This document shows, piece after piece, positions 1-64,000 of a stretch of DNA of 64,000 nucleotides. The stretch is from contig CM049316.1 of NCBI GenBank assembly GCA_026874595.1, forward strand, positions 31,355,339-31,419,338. Direction: 5' to 3'. This DNA is from Sipunculus nudus (lineage: Eukaryota; Annelida; Sipuncula; Golfingiida; Sipunculidae). The first letter of the stretch is position 1. Every line of letters begins with the position of its first letter. The notes under the pieces were generated by a model that ran no database searches, was not told the origin of the DNA, and saw nothing but the letters and a program-made list of their open reading frames with translations. The position numbers were made by a program, and so were the translations under genes.

Positions 1-199
1 TAGGGAGACAGACGGGTTCCCTGGCTACACAGCAGTCCCGGTTAGTGAACATTTATATCAAAAATAAGGGCAATATCGTTTAATCAAAACCGCAAATGTA
101 TATTTCAGCTATTTTTATAAAAGTCATTTATTGGTTTCTTGGACCCATTTTCCAATTTTAACACAATTTACCTATAGTTTTTTACCATTTCTGACATTA

Positions 200-220
200 T
201 TAGACCCCCGCGAAGTCTAA
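200..220. other. Dyad TTAGAC-9 nt-GTCTAA before the monomer anchor
   Basis: TTAGAC (200-205) and GTCTAA (215-220) are exact reverse complements separated by the CpG-containing spacer CCCCGCGAA. The same dyad recurs in monomers whose segment reads ATTAGACCCCCGCGAAGTC. It is broken in subtypes reading TTAGAG...GTCTAA or TTAGAC...GTCCAA, so it is not maintained in every monomer. It could form a short hairpin or be a binding site; no function can be assigned. Confidence 0.6.
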
Positions 221-274
221 AAATACATTATTTCTTCAGAAAATGGTGCCAAAAAGCAATTATGAAGGCATAAT

Positions 275-318
275 CCCTTTGCTTACCCTTTGCTTATGCT
301 TTGCTTATTCTTTGCTTA
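275..318 (+). repeat. Four tandem 11-bp repeats (nnCTTTGCTTA) inside the monomer
   Basis: Bases 275-285, 286-296, 297-307 and 308-318 are four successive 11-mers ending CTTTGCTTA; the leading two bases are CC, CC, TG and TT. This run occurs at the same place, about 32 bp after the anchor, in essentially every full monomer. The leading bases of the second unit vary between subtypes (CC, CA, GA, or CCA followed by TTTGCTTA) and are useful markers. A 2-bp insertion in the run, giving CCCTTTGTGCTTATG, marks five monomers. The run accounts for the hydrophobic leucine/cysteine-rich stretch in the apparent translations. Whether a protein binds it cannot be told from sequence. Confidence 0.93.
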
Positions 319-390
319 CGGCAAAATCACAACGGAAATGGAGCATTTTCCTAAAAATAAACACTGATATGACCCATAGGGAGATAGACG

Positions 391-415
391 GGGACTCTGA
401 CTGCACAGCAGTCCC
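391..415. other. Overlapping dyads in one monomer subtype
   Basis: GACTGC (399-404), ACA, GCAGTC (408-413) is a perfect six-base inverted repeat with a three-base loop. Overlapping it, GGGACT (391-396) and AGTCCC (410-415) form a second, mutually exclusive pairing. The full arrangement occurs in the subtype reading GGGGACTCTGACTGCACAG, for example near 8,618, 15,848, 24,826, 29,654, 41,402 and 63,213. Other subtypes (GGCTACACAGCAGTCC, GGCTGCACAGCGTTCC) lose one arm. This may be chance within a variable patch. Confidence 0.5.
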
Positions 416-2690
416 GGTTAGTGAACAGTAATATCAAAAGTAAGGGCAATATCGTTCAATCAAAACCAGAAATCTATAATTCTTCTACTTTAAAAAAGTC
501 ATTTATTTATTCCTGGGACCTATTTTCTAATTTTAACACAATTTACCTACAGTGTTTTACTATTTCTGACATTTTTAGACCCCAGCGAAGTCTAAAAATA
601 CATTATTTCTTCAGAAAATGGTGCCAAAAAGCAATTATGAAGGCATAATCCCTTTGCTTACACTTTGCTTATGCTTTGCTTATTCTTTACTTATGGCAAA
701 ATCACAACAGAAATGCAGCATTTTCCTAAAAATACACACTGATATGACCCATAGGGAGACAGACGGGTCCCCTGGCTACACAGCAGTCCCGGTTAGTGAA
801 CATTAATATAAAAAATAAGGGCAATATCGTTCAATCAAAACCGCAAATGTATATTTCAGCTATTTTTATAAAAGTCATTTATTGATTTCTTGGACCCATT
901 TTTCAATTTTAACACAATTTACCTACAGTGTTTTACTATTTCTGACATTATTAGACCACCGCAAAGTCTAAAAATACATTATTGTCTTCAGAAAATGGTG
1001 TCAAAAAGCAATTATGAAGGCATAATCCCTTTGCTTACACTTTGCTTATGCTTTGCTTATTCTTTGCTTACGGCAAAATCACAACGGAAATGGAGCATTT
1101 TCCTAAAAATAAACCCTGATATGACCCATAGGGAGATAGACAGGTCCTCTGGCTGCAGAGCGTTCCCGGTTAGTGAACATTAATATCAAAAGTAAGGGCA
1201 ATATCGTTCAATCAAAACCAGAAATGTATATTTCAGCTATTTTTATAAAAGTTATTTGATTTCTTGCACCCATTTTTCAATTTTAACACAATTTACCTAC
1301 AGTGTTTTACTATTTCTGACATTATTAGACCCCCGCGAAGTCTAAAAATACATTATTGTCTTCAGAAAATGGAGCCAAAAAGCAATTATGAAGGCATAAT
1401 CCCTTTGCTTACACTTTGCTTATGCTTTGCTTATTCTTTTCTTACGGCAAAATCACAACAGAAATGCAGCATTTTCCTAAAAATACACACTGATATGACC
1501 CATAGGGAGACAGACGGTTTCCCTGGCTACCCAGCAGTCCCGGTTAGTGAACATTAATATCAAAAATAAGGGCAATATCGTTCAATCAAAACCGCAAATG
1601 TATATTTCAGCTATTTTCATAAAAGTCATTTATTGGTTTCTTGGACCCATTTTCCAATTTTAACACAATTTACCTACAGTGTTTTACCACTGCTGACATT
1701 ATTAGACCCCCATAAAGTCCAAAAATACATTATTTCTTCAGAAAATGGTGCCAAAAAGCAATTATGAAGGCATAATCCCTTTGCTTACCCTTTGCTTATG
1801 CTTTGCTTATTCTTTGCTTACGGCAAAATCACAGCGGAAATGGAGCATTTTCCTAAAAATAAACAATAATATGACAGATAGGGAGACAGACGGGTTCCCT
1901 GGCTACACAGCAGTCCCGGTTAGTGAACATTAATGTCAAAAGTAAGGGCAATATCCTTCAATCAAAACCACAAATGTATAATTCTGCTTCTTTAAAAAAG
2001 TCATTAATTGATTCCTGGGACCCATTTTCTAATTTTAACAGAATTTAAATACAGTGTTTCACCATTTCTGACATTATTAGACCCCCGCGAAGTCTAAAAA
2101 TACATTATTTCTTCAGAAAATGGTGCCAAAAAGCAATTATGAACGCATATTCCCTTTGCTTACCCTTTGCTTATCCTTTGCTTATTCTTTGCTTACGGCA
2201 AAATCACAACGGAAATGGAGCATTTTCCTAAAAATAAACACTGATATGACCCATAGGGAGATTGACGGGTCCACTGGCTGCACAGCGTTCTCGGTTTTGT
2301 GAACATTAAAATCAAAAGTAAGGGCAATATCGTTCAATCAAAACCAGAAATGTATATTTCAGCTATTTTTATAAAAGTCATTTATTGATTCGTGGGACCT
2401 ATTTTCTAATTTTAAAAGAATTTACCTACAGTGTTTCACCATTTCTGACTTTATTAGAGCCCCGCGAAGTCTAAAAATACATTATTGTCTTCAGAAAATG
2501 GTGCCAAAAAGCAATAATGAAGGCATAATCCCTTTGCTTAGACTTTGCTTATGCTTTGCTTATTCTTTGCTTACGGCAAAATCGCAACGGAAATGGAGCA
2601 TTTTCCTAAAAATAAACACTGATATGACCCATAGGGAGATAGACGGGTACTCTGACTGCACAGCAGTCCGGTTAGTGAACATTAATATCA

Positions 2691-2854
2691 ATCCCTTTGC
2701 TTACCATTTGCTGATGCTGTGCTTATTCTTTGCTTATGGCAAAATCACAACAGAAATGCAGCATTTTCCTAAAAATACACACTAATATGACCCATAGGGA
2801 GACAGACGGGTCCCCTGGCTACACAGCAGTCCGGGTTGGTGAACATTAATATAA
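2691..2854 (+). repeat. Truncated 164-bp monomer (1 of 16)
   Basis: ATTAATATCA, which normally runs on into AAAGTAAGGGC, is joined directly to ATCCCTTTGCTTACC in the 11-mer run. This removes ~212 bp including the anchor. Only one or two bases of shared A lie at the joint. The remaining 164 bp end at the next ATTAATATAA. Confidence 0.93.
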
Positions 2855-3981
2855 AAAATAAGGGAGATATCGTTCAATCAAACCGCAAATGTATATTTCA
2901 GCTATTTTTATAAAAGTCATTTATTGATTTCTTGGACCCATTTTTCAATTTTAACACAATTTACCTACAGTGTTTTACTATTTCTGACATTATTAGACCC
3001 CCGCGAAGTCTAAAAATACATTATTGTCTTCAGAAAATGGTGCCAAAAAGCAATTATGAAGGCATATTCCCTTTGCTTACCCTTTGCTTATGCTTTGCTT
3101 ATTCTTTGCTTACGGCAAAATCACAACGGAAATGGAGCATTTTCCTAAAAATAAACACTGATATGACCCATAGGGAGATAGACGGGGACTCTGACTGCAC
3201 AGCATTCCCGGTTAGTGTACATTAATATCAAAAGTAAGGGCAATATCGTTCAATCAAAACCAGAAATGTATAATTCTGCTTCTTGAAAAAAAATCATTTA
3301 TTTATTTCTGGGACCCATTTTCTAATTTTCACAGAATTTACCTACAGTGTTTCACCATTTCTGACGTTATTAGAGCCCCGCTAAGTCTAAAAATACATTG
3401 TCTTCAGAAAAAGGTGCCAAAAAGCAATTATGAAGGCATAATCCCTTTGCTTACACTTTGCTTATGCTTTGCTTATTCTTTGCTTACGGCAAAATCACAA
3501 CGGAAATGGAACAGTTTCCTAAAAATAAACACTGATATGACCCATAGGGAGATTGACGGGTCCTCTGGCTGCACAGCGTTCTCGGTTAGTGAACATTAAT
3601 ATCAAAAGTAAGGGCAATATCGTTCAATCAAAACCAGAAATGTATATTTCAGCTATTTTTATAAAAGTCATTTATTGATTCCTGGGACCTATTTTCTAAT
3701 TTTAAAAGAATTTACCTACAGTGTTTCACCATTTCTGACTTTATTAGAGCCCCGCGAAGTCTAAAAATACATTATTGTCTTCAGAAAATGGTGCCAAAAA
3801 GCAATTATGAAGGCGTATTCCCTTTGCTTAGACTTTGCTTATGCTTTGCTTATTCTTTGCTTACGGCAAAATCGCAACGGAAATGGAGCATTTTAGTAAA
3901 AATAAACACTGATATGACCCATAGGGAGATAGACGGGTACTCTGACTGCACAGCAGTCCCGGTTAGTGAACATTAATATCA

Positions 3982-4145
3982 ATCCCTATGCTTACCATTT
4001 GCTGATGCTTTTCTTATTCTTTGCTTATGGCAAAATCACAACAGAAATGCGGCATTTTTCTAAAAATACACACTAATATGACCCATAGGGAGACAGACGG
4101 GTCCCCTGGCTACACAGCAGTCCGGGTTGGTGAACATTAATATAA
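3982..4145 (+). repeat. Truncated 164-bp monomer (2 of 16)
   Basis: Same joint; variant ATCCCTATGC, then GATGCTTTTCTTATTC. Confidence 0.92.
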
Positions 4146-5834
4146 AAAATAAGGGCAATATCGTTCAATCAAAACCGCAAATGTATATTTCAGCTATTTT
4201 TATAAAAGTCATTTATTGATTTCTTGGACCCATTTTTCAATTTTAACACAATTTACCTACAGTGTTTTACTATTTCTGACATTATTAGACCCCCGCGAAG
4301 TCTAAAAATACATTATTGTCTTCAGAAAATGGTGTCAAAAAGCAATGATGAAGGCATAATCCCTTTGCTTACACTTTGCTTATGCTTTGCTTATTCGTTG
4401 CTTACGGCAAAATCACAACGGAAATGGAGCATTTTCCTAAAAATAAACACTGATATGACCCATCGGGAGATAGACGGGTCCTCTGGCAGCAGAGCGTTCC
4501 CGGTTAGTGAACATTAATATCAAAAGTAAGGGCAATATCGTTCAATCAAAACCAGAAATGTATATTTCAGCTATTTTTATAAAAGTCATTTATTGATTTC
4601 TTGGACCCATTTTTCAATTTTAACACAATTTTCCCACAGTGTTTTACTATTTCTGACATTATTAGACCCCCGCAAAGTCTAAAAACACATTATTGTCTTC
4701 AGAAAATGGTACCAAAAAGCAATTATGAAGACATAATCCCTTTGCTTAGACTTTGCTTATGCTTTGCTTATTCTTTGCTTACGGCAAAATCACAACAGAA
4801 ATGCAGCATTTTCCTAAAAATACACACTGATATGACCCATAGGGAGACAGACGGGTTCCCTGGCTACACAGCAGTCCCGGTTAGTGAACATTAATATCAA
4901 AAATAAGGGCAATATTGTTCAATCAAAACCGCAAATGTATATTTCAGCTATTTTTATAAAAGTCATTTATTGGTTTCTTGGACCCATTTTCCAATTTTAA
5001 CACAATTTACCTACAGTGTTTTACCATTTCTGACATTATTAGACCCCCGTTAAGTCCAAAAATACATTATTTCTTCAGAAAATGGTGCCAAAAAGCAATT
5101 ATGAAGGCATAATCCCTTTGCTTACCCTTTGCTTATGCTTTGCTTATTCTTTGCTTATGGCAAAATCACAACAGAAATGCAGCAATTCCCTAAAAATACA
5201 CACTAATATGACCCATAGGGAGACAGACGGGTCCCCTGGCTACACAGCAGTCCCGGTTAGTGAATATTTATATCAAAAATAAGGGCAATATAGTTCAATC
5301 AAAACCGCAAATGTATATTTCAGCTATTTTTATAAAAGTCATTTATTGATTTCTTGGACCCATTTTTCAATTTTAACACAATTTACCTACAGTGTTTTAC
5401 TATTTCTGACATTATTAGACCACCGCGAAGTCTAAAAATACATTATTGTCTTCAGAAAATGGTGTCAAAAAGCAATTATGAAGGCATAATCCCTTTGCTT
5501 ACACTTTGCTTATGCTTTGCTAATTCTTTGCTTACAGCAAAATCACAACAGAAATGCAGCATTTTCCTAAAAATACACACTGATATGACCCATAGGGAGA
5601 CAGACGGGTTCCCTGGCTACACAGCAGTCCCGGTTAGTGAACATTAATATCAAAAATAAGGGCAATATCGTTCAATCAAAACCGCAAGTGTATATTTCAG
5701 CTATTTTTATAAAAGTCATTTATTGGTTTCTTGGACCCATTTTCCAATTTTAACACAATTTACCTACAGTGTTTTACCATTTCTGACATTATTAGACCCC
5801 CGTAAAGTCCAAAAATACATTATTTCTTCAGAAA

Positions 5835-7340
5835 ATGGTGCCAAAAAGCAATTATGAAGGCATAATCCCTTTGCTTACCCTTTGCTTATGCTTTGCTTAT
5901 TCTTTGCTTACGGCAAAATCACAGCGGAAATGGAGCATTTTCCTAAAAATAAACACTGATATGACAGATAGGGAGACAGACGGGTTCCCTGGCTACACAG
6001 CAGTCCCGGTTAGTGAACATTAATGTCAAAAGTAAGGGCAATATCCTTCAATCAAAACCACAAATGTATAATTCTGCTTCTTTAAAAAAGTCATTAATTG
6101 ATTCCTGGGACCCATTTTCTAATTTTAACAGAATTTAAATACAGTGTTTTACTATTTCTGACATTATTAGACCCCCGCGAAGTCTAAAAATACATTATTT
6201 CTTCAGAAAATGGTGCCAAAAAGCAATTATGAAGGCTTATTCCCTTTGCTTACCCTTTGTGCTTATGCTTTGCTTATTCTTTGCTTACGGCAAAATCACA
6301 ACGGAAATGGAGCATTTTCCTAAAAATACACACTGATATGACCCATAGGGAGACAGACGGGTTCCCTGGCTACACAGCAGTCCCGGTTAGTGAACATTAA
6401 TATCAAAAATAAGGGCAATATCGTTCAATCAAAACCGCAAGTGTATATTTCAGCTATTTTTATAAAAGTCATTTATTGGTTTCTTGGACCCATTTTCCAA
6501 TTTTAACACAATTTACCTACAGTGTTTTACCATTTCTGACATTATTAGACCCCCGTAAAGTCCAAAAATACATTATTTCTTCAGAAAATGGTGCCAAAAA
6601 GCAATTATGAAGGCATAATCCCTTTGCTTACCCTTTGCTTATGCTTTGCTTATTCTTTGCTTACGGCAAAATCACAGCGGAAATGGAGCATTTTCCTAAA
6701 AATAAACACTGATATGACAGATAGGGAGACAGACGGGTTCCCTGGCTACACAGCAGTCCCGGTTAGTGAACATTAATGTCAAAAGTAAGGGCAATATCCT
6801 TCAATCAAAACCACAAATGTATAATTCTGCTTCTTTAAAAAAATCATTAATTGATTCCTGGGACCCATTTTCTAATTTTAACAGAATTTAAATACAGTGT
6901 TTTACTATTTCTGACATTATTAGACCCCCGCGAAGTCTAAAAATACATTATTTCTTCAGAAAATGGTGCCAAAAAGCAATTATGAAGGCTTATTCCCTTT
7001 GCTTACCCTTTGTGCTTATGCTTTGCTTATTCTTTGCTTACGGCAAAATCACAACGGAAATGGAGCATTTTCCTAAAAATAAACACTGATATGACCCATA
7101 GGGAGATAGACGGGTCCTCTGACTGCACAGCATTCCCGGTTAGTGAACATTAATATCAAAAGTAAGGGCAATATCGTTCAATCAAAACAGAAATGTATAA
7201 TTCTGCTTCTTGAAAAAAAATCATTTATTTATTCCTGGGACCCATTTTCTAATTTTCACAGAATTTACCTACAGTGTTTCACCATTTCTGACGTTATAAG
7301 AGCCCCGCGAAGTCTAAAAATACATTATTGTCTTCAGAAA
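5835..7340 (+). repeat. Two-monomer (753-bp) tandem duplication
   Basis: The dimer anchored at 5835/6210 is followed 753 bp later by 6588/6963 with the same diagnostic changes: CACAGCGGAAATGG, GACAGATAGGG in place of GACCCATAGGG, and the 2-bp insertion CCCTTTGTGCTTATG in the second monomer. The last ~300 bp differ (RETDG-type against REIDG-type 3' patch). The same duplication is present at 22,043-23,548, but only one dimer is found at 48,349-49,102. The duplication therefore came before the 16.2-kb duplication, or the 6.7-kb lineage lost one dimer. Confidence 0.85.
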
Positions 7341-9413
7341 ATGGTGTCAAAAAGCAATTATGAAGGCATAATCCCTTTGCTTACACTTTGCTTATGCTTT
7401 GCTTATTCTTTGCTTACGGCAAAATCACAACGGAAATGGAGCATTTTCCTAAAAATAAACACTGATATGACCCATAGGGAGATTGACGGGTCCTCTGGCT
7501 GCACAGCGTTCTCGGTTAGTGAACATTAATATCAAAAGTAAGGGCAATATCGTTCAATCAAAACCAGAATTGTATATTTCAGCTATTTTTATAAAAGTCA
7601 TTTATTGATTCCTGGGACCTATTTTCTAATTTTAAAAGAATTTACCTACAGTGTTTCACCATTTTCGAAGTTATTAGAGCCCCGCAGAGTCTAAAAATAC
7701 ATTATTGTCTTCAGAAAATGGTGCCAAAAAGCAATTATGAAGGCATAATCCCTTTGCTTAGACTTTGCTTATGCTTTGCTTATTCTTTGCTTACGGCAAA
7801 ATCACAACAGAAATGCAGCATTTTCCTAAAAATACACACTGATATGACCCATAGGGAGACAGACGGGTTCCCTGGCTACACAGCAGTCCCGGTTAGTGAA
7901 CATTAATATCAAAAATAAGGGCAATATCGTTCAATCAAAACCGCAAGTGTATATTTCAGCTATTTTTATAAAAGTCATTTATTGGTTTCTTGGACCCATT
8001 TTCCAATTTTAACACAATTTACCTACAGTGTTTTACCATTTCTGACATTATTAGACCCCCGTAAAGTCCAAAAATACATTATTTCTTCAGAAAATGGTGC
8101 CAAAAAGCAATTATGAAGGCATAATCCCTTTGCTTACCCTTTGCTTATGCTTTGCTTATTCTTTGCTTATGGCAAAATCACAAGAGAAATGCAGCAATTC
8201 CCTAAAAATACACACCAATATGACCCATAGGGAGACAGACGGGTCCCCTGGCTACACAGCAGTCCCAGTTAGTGAACATTAATATCAAAAATAAGGACAA
8301 TATCGTTCAATCAAAACCGCAAATGTATATTTCAGCTATTTTTATAAAAGTCATTTATTGATTTCTTGGACCCATTTTTCAATTTTAACACAATTTACCT
8401 ATAGTTTTTTACCATTTCTGACATTATTAGACCCCCGCGAAGTCTAAAAATACATTATTTCTTCAGAAAATGGTGCCAAAAAGCAATTATGAAGGCATAA
8501 TCCCTTTGCTTACCCTTTGCTTATGCTTTGCTTATTCTTTGCTTACGGCAAAATCACAACGGAAATGGAGCATTTTCCTAAAAATAAACACTGATATGAC
8601 CCATAGGGAGATAGACGGGGACTCTGACTGCACAGCAGTCCCGGTTAGTGAACATTAATATCAAAAGTAAGGGCAATATCGTTCAATCAAAACCAGAAAT
8701 GTATAATTCTGCTACTTTAAAAAAGTCATTTATTGATTCCTGGGACCTATTTTCTAATTTTAACCAAATTTACCTATAGTTTTTTACCATTTCTGACATT
8801 ATTAGACCCCCGCGAAGTCTAAAAATACATTATTTCTTCAGAAAATGGTGCCAAAAGCAATTATGAAGGCATAATCCCTTTGCTTACCCTTTGCTTATGC
8901 TTTGCTTATTCTTTGCTTACGGCAAAATCTCAACAGAAATGCAGCATTTTCCTAAAAATACACACTGATATGACCCATAGGGAAACAGACGTGTCCCCTG
9001 GCTACACAGCAGTCCCGGTTAGTGAACATTAATATCAAAAATAAGGGCAATATCGTTCAATCAAAACCACAAATGTATATTTCAGATATTTTTATAAAAG
9101 TTATTTATTGATTTCTTGGACCCATTTTTCAATTTTAACACAATTTACGTAGAGTCTTTTACCATTTCTGACATTATTACACCCCCGTAAAGTCCAAAAA
9201 AACATTATTTCTTCAGAAAATGGTGCCAAAAAGCAATTATGAAGGCATAATCCCTTTGCTTACCCTTTGCTTTTGCTTTGCTTATTCTTTGATTACAGCA
9301 AAATCGTAACGGAAATGGAGCATTTTCCTAAAAATAAACACTGATATGACCCATAGGAAGATAGACGGGTACTCTAACTGCACAGCAGTCCCGGTTAGTG
9401 AACATTAATATCA

Positions 9414-9577
9414 ATCCCTTTGCTTACCATTTGCTTATGCTGTGCTTATTCTTTGCTTATGGCAAAATCACAACAGAAATGCAGCATTTTCCTAAAAATA
9501 CACACTAATATGACCCATAGGGAGACAGACGGGTCCCCTGGCTACACAGCAGTCCCGGTTAGGGAACAATAATATAA
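9414..9577 (+). repeat. Truncated 164-bp monomer (3 of 16)
   Basis: Same joint; this copy belongs to the 3,994-bp unit and ends AGGGAACAATAATATAA. Confidence 0.92.
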
Positions 9578-9660
9578 AAAATAAGGGCAATATCGTTCAA
9601 TCAAAACCGCAAATGTATATTTCAGCTATTTTTATAAAAGTCATTTATTGGTTTCTTGGA

Positions 9661-9700
9661 CCCCTTGGACGTTATTAGAGCCCCTTGGACGTTATTAGAG
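9661..9700 (+). repeat. 20-bp direct doublet at a small deletion
   Basis: CCCCTTGGACGTTATTAGAG occurs twice in tandem (9,661-9,680 and 9,681-9,700). It replaces the usual ~51 bp between TTCTTGGAC and GTTATTAGAG, so a deletion and a short duplication happened at one point. The same doublet is at 13,655-13,694, 35,215-35,254 and 39,209-39,248, always within the 3,994-bp unit. Confidence 0.9.
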
Positions 9701-9712
9701 CCCCGCAAAGTC

Positions 9713-9880
9713 TAAAAATACATTATTGTCTTCAGAAAATGGTGCCAAAAAGCAATTATGAAGGCATAATCCCTTTGCTTAGACTTTGCTTATGTTTAAA
9801 AATACATTATTGTCTTCAGAAAATGGTGCCAAAAAGCAATTATGAAGGCATAATCCCTTTGCTTAGACTTTGCTTATGCT
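9713..9880 (+). repeat. 84-bp tandem duplication spanning the monomer anchor
   Basis: Bases 9,713-9,796 and 9,797-9,880 are the same 84 bp, running from TAAAAATACATTATTG through the anchor into the second 11-mer unit (ATGTT at the joint, ATGCT in the second copy). Because 84 is divisible by three it lengthens the local open frame and gives a 28-residue doublet in translation. It recurs at 13,707-13,874, 35,267-35,434 and 39,261-39,428, one per 3,994-bp unit. Confidence 0.92.
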
Positions 9881-12800
9881 TTGCTTATTCTTTGCTTACG
9901 GCAAAATCACAACAGAAATGCAGCATTTTTCTAAAAATACACACTGATATGACCCATAGGGAGACAGACGGGTTCCCTGGCTACACAGCAGTCCCGGTTA
10001 GTGAACATTAATATCAAAAATAAGGGCAATATCGTTTAATCAAAACCGCAAATGTATATTTCAGCTATTTTTATAAAAGTCATTTATTGGTTTCTTGGAC
10101 CCATTTTCCAATTTTAACACAATTTACCTACAGTGTTTTACCATTTCTGACATTATTAGACCCCCGTAAAGTCCAAAAATACATTATTTCTTCAGAAAAT
10201 GGTGCCAAAAAGCAATTATGAAGGCATAATCCCTTTGCTTACCATTTGCTTATGCTTTGCTTATTCTTTGCTTATGGCAAAATCACAACAGAAATGCAGC
10301 AATTCCCTAAAAATACACACTAATATGACCCATAGGAAGACAGACGGGTCCCCTGGCTACACAGCAGTCCCGGTTAGTGAACATTAATATCAAAAATAAG
10401 GGCAATATCGTTCAATCAAAACCGCAAATGTATATTTCAGCTATTTTTATAAAAGTCATTTATTGATTTCTTGGACCCATTTTTCAATTTTAACACAATT
10501 TACCTACAGTGTTTTACTATTTCTGACATTATTAGACCACCGCTAAGTCTAAAAATACATTATTGTCTTCAGAAAATGGTGTCAAAAAGCAATTATGAAG
10601 GCATAATCCCTTTGCTTACACTTTGCTTATGCTTTGCTTATTCTTTGCTTACGGCAAAATCACAACGGAAATGGAGCATTTTCCTGAAAATAAACACTGA
10701 TATGACCCATAGGGAGATAGACGGGTCCTCTGGCTGCAGAGCGTTCCCGGTTAGTGAACATTAATATCAAAAGTATGGGCAATATCGTTCAATCTAAACC
10801 AGAAATGTATATTTCAGCTATTTTTATAAAAGTCATTTATTGATTTCTTGGACCCATTTTTCAATTTTAATACAATTTACCTACAGTGTTTTACTATTTC
10901 TGACATTATTAGACCCCCGCGAAGTCTAAAAATACATTATTGTCTTCAGAAAATGGTGCCAAAAAGCAATAATGAAGGCATAATCCCTTTGCTTACACTT
11001 TGCTTATGCTTTGCTTATTCTTTGCTTACGGCAAAATCACAACGGAAATGGAGCATTTTCCTAAAAATAAACACTGATATGACCCATAGGGAGATTGACG
11101 GGTCCTCTGGCTGCACAGCGTTCTCGGTTAGTGAACATTAATATCAAAAGTAAGGGCAATATCGTTCAATCAAAACCAGAAATGTATATTTCAGGTATTT
11201 TTATAAAAGTCATTTATTGATTCCTGGGACCTATTTTCTAATTTTAAAAGAATTTACCTACAATGTTTCACAATTTCTGACGTTATTAGAGCCTCGCAAA
11301 GTCTAAAAATACATTATTGTCTTCAGAAAATGGTGCCAAAAAGCAATTATGAAGCCATAATCCCTTTGCTTAGACTTTGCTTATGCTTTGCTTATTCTTT
11401 GCTTACGGCAAAATCACAACAGAAATGCAGCATTTTTCTAAAAATACACACTGATATGACCCATAGGGAGACAGACGGGTTCCCTGGCTACACAGCAGTC
11501 CCGGTTAGTGAACATTAATATCAAAAATAAGGGCAATATCGTTTAATCAAAACCGCAAATGTATATTTCAGCTATTTTTTATAAAAGTCATTTATTGGTT
11601 TCTTGGACCCATTTTCCAATTTTAACACAATTTACCTACAGTGTTTTACCATTTCTGACATTATTAGACCCCCGTAAAGTCCAAAAATACATTATTTCTT
11701 CAGAAAATGGTGCCAAAAAGCAATTATGAAGGCATAATCCCTTTGCTTACCATTTGCTAATGCTTTGCTTATTCTTTGCTTATGGCAAAATCACAACAGA
11801 AATGCAGCAATTCCCTAAAAATACACACTAATATGACCCATAGGAAGACAGACGGGTCTCCTGGCTACACAGCAGTCCCGGTTAGTGAACATTAATATCA
11901 AAAATAAGGGCAATATCGTTCAATCAAAACCGCAAATGTATATTTCAGCTATTTTTATAAAAGTCATTAATTGATTTCTTGGACCCATTTTTCAATTTTA
12001 ACACAATTTACCTACAGTGTTTTACTATTTCTGACATTATTAGACCACCGCTAAGTCTAAAAATACATTATTGTCTTCAGAAAATGGTGTCAAAAAGCAA
12101 TTATGAAGGCATAATCCCTTTGCTTACACTTTGCTTATGCTTTGCTTATTCTTTGCTTACGGCAAAATCACAACGGAAATGGAGCATTTTCCTAAAAATA
12201 AACACTGATATGACCCATAGGGAGATAGACGGGTCCTCTGGCTGCAGAGCGTTCCCGGTTAGTGAACATTAATATCAAAAGTATGGGCAATATCGTTCAA
12301 TCAAAACCAGAAATGTATATTTCAGCTATTTTTATAAAAGTCATTTATTGATTTCTTGGACCCATTTTTCAATTTTAACACAATTTACCTACAGTGTTTT
12401 ACTATTTCTGACATTATTAGACCCCCGCGAAGTCTAAAAATACATTATTGTCTTCAGAAAATGGTGCCAAAAAGCAATTATGAAGGCATAATCCCTATGC
12501 TTACACTTTGCTTATGCTTTGCTTATTCTTTGCTTACGGCAAAATCACAACGGAAATGCAGCATTTTCCTAAAAGTACACACTGATATGACCCATAGGGA
12601 GATAGACGGGTCCTCTGGCTGCAGAGCGTTCCCGGTTAGTGAACATTAATATCAAAAGTATGGGCAATATCGTTCAATCAAAACCAGAAATGTATATTTC
12701 AGCTATTTTTATAAAAGTCATTTATTGATTTCTTGGACCCATTTTTCAATTTTAACACAATTTACCTACAGTGTTTTACTATTTCTGACATTATTAGACC

Positions 12801-13407
12801 CCCGCGAAGTCTAAAAATACATTATTGTATTCAGAAAATGGTGCCAAAAAGCAATTATGAAGGCATAATCCCTTTGCTTACACTTTGCTTATGCTTTGCT
12901 TATTCTTTGCTTACGGCAAAATCACAACAGAAATGCAGCATTTTCCTAAAAGTACACACTGATATGACCCATAGGGAGACAGACGGGTTCCCTGGCTACA
13001 CAGCTGTCCCGGTTAGTGAACATTAATATCAAAAATAAGGGCAATATCGTTCAATCAAAACCGCAAATGTATATTTCAGCTATTTTTATAAAAGTCATTT
13101 ATTGGTTTCTTGGACCCATTTTCCAATTTTAACACAATTTACCTACAGTGTTTTACCATTTCTGACATTATTAGACCCCCGTAAAGTCCAAAAATACATT
13201 ATTTCTTCAGAAAATGGTGCCAAAAAGCAATTATGAAGGCATAATCCCTTTGCTTACCCTTTGCTTATGCTTTGCTTATTCTTTGCTTATGGCAAAATCA
13301 CAACAGAAATGCAGCATTTTCCTAAAAATAAACACTGATATGACCCATAGGAAGATAGACGGGTACTCTAACTGCACAGCAGTCCCGGTTAGTGAACATT
13401 AATATCA

Positions 13408-13571
13408 ATCTCTTTGCTTACCATTTGCTTATGCTGTGCTTATTCTTTGCTTATGGCAAAATCACAACAGAAATGCAGCATTTTCCTAAAAATACACACT
13501 AATATGACCCATAGGGAGACAGACGGGTCCCCTGGCTACACAGCAGTCCCGGTTAGGGAACAATAATATAA
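13408..13571 (+). repeat. Truncated 164-bp monomer (4 of 16)
   Basis: Same joint, 3,994 bp after the previous one; one change, ATCTCTTTGC for ATCCCTTTGC. Confidence 0.92.
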
Positions 13572-13654
13572 AAAATAAGGGCAATATCGTTCAATCAAAA
13601 CCGCAAATGTATATTTCAGCTATTTTTATAAAAGTCATTTATTGGTTTCTTGGA

Positions 13655-13874
13655 CCCCTTGGACGTTATTAGAGCCCCTTGGACGTTATTAGAGCCCCGC
13701 AAAGTCTAAAAATACATTATTGTCTTCAGAAAATGGTGCCAAAAAGCAATTATGAAGGCATAATCCCTTTGCTTAGACTTTGCTTATGTTTAAAAATACA
13801 TTATTGTCTTCAGAAAATGGTGCCAAAAAGCAATTATGAAGGCATAATCCCTTTGCTTAGACTTTGCTTATGCT
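13655..13874 (+). repeat. Second copy of the 20-bp doublet and 84-bp duplication
   Basis: This lies exactly 3,994 bp downstream of the first: 20-bp doublet at 13,655-13,694, 84-bp duplication at 13,707-13,790 and 13,791-13,874. I saw no base difference from the first copy. It confirms the register of the 3,994-bp unit. Confidence 0.9.
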
Positions 13875-14964
13875 TTGCTTATTCTTTGCTTACGGCAAAA
13901 TCACAACAGAAATGCAGCATTTTTCTAAAAATACACACTGATATGACCCATAGGGAGACAGACGGGTTCCCTGGCTACACAGCAGTCCCGGTTAGTGAAC
14001 ATTAATATCAAAAATAAGGGCAATATCGTTTAATCAAAACCGCAAATGTATATTTCAGCTATTTTTATAAAAGTCATTTATTGGTTTCTTGGACCCATTT
14101 TCCAATTTTAACACAATTTACCTACAGTGTTTTACCATTTCTGACATTATTAGACCCGCGTAAAGTCCAAAAATACATTATTTCTTCAGAAAATGGTGCC
14201 AAAAAGCAATTATGAAGGCATAATCCCTTTGCTTACCATTTGCTTATGCTTTGCTTATTCTTTGCTTATGGCAAAATCACAACAGAAATGCAGCAATTCC
14301 CTAAAAATACACACTAATATGACCCATAGGAAGACAGACGGGTCCCCTGGCTACACAGCAGTCCCGGTTAGTGAACATTAATATCAAAAATAAGGGCAAT
14401 ATCGTTCAATCAAAACCGCAAATGTATATTTCAGCTATTTTTATAAAAGTCATTTATTGATTTCTTGGACCCATTTTTCAATTTTAACACAATTTACCTA
14501 CAGTGTTTTACTATTTCTGACATTATTAGACCACCGCTAAGTCTAAAAATACATTATTGTCTTCAGAAAATGGTGTCAAAAAGCAATTATGAAGGCATAA
14601 TCCCTTTGCTTACACTTTGCTTATGCTTTGCTTATTCTTTGCTTACGGCAAAATCACAACGGAAATGGAGCATTTTCCTGAAAATAAACACTGATATGAC
14701 CCATAGGGAGATAGACGGGTCCTCTGGCTGCAGAGCGTTCCCGGTTAGTGAACATTAATATCAAAAGTATGGGCAATATCGTTCAATCTAAACCAGAAAT
14801 GTATATTTCAGCTATTTTTATAAAAGTCATTTATTGATTTCTTGGACCCATTTTTCAATTTTAATACAATTTACCTACAGTGTTTTACTATTTCTGACAT
14901 TATTAGACCCCCGCGAAGTCTAAAAATACATTATTGTCTTCAGAAAATGGTGCCAAAAAGCAAT

Positions 14965-16208
14965 TATGAAGGCATAATCCCTTTGCTTACACTTTGCTTA
15001 TGCTTTGCTTATTCTTTGCTTACGGCAAAATCACAACAGAAATGCAGCATTTTCCTAAAAGTACACACTGATATGACCCATAGGGAGACAGACGGGTTCC
15101 CTGGCTACACAGCTGTCCCGGTTAGTGAACATTAATATCAAAAATAAGGGCAATATCGTTTAATCAAAACCGCAAATGTATATTTCAGCTATTTTTGTAA
15201 AAGTCATTTATTGGTTTCTTGGACCCATTTTCCAATTTTAACACAATTTACCTACAGTGTTTTACCATTTCTGACATTATTAGACCCCCGTAAAGTCCAA
15301 AAATACATTATTTCTTCAGAAAATGGTGCCAAAAAGCAATTATGAAGGCATAATCCCTTTGCTTACCATTTGCTTATGCTTTGCTTATTCTTTGCTTATG
15401 GCAAAATCACAACAGAAATGCAGCAATTCCCTAAAAATACACACTAATATGACCCATAGGAAGACAGACGGGTCCCCTGGCTACACAGCAGTCCCGGTTA
15501 GTGAACATTAATATCAAAAATAAGGGCAATATCGTTCAATCAAAACCGCAAATGTATATTTCAGCTATTTTTATAAAAGTCATTTATTGATTTCTTGGAC
15601 CCATTTTTTTAATTTTAACACAATTAACCTATTGTTTTTTACCATTTCTGACATTATTAGACCCCCGCGAAGTCTAAAAATACATTATTTCTTCAGAAAA
15701 TGGTGCCAAAAAGCAATTATGAAGGCATAATCCCTTTGCTTACCCTTTGCTTATGCTTTGCTTATTCTTTGCTTACGGCAAAATCACAACGGAAATGGAG
15801 CATTTTCCTAAAAATAAACACTGATATGACCCATAGGGAGATAGACGGGGACTCTGACTGCACAGCAGTCCCGGTTAGTGAACATTAATATCAAAAGTAA
15901 GGGCAATATCGTTCAATCAAAACCAGAAATGTATAATTCTGCTACTTTAAAAAAGTCATTTATTGATTCCTGGGACCTATTTTCTAATTTTAACACAATT
16001 TACCTATAGTTTTTTACCATTTCTGACATTTTTAGACCCCAGCGAAGTCTAAAAATACATTATTTCTTCAGAAAATGGTGCCAAAAAGCAATTATGAAGG
16101 CATAATCCCTTTGCTTACACTTTGCTTATGCTTTGCTTATTCTTTGCTTACGGCAAAATCACAACGGAAATGGAGCATTTTCCTAAAAATAAACACTGAT
16201 ATGACCCA
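14965..16208 (+). repeat. Link segment between the 3,994-bp HOR and block A copy 2
   Basis: It holds the rest of the monomer anchored at 14947 and monomers 15323, 15700 and 16075. The monomer before 15700 has the rare reading CCATTTTTTTAATTTT followed by CAATTAACCTATTG, seen again only near 41,160. The whole link recurs 25,554 bp downstream at 40,519-41,762. It therefore travels with the HOR exit and is part of a larger duplicated segment. Confidence 0.88.
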
Positions 16209-18898
16209 TAGGGAGACAGACGGGTTCCCTGGCTACACAGCAGTCCCGGTTAGTGAACATTTATATCAAAAATAAGGGCAATATCGTTTAATCAAAACCG
16301 CAAATGTATATTTCAGCTATTTTTATAAAAGTCATTTATTGGTTTCTTGGACCCATTTTCCAATTTTAACACAATTTACCTATAGTTTTTTACCATTTCT
16401 GACATTATTAGACCCCCGCGAAGTCTAAAAATACATTATTTCTTCAGAAAATGGTGCCAAAAAGCAATTATGAAGGCATAATCCCTTTGCTTACCCTTTG
16501 CTTATGCTTTGCTTATTCTTTGCTTACGGCAAAATCACAACGGAAATGGAGCATTTTCCTAAAAATAAACACTGATATGACCCATAGGGAGATAGACGGG
16601 GACTCTGACTGCACAGCAGTCCCGGTTAGTGAACAGTAATATCAAAAGTAAGGGCAATATCGTTCAATCAAAACCAGAAATCTATAATTCTTCTACTTTA
16701 AAAAAGTCATTTATTTATTCCTGGGACCTATTTTCTAATTTTAACACAATTTACCTACAGTGTTTTACTATTTCTGACATTTTTAGACCCCAGCGAAGTC
16801 TAAAAATACATTATTTCTTCAGAAAATGGTGCCAAAAAGCAATTATGAAGGCATAATCCCTTTGCTTACACTTTGCTTATGCTTTGCTTATTCTTTACTT
16901 ATGGCAAAATCACAACAGAAATGCAGCATTTTCCTAAAAATACACACTGATATGACCCATAGGGAGACAGACGGGTCCCCTGGCTACACAGCAGTCCCGG
17001 TTAGTGAACATTAATATAAAAAATAAGGGCAATATCGTTCAATCAAAACCGCAAATGTATATTTCAGCTATTTTTATAAAAGTCATTTATTGATTTCTTG
17101 GACCCATTTTTCAATTTTAACACAATTTACCTACAGTGTTTTACTATTTCTGACATTATTAGACCACCGCAAAGTCTAAAAATACATTATTGTCTTCAGA
17201 AAATGGTGTCAAAAAGCAATTATGAAGGCATAATCCCTTTGCTTACACTTTGCTTATGCTTTGCTTATTCTTTGCTTACGGCAAAATCACAACGGAAATG
17301 GAGCATTTTCCTAAAAATAAACCCTGATATGACCCATAGGGAGATAGACAGGTCCTCTGGCTGCAGAGCGTTCCCGGTTAGTGAACATTAATATCAAAAG
17401 TAAGGGCAATATCGTTCAATCAAAACCAGAAATGTATATTTCAGCTATTTTTATAAAAGTTATTTGATTTCTTGCACCCATTTTTCAATTTTAACACAAT
17501 TTACCTACAGTGTTTTACTATTTCTGACATTATTAGACCCCCGCGAAGTCTAAAAATACATTATTGTCTTCAGAAAATGGAGCCAAAAAGCAATTATGAA
17601 GGCATAATCCCTTTGCTTACACTTTGCTTATGCTTTGCTTATTCTTTTCTTACGGCAAAATCACAACAGAAATGCAGCATTTTCCTAAAAATACACACTG
17701 ATATGACCCATAGGGAGACAGACGGTTTCCCTGGCTACCCAGCAGTCCCGGTTAGTGAACATTAATATAAAAAATAAGGGCAATATCGTTCAATCAAAAC
17801 CGCAAATGTATATTTCAGCTATTTTCATAAAAGTCATTTATTGGTTTCTTGGACCCATTTTCCAATTTTAACACAATTTACCTACAGTGTTTTACCACTG
17901 CTGACATTATTAGACCCCCATAAAGTCCAAAAATACATTATTTCTTCAGAAAATGGTGCCAAAAAGCAATTATGAAGGCATAATCCCTTTGCTTACCCTT
18001 TGCTTATGCTTTGCTTATTCTTTGCTTACGGCAAAATCACAGCGGAAATGGAGCATTTTCCTAAAAATAAACAATAATATGACAGATAGGGAGACAGACG
18101 GGTTCCCTGGCTACACAGCAGTCCCGGTTAGTGAACATTAATGTCAAAAGTAAGGGCAATATCCTTCAATCAAAACCACAAATGTATAATTCTGCTTCTT
18201 TAAAAAAGTCATTAATTGATTCCTGGGACCCATTTTCTAATTTTAACAGAATTTAAATACAGTGTTTCACCATTTCTGACATTATTAGACCCCCGCGAAG
18301 TCTAAAAATACATTATTTCTTCAGAAAATGGTGCCAAAAAGCAATTATGAACGCATATTCCCTTTGCTTACCCTTTGCTTATCCTTTGCTTATTCTTTGC
18401 TTACGGCAAAATCACAACGGAAATGGAGCATTTTCCTAAAAATAAACACTGATATGACCCATAGGGAGATTGACGGGTCCACTGGCTGCACAGCGTTCTC
18501 GGTTTTGTGAACATTAAAATCAAAAGTAAGGGCAATATCGTTCAATCAAAACCAGAAATGTATATTTCAGCTATTTTTATAAAAGTCATTTATTGATTCG
18601 TGGGACCTATTTTCTAATTTTAAAAGAATTTACCTACAGTGTTTCACCATTTCTGACTTTATTAGAGCCCCGCGAAGTCTAAAAATACATTATTGTCTTC
18701 AGAAAATGGTGCCAAAAAGCAATAATGAAGGCATAATCCCTTTGCTTAGACTTTGCTTATGCTTTGCTTATTCTTTGCTTACGGCAAAATCGCAACGGAA
18801 ATGGAGCATTTTCCTAAAAATAAACACTGATATGACCCATAGGGAGATAGACGGGTACTCTGACTGCACAGCAGTCCGGTTAGTGAACATTAATATCA

Positions 18899-19062
18899 AT
18901 CCCTTTGCTTACCATTTGCTGATGCTGTGCTTATTCTTTGCTTATGGCAAAATCACAACAGAAATGCAGCATTTTCCTAAAAATACACACTAATATGACC
19001 CATAGGGAGACAGACGGGTCCCCTGGCTACACAGCAGTCCGGGTTGGTGAACATTAATATAA
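18899..19062 (+). repeat. Truncated 164-bp monomer (5 of 16)
   Basis: Counterpart of 2,691 in block A copy 2 (offset 16,208). Confidence 0.92.
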
Positions 19063-20189
19063 AAAATAAGGGAGATATCGTTCAATCAAACCGCAAATGT
19101 ATATTTCAGCTATTTTTATAAAAGTCATTTATTGATTTCTTGGACCCATTTTTCAATTTTAACACAATTTACCTACAGTGTTTTACTATTTCTGACATTA
19201 TTAGACCCCCGCGAAGTCTAAAAATACATTATTGTCTTCAGAAAATGGTGCCAAAAAGCAATTATGAAGGCATATTCCCTTTGCTTACCCTTTGCTTATG
19301 CTTTGCTTATTCTTTGCTTACGGCAAAATCACAACGGAAATGGAGCATTTTCCTAAAAATAAACACTGATATGACCCATAGGGAGATAGACGGGGACTCT
19401 GACTGCACAGCATTCCCGGTTAGTGTACATTAATATCAAAAGTAAGGGCAATATCGTTCAATCAAAACCAGAAATGTATAATTCTGCTTCTTGAAAAAAA
19501 ATCATTTATTTATTTCTGGGACCCATTTTCTAATTTTCACAGAATTTACCTACAGTGTTTCACCATTTCTGACGTTATTAGAGCCCCGCTAAGTCTAAAA
19601 ATACATTGTCTTCAGAAAAAGGTGCCAAAAAGCAATTATGAAGGCATAATCCCTTTGCTTACACTTTGCTTATGCTTTGCTTATTCTTTGCTTACGGCAA
19701 AATCACAACGGAAATGGAACAGTTTCCTAAAAATAAACACTGATATGACCCATAGGGAGATTGACGGGTCCTCTGGCTGCACAGCGTTCTCGGTTAGTGA
19801 ACATTAATATCAAAAGTAAGGGCAATATCGTTCAATCAAAACCAGAAATGTATATTTCAGCTATTTTTATAAAAGTCATTTATTGATTCCTGGGACCTAT
19901 TTTCTAATTTTAAAAGAATTTACCTACAGTGTTTCACCATTTCTGACTTTATTAGAGCCCCGCGAAGTCTAAAAATACATTATTGTCTTCAGAAAATGGT
20001 GCCAAAAAGCAATTATGAAGGCGTATTCCCTTTGCTTAGACTTTGCTTATGCTTTGCTTATTCTTTGCTTACGGCAAAATCGCAACGGAAATGGAGCATT
20101 TTAGTAAAAATAAACACTGATATGACCCATAGGGAGATAGACGGGTACTCTGACTGCACAGCAGTCCCGGTTAGTGAACATTAATATCA

Positions 20190-20353
20190 ATCCCTATGCT
20201 TACCATTTGCTGATGCTTTTCTTATTCTTTGCTTATGGCAAAATCACAACAGAAATGCAGCATTTTTCTAAAAATACACACTAATATGACCCATAGGGAG
20301 ACAGACGGGTCCCCTGGCTACACAGCAGTCCGGGTTGGTGAACATTAATATAA
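20190..20353 (+). repeat. Truncated 164-bp monomer (6 of 16)
   Basis: Counterpart of 3,982, with GCAGCATTT where the first copy has GCGGCATTT. Confidence 0.92.
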
Positions 20354-23300
20354 AAAATAAGGGCAATATCGTTCAATCAAAACCGCAAATGTATATTTCA
20401 GCTATTTTTATAAAAGTCATTTATTGATTTCTTGGACCCATTTTTCAATTTTAACACAATTTACCTACAGTGTTTTACTATTTCTGACATTATTAGACCC
20501 CCGCGAAGTCTAAAAATACATTATTGTCTTCAGAAAATGGTGTCAAAAAGCAATGATGAAGGCATAATCCCTTTGCTTACACTTTGTTTATGCTTTGCTT
20601 GTTCGTTGCTTACGGCAAAATCACAACGGAAATGGAGCATTTTCCTAAAAATAAACACTGATATGACCCATCGGGAGATAGACGGGTCCTCTGGCAGCAG
20701 AGCGTTCCCGGTTAGTGAACATTAATATCAAAAGTAAGGGCAATATCGTTCAATCAAAACCAGAAATGTATATTTCAGCTATTCTTATAAAAGTCATTTA
20801 TTGATTTCTTGGACCCATTTTTCAATTTTAACACAATTTTCCCACAGTGTTTTACTATTTCTGACATTATTAGACCCCCGCAAAGTCTAAAAACACATTA
20901 TTGTCTTCAGAAAATGCTACCAAAAAGCAATTATGAAGACATAATCCCTTTGCTTAGACTTTGCTTATGCTTTGCTTATTCTTTGCTTACGGCAAAATCA
21001 CAACAGAAATGCAGCATTTTCCTAAAAATACACACTGATATGACCCATAGGGAGACAGACGGGTTCCCTGGCTACACAGCAGTCCCGGTTAGTGAACATT
21101 AATATCAAAAATAAGGGCAATATTGTTCAATCAAAACCGCAAATGTATATTTCAGCTATTTTTATAAAAGTCATTTATTGGTTTCTTGGACCCATTTTCC
21201 AATTTTAACACAATTTACCTACAGTGTTTTACCATTTCTGACATTATTAGACCCCCGTTAAGTCCAAAAATACATTATTTCTTCAGAAAATGGTGCCAAA
21301 AAGCAATTATGAAGGCATAATCCCTTTGCTTACCCTTTGCTTATGCTTTGCTTATTCTTTGCTTATGGCAAAATCACAACAGAAATGCAGCAATTCCCTA
21401 AAAATACACACTAATATGACCCATAGGGAGACAGACGGGTCCCCTGGCTACACAGCAGTCCCGGTTAGTGAATATTTATATCAAAAATAAGGGCAATATA
21501 GTTCAATCAAAACCGCAAATGTATATTTCAGCTATTTTTATAAAAGTCATTTATTGATTTCTTGGACCCATTTTTCAATTTTAACACAATTTACCTACAG
21601 TGTTTTACTATTTCTGACATTATTAGACCACCGCGAAGTCTAAAAATACATTATTGTCTTCAGAAAATGGTGTCAAAAAGCAATTATGAAGGCATAATCC
21701 CTTTGCTTACACTTTGCTTATGCTTTGCTAATTCTTTGCTTACAGCAAAATCACAACAGAAATGCAGCATTTTCCTAAAAATACACACTGATATGACCCA
21801 TAGGGAGACAGACGGGTTCCCTGGCTACACAGCAGTCCCGGTTAGTGAACATTAATATCAAAAATAAGGGCAATATCGTTCAATCAAAACCGCAAGTGTA
21901 TATTTCAGCTATTTTTATAAAAGTCATTTATTGGTTTCTTGGACCCATTTTCCAATTTTAACACAATTTACCTACAGTGTTTTACCATTTCTGACATTAT
22001 TAGACCCCCGTAAAGTCCAAAAATACATTATTTCTTCAGAAAATGGTGCCAAAAAGCAATTATGAAGGCATAATCCCTTTGCTTACCCTTTGCTTATGCT
22101 TTGCTTATTCTTTGCTTACGGCAAAATCACAGCGGAAATGGAGCATTTTCCTAAAAATAAACACTGATATGACAGATAGGGAGACAGACGGGTTCCCTGG
22201 CTACACAGCAGTCCCGGTTAGTGAACATTAATGTCAAAAGTAAGGGCAATATCCTTCAATCAAAACCACAAATGTATAATTCTGCTTCTTTAAAAAAGTC
22301 ATTAATTGATTCCTGGGACCCATTTTCTAATTTTAACAGAATTTAAATACAGTGTTTTACTATTTCTGACATTATTAGACCCCCGCGAAGTCTAAAAATA
22401 CATTATTTCTTCAGAAAATGGTGCCAAAAAGCAATTATGAAGGCTTATTCCCTTTGCTTACCCTTTGTGCTTATGCTTTGCTTATTCTTTGCTTACGGCA
22501 AAATCACAACGGAAATGGAGCATTTTCCTAAAAATACACACTGATATGACCCATAGGGAGACAGACGGGTTCCCTGGCTACACAGCAGTCCCGGTTAGTG
22601 AACATTAATATCAAAAATAAGGGCAATATCGTTCAATCAAAACCGCAAGTGTATATTTCAGCTATTTTTATAAAAGTCATTTATTGGTTTCTTGGACCCA
22701 TTTTCCAATTTTAACACAATTTACCTACAGTGTTTTACCATTTCTGACATTATTAGACCCCCGTAAAGTCCAAAAATACATTATTTCTTCAGAAAATGGT
22801 GCCAAAAAGCAATTATGAAGGCATAATCCCTTTGCTTACCCTTTGCTTATGCTTTGCTTATTCTTTGCTTACGGCAAAATCACAGCGGAAATGGAGCATT
22901 TTCCTAAAAATAAACACTGATATGACAGATAGGGAGACAGACGGGTTCCCTGGCTACACAGCAGTCCCGGTTAGTGAACATTAATGTCAAAAGTAAGGGC
23001 AATATCCTTCAATCAAAACCACAAATGTATAATTCTGCTTCTTTAAAAAAGTCATTAATTGATTCCTGGGACCCATTTTCTAATTTTAACAGAATTTAAA
23101 TACAGTGTTTTACTATTTCTGACATTATTAGACCCCCGCGAAGTCTAAAAATACATTATTTCTTCAGAAAATGGTGCCAAAAAGCAATTATGAAGGCTTA
23201 TTCCCTTTGCTTACCCTTTGTGCTTATGCTTTGCTTATTCTTTGCTTACGGCAAAATCACAACGGAAATGGAGCATTTTCCTAAAAATAAACACTGATAT

Positions 23301-25621
23301 GACCCATAGGGAGATAGACGGGTCCTCTGACTGCACAGCATTCCCGGTTAGTGAACATTAATATCAAAAGTAAGGGCAATATCGTTCAATCAAAACAGAA
23401 ATGTATAATTCTGCTTCTTGAAAAAAAATCATTTATTTATTCCTGGGACCCATTTTCTAATTTTCACAGAATTTACCTACAGTGTTTCACCATTTCTGAC
23501 GTTATAAGAGCCCCGCGAAGTCTAAAAATACATTATTGTCTTCAGAAAATGGTGTCAAAAAGCAATTATGAAGGCATAATCCCTTTGCTTACACTTTGCT
23601 TATGCTTTGCTTATTCTTTGCTTACGGCAAAATCACAACGGAAATGGAGCATTTTCCTAAAAATAAACACTGATATGACCCATAGGGAGATTGACGGGTC
23701 CTCTGGCTGCACAGCGTTCTCGGTTAGTGAACATTAATATCAAAAGTAAGGGCAATATCGTTCAATCAAAACCAGAATTGTATATTTCAGCTATTTTTAT
23801 AAAAGTCATTTATTGATTCCTGGGACCTATTTTCTAATTTTAAAAGAATTTACCTACAGTGTTTCACCATTTTCGAAGTTATTAGAGCCCCGCAGAGTCT
23901 AAAAATACATTATTGTCTTCAGAAAATGGTGCCAAAAAGCAATTATGAAGGCATAATCCCTTTGCTTAGACTTTGCTTATGCTTTGCTTATTCTTTGCTT
24001 ACGGCAAAATCACAACAGAAATGCAGCATTTTCCTAAAAATACACACTGATATGACCCATAGGGAGACAGACGGGTTCCCTGGCTACACAGCAGTCCCGG
24101 TTAGTGAACATTAATATCAAAAATAAGGGCAATATCGTTCAATCAAAACCGCAAGTGTATATTTCAGCTATTTTTATAAAAGTCATTTATTGGTTTCTTG
24201 GACCCATTTTCCAATTTTAACACAATTTACCTACAGTGTTTTACCATTTCTGACATTATTAGACCCCCGTAAAGTCCAAAAATACATTATTTCTTCAGAA
24301 AATGGTGCCAAAAAGCAATTATGAAGGCATAATCCCTTTGCTTACCCTTTGCTTATGCTTTGCTTATTCTTTGCTTATGGCAAAATCACAAGAGAAATGC
24401 AGCAATTCCCTAAAAATACACACCAATATGACCCATAGGGAGACAGACGGGTCCCCTGGCTACACAGCAGTCCCAGTTAGTGAACATTAATATCAAAAAT
24501 AAGGACAAAATCGTTCAATCAAAACCGCAAATGTATATTTCAGCTATTTTTATAAAAGTCATTTATTGATTTCTTGGACCCATTTTTCAATTTTAACACA
24601 ATTTACCTATAGTTTTTTACCATTTCTGACATTATTAGACCCCCGCGAAGTCTAAAAATACATTATTTCTTCAGAAAATGGTGCCAAAAAGCAATTATGA
24701 AGGCATAATCCCTTTGCTTACCCTTTGCTTATGCTTTGCTTATTCTTTGCTTACGGCAAAATCACAACGGAAATGGAGCATTTTCCTAAAAATAAACACT
24801 GATATGACCCATAGGGAGATAGACGGGGACTCTGACTGCACAGCAGTCCCGGTTAGTGAACATTAATATCAAAAGTAAGGGCAATATCGTTCAATCAAAA
24901 CCAGAAATGTATAATTCTGCTACTTTAAAAAAGTCATTTATTGATTCCTGGGACCTATTTTCTAATTTTAACCAAATTTACCTATAGTTTTTTACCATTT
25001 CTGACATTATTAGACCCCCGCGAAGTCTAAAAATACATTATTTCTTCAGAAAATGGTGCCAAAAGCAATTATGAAGGCATAATCCCTTTGCTTACCCTTT
25101 GCTTATGCTTTGCTTATTCTTTGCTTACGGCAAAATCTCAACAGAAATGCAGCATTTTCCTAAAAATACACACTGATATGACCCATAGGGAAACAGACGT
25201 GTCCCCTGGCTACACAGCAGTCCCGGTTAGTGAACATTAATATCAAAAATAAGGGCAATATCGTTCAATCAAAACCACAAATGTATATTTCAGATATTTT
25301 TATAAAAGTTATTTATTGATTTCTTGGACCCATTTTTCAATTTTAACACAATTTACGTAGAGTCTTTTACCATTTCTGACATTATTACACCCCCGTAAAG
25401 TCCAAAAAAACATTATTTCTTCAGAAAATGGTGCCAAAAAGCAATTATGAAAGCATAATCCCTTTGCTTACCCTTTGCTTTTGCTTTGCTTATTCTTTGA
25501 TTACAGCAAAATCGTAACGGAAATGGAGCATTTTCCTAAAAATAAACACTGATATGACCCATAGGGAGATAGACGGGTACTCTGACTGCACAGCAGTCCC
25601 GGTTAGTGAACATTAATATCA

Positions 25622-25785
25622 ATCCCTTTGCTTACCATTTGCTTATGCTGTGCTTATTCTTTGCTTACGGCAAAATCACAACAGAAATGCAGCATTTTCC
25701 TAAAAATACACACTAATATGACCCATAGGGAGACAGACGGGTCCCCTGGCTACACAGCAGTCCGGGTTGGTGAACATTAATATCA
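25622..25785 (+). repeat. Truncated 164-bp monomer (7 of 16)
   Basis: Same joint; reads TTACGGC where most truncated copies read TTATGGC, and is followed by ATCAAAATTAAGGGC. Confidence 0.92.
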
Positions 25786-25968
25786 AAATTAAGGGCAATA
25801 TCGTTCAATCAAAACCGCAAATGTATATTTCAGCTATTTTTATAAAAGTCATTTATTGATTTCTTGGACCCATTTTTCAATTTTAACACAATTTACCTAC
25901 AGTGTTTTACTATTTCTGACATTATTAGACCCCCGCGAAGTCTAAAAATACATTATTGTCTTCAGAAA

Positions 25969-26174
25969 AAGGTGCCAAAAGCAATTATGAAGGCATAATC
26001 CCTTTGCTTACACTTTGCTTATGCTTTGCTTATTCTTTGCATACGGCAAAATCACAACAGAAATGCAGCATTTTCCTAAAAATACACACTGATATGACCC
26101 ATAGGGAGACAGACGGGTTCCCTGGCTACACAGCAGTCCCCGTAAAGTCCAAAAATACATTATTTCTTCAGAAA
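25969..26174 (+). repeat. 206-bp monomer with a ~170-bp internal deletion
   Basis: The CAGCAGTCCC that normally runs into GGTTAGTGAAC is joined directly to CGTAAAGTCC, which normally lies ~170 bp further on. AGTCCC/GACCCCC similarity at the joint suggests a deletion at short homology. The joint is in frame and yields the 135-codon frame 25,956-26,363, which I regard as incidental. The same joint is at ~55,405 and ~62,275, and also inside the rearranged pieces at ~28,495, ~28,718, ~58,135 and ~58,358. Confidence 0.88.
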
Positions 26175-27589
26175 ATGGTGCCAAAAAGCAATTATGAAGG
26201 CATAATCCCTTTGCTTACCTTTTGCTTATGCTTTGCTTATTCTTTGCTTACGGCAAAATCACAACGGAAATGGAGCATTTTCCTAAAAATAAACACTGCT
26301 ATGACCCATAGGGAGATAGACGGGGACTCTGACTGCACAGCATTCCCGGTTAGTGAACATTAATATCAAAAGTAAGGGCAATATCGTTCAATCAAAACCA
26401 GAAATGTATATTTCAGCTATTTTTATAAAAGTCATTTATTGATTCCTGGGACCTATTTTCTAATTTTAAAAGAATTTACCTACAGTGTTTCACCATTTCT
26501 GACGTTATAAGAGCCCCGCAAAGTCTAAAAATACATTATTGTCTTCAGAAAATGGTGCCAAAAAGCAATTATGAAGGCATAATCCCTTTGCTTAGACTTT
26601 GCTTATGCTTTGCTTATTCTTTGCTTACGGCAAAATCACAACAGAAATGCAGCATTTTCCTAAAAATACACACTGATATGACCCATAGGGAGACAGACGG
26701 GTTCCCTGGCTACACAGCAGTCCCGGTTAGTGAACATTAATATAAAAAATAAGGGCAATATCGTTCAATCAAAACCGCAAGTGTATATTTCAGCTATTTT
26801 TATAAAAGTCATTTATTGGTTTTTTGGACCCATTTTCCAATTTTAACACAATTTACCTATAGTTTTTTACCATTTCTGACATTATTACACCCCCGCGAAG
26901 TCTAAAAATACATTATTTCTTCAATAAATGGTGCCAAAAAGCAATTATGAAGGCATAATCCCTTTGCTTACCCTTTGCTTATGCTTTGCTTATTCTTTGC
27001 TTACGGCAAAATCACAACGGAAATGGAGCATTTTCCTAAAAATAAACACTGATATGACCCATAGGGAGATAGACGGGTCCCCTGGCTACACAGCAGTCCG
27101 GGTTGGTGAACATTAATATCAAAAGTAAGGGCAATATCGTTCAATCAAAACCAGAAATGTATAATTCTGCTACTTTAAAAAAGTCATTTATTGATTCCTG
27201 GAACTTATTTTCTAATTTTAACACAATTTACCTATAGTTTTTTACCATTTCTGACATTATTAGACCCCCGTGAAGTCTAAAAATACATTATTTCTTCAGA
27301 AAATGATGCCAAAAAGCAATTATGAAGGCATAATCCCTTTGCTTACACTTTGCTTATGCTTTGCTTATTCTTTGCTTACGGCAAAATCACAACGGAAATG
27401 GAGCATTTTCCTAAAAATAAACACTGATATGACCCATAGGGAGATAGACGGGTCCTCTGGCTGCACAGCGTTCCCGGTTAGTGAACATTAATATCAAAAG
27501 TAAGGGCAATATCGTTCAATCAAAACCAGAAATGTATATTTCAGCTATTTTTATAAAAGTCATTTATTGATTTCTTGGACCCATTTTTC

Positions 27590-27971
27590 AATTTTAACAC
27601 AATTTACCTATAGTTTTTTACCATTTCTGACATTATTAGACCCCCGCGAAGTCTAAAAATACATTATTTCTTCAATAAATGGTGCCAAAAAGCAATTATG
27701 AAGGCATAATCCCTTTGCTTACAGCCAGAGGACACGTCTATCTCCCTATGGGTCATATCAGTGTTTATTTTTAGGAAAATGCTCCATTTCCGTTGTGATT
27801 TTGCCGTAAGCAAAGAATAAGCAAAGCATAAGCAAAGTGTAAGCAAAGGGATTATGCCTTCATAATTGCTTTTTGGCACCATTTTCTGAAGAAATAATGT
27901 GTTTTTAGACTTCGCGGGGGTGTAATAATGTCAGAAATGGTAAAAAACTATAGGTAAATTGTGTTAAAATT
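27590..27971. repeat. Large inverted repeat around the left inversion joint
   Basis: Forward bases ~27,590-27,722 are nearly the reverse complement of ~27,839-27,971, with ~116 bp between the arms. The inner 62 bp (27,661-27,722 against 27,839-27,900) differ at few positions, including AATAAATGG against GAAAATGG and one C/T in the terminal dyad region. The arms pair less well beyond the CCATTTTTC/CCTATTTTC difference. Such a structure can form a cruciform or hairpin and may be fragile; that is inference. An equivalent lies at ~56,854-57,235. Confidence 0.8.
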
Positions 27972-28442
27972 AGAAAATAGGTCCCAGGAATCAATAAATG
28001 ACTTTTTTAAAGTAGCAGAATTATACATTTCTGGTTTTGATTGAACGATATTGCCCTTACTTTTGATATTAATGTTCACTAACCGGGACTGCTGTGCAGT
28101 CAGAGTCCCCGTCTATCTCCCTATGGGTCATATCAGTGTTTATTTTTAGGAAAATGCTCCATTTCTGTTGTGATTTTGCCGTAAGCAAAGAATAAGCAAA
28201 GCATAAGCAAAGGGTAAGCAAAGGGATTATGCCTTCATAATTGCTTTTTGGCACCATTTTCTGAAGAAATAATGTATTTTTAGACTTCGCGGGGGTCTAA
28301 TAATGTCAGAAATGGTAAAAAACTATAGGTAAATTGTGTTAAAATTGAAAAATGGGTCCAAGAATTCAATAAATTACTTTTATAAAAATAGCTGAAATAT
28401 ACATTTGCGGTTTTGATTGAACGATATTGTCCTTATTTTTGA
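27723..28442 (-). repeat. Inverted satellite segment, copy 1 (720 bp)
   Basis: After GCTTAC at 27,722 the sequence continues as the reverse complement of the monomer (AGCCAGAGGAC..., TAAGCAAAG repeats at ~27,800-27,850). It stays inverted through TTATTTTTGA at 28,442, then returns to forward with CCCATATGACCCATAGG. It holds nearly two minus-strand monomers with anchors at 27,882 and 28,257. The left joint sits next to the 11-bp repeats. The right joint shares GA with the forward sequence. The same joints occur in copy 2 (56,987-58,082). Confidence 0.93.
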
Positions 28443-28788
28443 CCCATATGACCCATAGGGAGACAGACGGGTTCCCTGGCTACACAGCAGTCCCCGTAAA
28501 GTCCAAAAATACATTATTTCTTCAGAAAATGGTGCCAAAAAGCAATTATGAAGGCATAATCCCTAAAATTGAAAAATGGGTCCAAGAAATCAATAAATGA
28601 CTTTTATAAAAATAGCTGAAATATACATTTGCGGTTTTGATTGAACGATATTGTCCTTATTTTTGACCCATATGACCCATAGGGAGACAGACGGGTTCCC
28701 TGTCTACACAGCAGTCCCCGTAAAGTCCAAAAATACATTATTTCTTCAGAAAATGGTGCCAAAAAGCAATTATGAAGACATAATCCCT
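28341..28788. repeat. 224-bp tandem duplication crossing the inversion edge
   Basis: 28,341-28,564 and 28,565-28,788 are two copies of one unit. Each begins with ~100 bp of minus-strand satellite (AAAATTGAAAAATGGGTCC... to TTATTTTTGA), then switches to ~120 bp of plus-strand satellite ending ATAATCCCT, including the CAGTCCCCGTAAAGTCC joint. The copies differ at several sites (AATTCAATAAATTAC against AAATCAATAAATGAC; CTGGC against CTGTC; AGGC against AGAC). The duplication followed the inversion, as it contains the joint. The same structure is at 57,981-58,428. Confidence 0.92.
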
Positions 28789-31700
28789 TTGCTTACCCTT
28801 TGCTTATGCTTTGCTTATTCCTTGCTTACGGCAAAATCACAACGGAAATGGAGCATTTTCCTAAAAATAAACACTGATATGACCCATAGGGAGATAGACG
28901 GGTCCCCTGGCTACACAGCAGTCCGGGTTGGTGAACATTAATATCAAAATTAAGGGCAATATCGTTCAATCAAAACCAGAAATGTATATTTCAGCTATTT
29001 TTATAAAAGTCATTTATTGATTCCTGGGACCTATTTTCTAATTTTAAAAGAATTTACCTACAGTGTTTCACCATTTCTGACGTTATTAGAGCCCCGCAAA
29101 GTCTAAAAATACATTATTGTCTTCAGAAAATGGTGCCAAAAAGCAATTATGAAGGCATAATCCCTTTGCTTACACTTTGCTTATGCTTTGCTTATTCTTT
29201 GCTTACGGCAAAATCACAACGGAAATGGAGCATTTTCCTAAAAATAAACACTGATATGACCCATAGGGAGATAGACGGGTCCTCTGGCTGCACAGCGTTC
29301 CTGGTTAGTGAACATTAATATCAAAAGTAAGGGCAATATCGTTCAATTAAAACCAGAAATGTATATTTCAGCTATTTTTATAAAAGTCATTTATTGATTT
29401 CTTGGACCCATTTTTCAATTTTAACACAATTTTCCTATAGTTTTTTACCATTTCTGACATTATTAGACCCCCGCGAAGTCTAAAAATACATTATTTCTTC
29501 AGAAAATGGTGCCAAAAAGCAATTATGAAGGCATAATCCCTTTGCTTACCCTTTGCTTATGCTTTGCTTATTCTTTGCTTACGGCAAAATCACAACAGAA
29601 ATGGAGCATTTTCCTAAAAATAAACACTGATATGACCCATAGGGAGATAGACGGGGACTCTGACTGCACAGCAGTCCCGGTTAGTGAACATTAATATCAA
29701 AAGTAAGGGCAATATCGTTCAATCAAAACCAGATATGTATATTTCAGCTATTTTTATAAAAGTCATTTATTGATTTCTTGGACCCATTTTTCAATTTTAA
29801 CACAATTTACCTATAGTTTTTTATCATTTCTGACATTATTAGACCCCCGCGAAGTCTAAAAATACATTATTTCTTCAGAAAATGGTGCCAAAAGCAATTA
29901 TGATGGCATAATCCCTTTGCTTACCCTTTGCTTATGCTTTGCTTATTCTTTGCTTACGGCAAAATCACAGCGGAAATGGAGCATTTTCCTAAAAATAAAC
30001 ACTGATATGACAGATAGGGAGACAGACGGGTTCCCTGGCTACACAGCAGTCCCGGTTAGTGAACATTAATGTCAAAAGTAAGGGCAATATCCTTTAATCA
30101 AAACCACAAATGTATAATTCTGCTTCTTTAAAAAAGTCATTAATTGATTCCTGGGACCCATTTTCTAATTTTAACAGAATTTAAATACAGTGTTTCACCA
30201 TTTCTGACATTATTAGACCCCCGCAAAGTCTAAAAATACATTATTTCTTCATAAAATGGTGCCAAAAAGCAATTATGAAGGCATATTCCCTTTGCTTACC
30301 CTTTGCTTATGCTTTGCTTATTCTTTGCTTACGGCAAAATCACAACGGAAATGGAGCATTTTCCTAAAAATAAACACTGATATGACCCATAGGGAGATAG
30401 ACGGGGACTCTGACTGCACAGCATTCCCGGTTAGTGAACATTAATATCAAAAGTAAGGGCAATATCGTTCAATCAAAACCAGAAATGTATAATTCTGCTT
30501 CTTGAAAAAAAATCATTTATTTATTCCTGGGACCCATTTTCTAATTTTCACAGAATTTACCTAAAGTGTTTCACCATTTCTGACGTTATTAGAGCCCCGC
30601 AAAGTCTAAAAATACATTATTGTCTTCAGAAAATGGTGCCAAAAAGCAATAATGAAGGCATAATCCCTTAGCTTACACTTTTCTTATGCTTTGCTTATTC
30701 TTTGCTTACGGCAAAATCACAACGGAAATGGAGCATTTTCCTAAAAATAAACACTGATATGACCCATAGGGAGATTGACGGGTCCTCTGGCTGCACAGCG
30801 TTCTCGGTTAGTGAACATTAATATCAAAAGTAAGGGCAATATCGTTCAATCAAAACCAGAAATGTATATTTCAGCTATTTCTATAAAAGTCATTTATTGA
30901 TTCCTGGGACCTATTTTCTAATTTTAAAAGAATTTACCTACAATGTTTCACCATTTCTGACGTTATTAGAGCCCCGCAAAGTCTAAAAATACATTATTGT
31001 CTTCAGAAAATGGTGCCAAAAAGCAATTATGAAGGCATAATCCCTTTGCTTAGACTTTGCTTATGCTTTGCTTATTCTTTGCTTACGGCAAAATCACAAC
31101 AGAAATGCAGCATTTTTCTAAAAATACACACTGATATGACGCATAGGGAGACAGACGGGTTCCCTGGCTACACAGCAGTCCCGGTTAGTGAACATTAATA
31201 TCAAAAATAAGGGCAATATCGTTTAATCAAAACCGCAAATGTATATTTCAGCTATTTTTATAAAAGTCATTTATTGGTTTCTTGGACCCATTTTCCAATT
31301 TTAACACAATTTACCTACAGTGTTTTACCATTTCTGACATTATTAGACCCCCGTAAAGTCTAAAAATACATTATTTCTTCAGAAAATGGTGCCAAAAAGC
31401 AATTATGAAGGCATAATCCCTTTGCTTACCCTTTGCTTATGCTTTGCTTATTCTTTGCTTACGGCAAAATCACAACAGAAATGGAGCATTTTCCTAAAAA
31501 TAAACACTGATATGACCCATAGGGAGATAGACGGGGACTCTGACTGCACAGCAGTCCCGGTTAGTGAACATTAATATCAAAAGTAAGGGCAATATCGTTC
31601 AATCAAAACCAGATATGTATATTTCAGCTATTTTTATAAAAGTCATTTATTGATTTCTTGGACCCATTTTTCAATTTTAACACAATTTACCTATAGTTTT

Positions 31701-32481
31701 TTATCATTTCTGACATTATTAGACCCCCGCGAAGTCTAAAAATACATTATTTCTTCAGAAAATGGTGCCAAAAGCAATTATGAAGGCATAATCCCTTTGC
31801 TTACCCTTTGCTTATGCTTTGCTTATTCTTTGCTTATGGCAAAATCACAACAGAAATGCAGCAATTCCCTAAAAATACACACTAATATGACCCATAGGAA
31901 GACAGACGGGTCCCCTGGCTAAACAGCAGTCCCGGTTAGTGAACATTAATATAAAAAATAAGGGCAATATCGTTCAATCAAAACCGCAAATGTATATTTC
32001 AGCTATTTTTATAAAAGTCATTTATTGATTTCTTGGACCCATTTTTCAATTTTAACACAATTTACCTACAGTGTTTTACTATTTCTGACATTATTAGACC
32101 ACCGCTAAGTCTAAAAATACATTATTGTCTTCAGAAAATATTGTCAAAAAGCAATTATGAAGGCATAATCCCTTTGCTTACACTTTGCTTATGCTTTGCA
32201 TTCTTTGCTTACGGCAAAATCACAACGGAAATGGAGCATTTTCCTAAAAATAAACACTGATATGACCCATAGGGAGATAGACGGGGACTCTGACTGCACA
32301 GCATTCCCGGTTAGTGAACATTAATATCAAAAGTAAGGGCAATATCGTTCAATCAAAACCAGAAATGTATAATTCTGCTTCTTGAAAAAAAATAATTTAT
32401 TTATTCCTGGGACCCATTTTCTAATTTTCACAGAATTTACCTACAGTGTTTCACCATTTCTGACGTTATTAGAGCCCCGCA
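28789..32481 (+). repeat. Forward monomers with a patchy 1,880-bp period
   Basis: Anchors are 29130, 29506, 29882, 30256, 30633, 31010, 31386, 31762 and 32138. Monomers 29506 and 31386, and the shared AGATATGTAT after each, are 1,880 bp (five monomers) apart; 30633/32513 and 31010/32890 keep the same distance. Between these matches, 29,950-30,250 and 31,830-32,130 are of different types, so the period is interrupted. Monomer 32138 has lost the ATG (ATATTG) and two bases in the 11-mer run (GCTTTGCATTC). The part up to ~29,950 recurs at offset 29,640. Confidence 0.82.
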
Positions 32482-34967
32482 AAGTCTAAAAATACATTAT
32501 TGTCTTCAGAAAATGGTGCCAAAAAGCAATAATGAAGGCATAATCCCTTTGCTTACACTTTGCTTATGCTTTGCTTATTCTTTGCTTACGGCAAAATCAC
32601 AACGGAAATGGAGCATTTTCCTAAAAATAAACACTGATATGACCCATAGGGAGATTGACGGGTCCTCTGGCTGCACAGCGTTCTCGGTTAGTGAACATTA
32701 ATATCAAAAGTAAGGGCAATATCGTTCAATCAAAACCAGAAATGTATATTTCAGGTATTTTTATAAAAGTCATTTATTGATTCCTGGGACCTATTTTCTA
32801 ATTTTAAAAGAATTTACCTACAATGTTTCACAATTTCTGACGTTATTAGAGCCCCGCAAAGTCTAAAAATACATTATTGTCTTCAGAAAATGGTGCCAAA
32901 AAGCAATTATGAAGCCATAATCCCTTTGCTTAGACTTTGCTTATGCTTTGCTTATTCTTTGCTTACGGCAAAATCACAACAGAAAAGCAGCATTTTTCTA
33001 AAAATACACACTGATATGACCCATAGGGAGACAGACGGGTTCCCTGGCTACACAGCAGTCCCGGTTAGTGAACATTAATATCAAAAATAAGGGCAATATC
33101 GTTTAATCAAAACCGCAAATGTATATTTCAGCTATTTTTTATAAAAGTCATTTATTGGTTTCTTGGACCCATTTTCCAATTTTAACACAATTTACCTACA
33201 GTGTTTTACCATTTCTGACATTATTAGACCCCCGTAAAGTCCAAAAATACATTATTTCTTCAGAAAATGGTGCCAAAAAGCAATTATGAAGGCATAATCC
33301 CTTTGCTTACCATTTGCTAATGCTTTGCTTATTCTTTGCTTATGGCAAAATCACAACAGAAATGCAGCAATTCCCTAAAAATACACACTAATATGACCCA
33401 TAGGAAGACAGACGGGTCCCCTGGCTACACAGCAGTCCCGGTTAGTGAACATTAATATCAAAAATAAGGGCAATATCGTTCAATCAAAACCGCAAATGTA
33501 TATTTCAGCTATTTTTATAAAAGTCATTTATTGATTTCTTGGACCCATTTTTCAATTTTAACACAATTTACCTACAGTGTTTTACTATTTCTGACATTAT
33601 TAGACCACCGCTAAGTCTAAAAATACATTATTGTCTTCAGAAAATGGTGTCAAAAAGCAATTATGAAGGCATAATCCCTTTGCTTACACTTTGCTTATGC
33701 TTTGCTTATTCTTTGCTTACGGCAAAATCACAACGGAAATGGAGCATTTTCCTAAAAATAAACACTGATATGACCCATAGGGAGATAGACGGGTCCTCTG
33801 GCTGCAGAGCGTTCCCGGTTAGTGAACATTAATATCAAAAGTATGGGCAATATCGTTCAATCAAAACCAGAAATGTATATTTCAGCTATTTTTATAAAAG
33901 TCATTTATTGATTTCTTGGACCCATTTTTCAATTTTAACACAATTTACCTACAGTGTTTTACTATTTCTGACATTATTAGACCCCCGCGAAGTCTAAAAA
34001 TACATTATTGTCTTCAGAAAATGGTGCCAAAAAGCAATTATGAAGGCATAATCCCTATGCTTACACTTTGCTTATGCTTTGCTTATTCTTTGCTTACGGC
34101 AAAATCACAACGGAAATGCAGCATTTTCCTAAAAGTACACACTGATATGACCCATAGGGAGATAGACGGGTCCTCTGGCTGCAGAGCGTTCCCGGTTAGT
34201 GAACATTAATATCAAAAGTATGGGCAATATCGTTCAATCAAAACCAGAAATGTATATTTCAGCTATTTTTATAAAAGTCATTTATTGATTTCTTGGACCC
34301 ATTTTTCAATTTTAACACAATTTACCTACAGTGTTTTACTATTTCTGACATTATTAGACCCCCGCGAAGTCTAAAAATACATTATTGTATTCAGAAAATG
34401 GTGCCAAAAAGCAATTATGAAGGCATAATCCCTTTGCTTACACTTTGCTTATGCTTTGCTTATTCTTTGCTTACGGCAAAATCACAACAGAAATGCAGCA
34501 TTTTCCTAAAAGTACACACTGATATGACCCATAGGGAGACAGACGGGTTCCCTGGCTACACAGCTGTCCCGGTTAGTGAACATTAATATCAAAAATAAGG
34601 GCAATATCGTTCAATCAAAACCGCAAATGTATATTTCAGCTATTTTTATAAAAGTCATTTATTGGTTTCTTGGACCCATTTTCCAATTTTAACACAATTT
34701 ACCTACAGTGTTTTACCATTTCTGACATTATTAGACCCCCGTAAAGTCCAAAAATACATTATTTCTTCAGAAAATGGTGCCAAAAAGCAATTATGAAGGC
34801 ATAATCCCTTTGCTTACCCTTTGCTTATGCTTTGCTTATTCTTTGCTTATGGCAAAATCACAACAGAAATGCAGCATTTTCCTAAAAATAAACACTGATA
34901 TGACCCATAGGAAGATAGACGGGTACTCTAACTGCACAGCAGTCCCGGTTAGTGAACATTAATATCA

Positions 34968-35131
34968 ATCCCTTTGCTTACCATTTGCTTATGCTGTGCT
35001 TATTCTTTGCTTATGGCAAAATCACAACAGAAATGCAGCATTTTCCTAAAAATACACACTAATATGACCCATAGGGAGACAGACGGGTCCCCTGGCTACA
35101 CAGCAGTCCCGGTTAGGGAACAATAATATAA
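34968..35131 (+). repeat. Truncated 164-bp monomer (8 of 16)
   Basis: Same joint; 3,994-bp HOR region 2, first copy. Confidence 0.92.
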
Positions 35132-35214
35132 AAAATAAGGGCAATATCGTTCAATCAAAACCGCAAATGTATATTTCAGCTATTTTTATAAAAGTCATTT
35201 ATTGGTTTCTTGGA

Positions 35215-35434
35215 CCCCTTGGACGTTATTAGAGCCCCTTGGACGTTATTAGAGCCCCGCAAAGTCTAAAAATACATTATTGTCTTCAGAAAATGGTGCC
35301 AAAAAGCAATTATGAAGGCATAATCCCTTTGCTTAGACTTTGCTTATGTTTAAAAATACATTATTGTCTTCAGAAAATGGTGCCAAAAAGCAATTATGAA
35401 GGCATAATCCCTTTGCTTAGACTTTGCTTATGCT
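35215..35434 (+). repeat. 20-bp doublet and 84-bp duplication, third copy
   Basis: Doublet at 35,215-35,254; 84-bp duplication at 35,267-35,350 and 35,351-35,434. Same sequence and register as at 9,661-9,880. Confidence 0.9.
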
Positions 35435-38400
35435 TTGCTTATTCTTTGCTTACGGCAAAATCACAACAGAAATGCAGCATTTTTCTAAAAATACACACTG
35501 ATATGACCCATAGGGAGACAGACGGGTTCCCTGGCTACACAGCAGTCCCGGTTAGTGAACATTAATATCAAAAATAAGGGCAATATCGTTTAATCAAAAC
35601 CGCAAATGTATATTTCAGCTATTTTTATAAAAGTCATTTATTGGTTTCTTGGACCCATTTTCCAATTTTAACACAATTTACCTACAGTGTTTTACCATTT
35701 CTGACATTATTAGACCCCCGTAAAGTCCAAAAATACATTATTTCTTCAGAAAATGGTGCCAAAAAGCAATTATGAAGGCATAATCCCTTTGCTTACCATT
35801 TGCTTATGCTTTGCTTATTCTTTGCTTATGGCAAAATCACAACAGAAATGCAGCAATTCCCTAAAAATACACACTAATATGACCCATAGGAAGACAGACG
35901 GGTCCCCTGGCTACACAGCAGTCCCGGTTAGTGAACATTAATATCAAAAATAAGGGCAATATCGTTCAATCAAAACCGCAAATGTATATTTCAGCTATTT
36001 TTATAAAAGTCATTTATTGATTTCTTGGACCCATTTTTCAATTTTAACACAATTTACCTACAGTGTTTTACTATTTCTGACATTATTAGACCACCGCTAA
36101 GTCTAAAAATACATTATTGTCTTCAGAAAATGGTGTCAAAAAGCAATTATGAAGGCATAATCCCTTTGCTTACACTTTGCTTATGCTTTGCTTATTCTTT
36201 GCTTACGGCAAAATCACAACGGAAATGGAGCATTTTCCTGAAAATAAACACTGATATGACCCATAGGGAGATAGACGGGTCCTCTGGCTGCAGAGCGTTC
36301 CCGGTTAGTGAACATTAATATCAAAAGTATGGGCAATATCGTTCAATCTAAACCAGAAATGTATATTTCAGCTATTTTTATAAAAGTCATTTATTGATTT
36401 CTTGGACCCATTTTTCAATTTTAATACAATTTACCTACAGTGTTTTACTATTTCTGACATTATTAGACCCCCGCGAAGTCTAAAAATACATTATTGTCTT
36501 CAGAAAATGGTGCCAAAAAGCAATAATGAAGGCATAATCCCTTTGCTTACACTTTGCTTATGCTTTGCTTATTCTTTGCTTACGGCAAAATCACAACGGA
36601 AATGGAGCATTTTCCTAAAAATAAACACTGATATGACCCATAGGGAGATTGACGGGTCCTCTGGCTGCACAGCGTTCTCGGTTAGTGAACATTAATATCA
36701 AAAGTAAGGGCAATATCGTTCAATCAAAACCAGAAATGTATATTTCAGGTATTTTTATAAAAGTCATTTATTGATTCCTGGGACCTATTTTCTAATTTTA
36801 AAAGAATTTACCTACAATGTTTCACAATTTCTGACGTTATTAGAGCCCCGCAAAGTCTAAAAATACATTATTGTCTTCAGAAAATGGTGCCAAAAAGCAA
36901 TTATGAAGCCATAATCCCTTTGCTTAGACTTTGCTTATGCTTTGCTTATTCTTTGCTTACGGCAAAATCACAACAGAAATGCAGCATTTTTCTAAAAATA
37001 CACACTGATATGACCCATAGGGAGACAGACGGGTTCCCTGGCTACACAGCAGTCCCGGTTAGTGAACATTAATATCAAAAATAAGGGCAATATCGTTTAA
37101 TCAAAACCGCAAATGTATATTTCAGCTATTTTTTATAAAAGTCATTTATTGGTTTCTTGGACCCATTTTCCAATTTTAACACAATTTACCTACAGTGTTT
37201 TACCATTTCTGACATTATTAGACCCCCGTAAAGTCCAAAAATACATTATTTCTTCAGAAAATGGTGCCAAAAAGCAATTATGAAGGCATAATCCCTTTGC
37301 TTACCATTTGCTAATGCTTTGCTTATTCTTTGCTTATGGCAAAATCACAACAGAAATGCAGCAATTCCCTAAAAATACACACTAATATGACCCATAGGAA
37401 GACAGACGGGTCCCCTGGCTACACAGCAGTCCCGGTTAGTGAACATTAATATCAAAAATAAGGGCAATATCGTTCAATCAAAACCGCAAATGTATATTTC
37501 AGCTATTTTTATAAAAGTCATTTATTGATTTCTTGGACCCATTTTTCAATTTTAACACAATTTACCTACAGTGTTTTACTATTTCTGACATTATTAGACC
37601 ACCGCTAAGTCTAAAAATACATTATTGTCTTCAGAAAATGGTGTCAAAAAGCAATTATGAAGGCATAATCCCTTTGCTTACACTTTGCTTATGCTTTGCT
37701 TATTCTTTGCTTACGGCAAAATCACAACGGAAATGGAGCATTTTCCTAAAAATAAACACTGATATGACCCATAGGGAGATAGACGGGTCCTCTGGCTGCA
37801 GAGCGTTCCCGGTTAGTGAACATTAATATCAAAAGTATGGGCAATATCGTTCAATCAAAACCAGAAATGTATATTTCAGCTATTTTTATAAAAGTCATTT
37901 ATTGATTTCTTGGACCCATTTTTCAATTTTAACACAATTTACCTACAGTGTTTTACTATTTCTGACATTATTAGACCCCCGCGAAGTCTAAAAATACATT
38001 ATTGTCTTCAGAAAATGGTGCCAAAAAGCAATTATGAAGGCATAATCCCTATGCTTACACTTTGCTTATGCTTTGCTTATTCTTTGCTTACGGCAAAATC
38101 ACAACGGAAATGCAGCATTTTCCTAAAAGTACACACTGATATGACCCATAGGGAGATAGACGGGTCCTCTGGCTGCAGAGCGTTCCCGGTTAGTGAACAT
38201 TAATATCAAAAGTATGGGCAATATCGTTCAATCAAAACCAGAAATGTATATTTCAGCTATTTTTATAAAAGTCATTTATTGATTTCTTGGACCCATTTTT
38301 CAATTTAAACACAATTTACCTACAGTGTTTTACTATTTCTGACATTATTAGACCCCCGCGAAGTCTAAAAATACATTATTGTATTCAGAAAATGGTGCCA

Positions 38401-38961
38401 AAAAGCAATTATGAAGGCATAATCCCTTTGCTTACACTTTGCTTATGCTTTGCTTATTCTTTGCTTACGGCAAAATCACAACAGAAATGCAGCATTTTCC
38501 TAAAAGTACACACTGATATGACCCATAGGGAGACAGACGGGTTCCCTGGCTACACAGCTGTCCCGGTTAGTGAACATTAATATCAAAAATAAGGGCAATA
38601 TCGTTCAATCAAAACCGCAAATGTATATTTCAGCTATTTTTATAAAAGTCATTTATTGGTTTCTTGGACCCATTTTCCAATTTTAACACAATTTACCTAC
38701 AGTGTTTTACCATTTCTGACATTATTAGACCCCCGTAAAGTCCAAAAATACATTATTTCTTCAGAAAATGGTGCCAAAAAGCAATTATGAAGGCATAATC
38801 CCTTTGCTTACCCTTTGCTTATGCTTTGCTTATTCTTTGCTTATGGCAAAATCACAACAGAAATGCAGCATTTTCCTAAAAATAAACACTGATATGACCC
38901 ATAGGAAGATAGACGGGTACTCTAACTGCACAGCAGTCCCGGTTAGTGAACATTAATATCA

Positions 38962-39125
38962 ATCCCTTTGCTTACCATTTGCTTATGCTGTGCTTATTCT
39001 TTGCTTATGGCAAAATCACAACAGAAATGCAGCATTTTCCTAAAAATACACACTAATATGACCCATAGGGAGACAGACGGGTCCCCTGGCTACACAGCAG
39101 TCCCGGTTAGGGAACAATAATATAA
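38962..39125 (+). repeat. Truncated 164-bp monomer (9 of 16)
   Basis: Same joint; 3,994-bp HOR region 2, second copy. Confidence 0.92.
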
Positions 39126-39208
39126 AAAATAAGGGCAATATCGTTCAATCAAAACCGCAAATGTATATTTCAGCTATTTTTATAAAAGTCATTTATTGGT
39201 TTCTTGGA

Positions 39209-39428
39209 CCCCTTGGACGTTATTAGAGCCCCTTGGACGTTATTAGAGCCCCGCAAAGTCTAAAAATACATTATTGTCTTCAGAAAATGGTGCCAAAAAG
39301 CAATTATGAAGGCATAATCCCTTTGCTTAGACTTTGCTTATGTTTAAAAATACATTATTGTCTTCAGAAAATGGTGCCAAAAAGCAATTATGAAGGCATA
39401 ATCCCTTTGCTTAGACTTTGCTTATGCT
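39209..39428 (+). repeat. 20-bp doublet and 84-bp duplication, fourth copy
   Basis: Doublet at 39,209-39,248; 84-bp duplication at 39,261-39,344 and 39,345-39,428. This copy is followed by CACAACTGAAATG near 39,460, where the others read CACAACAGAAATG. Confidence 0.9.
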
Positions 39429-40518
39429 TTGCTTATTCTTTGCTTACGGCAAAATCACAACTGAAATGCAGCATTTTTCTAAAAATACACACTGATATGA
39501 CCCATAGGGAGACAGACGGGTTCCCTGGCTACACAGCAGTCCCGGTTAGTGAACATTAATATCAAAAATAAGGGCAATATCGTTTAATCAAAACCGCAAA
39601 TGTATATTTCAGCTATTTTTATAAAAGTCATTTATTGGTTTCTTGGACCCATTTTCCAATTTTAACACAATTTACCTACAGTGTTTTACCATTTCTGACA
39701 TTATTAGACCCCCGTAAAGTCCAAAAATACATTATTTCTTCAGAAAATGGTGCCAAAAAGCAATTATGAAGGCATAATCCCTTTGCTTACCATTTGCTTA
39801 TGCTTTGCTTATTCTTTGCTTATGGCAAAATCACAACAGAAATGCAGCAATTCCCTAAAAATACACACTAATATGACCCATAGGAAGACAGACGGGTCCC
39901 CTGGCTACACAGCAGTCCCGGTTAGTGAACATTAATATCAAAAATAAGGGCAATATCGTTCAATCAAAACCGCAAATGTATATTTCAGCTATTTTTATAA
40001 AAGTCATTTATTGATTTCTTGGACCCATTTTTCAATTTTAACACAATTTACCTACAGTGTTTTACTATTTTTGACATTATTAGACCACCGCTAAGTCTAA
40101 AAATACATTATTGTCTTCAGAAAATGGTGTCAAAAAGCAATTATGAAGGCATAATCCCTTTGCTTACACTTTGCTTATGCTTTGCTTATTCTTTGCTTAC
40201 GGCAAAATCACAACGGAAATGGAGCATTTTCCTGAAAATAAACACTGATATGACCCATAGGGAGATAGACGGGTCCTCTGGCTGCAGAGCGTTCCCGGTT
40301 AGTGAACATTAATATCAAAAGTATGGGCAATATCGTTCAATCTAAACCAGAAATGTATATTTCAGCTATTTTTATAAAAGTCATTTATTGATTTCTTGGA
40401 CCCATTTTTCAATTTTAATACAATTTACCTACAGTGTTTTACTATTTCTGACATTATTAGACCCCCGCGAAGTCTAAAAATACATTATTGTCTTCAGAAA
40501 ATGGTGCCAAAAAGCAAT

Positions 40519-42311
40519 TATGAAGGCATAATCCCTTTGCTTACACTTTGCTTATGCTTTGCTTATTCTTTGCTTACGGCAAAATCACAACAGAAATGCA
40601 GCATTTTCCTAAAAGTACACACTGATATGACCCATAGGGAGACAGACGGGTTCCCTGGCTACACAGCTGTCCCGGTTAGTGAACATTAATATCAAAAATA
40701 AGGGCAATATCGTTTAATCAAAACCGCAAATGTATATTTCAGCTATTTTTGTAAAAGTCATTTATTGGTTTCTTGGACCCATTTTCCAATTTTAACACAA
40801 TTTACCTACAGTGTTTTACCATTTCTGACATTATTAGACCCCCGTAAAGTCCAAAAATACATTATTTCTTCAGAAAATGGTGCCAAAAAGCAATTATGAA
40901 GGCATAATCCCTTTGCTTACCATTTGCTTATGCTTTGCTTATTCTTTGCTTATGGCAAAATCACAACAGAAATGCAGCAATTCCCTAAAAATACACACTA
41001 ATATGACCCATAGGAAGACAGACGGGTCCCCTGGCTACACAGCAGTCCCGGTTAGTGAACATTAATATCAAAAATAAGGGCAATATCGTTCAATCAAAAC
41101 CGCAAATGTATATTTCAGCTATTTTTATAAAAGTCATTTATTGATTTCTTGGACCCATTTTTTTAATTTTAACACAATTAACCTATTGTTTTTTACCATT
41201 TCTGACATTATTAGACCCCCGCGAAGTCTAAAAATACATTATTTCTTCAGAAAATGGTGCCAAAAAGCAATTATGAAGGCATAATCCCTTTGCTTACCCT
41301 TTGCTTATGCTTTGCTTATTCTTTGCTTACGGCAAAATCACAACGGAAATGGAGCATTTTCCTAAAAATAAACACTGATATGACCCATAGGGAGATAGAC
41401 GGGGACTCTGACTGTACAGCAGTCCCGGTTAGTGAACATTAATATCAAAAGTAAGGGCAATATCGTTCAATCAAAACCAGAAATGTATAATTCTGCTACT
41501 TTAAAAAAGTCATTTATTGATTCCTGGGACCTATTTTCTAATTTTAACACAATTTACCTATAGTTTTTTACCATTTCTGACATTTTTAGACCCCAGCGAA
41601 GTCTAAAAATACATTATTTCTTCAGAAAATGGTGCCAAAAAGCAATTATGAAGGCATAATCCCTTTGCTTACACTTTGCTTATGCTTTGCTTATTCTTTG
41701 CTTACGGCAAAATCACAACGGAAATGGAGCATTTTCCTAAAAATAAACACTGATATGACCCATAGGGAGACAGACGGGTTCCCTGGCTACACAGCAGTCC
41801 CGGTTAGTGAACATTTATATCAAAAATAAGGGCAATATCGTTTAATCAAAACCGCAAATGTATATTTCAGCTATTTTTATAAAAGTCATTTATTGGTTTC
41901 TTGGACCCATTTTCCAATTTTAACACAATTTACCTATAGTTTTTTACCATTTCTGACATTATTAGACCCCCGCGAAGTCTAAAAATACATTATTTCTTCA
42001 GAAAATGGTGCCAAAAAGCAATTATGAAGGCATAATCCCTTTGCTTACCCTTTGCTTATGCTTTGCTTATTCTTTGCTTACGGCAAAATCACAACGGAAA
42101 TGGAGCATTTTCCTAAAAATAAACACTGATATGACCCATAGGGAGATAGACGGGGACTCTGACTGCACAGCAGTCCCGGTTAGTGAACAGTAATATCAAA
42201 AGTAAGGGCAATATCGTTCAATCAAAACCAGAAATCTATAATTCTTCTACTTTAAAAAAGTCATTTATTTATTCCTGGGACCTATTTTCTAATTTTAACA
42301 CAATTTACCTA
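40519..42311 (+). repeat. Link segment, second copy
   Basis: Repeats 14,965-16,757 at offset 25,554, with monomers 40877, 41254, 41629 and 42005, including the rare CCATTTTTTTAATTTT reading near 41,160. One visible change is CTGTACAG at ~41,412 for CTGCACAG. The match breaks near 42,312, where CTATAGTTTTTTACC replaces CTACAGTGTTTTACT. From here two extra monomers (752 bp) separate it from the block A alignment. Confidence 0.88.
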
Positions 42312-45204
42312 TAGTTTTTTACCATTTCTGACATTATTAGACCCCAGCGAAGTCTAAAAATACATTATTTCTTCAGAAAATGGTGCCAAAAAGCAATTAT
42401 GAAGGCATAATCCCTTTGCTTACACTTTGCTTATGCTTTGCTTATTCTTTGCTTACGGCAAAATCACAACGGAAATGGAGCATTTTCCTAAAAATAAACA
42501 CTGATATGACCCATAGGGAGATAGACGGGTCCTCTGGCTGCACAGCGTTCCTGGTTAGTGAACATTAATATCAAAAGTAAGGGCAATATCGTTCAATCAA
42601 AACCAGAAATGTATATTTCAGCTATTTTTATAAAAGTCATTTATTGATTTCTTGGACCCATTTTTCAATTTTAACACAATTTACCTATAGTTTTTTACCA
42701 TTTCTGACATTATTAGACCCCCGCGAAGTCTAAAAATACATTATTTCTTCAGAAAATGGTGCCAAAAAGCAATTATGAAGGCATAATCCCTTTGCTTACC
42801 CTTTGCTTATGCTTTGCTTATTCTTTGCTTACGGCAAAATCACAACGGAAATGGAGCATTTTCCTAAAAATAAACACTGATATGACCCATAGGGAGATAG
42901 ACGGGGACGCTGACTGCACAGCAGTCCCCGTTAGTGAACTTTAATATCAAAAGTAAGGGAAATATCGTTCAATCAAAACCAGAAATTTATAATTCTGCTA
43001 CTTTAAAAAAGTCATTTATTGATTCCTGGGACCTATTTTCTAATTTTAAAAGAATTTACCTACATTGTTTCACCATTTCTGACGTTATTAGAGCCCCGCA
43101 AAGTCTAAAAATACATTATTGTCTTCAGAAAATGGTGCCAAAAAGCAATTATGAAGGCATAATGCCTTTGCTTACACTTTGCTTATGCTTTGCTTATTCT
43201 TTACTTATGGCAAAATCACAACAGAAATGCAGCATTTTCCTAAAAATACACACTGATATGACCCATAGGGAGACAGACGGGTCCCCTGGCTACACAGCAG
43301 TCCCGGTTAGTGAACATTAATATAAAAAATAAGGGCAATATCGTTCAATCAAAACCGCAAATGTATATTTCAGCTATTTTTATAAAAGTCATTTATTGAT
43401 TTCTTGGACCCATTTTTCAATTTTAACACAATTTACCTACAGTGTTTTACTATTTCTGACATTATTAGACCACCGCAAAGTCTAAAAATACATTATTGTC
43501 TTCAGAAAATGGTGTCAAAAAGCAATTATGAAGGCATAATCCCTTTGCTTACACTTTGCTTATGCTTTGCTTATTCTTTGCTTACGGCAAAATCACAACG
43601 GAAATGGAGCATTTTCCTAAAAATAAACCCTGATATGACCCATAGGGAGATAGACAGGTCCTCTGGCTGCAGAGCGTTCCCGGTTAGTGAACATTAATAT
43701 CAAAAGTAAGGGCAATATCGTTCAATCAAAACCAGAAATGTATATTTCAGCTATTTTTATAAAAGTTATTTGATTTCTTGCACCCATTTTTCAATTTTAA
43801 CACAATTTACCTACAGTGTTTTACTATTTCTGACATTATTAGACCCCCGCGAAGTCTAAAAATACATTATTGTCTTCAGAAAATGGAGCCAAAAAGCAAT
43901 TATGAAGGCATAATCCCTTTGCTTACACTTTGCTTATGCTTTGCTTATTCTTTTCTTACGGCAAAATCACAACAGAAATGCAGCATTTTCCTAAAAATAC
44001 ACACTGATATGACCCATAGGGAGACAGACGGTTTCCCTGGCTACCCAGCAGTCCCGGTTAGTGAACATTAATATCAAAAATAAGGGCAATATCGTTCAAT
44101 CAAAACCGCAAATGTATATTTCAGCTATTTTCATAAAAGTCATTTATTGGTTTCTTGGACCCATTTTCCAATTTTAACACAATTTACCTACAGTGTTTTA
44201 CCACTGCTGACATTATTAGACCCCCATAAAGTCCAAAAATACATTATTTCTTCAGAAAATGGTGCCAAAAAGCAATTATGAAGGCATAATCCCTTTGCTT
44301 ACCCTTTGCTTATGCTTTGCTTATTCTTTGCTTACGGCAAAATCACAGCGGAAATGGAGCATTTTCCTAAAAATAAACAATAATATGACAGATAGGGAGA
44401 CAGACGGGTTCCCTGGCTACACAGCAGTCCCGGTTAGTGAACATTAATGTCAAAAGTAAGGGCAATATCCTTCAATCAAAACCACAAATGTATAATTCTG
44501 CTTCTTTAAAAAAGTCATTAATTGATTCCTGGGACCCATTTTCTAATTTTAACAGAATTTAAATACAGTGTTTCACCATTTCTGACATTATTAGACCCCC
44601 GCGAAGTCTAAAAATACATTATTTCTTCAGAAAATGGTGCCAAAAAGCAATTATGAACGCATATTCCCTTTGCTTACCCTTTGCTTATCCTTTGCTTATT
44701 CTTTGCTTACGGCAAAATCACAACGGAAATGGAGCATTTTCCTAAAAATAAACACTGATATGACCCATAGGGAGATTGACGGGTCCTCTGGCTGCACAGC
44801 GTTCTCGGTTTTGTGAACATTAAAATCAAAAGTAAGGGCAATATCGTTCAATCAAAACCAGAAATGTATATTTCAGCTATTTTTATAAAAGTCATTTATT
44901 GATTCGTGGGACCTATTTTCTAATTTTAAAAGAATTTACCTACAGTGTTTCACCATTTCTGACTTTATTAGAGCCCCGCGAAGTCTAAAAATACATTATT
45001 GTCTTCAGAAAATGGTGCCAAAAAGCAATAATGAAGGCATAATCCCTTTGCTTAGACTTTGCTTATGCTTTGCTTATTCTTTGCTTACGGCAAAATCGCA
45101 ACGGAAATGGAGCATTTTCCTAAAAATAAACACTGATATGACCCATAGGGAGATAGACGGGTACTCTGACTGCACAGCAGTCCGGTTAGTGAACATTAAT
45201 ATCA

Positions 45205-45368
45205 ATCCCTTTGCTTACCATTTGCTGATGCTGTGCTTATTCTTTGCTTATGGCAAAATCACAACAGAAATGCAGCATTTTCCTAAAAATACACACTAAT
45301 ATGACCCATAGGGAGACAGACGGGTCCCCTGGCTACACAGCAGTCCGGGTTGGTGAACATTAATATAA
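45205..45368 (+). repeat. Truncated 164-bp monomer (10 of 16)
   Basis: Counterpart of 18,899 in the 6,723-bp unit (offset 26,306). Confidence 0.92.
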
Positions 45369-46495
45369 AAAATAAGGGAGATATCGTTCAATCAAACCGC
45401 AAATGTATATTTCAGCTATTTTTATAAAAGTCATTTATTGATTTCTTGGACCCATTTTTCAATTTTAACACAATTTACCTACAGTGTTTTACTATTTCTG
45501 ACATTATTAGACCCCCGCGAAGTCTAAAAATACATTATTGTCTTCAGAAAATGGTGCCAAAAAGCAATTATGAAGGCATATTCCCTTTGCTTACCCTTTG
45601 CTTATGCTTTGCTTATTCTTTGCTTACGGCAAAATCACAACGGAAATGGAGCATTTTCCTAAAAATAAACACTGATATGACCCATAGGGAGATAGACGGG
45701 GACTCTGACTGCACAGCATTCCCGGTTAGTGTACATTAATATCAAAAGTAAGGGCAATATCGTTCAATCAAAACCAGAAATGTATAATTCTGCTTCTTGA
45801 AAAAAAATCATTTATTTATTTCTGGGACCCATTTTCTAATTTTCACAGAATTTACCTTCAGTGTTTCACCATTTCTGACGTTATTAGAGCCCCGCTAAGT
45901 CTAAAAATACATTGTCTTCAGAAAAAGGTGCCAAAAAGCAATTATGAAGGCATAATCCCTTTGCTTACACTTTGCTTATGCTTTGCTTATTCTTTGCTTA
46001 CGGCAAAATCACAACGGAAATGGAACAGTTTCCTAAAAATAAACACTGATATGACCCATAGGGAGATTGACGGGTCCTCTGGCTGCACAGCGTTCTCGGT
46101 TAGTGAACATTAATATCAAAAGTAAGGGCAATATCGTTCAATCAAAACCAGAAATGTATATTTCAGCTATTTTTATGAAAGTCATTTATTGATTCCTGGG
46201 ACCTATTTTCTAATTTTAAAAGAATTTACCTACAGTGTTTCACCATTTCTGACTTTATTAGAGCCCCGCGAAGTCTAAAAATACATTATTGTCTTCAGAA
46301 AATGGTGCCAAAAAGCAATTATGAAGGCGTATTCCCTTTGCTTAGACTTTGCTTATGCTTTGCTTATTCTTTGCTTACGGCAAAATCGCAACGGAAATGG
46401 AGCATTTTAGTAAAAATAAACACTGATATGACCCATAGGGAGATAGACGGGTACTCTGACTGCACAGCAGTCCCGGTTAGTGAACATTAATATCA

Positions 46496-46659
46496 ATCCC
46501 TATGCTTACCATTTGCTGATGCTTTTCTTATTCTTTGCTTATGGCAAAATCACAACAGAAATGCAGCATTTTTCTAAAAATACACACTAATATGACCCAT
46601 AGGGAGACAGACGGGTCCCCTGGCTACACAGCAGTCCGGGTTGGTGAACATTAATATAA
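46496..46659 (+). repeat. Truncated 164-bp monomer (11 of 16)
   Basis: Counterpart of 20,190, with the ATCCCTATGC variant. Confidence 0.92.
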
Positions 46660-49109
46660 AAAATAAGGGCAATATCGTTCAATCAAAACCGCAAATGTAT
46701 ATTTCAGCTATTTTTATAAAAGTCATTTATTGATTTCTTGGACCCATTTTTCAATTTTAACACAATTTACCTACAGTGTTTTACTATTTCTGACATTATT
46801 AGACCCCCGCGAAGTCTAAAAATACATTATTGTCTTCAGAAAATGGTGTCAAAAAGCAATTATGAAGGCATAATCCCTTTGCTTACACTTTGCTTATGCT
46901 TTGCTTATTCGTTGCTTACGGCAAAATCACAACGGAAATGGAGCATTTTCCTAAAAATAAACACTGATATGATCCATCGGGAGATAGACGGGTCCTCTGG
47001 CAGCAGAGCGTTCCCGGTTAGTGAACATTAATATCAAAAGTAAGGGCAATATCGTTCAATCAAAACCAGAAATGTATATTTCAGCTATTTTTATAAAAGT
47101 CATTTATTGATTTCTTGGACCCATTTTTCAATTTTAACACAATTTTCCCACAGTGTTTTACTATTTCTGACATTATTAGACCCCCGCAAAGTCTAAAAAC
47201 ACATTATTGTCTTCAGAAAATGGTACCAAAAAGCAATTATGAAGACATAATCCCTTTGCTTAGACTTTGCTTATGCTTTGCTTATTCTTTGCTTACGGCA
47301 AAATCACAACAGAAATGCAGCATTTTCCTAAAAATACACACTGATATGACCCATAGGGAGACAGACGGGTTCCCTGGCTACACAGCAGTCCCGGTTAGTG
47401 AACATTAATATCAAAAATAAGGGCAATATTGTTCAATCAAAACCGCAAATGTATATTTCAGCTATTTTTATAAAAGTCATTTATTGGTTTCTTGGACCCA
47501 TTTTCCAATTTTAACACAATTTACCTACAGTGTTTTACCATTTCTGACATTATTAGACCCCCGTTAAGTCCAAAAATACATTATTTCTTCAGAAAATGGT
47601 TCCAAAAAGCAATTATGAAGGCATAATCCCTTTGCTTACCCTTTGCTTATGCTTTGCTTATTCTTTGCTTATGGCAAAATCACAACAGAAATGCAGCAAT
47701 TCCCTAAAAATACACACTAATATGACCCATAGGGAGACAGACGGGTCCCCTGGCTACACAGCAGTCCCGGTTAGTGAATATTAATATCAAAAATAAGGGC
47801 AATATAGTTCAATCAAAACCGCAAATGTATATTTCAGCTATTTTTATAAAAGTCATTTATTGATTTCTTGGACCCATTTTTCAATTTTAACACAATTTAC
47901 CTACAGTGTTTTACTATTTCTGACATTATTAGACCACCGCGAAGTCTAAAAATACATTATTGTCTTCAGAAAATGGTGTCAAAAAGCAATTATGAAGGCA
48001 TAATCCCTTTGCTTACACTTTGCTTATGCTTTGCTAATTCTTTGCTTACAGCAAAATCACAACAGAAATGCAGCATTTTCCTAAAAATACACACTGATAT
48101 GACCCATAGGGAGACAGACGGGTTCCCTGGCTACACAGCAGTCCCGGTTAGTGAACATTAATATCAAAAATAAGGGCAATATCGTTCAATCAAAACCGCA
48201 AGTGTATATTTCAGCTATTTTTATAAAAGTCATTTATTGGTTTCTTGGACCCATTTTCCAATTTTAACACAATTTACCTACAGTGTTTTACCATTTCTGA
48301 CATTATTAGACCCCCGTAAAGTCCAAAAATACATTATTTCTTCAGAAAATGGTGCCAAAAAGCAATTATGAAGGCATAATCCCTTTGCTTACCCTTTGCT
48401 TATGCTTTGCTTATTCTTTGCTTACGGCAAAATCACAGCGGAAATGGAGCATTTTCCTAAAAATAAACACTGATATGACAGATAGGGAGACAGACGGGTT
48501 CCCTGGCTACACAGCAGTCCCGGTTAGTGAACATTAATGTCAAAAGTAAGGGCAATATCCTTCAATCAAAACCACAAATGTATAATTCTGCTTCTTTAAA
48601 AAAGTCATTAATTGATTCCTGGGACCCATTTTCTAATTTTAACAGAATTTAAATACAGTGTTTTACTATTTCTGACATTATTAGACCCCCGCGAAGTCTA
48701 AAAATACATTATTTCTTCAGAAAATGGTGCCAAAAAGCAATTATGAAGGCTTATTCCCTTTGCTTACCCTTTGTGCTTATGCTTTGCTTATTCTTTGCTT
48801 ACGGCAAAATCACAACGGAAATGGAGCATTTTCCTAAAAATAAACACTGATATGACCCATAGGGAGATAGACGGGTCCTCTGACTGCACAGCATTCCCGG
48901 TTAGTGAACATTAATATCAAAAGTAAGGGCAATATCGTTCAATCAAAATCAGAAATGTATAATTCTGCTTCTTGAAAAAAAATCATTTATTTATTCCTGG
49001 GACCCATTTTCTAATTTTCACAGAATTTACCTACAGTGTTTCACCATTTCTGACGTTATAAGAGCCCCGCGAAGTCTAAAAATACATTATTGTCTTCAGA
49101 AAATGGTGT

Positions 49110-52100
49110 CAAAAAGCAATTATGAAGGCATAATCCCTTTGCTTACACTTTGCTTATGCTTTGCTTATTCTTTGCTTACGGCAAAATCACAACGGAAATG
49201 GAGCATTTTCCTAAAAATAAACACTGATATGACCCATAGGGAGATAGACGGGTCCTCTGGCTGCACAGCGTTCCTGGTTAGTGAACATTAATATCAAAAG
49301 TAAGGGCAATATCGTTCAATCAAAACCAGAAATGTATATTTCAGCTATTTTTATAAAAGTCATTTATTGATTTCTTGGACCCATTTTTCAATTTTAACAC
49401 AATTTACCTATAGTTTTTTACCATTTCTGACATTATTAGACCCCCGCGAAGTCTAAAAATACATTATTTCTTCAGAAAATGGTGCCAAAAAGCAATTATG
49501 AAGGCATAATCCCTTTGCTTACCCTTTGCTTATGCTTTGCTTATTCTTTGCTTACGGCAAAATCACAACGGAAATGGAGCATTTTCCTAAAAATAAACAC
49601 TGATATGACCCATAGGGAGATAGACGGGGACGCTGACTGCACAGCAGTCCCCGTTAGTGAACTTTAATATCAAAAGTAAGGGAAATATCGTTCAATCAAA
49701 ACCAGAAATTTATAATTCTGCTACTTTAAAAAAGTCATTTATTGATTCCTGGGACCTATTTTCTAATTTTAAAAGAATTTACCTACATTGTTTCACCATT
49801 TCTGACGTTATTAGAGCCCCGCAAAGTCTAAAAATACATTATTGTCTTCAGAAAATGGTGCCAAAAAGCAATTATGAAGGCATAATGCCTTTGCTTACAC
49901 TTTGCTTTTGCTTTGCTTATTCTTTACTTATGGCAAAATCACAACAGAAATGCAGCATTTTCCTAAAAATACACACTGATATGACCCATAGGGAGACAGA
50001 CGGGTCCCCTGGCTACACAGCAGTCCCGGTTAGTGAACATTAATATAAAAAATAAGGGCAATATCGTTCAATCAAAACCGCAAATGTATATTTCAGCTAT
50101 TTTTATAAAAGTCATTTATTGATTTCTTGGACCCATTTTTCAATTTTAACACAATTTACCTACAGTGTTTTACTATTTCTGACATTATTAGACCACCGCA
50201 AAGTCTAAAAATACATTATTGTCTTCAGAAAATGGTGTCAAAAAGCAATTATGAAGGCATAATCCCTTTGCTTACACTTTGCTTATGCTTTGCTTATTCT
50301 TTGCTTACGGCAAAATCACAACGGAAATGGAGCATTTTCCTAAAAATAAACCCTGATATGACCCATAGGGAGATAGACAGGTCCTCTGGCTGCAGAGCGT
50401 TCCCGGTTAGTGAACATTAATATCAAAAGTAAGGGCAATATCGTTCAATCAAAACCAGAAATGTATATTTCAGCTATTTTTATAAAAGTTATTTGATTTC
50501 TTGCACCCATTTTTCAATTTTAACACAATTTACCTACAGTGTTTTACTATTTCTGACATTATTAGACCCCCGCGAAGTCTAAAAATACATTATTGTCTTC
50601 AGAAAATGGAGCCAAAAAGCAATTATGAAGGCATAATCCCTTTGCTTACACTTTGCTTATGCTTTGCTTATTCTTTTCTTACGGCAAAATCACAACAGAA
50701 ATGCAGCATTTTCCTAAAAATACACACTGATATGACCCATAGGGAGACAGACGGTTTCCCTGGCTACCCAGCAGTCCCGGTTAGTGAACATTAATATCAA
50801 AAATAAGGGCAATATCGTTCAATCAAAACCGCAAATGTATATTTCAGCTATTTTCATAAAAGTCATTTATTGGTTTCTTGGACCCATTTTCCAATTTTAA
50901 CACAATTTACCTACAGTGTTTTACCACTGCTGACATTATTAGACCCCCATAAAGTCCAAAAATACATTATTTCTTCAGAAAATGGTGCCAAAAAGCAATT
51001 ATGAAGGCATAATCCCTTTGCTTACCCTTTGCTTATGCTTTGCTTATTCTTTGCTTACGGCAAAATCACAGCGGAAATGGAGCATTTTCCTAAAAATAAA
51101 CAATAATATGACAGATAGGGAGACAGACGGGTTCCCTGGCTACACAGCAGTCCCGGTTAGTGAACATTAATGTCAAAAGTAAGGGCAATATCCTTCAATC
51201 AAAACCACAAATGTATAATTCTGCTTCTTTAAAAAAGTCATTAATTGATTCCTGGGACCCATTTTCTAATTTTAACAGAATTTAAATACAGTGTTTCACC
51301 ATTTCTGACATTATTAGACCCCCGCGAAGTCTAAAAATACATTATTTCTTCAGAAAATGGTGCCAAAAAGCAATTATGAACGCATATTCCCTTTGCTTAC
51401 CCTTTGCTTATCCTTTGCTTATTCTTTGCTTACGGCAAAATCACAACGGAAATGGAGCATTTTCCTAAAAATAAACACTGATATGACCCATAGGGAGATT
51501 GACGGGTCCTCTGGCTGCACAGCGTTCTCGGTTTTGTGAACATTAAAATCAAAAGTAAGGGCAATATCGTTCAATCAAAACCAGAAATGTATATTTCAGC
51601 TATTTTTATAAAAGTCATTTATTGATTCGTGGGACCTATTTTCTAATTTTAAAAGAATTTACCTACAGTGTTTCACCATTTCTGACTTTATTAGAGCCCC
51701 GCGAAGTCTAAAAATACATTATTGTCTTCAGAAAATGGTGCCAAAAAGCAATAATGAAGGCATAATCCCTTTGCTTAGACTTTGCTTATGCTTTGCTTAT
51801 TCTTTGCTTACGGCAAAATCGCAACGGAAATGGAGCATTTTCCTAAAAATAAACACTGATATGACCCATAGGGAGATAGACGGGTACTCTGACTGCACAG
51901 CAGTCCGGTTAGTGAACATTAATATCAATCCCTTTGCTTACCATTTGCTGATGCTGTGCTTATTCTTTGCTTATGGCAAAATCACAACAGAAATGCAGCA
52001 TTTTCCTAAAAATACACACTAATATGACCCATAGGGAGACAGACGGGTCCCCTGGCTACACAGCAGTCCGGGTTGGTGAACATTAATATAAAAAATAAGG

Positions 52101-53339
52101 GAGATATCGTTCAATCAAACCGCAAATGTATATTTCAGCTATTTTTATAAAAGTCATTTATTGATTTCTTGGACCCATTTTTCAATTTTAACACAATTTA
52201 CCTACAGTGTTTTACTATTTCTGACATTATTAGACCCCCGCGAAGTCTAAAAATACATTATTGTCTTCAGAAAATGGTGCCAAAAAGCAATTATGAAGGC
52301 ATATTCCCTTTGCTTACCCTTTGCTTATGCTTTGCTTATTCTTTGCTTACGGCAAAATCACAACGGAAATGGAGCATTTTCCTAAAAATAAACACTGATA
52401 TGACCCATAGGGAGATAGACGGGGACTCTGACTGCACAGCATTCCCGGTTAGTGTACATTAATATCAAAAGTAAGGGCAATATCGTTCAATCAAAACCAG
52501 AAATGTATAATTCTGCTTCTTGAAAAAAAATCATTTATTTATTTCTGGGACCCATTTTCTAATTTTCACAGAATTTACCTACAGTGTTTCACCATTTCTG
52601 ACGTTATTAGAGCCCCGCTAAGTCTAAAAATACATTGTCTTCAGAAAAAGGTGCCAAAAAGCAATTATGAAGGCATAATCCCTTTGCTTACACTTTGCTT
52701 ATGCTTTGCTTATTCTTTGCTTACGGCAAAATCACAACGGAAATGGAACAGTTTCCTAAAAATAAACACTGATATGACCCATAGGGAGATTGACGGGTCC
52801 TCTGGCTGCACAGCGTTCTCGGTTAGTGAACATTAATATCAAAAGTAAGGGCAATATCGTTCAATCAAAACCAGAAATGTATATTTCAGCTATTTTTATG
52901 AAAGTCATTTATTGATTCCTGGGACCTATTTTCTAATTTTAAAAGAATTTACCTACAGTGTTTCACCATTTCTGACTTTATTAGAGCCCCGCGAAGTCTA
53001 AAAATACATTATTGTCTTCAGAAAATGGTGCCAAAAAGCAATTATGAAGGCGTATTCCCTTTGCTTAGACTTTGCTTATGCTTTGCTTATTCTTTGCTTA
53101 CGGCAAAATCGCAACGGAAATGGAGCATTTTAGTAAAAATAAACACTGATATGACCCATAGGGAGATAGACGGGTACTCTGACTGCACAGCAGTCCCGGT
53201 TAGTGAACATTAATATCAATCCCTATGCTTACCATTTGCTGATGCTTTTCTTATTCTTTGCTTATGGCAAAATCACAACAGAAATGCAGCATTTTTCTAA
53301 AAATACACACTAATATGACCCATAGGGAGACAGACGGGT
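49110..53339 (+). repeat. 6,723-bp unit, second copy, cut off at 53.3 kb
   Basis: Anchors are 49479, 49855, 50232, 50606, 50982, 51357, 51735, 52274, 52648 and 53025, with truncated monomers at 51,928 and 53,219. It follows 42,387-46,616 with few differences, for example TGCTTTTGC near 49,905 for TGCTTATGC. The copy ends inside the truncated monomer: up to 53,339 it reads like 46,496-46,616, and from 53,340 (GGGTTCCC) like 24,077 onward. Confidence 0.92.
51928..52091 (+). repeat. Truncated 164-bp monomer (12 of 16)
   Basis: Counterpart of 45,205 in the second 6,723-bp copy. Confidence 0.92.
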
Positions 53340-53382
53340 TCCCTGGCTACACAGCAGTCCCGGTTAGTGAACATTAATATCA
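53219..53382 (+). repeat. Truncated 164-bp monomer (13 of 16), hybrid
   Basis: It starts as the counterpart of 46,496 but from 53,340 reads GGGTTCCCTGG and continues into block A sequence, so the block joint falls within it. Confidence 0.9.
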
Positions 53383-54885
53383 AAAATAAGGGCAATATCG
53401 TTCAATCAAAACCGCAAGTGTATATTTCAGCTATTTTTATAAAAGTCATTTATTGGTTTCTTGGACCCATTTTCCAATTTTAACACAATTTACCTACAGT
53501 GTTTTACCATTTCTGACATTATTAGACCCCCGTAAAGTCCAAAAATACATTATTTCTTCAGAAAATGGTGCCAAAAAGCAATTATGAAGGCATAATCCCT
53601 TTGCTTACCCTTTGCTTATGCTTTGCTTATTCTTTGCTTATGGCAAAATCACAAGAGAAATGCAGCAATTCCCTAAAAATACACACCAATATGACCCATA
53701 GGGAGACAGACGGGTCCCCTGGCTACACAGCAGTCCCAGTTAGTGAACATTAATATCAAAAATAAGGACAATATCGTTCAATCAAAACCGCAAATGTATA
53801 TTTCAGCTATTTTTATAAAAGTCATTTATTGATTTCTTGGACCCATTTTTCAATTTTAACACAATTTACCTATAGTTTTTTACCATTTCTGACATTATTA
53901 GACCCCCGCGAAGTCTAAAAATACATTATTTCTTCAGAAAATGGTGCCAAAAAGCAATTATGAAGGCATAATCCCTTTGCTTACCCTTTGCTTATGCTTT
54001 GCTTATTCTTTGCTTACGGCAAAATCACAACGGAAATGGAGCATTTTCCTAAAAATAAACACTGATATGACCCATAGGGAGATAGACGGGGACTCTGACT
54101 GCACAGCAGTCCCGGTTAGTGAACATTAATATCAAAAGTAAGGGCAATATCGTTCAATCAAAACCAGAAATGTATAATTCTGCTACTTTAAAAAAGTCAT
54201 TTATTGATTCCTGGGACCTATTTTCTAATTTTAACCAAATTTACCTATAGTTTTTTACCATTTCTGACATTATTAGACCCCCGCGAAGTCTAAAAATACA
54301 TTATTTCTTCAGAAAATGGTGCCAAAAGCAATTATGAAGGCATAATCCCTTTGCTTACCCTTTGCTTATGCTTTGCTTATTCTTTGCTTACGGCAAAATC
54401 TCAACAGAAATGCAGCATTTTCCTAAAAATACACACTGATATGACCCATAGGGAAACAGACGTGTCCCCTGGCTACACAGCAGTCCCGGTTAGTGAACAT
54501 TAATATCAAAAATAAGGGCAATATCGTTCAATCAAAACCGCAAATGTATATTTCAGATATTTTTATAAAAGTTATTTATTGATTTCTTGGACCCATTTTT
54601 CAATTTTAACACAATTTACGTAGAGTCTTTTACCATTTCTGACATTATTACACCCCCGTAAAGTCCAAAAAAAACATTATTTCTTCAGAAAATGGTGCCA
54701 AAAAGCAATTATGAAAGCATAATCCCTTTGCTTACCCTTTGCTTTTGCTTTGCTTATTCTTTGATTACAGCAAAATCGTAACGGAAATGGAGCATTTTCC
54801 TAAAAATAAACACTGATATGACCCATAGGGAGATAGACGGGTACTCTGACTGCACAGCAGTCCCGGTTAGTGAACATTAATATCA

Positions 54886-55049
54886 ATCCCTTTGCTTACC
54901 ATTTGCTTATGCTGTGCTTATTCTTTGCTTACGGCAAAATCACAACAGAAATGCAGCATTTTCCTAAAAATACACACTAATATGACCCATAGGGAGACAG
55001 ACGGGTCCCCTGGCTACACAGCAGTCCGGGTTGGTGAACATTAATATCA
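54886..55049 (+). repeat. Truncated 164-bp monomer (14 of 16)
   Basis: Counterpart of 25,622 (offset 29,264), also with TTACGGC. Confidence 0.92.
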
Positions 55050-55232
55050 AAATTAAGGGCAATATCGTTCAATCAAAACCGCAAATGTATATTTTAGCTA
55101 TTTTTATAAAAGTCATTTATTGATTTCTTGGACCCATTTTTCAATTTTAACACAATTTACCTACAGTGTTTTACTATTTCTGACATTATTAGACCCCCGC
55201 GAAGTCTAAAAATACATTATTGTCTTCAGAAA

Positions 55233-55438
55233 AAGGTGCCAAAAGCAATTATGAAGGCATAATCCCTTTGCTTACACTTTGCTTATGCTTTGCTTATTCT
55301 TTGCATACGGCAAAATCACAACAGAAATGCAGCATTTTCCTAAAAATACACACTGATATGACCCATAGGGAGACAGACGGGTTCCCTGGCTACACAGCAG
55401 TCCCCGTAAAGTCCAAAAATACATTATTTCTTCAGAAA
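55233..55438 (+). repeat. 206-bp monomer, second copy
   Basis: Same internal deletion and AAGGTG anchor as 25,969-26,174, at offset 29,264; the joint is at ~55,405. Confidence 0.88.
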
Positions 55439-56986
55439 ATGGTGCCAAAAAGCAATTATGAAGGCATAATCCCTTTGCTTACCTTTTGCTTATGCTTTGC
55501 TTATTCTTTGCTTACGGCAAAATCACAACGGAAATGGAGCATTTTCCTAAAAATAAACACTGCTATGACCCATAGGGAGATAGACGGGGACTCTGACTGC
55601 ACAGCATTCCCGGTTAGTGAACATTAATATCAAAAGTAAGGGCAATATCGTTCAATCAAAACCAGAAATGTATATTTCAGCTATTTTTATAAAAGTCATT
55701 TATTGATTCCTGGGACCTATTTTCTAATTTTAAAAGAATTTACCTACAGTGTTTCACCATTTCTGACGTTATAAGAGCCCCGCAAAGTATAAAAATACAT
55801 TATTGTCTTCAGAAAATGGTGCCAAAAAGCAATTATGAAGGCATAATCCCTTTGCTTAGACTTTGCTTATGCTTTGCTTATTCTTTGCTTACGGCAAAAT
55901 CACAACAGAAATGCAGCATTTTCCTAAAAATACACACTGATATGACCCATAGGGAGACAGACGGGTTCCCTGGCTACACAGCAGTCCCGGTTAGTGAACA
56001 TTAATATAAAAAATAAGGGCAATATCGTTCAATCAAAACCGCAAGTGTATATTTCAGCTATTTTTATAAAAGTCATTTATTGGTTTTTTGGACCCATTTT
56101 CCAATTTTAACACAATTTACCTATAGTTTTTTACCATTTCTGACATTATTCCACCCCCGCGAAGTCTAAAAATACATTATTTCTTCAATAAATGGTGCCA
56201 AAAAGCAATTATGAAGGCATAATCCCTTTGCTTACCCTTTGCTTATGCTTTGCTTATTCTTTGCTTACGGCAAAATCACAACGGAAATGGAGCATTTTCC
56301 TAAAAATAAACACTGATATGACCCATAGGGAGATAGACGGGTCCCCTGGCTACACAGCAGTCCGGGTTGGTGAACATTAATATCAAAAGTAAGGGCAATA
56401 TCGTTCAATCAAAACCAGAAATGTATAATTCTGCTACTTTAAAAAAGTCATTTATTGATTCCTGGAACTTATTTTCTAATTTTAACACAATTTACCTATA
56501 GTTTTTTACCATTTCTGACATTATTAGACCCCCGTGAAGTCTAAAAATACATTATTTCTTCAGAAAATGATGCCAAAAAGCAATTATGAAGGCATAATCC
56601 CTTTGCTTACACTTTGCTTATGCTTTGCTTATTCTTTGCTTACGGCAAAATCACAACGGAAATGGAGCATTTTCCTAAAAATAAACACTGATATGACCCA
56701 TAGGGAGATAGACGGGTCCTCTGGCTGCACAGCGTTCCCGGTTAGTGAACATTAATATCAAAAGTAAGGGCAATATCGTTCAATCAAAACCAGAAATGTA
56801 TATTTCAGCTATTTTTATAAAAGTCATTTATTGATTTCTTGGACCCATTTTTCAATTTTAACACAATTTACCTATAGTTTTTTACCATTTCTGACATTAT
56901 TAGACCCCCGCGAAGTCTAAAAATACATTATTTCTTCAATAAATGGTGCCAAAAAGCAATTATGAAGGCATAATCCCTTTGCTTAC

Positions 56987-58082
56987 AGCCAGAGGACACG
57001 TCTATCTCCCTATGGGTCATATCAGTGTTTATTTTTAGGAAAATGCTCCATTTCCGTTGTGATTTTGCCGTAAGCAAAGAATAAGCAAAGCATAAGCAAA
57101 GTGTAAGCAAAGGGATTATGCCTTCATAATTGCTTTTTGGCACCATTTTCTGAAGAAATAATGTGTTTTTAGACTTCGCGGGGGTGTAATAATGTCAGAA
57201 ATGGTAAAAAACTATAGGTAAATTGTGTTAAAATTAGAAAATAGGTCCCAGGAATCAATAAATGACTTTTTTAAAGTAGCAGAATTATACATTTCTGGTT
57301 TTGATTGAACGATATTGCCCTTACTTTTGATATTAATGTTCACTAACCGGGACTGCTGTGCAGTCAGAGTCCCCGTCTATCTCCCTATGGGTCATATCAG
57401 TGTTTATTTTTAGGAAAATGCTCCATTTCTGTTGTGATTTTGCCGTAAGCAAAGAATAAGCAAAGCATAAGCAAAGGGTAAGCAAAGGGATTATGCCTTC
57501 ATAATTGCTTTTTGGCACCATTTTCTGAAGAAATAATGTATTTTTAGACTTCGCGGGGGTCTAATAATGTCAGAAATGGTAAAAAACTATAGGTAAATTG
57601 TGTTAAAATTGAAAAATGGATCCAAGAAATCAATAAATGACTTTTATAAAAATAGCTGAAATATACATTTCTGGTTTTAATTGAACGATATTGCCCTTAC
57701 TTTTGATATTAATGTTCACTAACCAGGAACGCTGTGCAGCCAGAGGACCCGTCTATCTCCCTATGGGTCATATCAGTGTTTATTTTTAGGAAAATGCTCC
57801 ATTTCCGTTGTGATTTTGCCGTAAGCAAAGAATAAGCAAAGCATAAGCAAAGTGTAAGCAAAGGGATTATGCCTTCATAATTGCTTTTTGGCACCATTTT
57901 CTGAAGAAATAATGTATTTTTAGACTTCGCGGGGGTCTAATAATGTCAGAAATGGTAAAAAACTATAGGTAAATTGTGTTAAAATTGAAAAATGGGTCCA
58001 AGAATTCAATAAATTACTTTTATAAAAATAGCTGAAATATACATTTGCGGTTTTGATTGAACGATATTGTCCTTATTTTTGA
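56987..58082 (-). repeat. Inverted satellite segment, copy 2 (1,096 bp)
   Basis: It has the same joints as copy 1: forward sequence ends GCTTAC at 56,986, and inverted sequence ends TTATTTTTGA at 58,082, followed by CCCATATGACCC. Minus-strand anchors are at 57,146, 57,521 and 57,897, three instead of two. The length difference from copy 1 is 376 bp, exactly one monomer; the extra one lies between ~57,600 and ~57,980 (marked by GGATCCAAG, AACCAGGAACGC and GGACCCGTC). The inversion came before the duplication, and a monomer was later gained here or lost in copy 1. Confidence 0.93.
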
Positions 58083-58428
58083 CCCATATGACCCATAGGG
58101 AGACAGACGGGTTCCCTGGCTACACAGCAGTCCCCGTAAAGTCCAAAAATACATTATTTCTTCAGAAAATGGTGCCAAAAAGCAATTATGAAGGCATAAT
58201 CCCTAAAATTGAAAAATGGGTCCAAGAAATCAATAAATGACTTTTATAAAAATAGCTGAAATATACATTTGCGGTTTTGATTGAACGATATTGTCCTTAT
58301 TTTTGACCCATATGACCCATAGGGAGACAGACGGGTTCCCTGTCTACACAGCAGTCCCCGTAAAGTCCAAAAATACATTATTTCTTCAGAAAATGGTGCC
58401 AAAAAGCAATTATGAAGGCATAATCCCT
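57981..58428. repeat. 224-bp tandem duplication, second copy
   Basis: 57,981-58,204 and 58,205-58,428 repeat the mixed-orientation unit of 28,341-28,788, with the same differences between its halves (AATTCAATAAATTAC against AAATCAATAAATGAC; CTGGC against CTGTC). The end of the second half reads AGGC here and AGAC at 28,777. Confidence 0.92.
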
Positions 58429-58572
58429 TTGCTTACCCTTTGCTTATGCTATGCTTATTCCTTGCTTACGGCAAAATCACAACGGAAATGGAGCATTTTC
58501 CTAAAAATAAACACTGATATGACCCATAGGGAGATAGACGGGTCCCCTGGCTACACAGCAGTCCGGGTTGGT

Positions 58573-61500
58573 GAACATTAATATCAAAATTAAGGGCAAT
58601 ATCGTTCAATCAAAACCAGAAATGTATATTTCAGCTATTTTTATAAAAGTCATTTATTGATTCCTGGGACCTATTTTCTAATTTTAAAAGAATTTACCTA
58701 CAGTGTTTCACCATTTCTGACGTTATTAGAGCCCCGCAAAGTCTAAAAATACATTATTGTCTTCAGAAAATGGTGCCAAAAAGCAATTATGAAGGCATAA
58801 TCCCTTTGCTTACACTTTGCTTATGCTTTGCTTATTCTTTGCTTACGGCAAAATCACAACGGAAATGGAGCATTTTCCTAAAAATAAACACTGATATGAC
58901 CCATAGGGAGATAGACGGGTCCTCTGGCTGCACAGCGTTCCTGGTTAGTGAACATTAATATCAAAAGTAAGGGCAATATCGTTCAATTAAAACCAGAAAT
59001 GTATATTTCAGCTATTTTTATAAAAGTCATTTATTGATTTCTTGGACCCATTTTTCAATTTTAACACAATTTTCCTATAGTTTTTTACCATTTCTGACAT
59101 TATTAGACCCCCGCGAAGTCTAAAAATACATTATTTCTTCAGAAAATGGTGCCAAAAAGCAATTATGAAGGCATAATCCCTTTGCTTACCCTTTGCTTAT
59201 GCTTTGCTTATTCTTTGCTTACGGCAAAATCACAACAGAAATGGAGCATTTTCCTAAAAATAAACACTGATATGACCCATAGGGAGATAGACGGGGACTC
59301 TGACTGCACAGCAGTCCCGGTTAGTGAACATTAATATCAAAAGTAAGGGCAATATCGTTCAATCAAAACCAGATATGTATATTTCAGCTATTTTTATAAA
59401 AGTCATTTATTGATTTCTTGGACCCATTTTTCAATTTTAACACAATTTACCTATAGTTTTTTATCATTTCTGACATTATTAGACCCCCGCGAAGTCTAAA
59501 AATACATTATTTCTTCAGAAAATGGTGCCAAAAGCAATTATGAAGGCATAATCCCTTTGCTTACCCTTTGCTTATGCTTTGCTTATTCTTTACTTACGGC
59601 AAAATCTCAACAGAAATGCAGCATTTTCCTAAAAATACACACTGATATGACCCATAGGGAGACAGACGTGTCCCCTGGCTACACAGCAGTCCCGGTTAGT
59701 GAACATTAATATCAAAAATAAGGGCAATATCGTTCAATCAAAACCGCAAATGTATATTTCAGATATTTTTATAAAAGTTATTTATTGATTTCTTGGACCC
59801 ATTTTTCAATTTTAACACAATTTACGTACAGTCTTTTACCATTTCTGACATTATTACACCCCCGTAAAGTCCAAAAAAACATTATTTCTTCAGAAAATGG
59901 TGCCAAAAAGCAATTATGAAAGCATAATCCCTTTGCTTACCCTTTGCTTTTGCTTTGCTTATTCTTTGATTACAGCAAAATCGTAACGGAAATGGAGCAT
60001 TTTCCTAAAAATAAACACTGATATGACCCATAGGGAGATAGACGGGTACTCTGACTGCACAGCAGTCCCGGTTAGTGAACATTAATATCAAACCCTTTGC
60101 TTACCATTTGCTTATGCTGTGCTTATTCTTTGCTTATGGCAAAATCACAACAGAAATGCAGCATTTTCCTAAAAATACACACTAATATGACCCATAGGGA
60201 GACAGACGGGTCCCCTGGCTACACAGCAGTCCGGGTTGGTGAACATTAATATCAAAATTAAGGGCAATATCGTTCAATCAAAACCAGAAATGTATATTTC
60301 AGCTATTTTTATAAAAGTCATTTATTGATTCCTGGGACCTATTTTCTAATTTTAAAAGAATTTACCTACAGTGTTTAACCATTTCTGACGTTATTAGAGC
60401 CCCGCAAAGTCTAAAAATACATTATTGTCTTCAGAAAATGGTGCCAAAAAGCAATTATGAAGGCATAATCCCTTTGCTTACACTTTGCTTATGCTTTGCT
60501 TATTCTTTGCTTACGGCAAAATCACAACGGAAATGGAGCATTTTCCTAAAAATAAACACTGATATGACCCATAGGGAGATAGACGGGTCCTCTGGCTGCA
60601 CAGCGTTCCTGGTTAGTGAACATTAATATCAAAAGTAAGGGCAATATCGTTCAATTAAAACCAGAAATGTATATTTCAGCTATTTTTATAAAAGTCATTT
60701 ATTGATTTCTTGGACCCATTTTTCAATTTTAACACAATTTTCCTATAGTTTTTTACCATTTCTGACATTATTAGACCCCCGCGAAGTCTAAAAATACATT
60801 ATTTCTTCAGAAAATGGTGCCAAAAAGCAATTATGAAGGCATAATCCCTTTGCTTACCCTTTGCTTATGCTTTGCTTATTCTTTGCTTACGGCAAAATCA
60901 CAACAGAAATGGAGCATTTTCCTAAAAATAAACACTGATATGACCCATAGGGAGATAGACGGGGAGTCTGACTGCACAGCAGTCCCGGTTAGTGAACATT
61001 AATATCAAAAGTAAGGGCAATATCGTTCAATCAAAACCAGATATGTATATTTCAGCTATTTTTATAAAAGTCATTTATTGATTTCTTGGACCCATTTTTC
61101 AATTTTAACACAATTTACCTATAGTTTTTTATCATTTCTGACATTATTAGACCCCCGCGAAGTCTAAAAATACATTATTTCTTCAGAAAATGGTGCCAAA
61201 AGCAATTATGAAGGCATAATCCCTTTGCTTACCCTTTGCTTATGCTTTGCTTATTCTTTACTTACGGCAAAATCTCAACAGAAATGCAGCATTTTCCTAA
61301 AAATACACACTGATATGACCCATAGGGAGACAGACGTGTCCCCTGGCTACACAGCAGTCCCGGTTAGTGAACATTAATATCAAAAATAAGGGCAATATCG
61401 TTCAATCAAAACCGCAAATGTATATTTCAGATATTTTTATAAAAGTTATTTATTGATTTCTTGGACCCATTTTTCAATTTTAACACAATTTACGTACAGT

Positions 61501-61908
61501 CTTTTACCATTTCTGACATTATTACACCCCCGTAAAGTCCAAAAAAACATTATTTCTTCAGAAAATGGTGCCAAAAAGCAATTATGAAAGCATAATCCCT
61601 TTGCTTACCCTTTGCTTTTGCTTTGCTTATTCTTTGATTACAGCAAAATCGTAACGGAAATGGAGCATTTTCCTAAAAATAAACACTGATATGACCCATA
61701 GGGAGATAGACGGGTACTCTGACTGCACAGCAGTCCCGGTTAGTGAACATTAATATCAAACCCTTTGCTTACCATTTGCTTATGCTGTGCTTATTCTTTG
61801 CTTATGGCAAAATCACAACAGAAATGCAGCATTTTCCTAAAAATACACACTAATATGACCCATAGGGAGACAGACGGGTCCCCTGGCTACACAGCAGTCC
61901 GGGTTGGT
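58573..61908 (+). repeat. 1,668-bp higher-order unit, two tandem copies
   Basis: 58,573-60,240 and 60,241-61,908 repeat each other. Each holds monomers of types 58770/60438, 59146/60814, 59522/61190 and 59897/61565 and one truncated monomer (60,091 and 61,759), that is 4 x 376 + 164 = 1,668. Shared marks are ATCAAAATTAAGGGC at the start, AATTAAAACCAG, AGATATGTAT, TTTACTTACGG, GACGTGTCCCC and TCGTAACGG. Differences are few: GTGTTTCACC/GTGTTTAACC (58,707/60,375) and GGACTCTG/GGAGTCTG (59,295/60,963). The second copy ends where AACCGC replaces AACCAG at ~61,950. Confidence 0.92.
60091..60254 (+). repeat. Truncated 164-bp monomer (15 of 16)
   Basis: Same joint with one substitution: ATCAAACCCTTTGC for ATCAATCCCTTTGC. 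Confidence 0.92.
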
Positions 61909-61922
61909 GAACATTAATATCA
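61759..61922 (+). repeat. Truncated 164-bp monomer (16 of 16)
   Basis: Identical joint and ATCAAACCC variant, 1,668 bp after the previous one. Confidence 0.92.
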
Positions 61923-64000
61923 AAATTAAGGGCAATATCGTTCAATCAAAACCGCAAATGTATATTTCAGCTATTTTTATAAAAGTCATTTATTGATTTC
62001 TTGGACCCATTTTTCAATTTTAACACAATTTACCTACAGTGTTTTACTATTTCTGACATTATTAGACCCCCGCGAAGTCTAAAAATACATTATTGTCTTC
62101 AGAAAAAGGTGCCAAAAGCAATTATGAAGGCATAATCCCTTTGCTTACACTTTGCTTATGCTTTGCTTATTCTTTGCATACGGCAAAATCAGAACAGAAA
62201 TGCAGCATTTTCCTAAAAATACACACTGATATGACCCATAGGGAGACAGACGGGTTCCCTGGCTACACAGCAGTCCCCGTAAAGTCCAAAAATACATTAT
62301 TTCTTCAGAAAATGGTGCCAAAAAGCAATTATGAAGGCATAATCCCTTTGCTTACCCTTTGCTTATGCTTTGCTTATTCTTTGCTTACGGCAAAATCACA
62401 ACGGAAATGGAGCATTTTCCTAAAAATAAACACTGCTATGACCCATAGGGAGATAGACGGGGACTCTGACTGCACAGCATTCCCGGTTAGTGAACATTAA
62501 TATCAAAAGTAAGGGCAATATCGTTCAATCAAAACCAGAAATGTATATTTCAGCTATTTTTATAAAAGTCATTTATTGATTCCTGGGACCTATTTTCTAA
62601 TTTTAAAAGAATTTACCTACAGTGTTTCACCATTTCTGACGTTATAAGAGCCCCGCAAAGTCTAAAAATACATTATTGTCTTCAGAAAATGGTGCCAAAA
62701 AGCAATTATGAAGGCATAATCCCTTTGCTTAGACTTTGCTTATGCTTTGCTTATTCTTTGCTTACGGCAAAATGACAACAGAAATGCAGCATTTTCCTAA
62801 AAATACACACTGATATGACCCATAGGGAGACAGACGGGTTCCCTGGCTACACAGCAGTCCCGGTTAGTGAACATTAATATAAAAAATAAGGGCAATATCG
62901 TTCAATCAAAACCGCAAGTGTATATTTCAGCTATTTTTATAAAAGTCATTTTTTGGTTTCTTGGACCCATTTTCCAATTTTAACACAATTTACCTATAGT
63001 TTTTTACCATTTCTGACATTATTAGACCCCCGCGAAGTCTAAAAATACATTATTTCTTCAGAAAATGGTGCCAAAAAGCAATTATGAAGGCATAATCCCT
63101 TTGCTTACCCTTTGCTTATGCTTTGCTTATTCTTTGCTTACGGCAAAATCACAACGGAAATGGAGCATTTTCCTAAAAATAAACACTGATATGACCCATA
63201 GGGAGATAGACGGGGACTCTGACTGCACAGCAGTCCCGGTTAGTGAACATTAATATCAAAAGTAAGGGCAATATCGTTCAATCAAAACCAGAAATGTATA
63301 ATTCTGCTACTTTAAAAAAGTCATTTATTGATTCCTGGGACCTATTTTCTAATTTTAACACAATTTACCTATAGTTTTTTACCATTTCTGACATTATTAC
63401 ACCCCCGCGAAGTCTAAAAATACATTATTTCTTCAATAAATGGTGCCAAAAAGCAATTATGAAGGCATAATCCCTTTGCTTACCCTTTGCTTATGCTTTG
63501 CTTATTCTTTGCTTACGGCAAAATCACAACGGAAATGGAGCATTTTCCTAAAAATAAACACTGATATGACCCATAGGGAGATAGACGGGTCCCCTGGCTA
63601 CACAGCAGTCCGGGTTGGTGAACATTAATATCAAAATTAAGGGCAATATCGTTCAATCAAAACCAGAAATGTATATTTCAGCTATTTTTATAAAAGTCAT
63701 TTATTGATTCCTGGGACCTATTTTCTAATTTTAAAAGAATTTACCTACAGTGTTTCACCATTTCTGACGTTATTAGAGCCCCGCAAAGTCTAAAAATACA
63801 TTATTGTCTTCAGAAAATGGTGCCAAAAAGCAATTATGAAGGCATAATCCCTTTGCTTAGACTTTGCTTATGCTTTGCTTATTCTTTGCTTACGGCAAAA
63901 TCACAACAGAAATGCAGCATTTTCCTAAAAATACACACTGATATGACCCATAGGGAGACAGACGGGTTCCCTGGCTACACAGCAGTCCCGGTTAGTGAAC
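61909..64000 (+). repeat. Final forward monomers, running off the window
   Basis: Anchors are 62106 (AAGGTG), 62312, 62689, 63065, 63440 and 63817. Up to about 62,990 the sequence follows 55,036-56,117 at offset 6,873, including the 206-bp monomer; then it switches to other types, with 63440 resembling 56192. The window ends inside a monomer, so the array continues to the right. Confidence 0.9.
62106..62311 (+). repeat. 206-bp monomer, third copy
   Basis: Same internal deletion joint (CAGTCCCCGTAAAG at ~62,275) and AAGGTG anchor as at 25,969 and 55,233. A private change is AATCAGAACAG near 62,190 for AATCACAACAG. Confidence 0.88.

Follow-up and report, generated by a model that had tools for sequence, protein, structure and literature searches.

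The whole 64,000-bp stretch analysed here (the window) is a single continuous satellite array of eukaryotic type, a non-coding succession of head-to-tail repeats of about 376 bp. We consider it very probable that this is a long and probably heterochromatic eukaryotic array in which diverged monomers were multiplied as blocks by homologous out-of-place exchange, carrying rare joints along, and in which a helical rhythm of the sequence may aid packing. We infer a heterochromatic, possibly centromeric or pericentromeric, location. In the proposed scenario, diverged ~376-bp monomers would have been multiplied in multi-monomer blocks, by unequal crossover or by break-induced replication with template switching, giving rise to nested higher-order repeats (HORs). 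Rare joints out of register, comprising one deletion together with small duplications and inversions and showing 0–3 bp of flush matching sequence, would then have been spread by block copying. A 10.4-bp rhythm of AA/TT/AT/TA steps, with which successive monomers would begin on nearly one helical face, may aid an orderly packing of nucleosomes.

The extent of the array was determined with nhmmer, using a profile that was seeded with the six initial monomers and then underwent two rounds of refinement on full-length matches within the window. Matches to this profile cover 63,754 of 64,000 bp, in agreement with the initial annotation, which had described one satellite filling the 64 kb. The 212 matches comprise 153 full monomers (148 on the plus strand and 5 on the minus strand) and 59 partial ones, where one truncated monomer may yield two matches. 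Monomers are approximately 375–377 bp long, with a consensus of 375 bp, and the starts of successive full plus-strand monomers are spaced by 374–378 bp, the spacing being 376 or 377 bp in 95 of 126 cases. The G+C content is 34–36% across the entire window. Pairwise identity among monomers averages 92.4% with block copies included, and neighbouring monomers, at 92.2%, do not exceed this mean, a result that speaks against growth by single monomers as the most recent process. At an average-linkage distance cut-off of 2.5% the full monomers fall into 30 classes, each with at least two members and none a singleton; the most frequent are classes L (15 monomers), C (12), F and T (10 each).

The period of 376 bp that had been read in the array holds as the monomer length but not as a near-identical repeat, as no segments of at least 250 bp were found at offsets of 375 or 376 bp; an offset of 377 bp yields three 669-bp segments with 98.4–98.5% identity. 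The reported 11-bp period corresponds to a subrepeat, CTTTGCTTAYN, present in about four copies inside the monomer (among the matches listed, 150 of 325). In these listed matches the four copies lie at 275–319, and at approximately 276–320 of the consensus. The block of subrepeats includes TGCTTATGCTTTGCTTATTC, the 20 bp that are best conserved in the monomer, and is a candidate protein-binding site.

Superimposed on the monomers are 21 direct near-identical blocks of 0.9–9.6 kb, which together cover 94.25% of the window; outside them are positions 29952–32481 and 63215–64000 and two stretches of less than 200 bp each. The multi-monomer blocks are 99.2–100% identical compared to the monomer mean of 92.4%, the relation that characterises HORs, and this supports the earlier proposal of growth through segmental duplications of several sizes. 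In the map of matches, 169 of 209 runs of four consecutive labels occur more than once; when the order of the 212 labels was shuffled 500 times, such recurring runs numbered 0.016 on average and never more than 2. The longest block pair equates 1–9555 with 16209–25763 (99.87% identity, offset 16,208), and another of the longest equates 9319–16757 with 34873–42311 with 9 mismatches. The block list follows, in outline, the alternating order given in the initial annotation (A, HOR, link, A, rearranged, HOR, link, 6.7-kb unit, rearranged). By position, the features are:

1–64000: continuous satellite array, from nhmmer with the window-derived profile.
1–16208, plus strand: 16,208-bp higher-order unit, reference copy, from the 16,208-bp offset and the class map; 39 full monomers in 22 classes, with further truncated or internally duplicated monomers.
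5558–7081, plus strand: 753-bp dimer in two copies (classes N F N F), found again at 21766–23289.
9319–15037, plus strand: 3,994-bp HOR, one copy and the beginning of a second, holding 84-bp and 20-bp tandem duplications.
16209–25763, plus strand: second copy of the 16.2-kb unit, truncated, unit positions 1–9555; 12 mismatches in 9,555 bp.
27722–28715, minus strand: first inverted patch, with a 224-bp direct duplication; minus-strand stretches at 27722–28441 and 28564–28665, plus-strand pieces between and after them.
29952–32481, plus strand: link segment outside the 21 blocks, with just the weaker local 1,880-bp offset.
32482–42311, plus strand: third copy of the 16.2-kb unit, partial, in which 3,994 bp are again duplicated in tandem; offsets 21,560 and 25,554.
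42387–53339, plus strand: 6,723-bp tandem duplication with an incomplete second copy; 2 mismatches in 4,230 bp aligned.
43122–48842, plus strand: third copy continued, unit positions 608–6328, offset 42,514; displaced by 752 bp (about two monomers) relative to the preceding block.
54668–57619: copy of 25404–28355 with an identical inversion junction, offset 29,264.
56986–58355, minus strand: second inverted patch, exceeding the first by one monomer; minus-strand stretches at 56986–58081 and 58204–58305.
58536–61953, plus strand: 1,668-bp HOR in two copies (classes a b c S and a 163-bp truncated monomer); 2 mismatches in 1,750 bp.

The 16,208-bp unit dominates the window, which is too short to show many tandem copies of it and contains a full copy, a truncated one and a rearranged one. 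By direct matches, 46,185 bp (72.2%) belong to the unit at 1–16208 or to partial copies of it, the reference copy counted; the share is 73.2% when approximately 0.7 kb matched only indirectly is counted as well. When the reference copy is excluded, 29,977 of 47,792 bp (62.7%) are copied from parts of the unit. The 39 full monomers of the unit belong to only 22 classes, so monomer types recur within it. The 753-bp and 3,994-bp repeats are located inside the unit, the 6,723-bp duplication sits within its rearranged third copy, and the 1,668-bp repeat is located outside it.

The periods were checked through ungapped near-identical segments. Those of 16,208, 6,723, 3,994, 1,668 and 753 bp in the initial annotation were all recovered, with segments of 98.9–100% identity at each offset: 42387–46616 at offset 6,723 (99.95%), 32482–36597 and 9319–11043 at offset 3,994 (99.8–99.9%), 58536–60285 at offset 1,668 (99.89%), and 5558–6328 and 21766–22536 at offset 753 (99.9–100%), where three further segments of 374 bp have 98.9–99.2% identity. 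A period of 1,880 bp is likewise present, but it is local and partly less identical (29476–29956 at 99.8% and 30320–31259 at 98.9%). Strong offsets beyond those previously noted are 25,554, 26,306, 42,514, 21,560, 29,264, 33,029 and 49,237. Within the 3,994-bp unit, a 20-bp tandem duplication, CCCCTTGGACGTTATTAGAG, adjoins the 84-bp one at 9661–9704 and 13655–13698 among the matches listed, and the joints of this duplication were found again near 35215 and 39209.

Nesting of this kind raises the possibility that the window is part of the functional centromere core of one chromosome, that is, a CENP-A-bearing higher-order array. This would be a refinement of the main explanation, and we entertain it tentatively, as possible rather than probable. 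The nested HORs and the 99.2–100% identity of the blocks resemble the alpha-satellite HOR arrays of ape centromeres (PMC12428378). Against a centromere core, the core of the CENP-B box has no match in the window at 0 or 1 mismatch (0 and 3.5 matches in 10 Markov sequences), and both the inverted patches and the link blocks that lack duplicates would suit pericentromeric or subtelomeric heterochromatin equally well. The CENP-B box is a feature of only some centromeres; many lack one. With two mismatches allowed, 47 matches to the core were observed compared to 70 expected, and with three, 1,115 compared to 658 in Markov sequences.

It is improbable that the large-scale nesting is partly an artefact of assembly, in which reads would have been misjoined inside a simpler array. 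In favour of such an artefact, assemblers have most difficulty with blocks that are 99.9% identical, the only tandem partner of the 6.7-kb repeat is incomplete, and the 16.2-kb unit has a truncated copy in tandem and a rearranged one besides. However, the copies differ by scattered single bases, such as the 12 differences between the first two copies of the unit, and elements of one structure are found in several parts of the window.

It is equally hard to credit that the array arose by tandem amplification of part of a transposable element or gene, as opposed to being a classical satellite: satellite monomers do sometimes derive from transposable elements, but among the ORFs listed seven in the window have at least 110 amino acids (the longest 135), the three of these that were scanned contain no Pfam family at the cut-off, neither the consensus nor one 755-bp stretch has inverted repeats other than short, imperfect ones, and no RNA family was found. 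An origin of this kind that is too old to see is possible. Two of the three scanned ORFs had no Pfam family at all, and the third had five, all under the cut-offs (best E 0.017). No Rfam family reached the gathering score within the window, and a search of the window for tRNA genes found none. A structural role of single-stranded stem-loops was considered for one monomer and rejected (z = −0.84, with 24 of 100 shuffled sequences folding equally well). A bacterial, plasmid, phage or viral origin was rejected as well, since a 1.5-kb piece had no match in plasmid and phage collections and two short exact patterns had none in viral contigs or in prokaryote genomes. Twelve fragments of the monomer sequence were absent from the literature text searched, and the literature found through monomer length and higher-order terms gave no identification of the satellite.

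For the preferred reading, a satellite multiplied in blocks, the joints between monomers bear on how the copying took place. To locate joints, both strands of the circular consensus were fitted to the window by dynamic programming with a single chosen jump penalty, on which the number of joints depends. This fit gave 43 out-of-register joints of nine types, or eight after merging +60/+273 with +63/+276, which we merged because each removes 212 bp at nearly one place. The types are +60 to +273 (14 joints), +63 to +276 (2), +37 to +207 (7), +150 to +193, +210 to +191 and +298 to +216 (4 each), and three inversion types with two, four and two joints. The joints carry 0–3 bp of flush matching sequence, comparable to products of end-joining or slippage. 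Their flanks recur with few changes, and each type would have arisen once and then been copied. The two inverted patches, approximately 1.0 and 1.4 kb in size, have joints in common while the second is longer by one monomer, which indicates that the patch was copied within a larger block.

The ends of the near-identical blocks are not enriched at these joints. None of 41 block ends lies within 60 bp of a joint (random means 5.4 and 6.2), 6 lie within 100 bp (random mean 9.7), 12 within 150 bp (13.6) and 13 within 200 bp (16.8), with the remaining 28 farther from any joint; the 41 ends are not independent, as blocks overlap and some share ends, and their positions are rough, being set by scoring. 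The absence of enrichment, together with the fact that most block ends are in monomer register, favours homologous unequal exchange or homology-driven copying (replication restart) as the route of recent growth, and these data fit unequal crossover, break-induced replication and gene conversion alike. The six block ends within 100 bp of a joint may include a few of non-homologous origin. As the joints reduce to eight or nine types and the block ends are mostly in register, the order of copying events could be reconstructed from the sequence.

The array also has a pronounced helical rhythm, a new observation beyond the initial annotation. In the AA/TT/AT/TA steps of the consensus, harmonic 36 (10.42 bp) is the strongest of all harmonics, at 18.3 times the mean, and its strength was matched at harmonics 35–37 by none of 2,000 first-order Markov sequences. 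Randomising the block of 11-bp subrepeats 200 times did not lower it. With one monomer taken per class, harmonic 36 ranked first in 29 of the 30 classes, which are related and hence not independent tests. Over the whole window, periods of 8–13 bp peak most strongly at 10.45 bp. The length of the consensus equals 36 helical turns at approximately 10.4 bp, and each monomer might accommodate about two nucleosomes, packed in phase; because the halves of the monomer have no detectable relatedness, it is the length that suggests this number. An origin of the monomer as a dimer of 188-bp halves was rejected (best half-to-half score −3.5 compared to a shuffled mean of 0.7). Through this rhythm, a connection between chromatin packing and the length of the monomer could be put to the test. 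One can speculate further that this ~376-bp satellite is a previously undescribed one with a cascading 16.2-kb super-HOR, that its monomer of 36 turns keeps bending and dinucleosome packing phased over kilobases, and that a "helical register" has possibly been selected on monomer length, although we think this rather unlikely.

The CpG dinucleotide occurs at 0.58 of its expected frequency. Transitions are more frequent at CpG than at any other of the 16 dinucleotides, with 33% and 15% of cells under two counting rules, and the excess of CpG over the next dinucleotide (22% and 9%) is modest. Of 65 mismatches between recent block copies, 5 are transitions at CpG, a count that spans 11 of the 21 blocks, some of them overlapping; CpG bases make up 3.6% of the window. 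As an indication of CpG decay, which would point to CpG methylation, these values are suggestive only. CHG sites are not more mutable than CHH sites, a pattern that points weakly away from a plant.

To our knowledge, fully resolved nested higher-order satellite arrays have less often been described outside primates. Primate alpha satellite itself was rejected as an identification, as the consensus has 375 bp and its halves align no better than shuffled sequences; its monomer is approximately 171 bp long (PMC9221937), compared to approximately 376 bp here, and the likeness considered is one of architecture. The closest parallel may be the orangutan Y alpha satellite, whose "cascading" super-HOR is a 58mer of 44 monomer types with 0.25% divergence and 67 copies (PMC12428378). 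The present unit is likewise very long (39 full monomers and some altered ones), has fewer types than monomers (22 of 39, compared to 44 of 58), so that types repeat within it, and diverges little between copies (0.13% between the first and second). Unlike the 58mer, it is represented in the window by one full and two partial copies, and the array contains inverted patches. In the latter respect it is reminiscent of the (peri)centromeric arrays of Tribolium, which have macro-dyad symmetries; the T. madens satellites derive from an element of approximately 110 bp and form dyads of tens of kilobases (PMC13081366). Both systems have inversions whose sites coincide between copies, again a likeness of architecture, whereas the inverted patches described here are small and the array is otherwise one-directional. 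In its overall architecture, the array resembles known satellite DNA of the centromere type.
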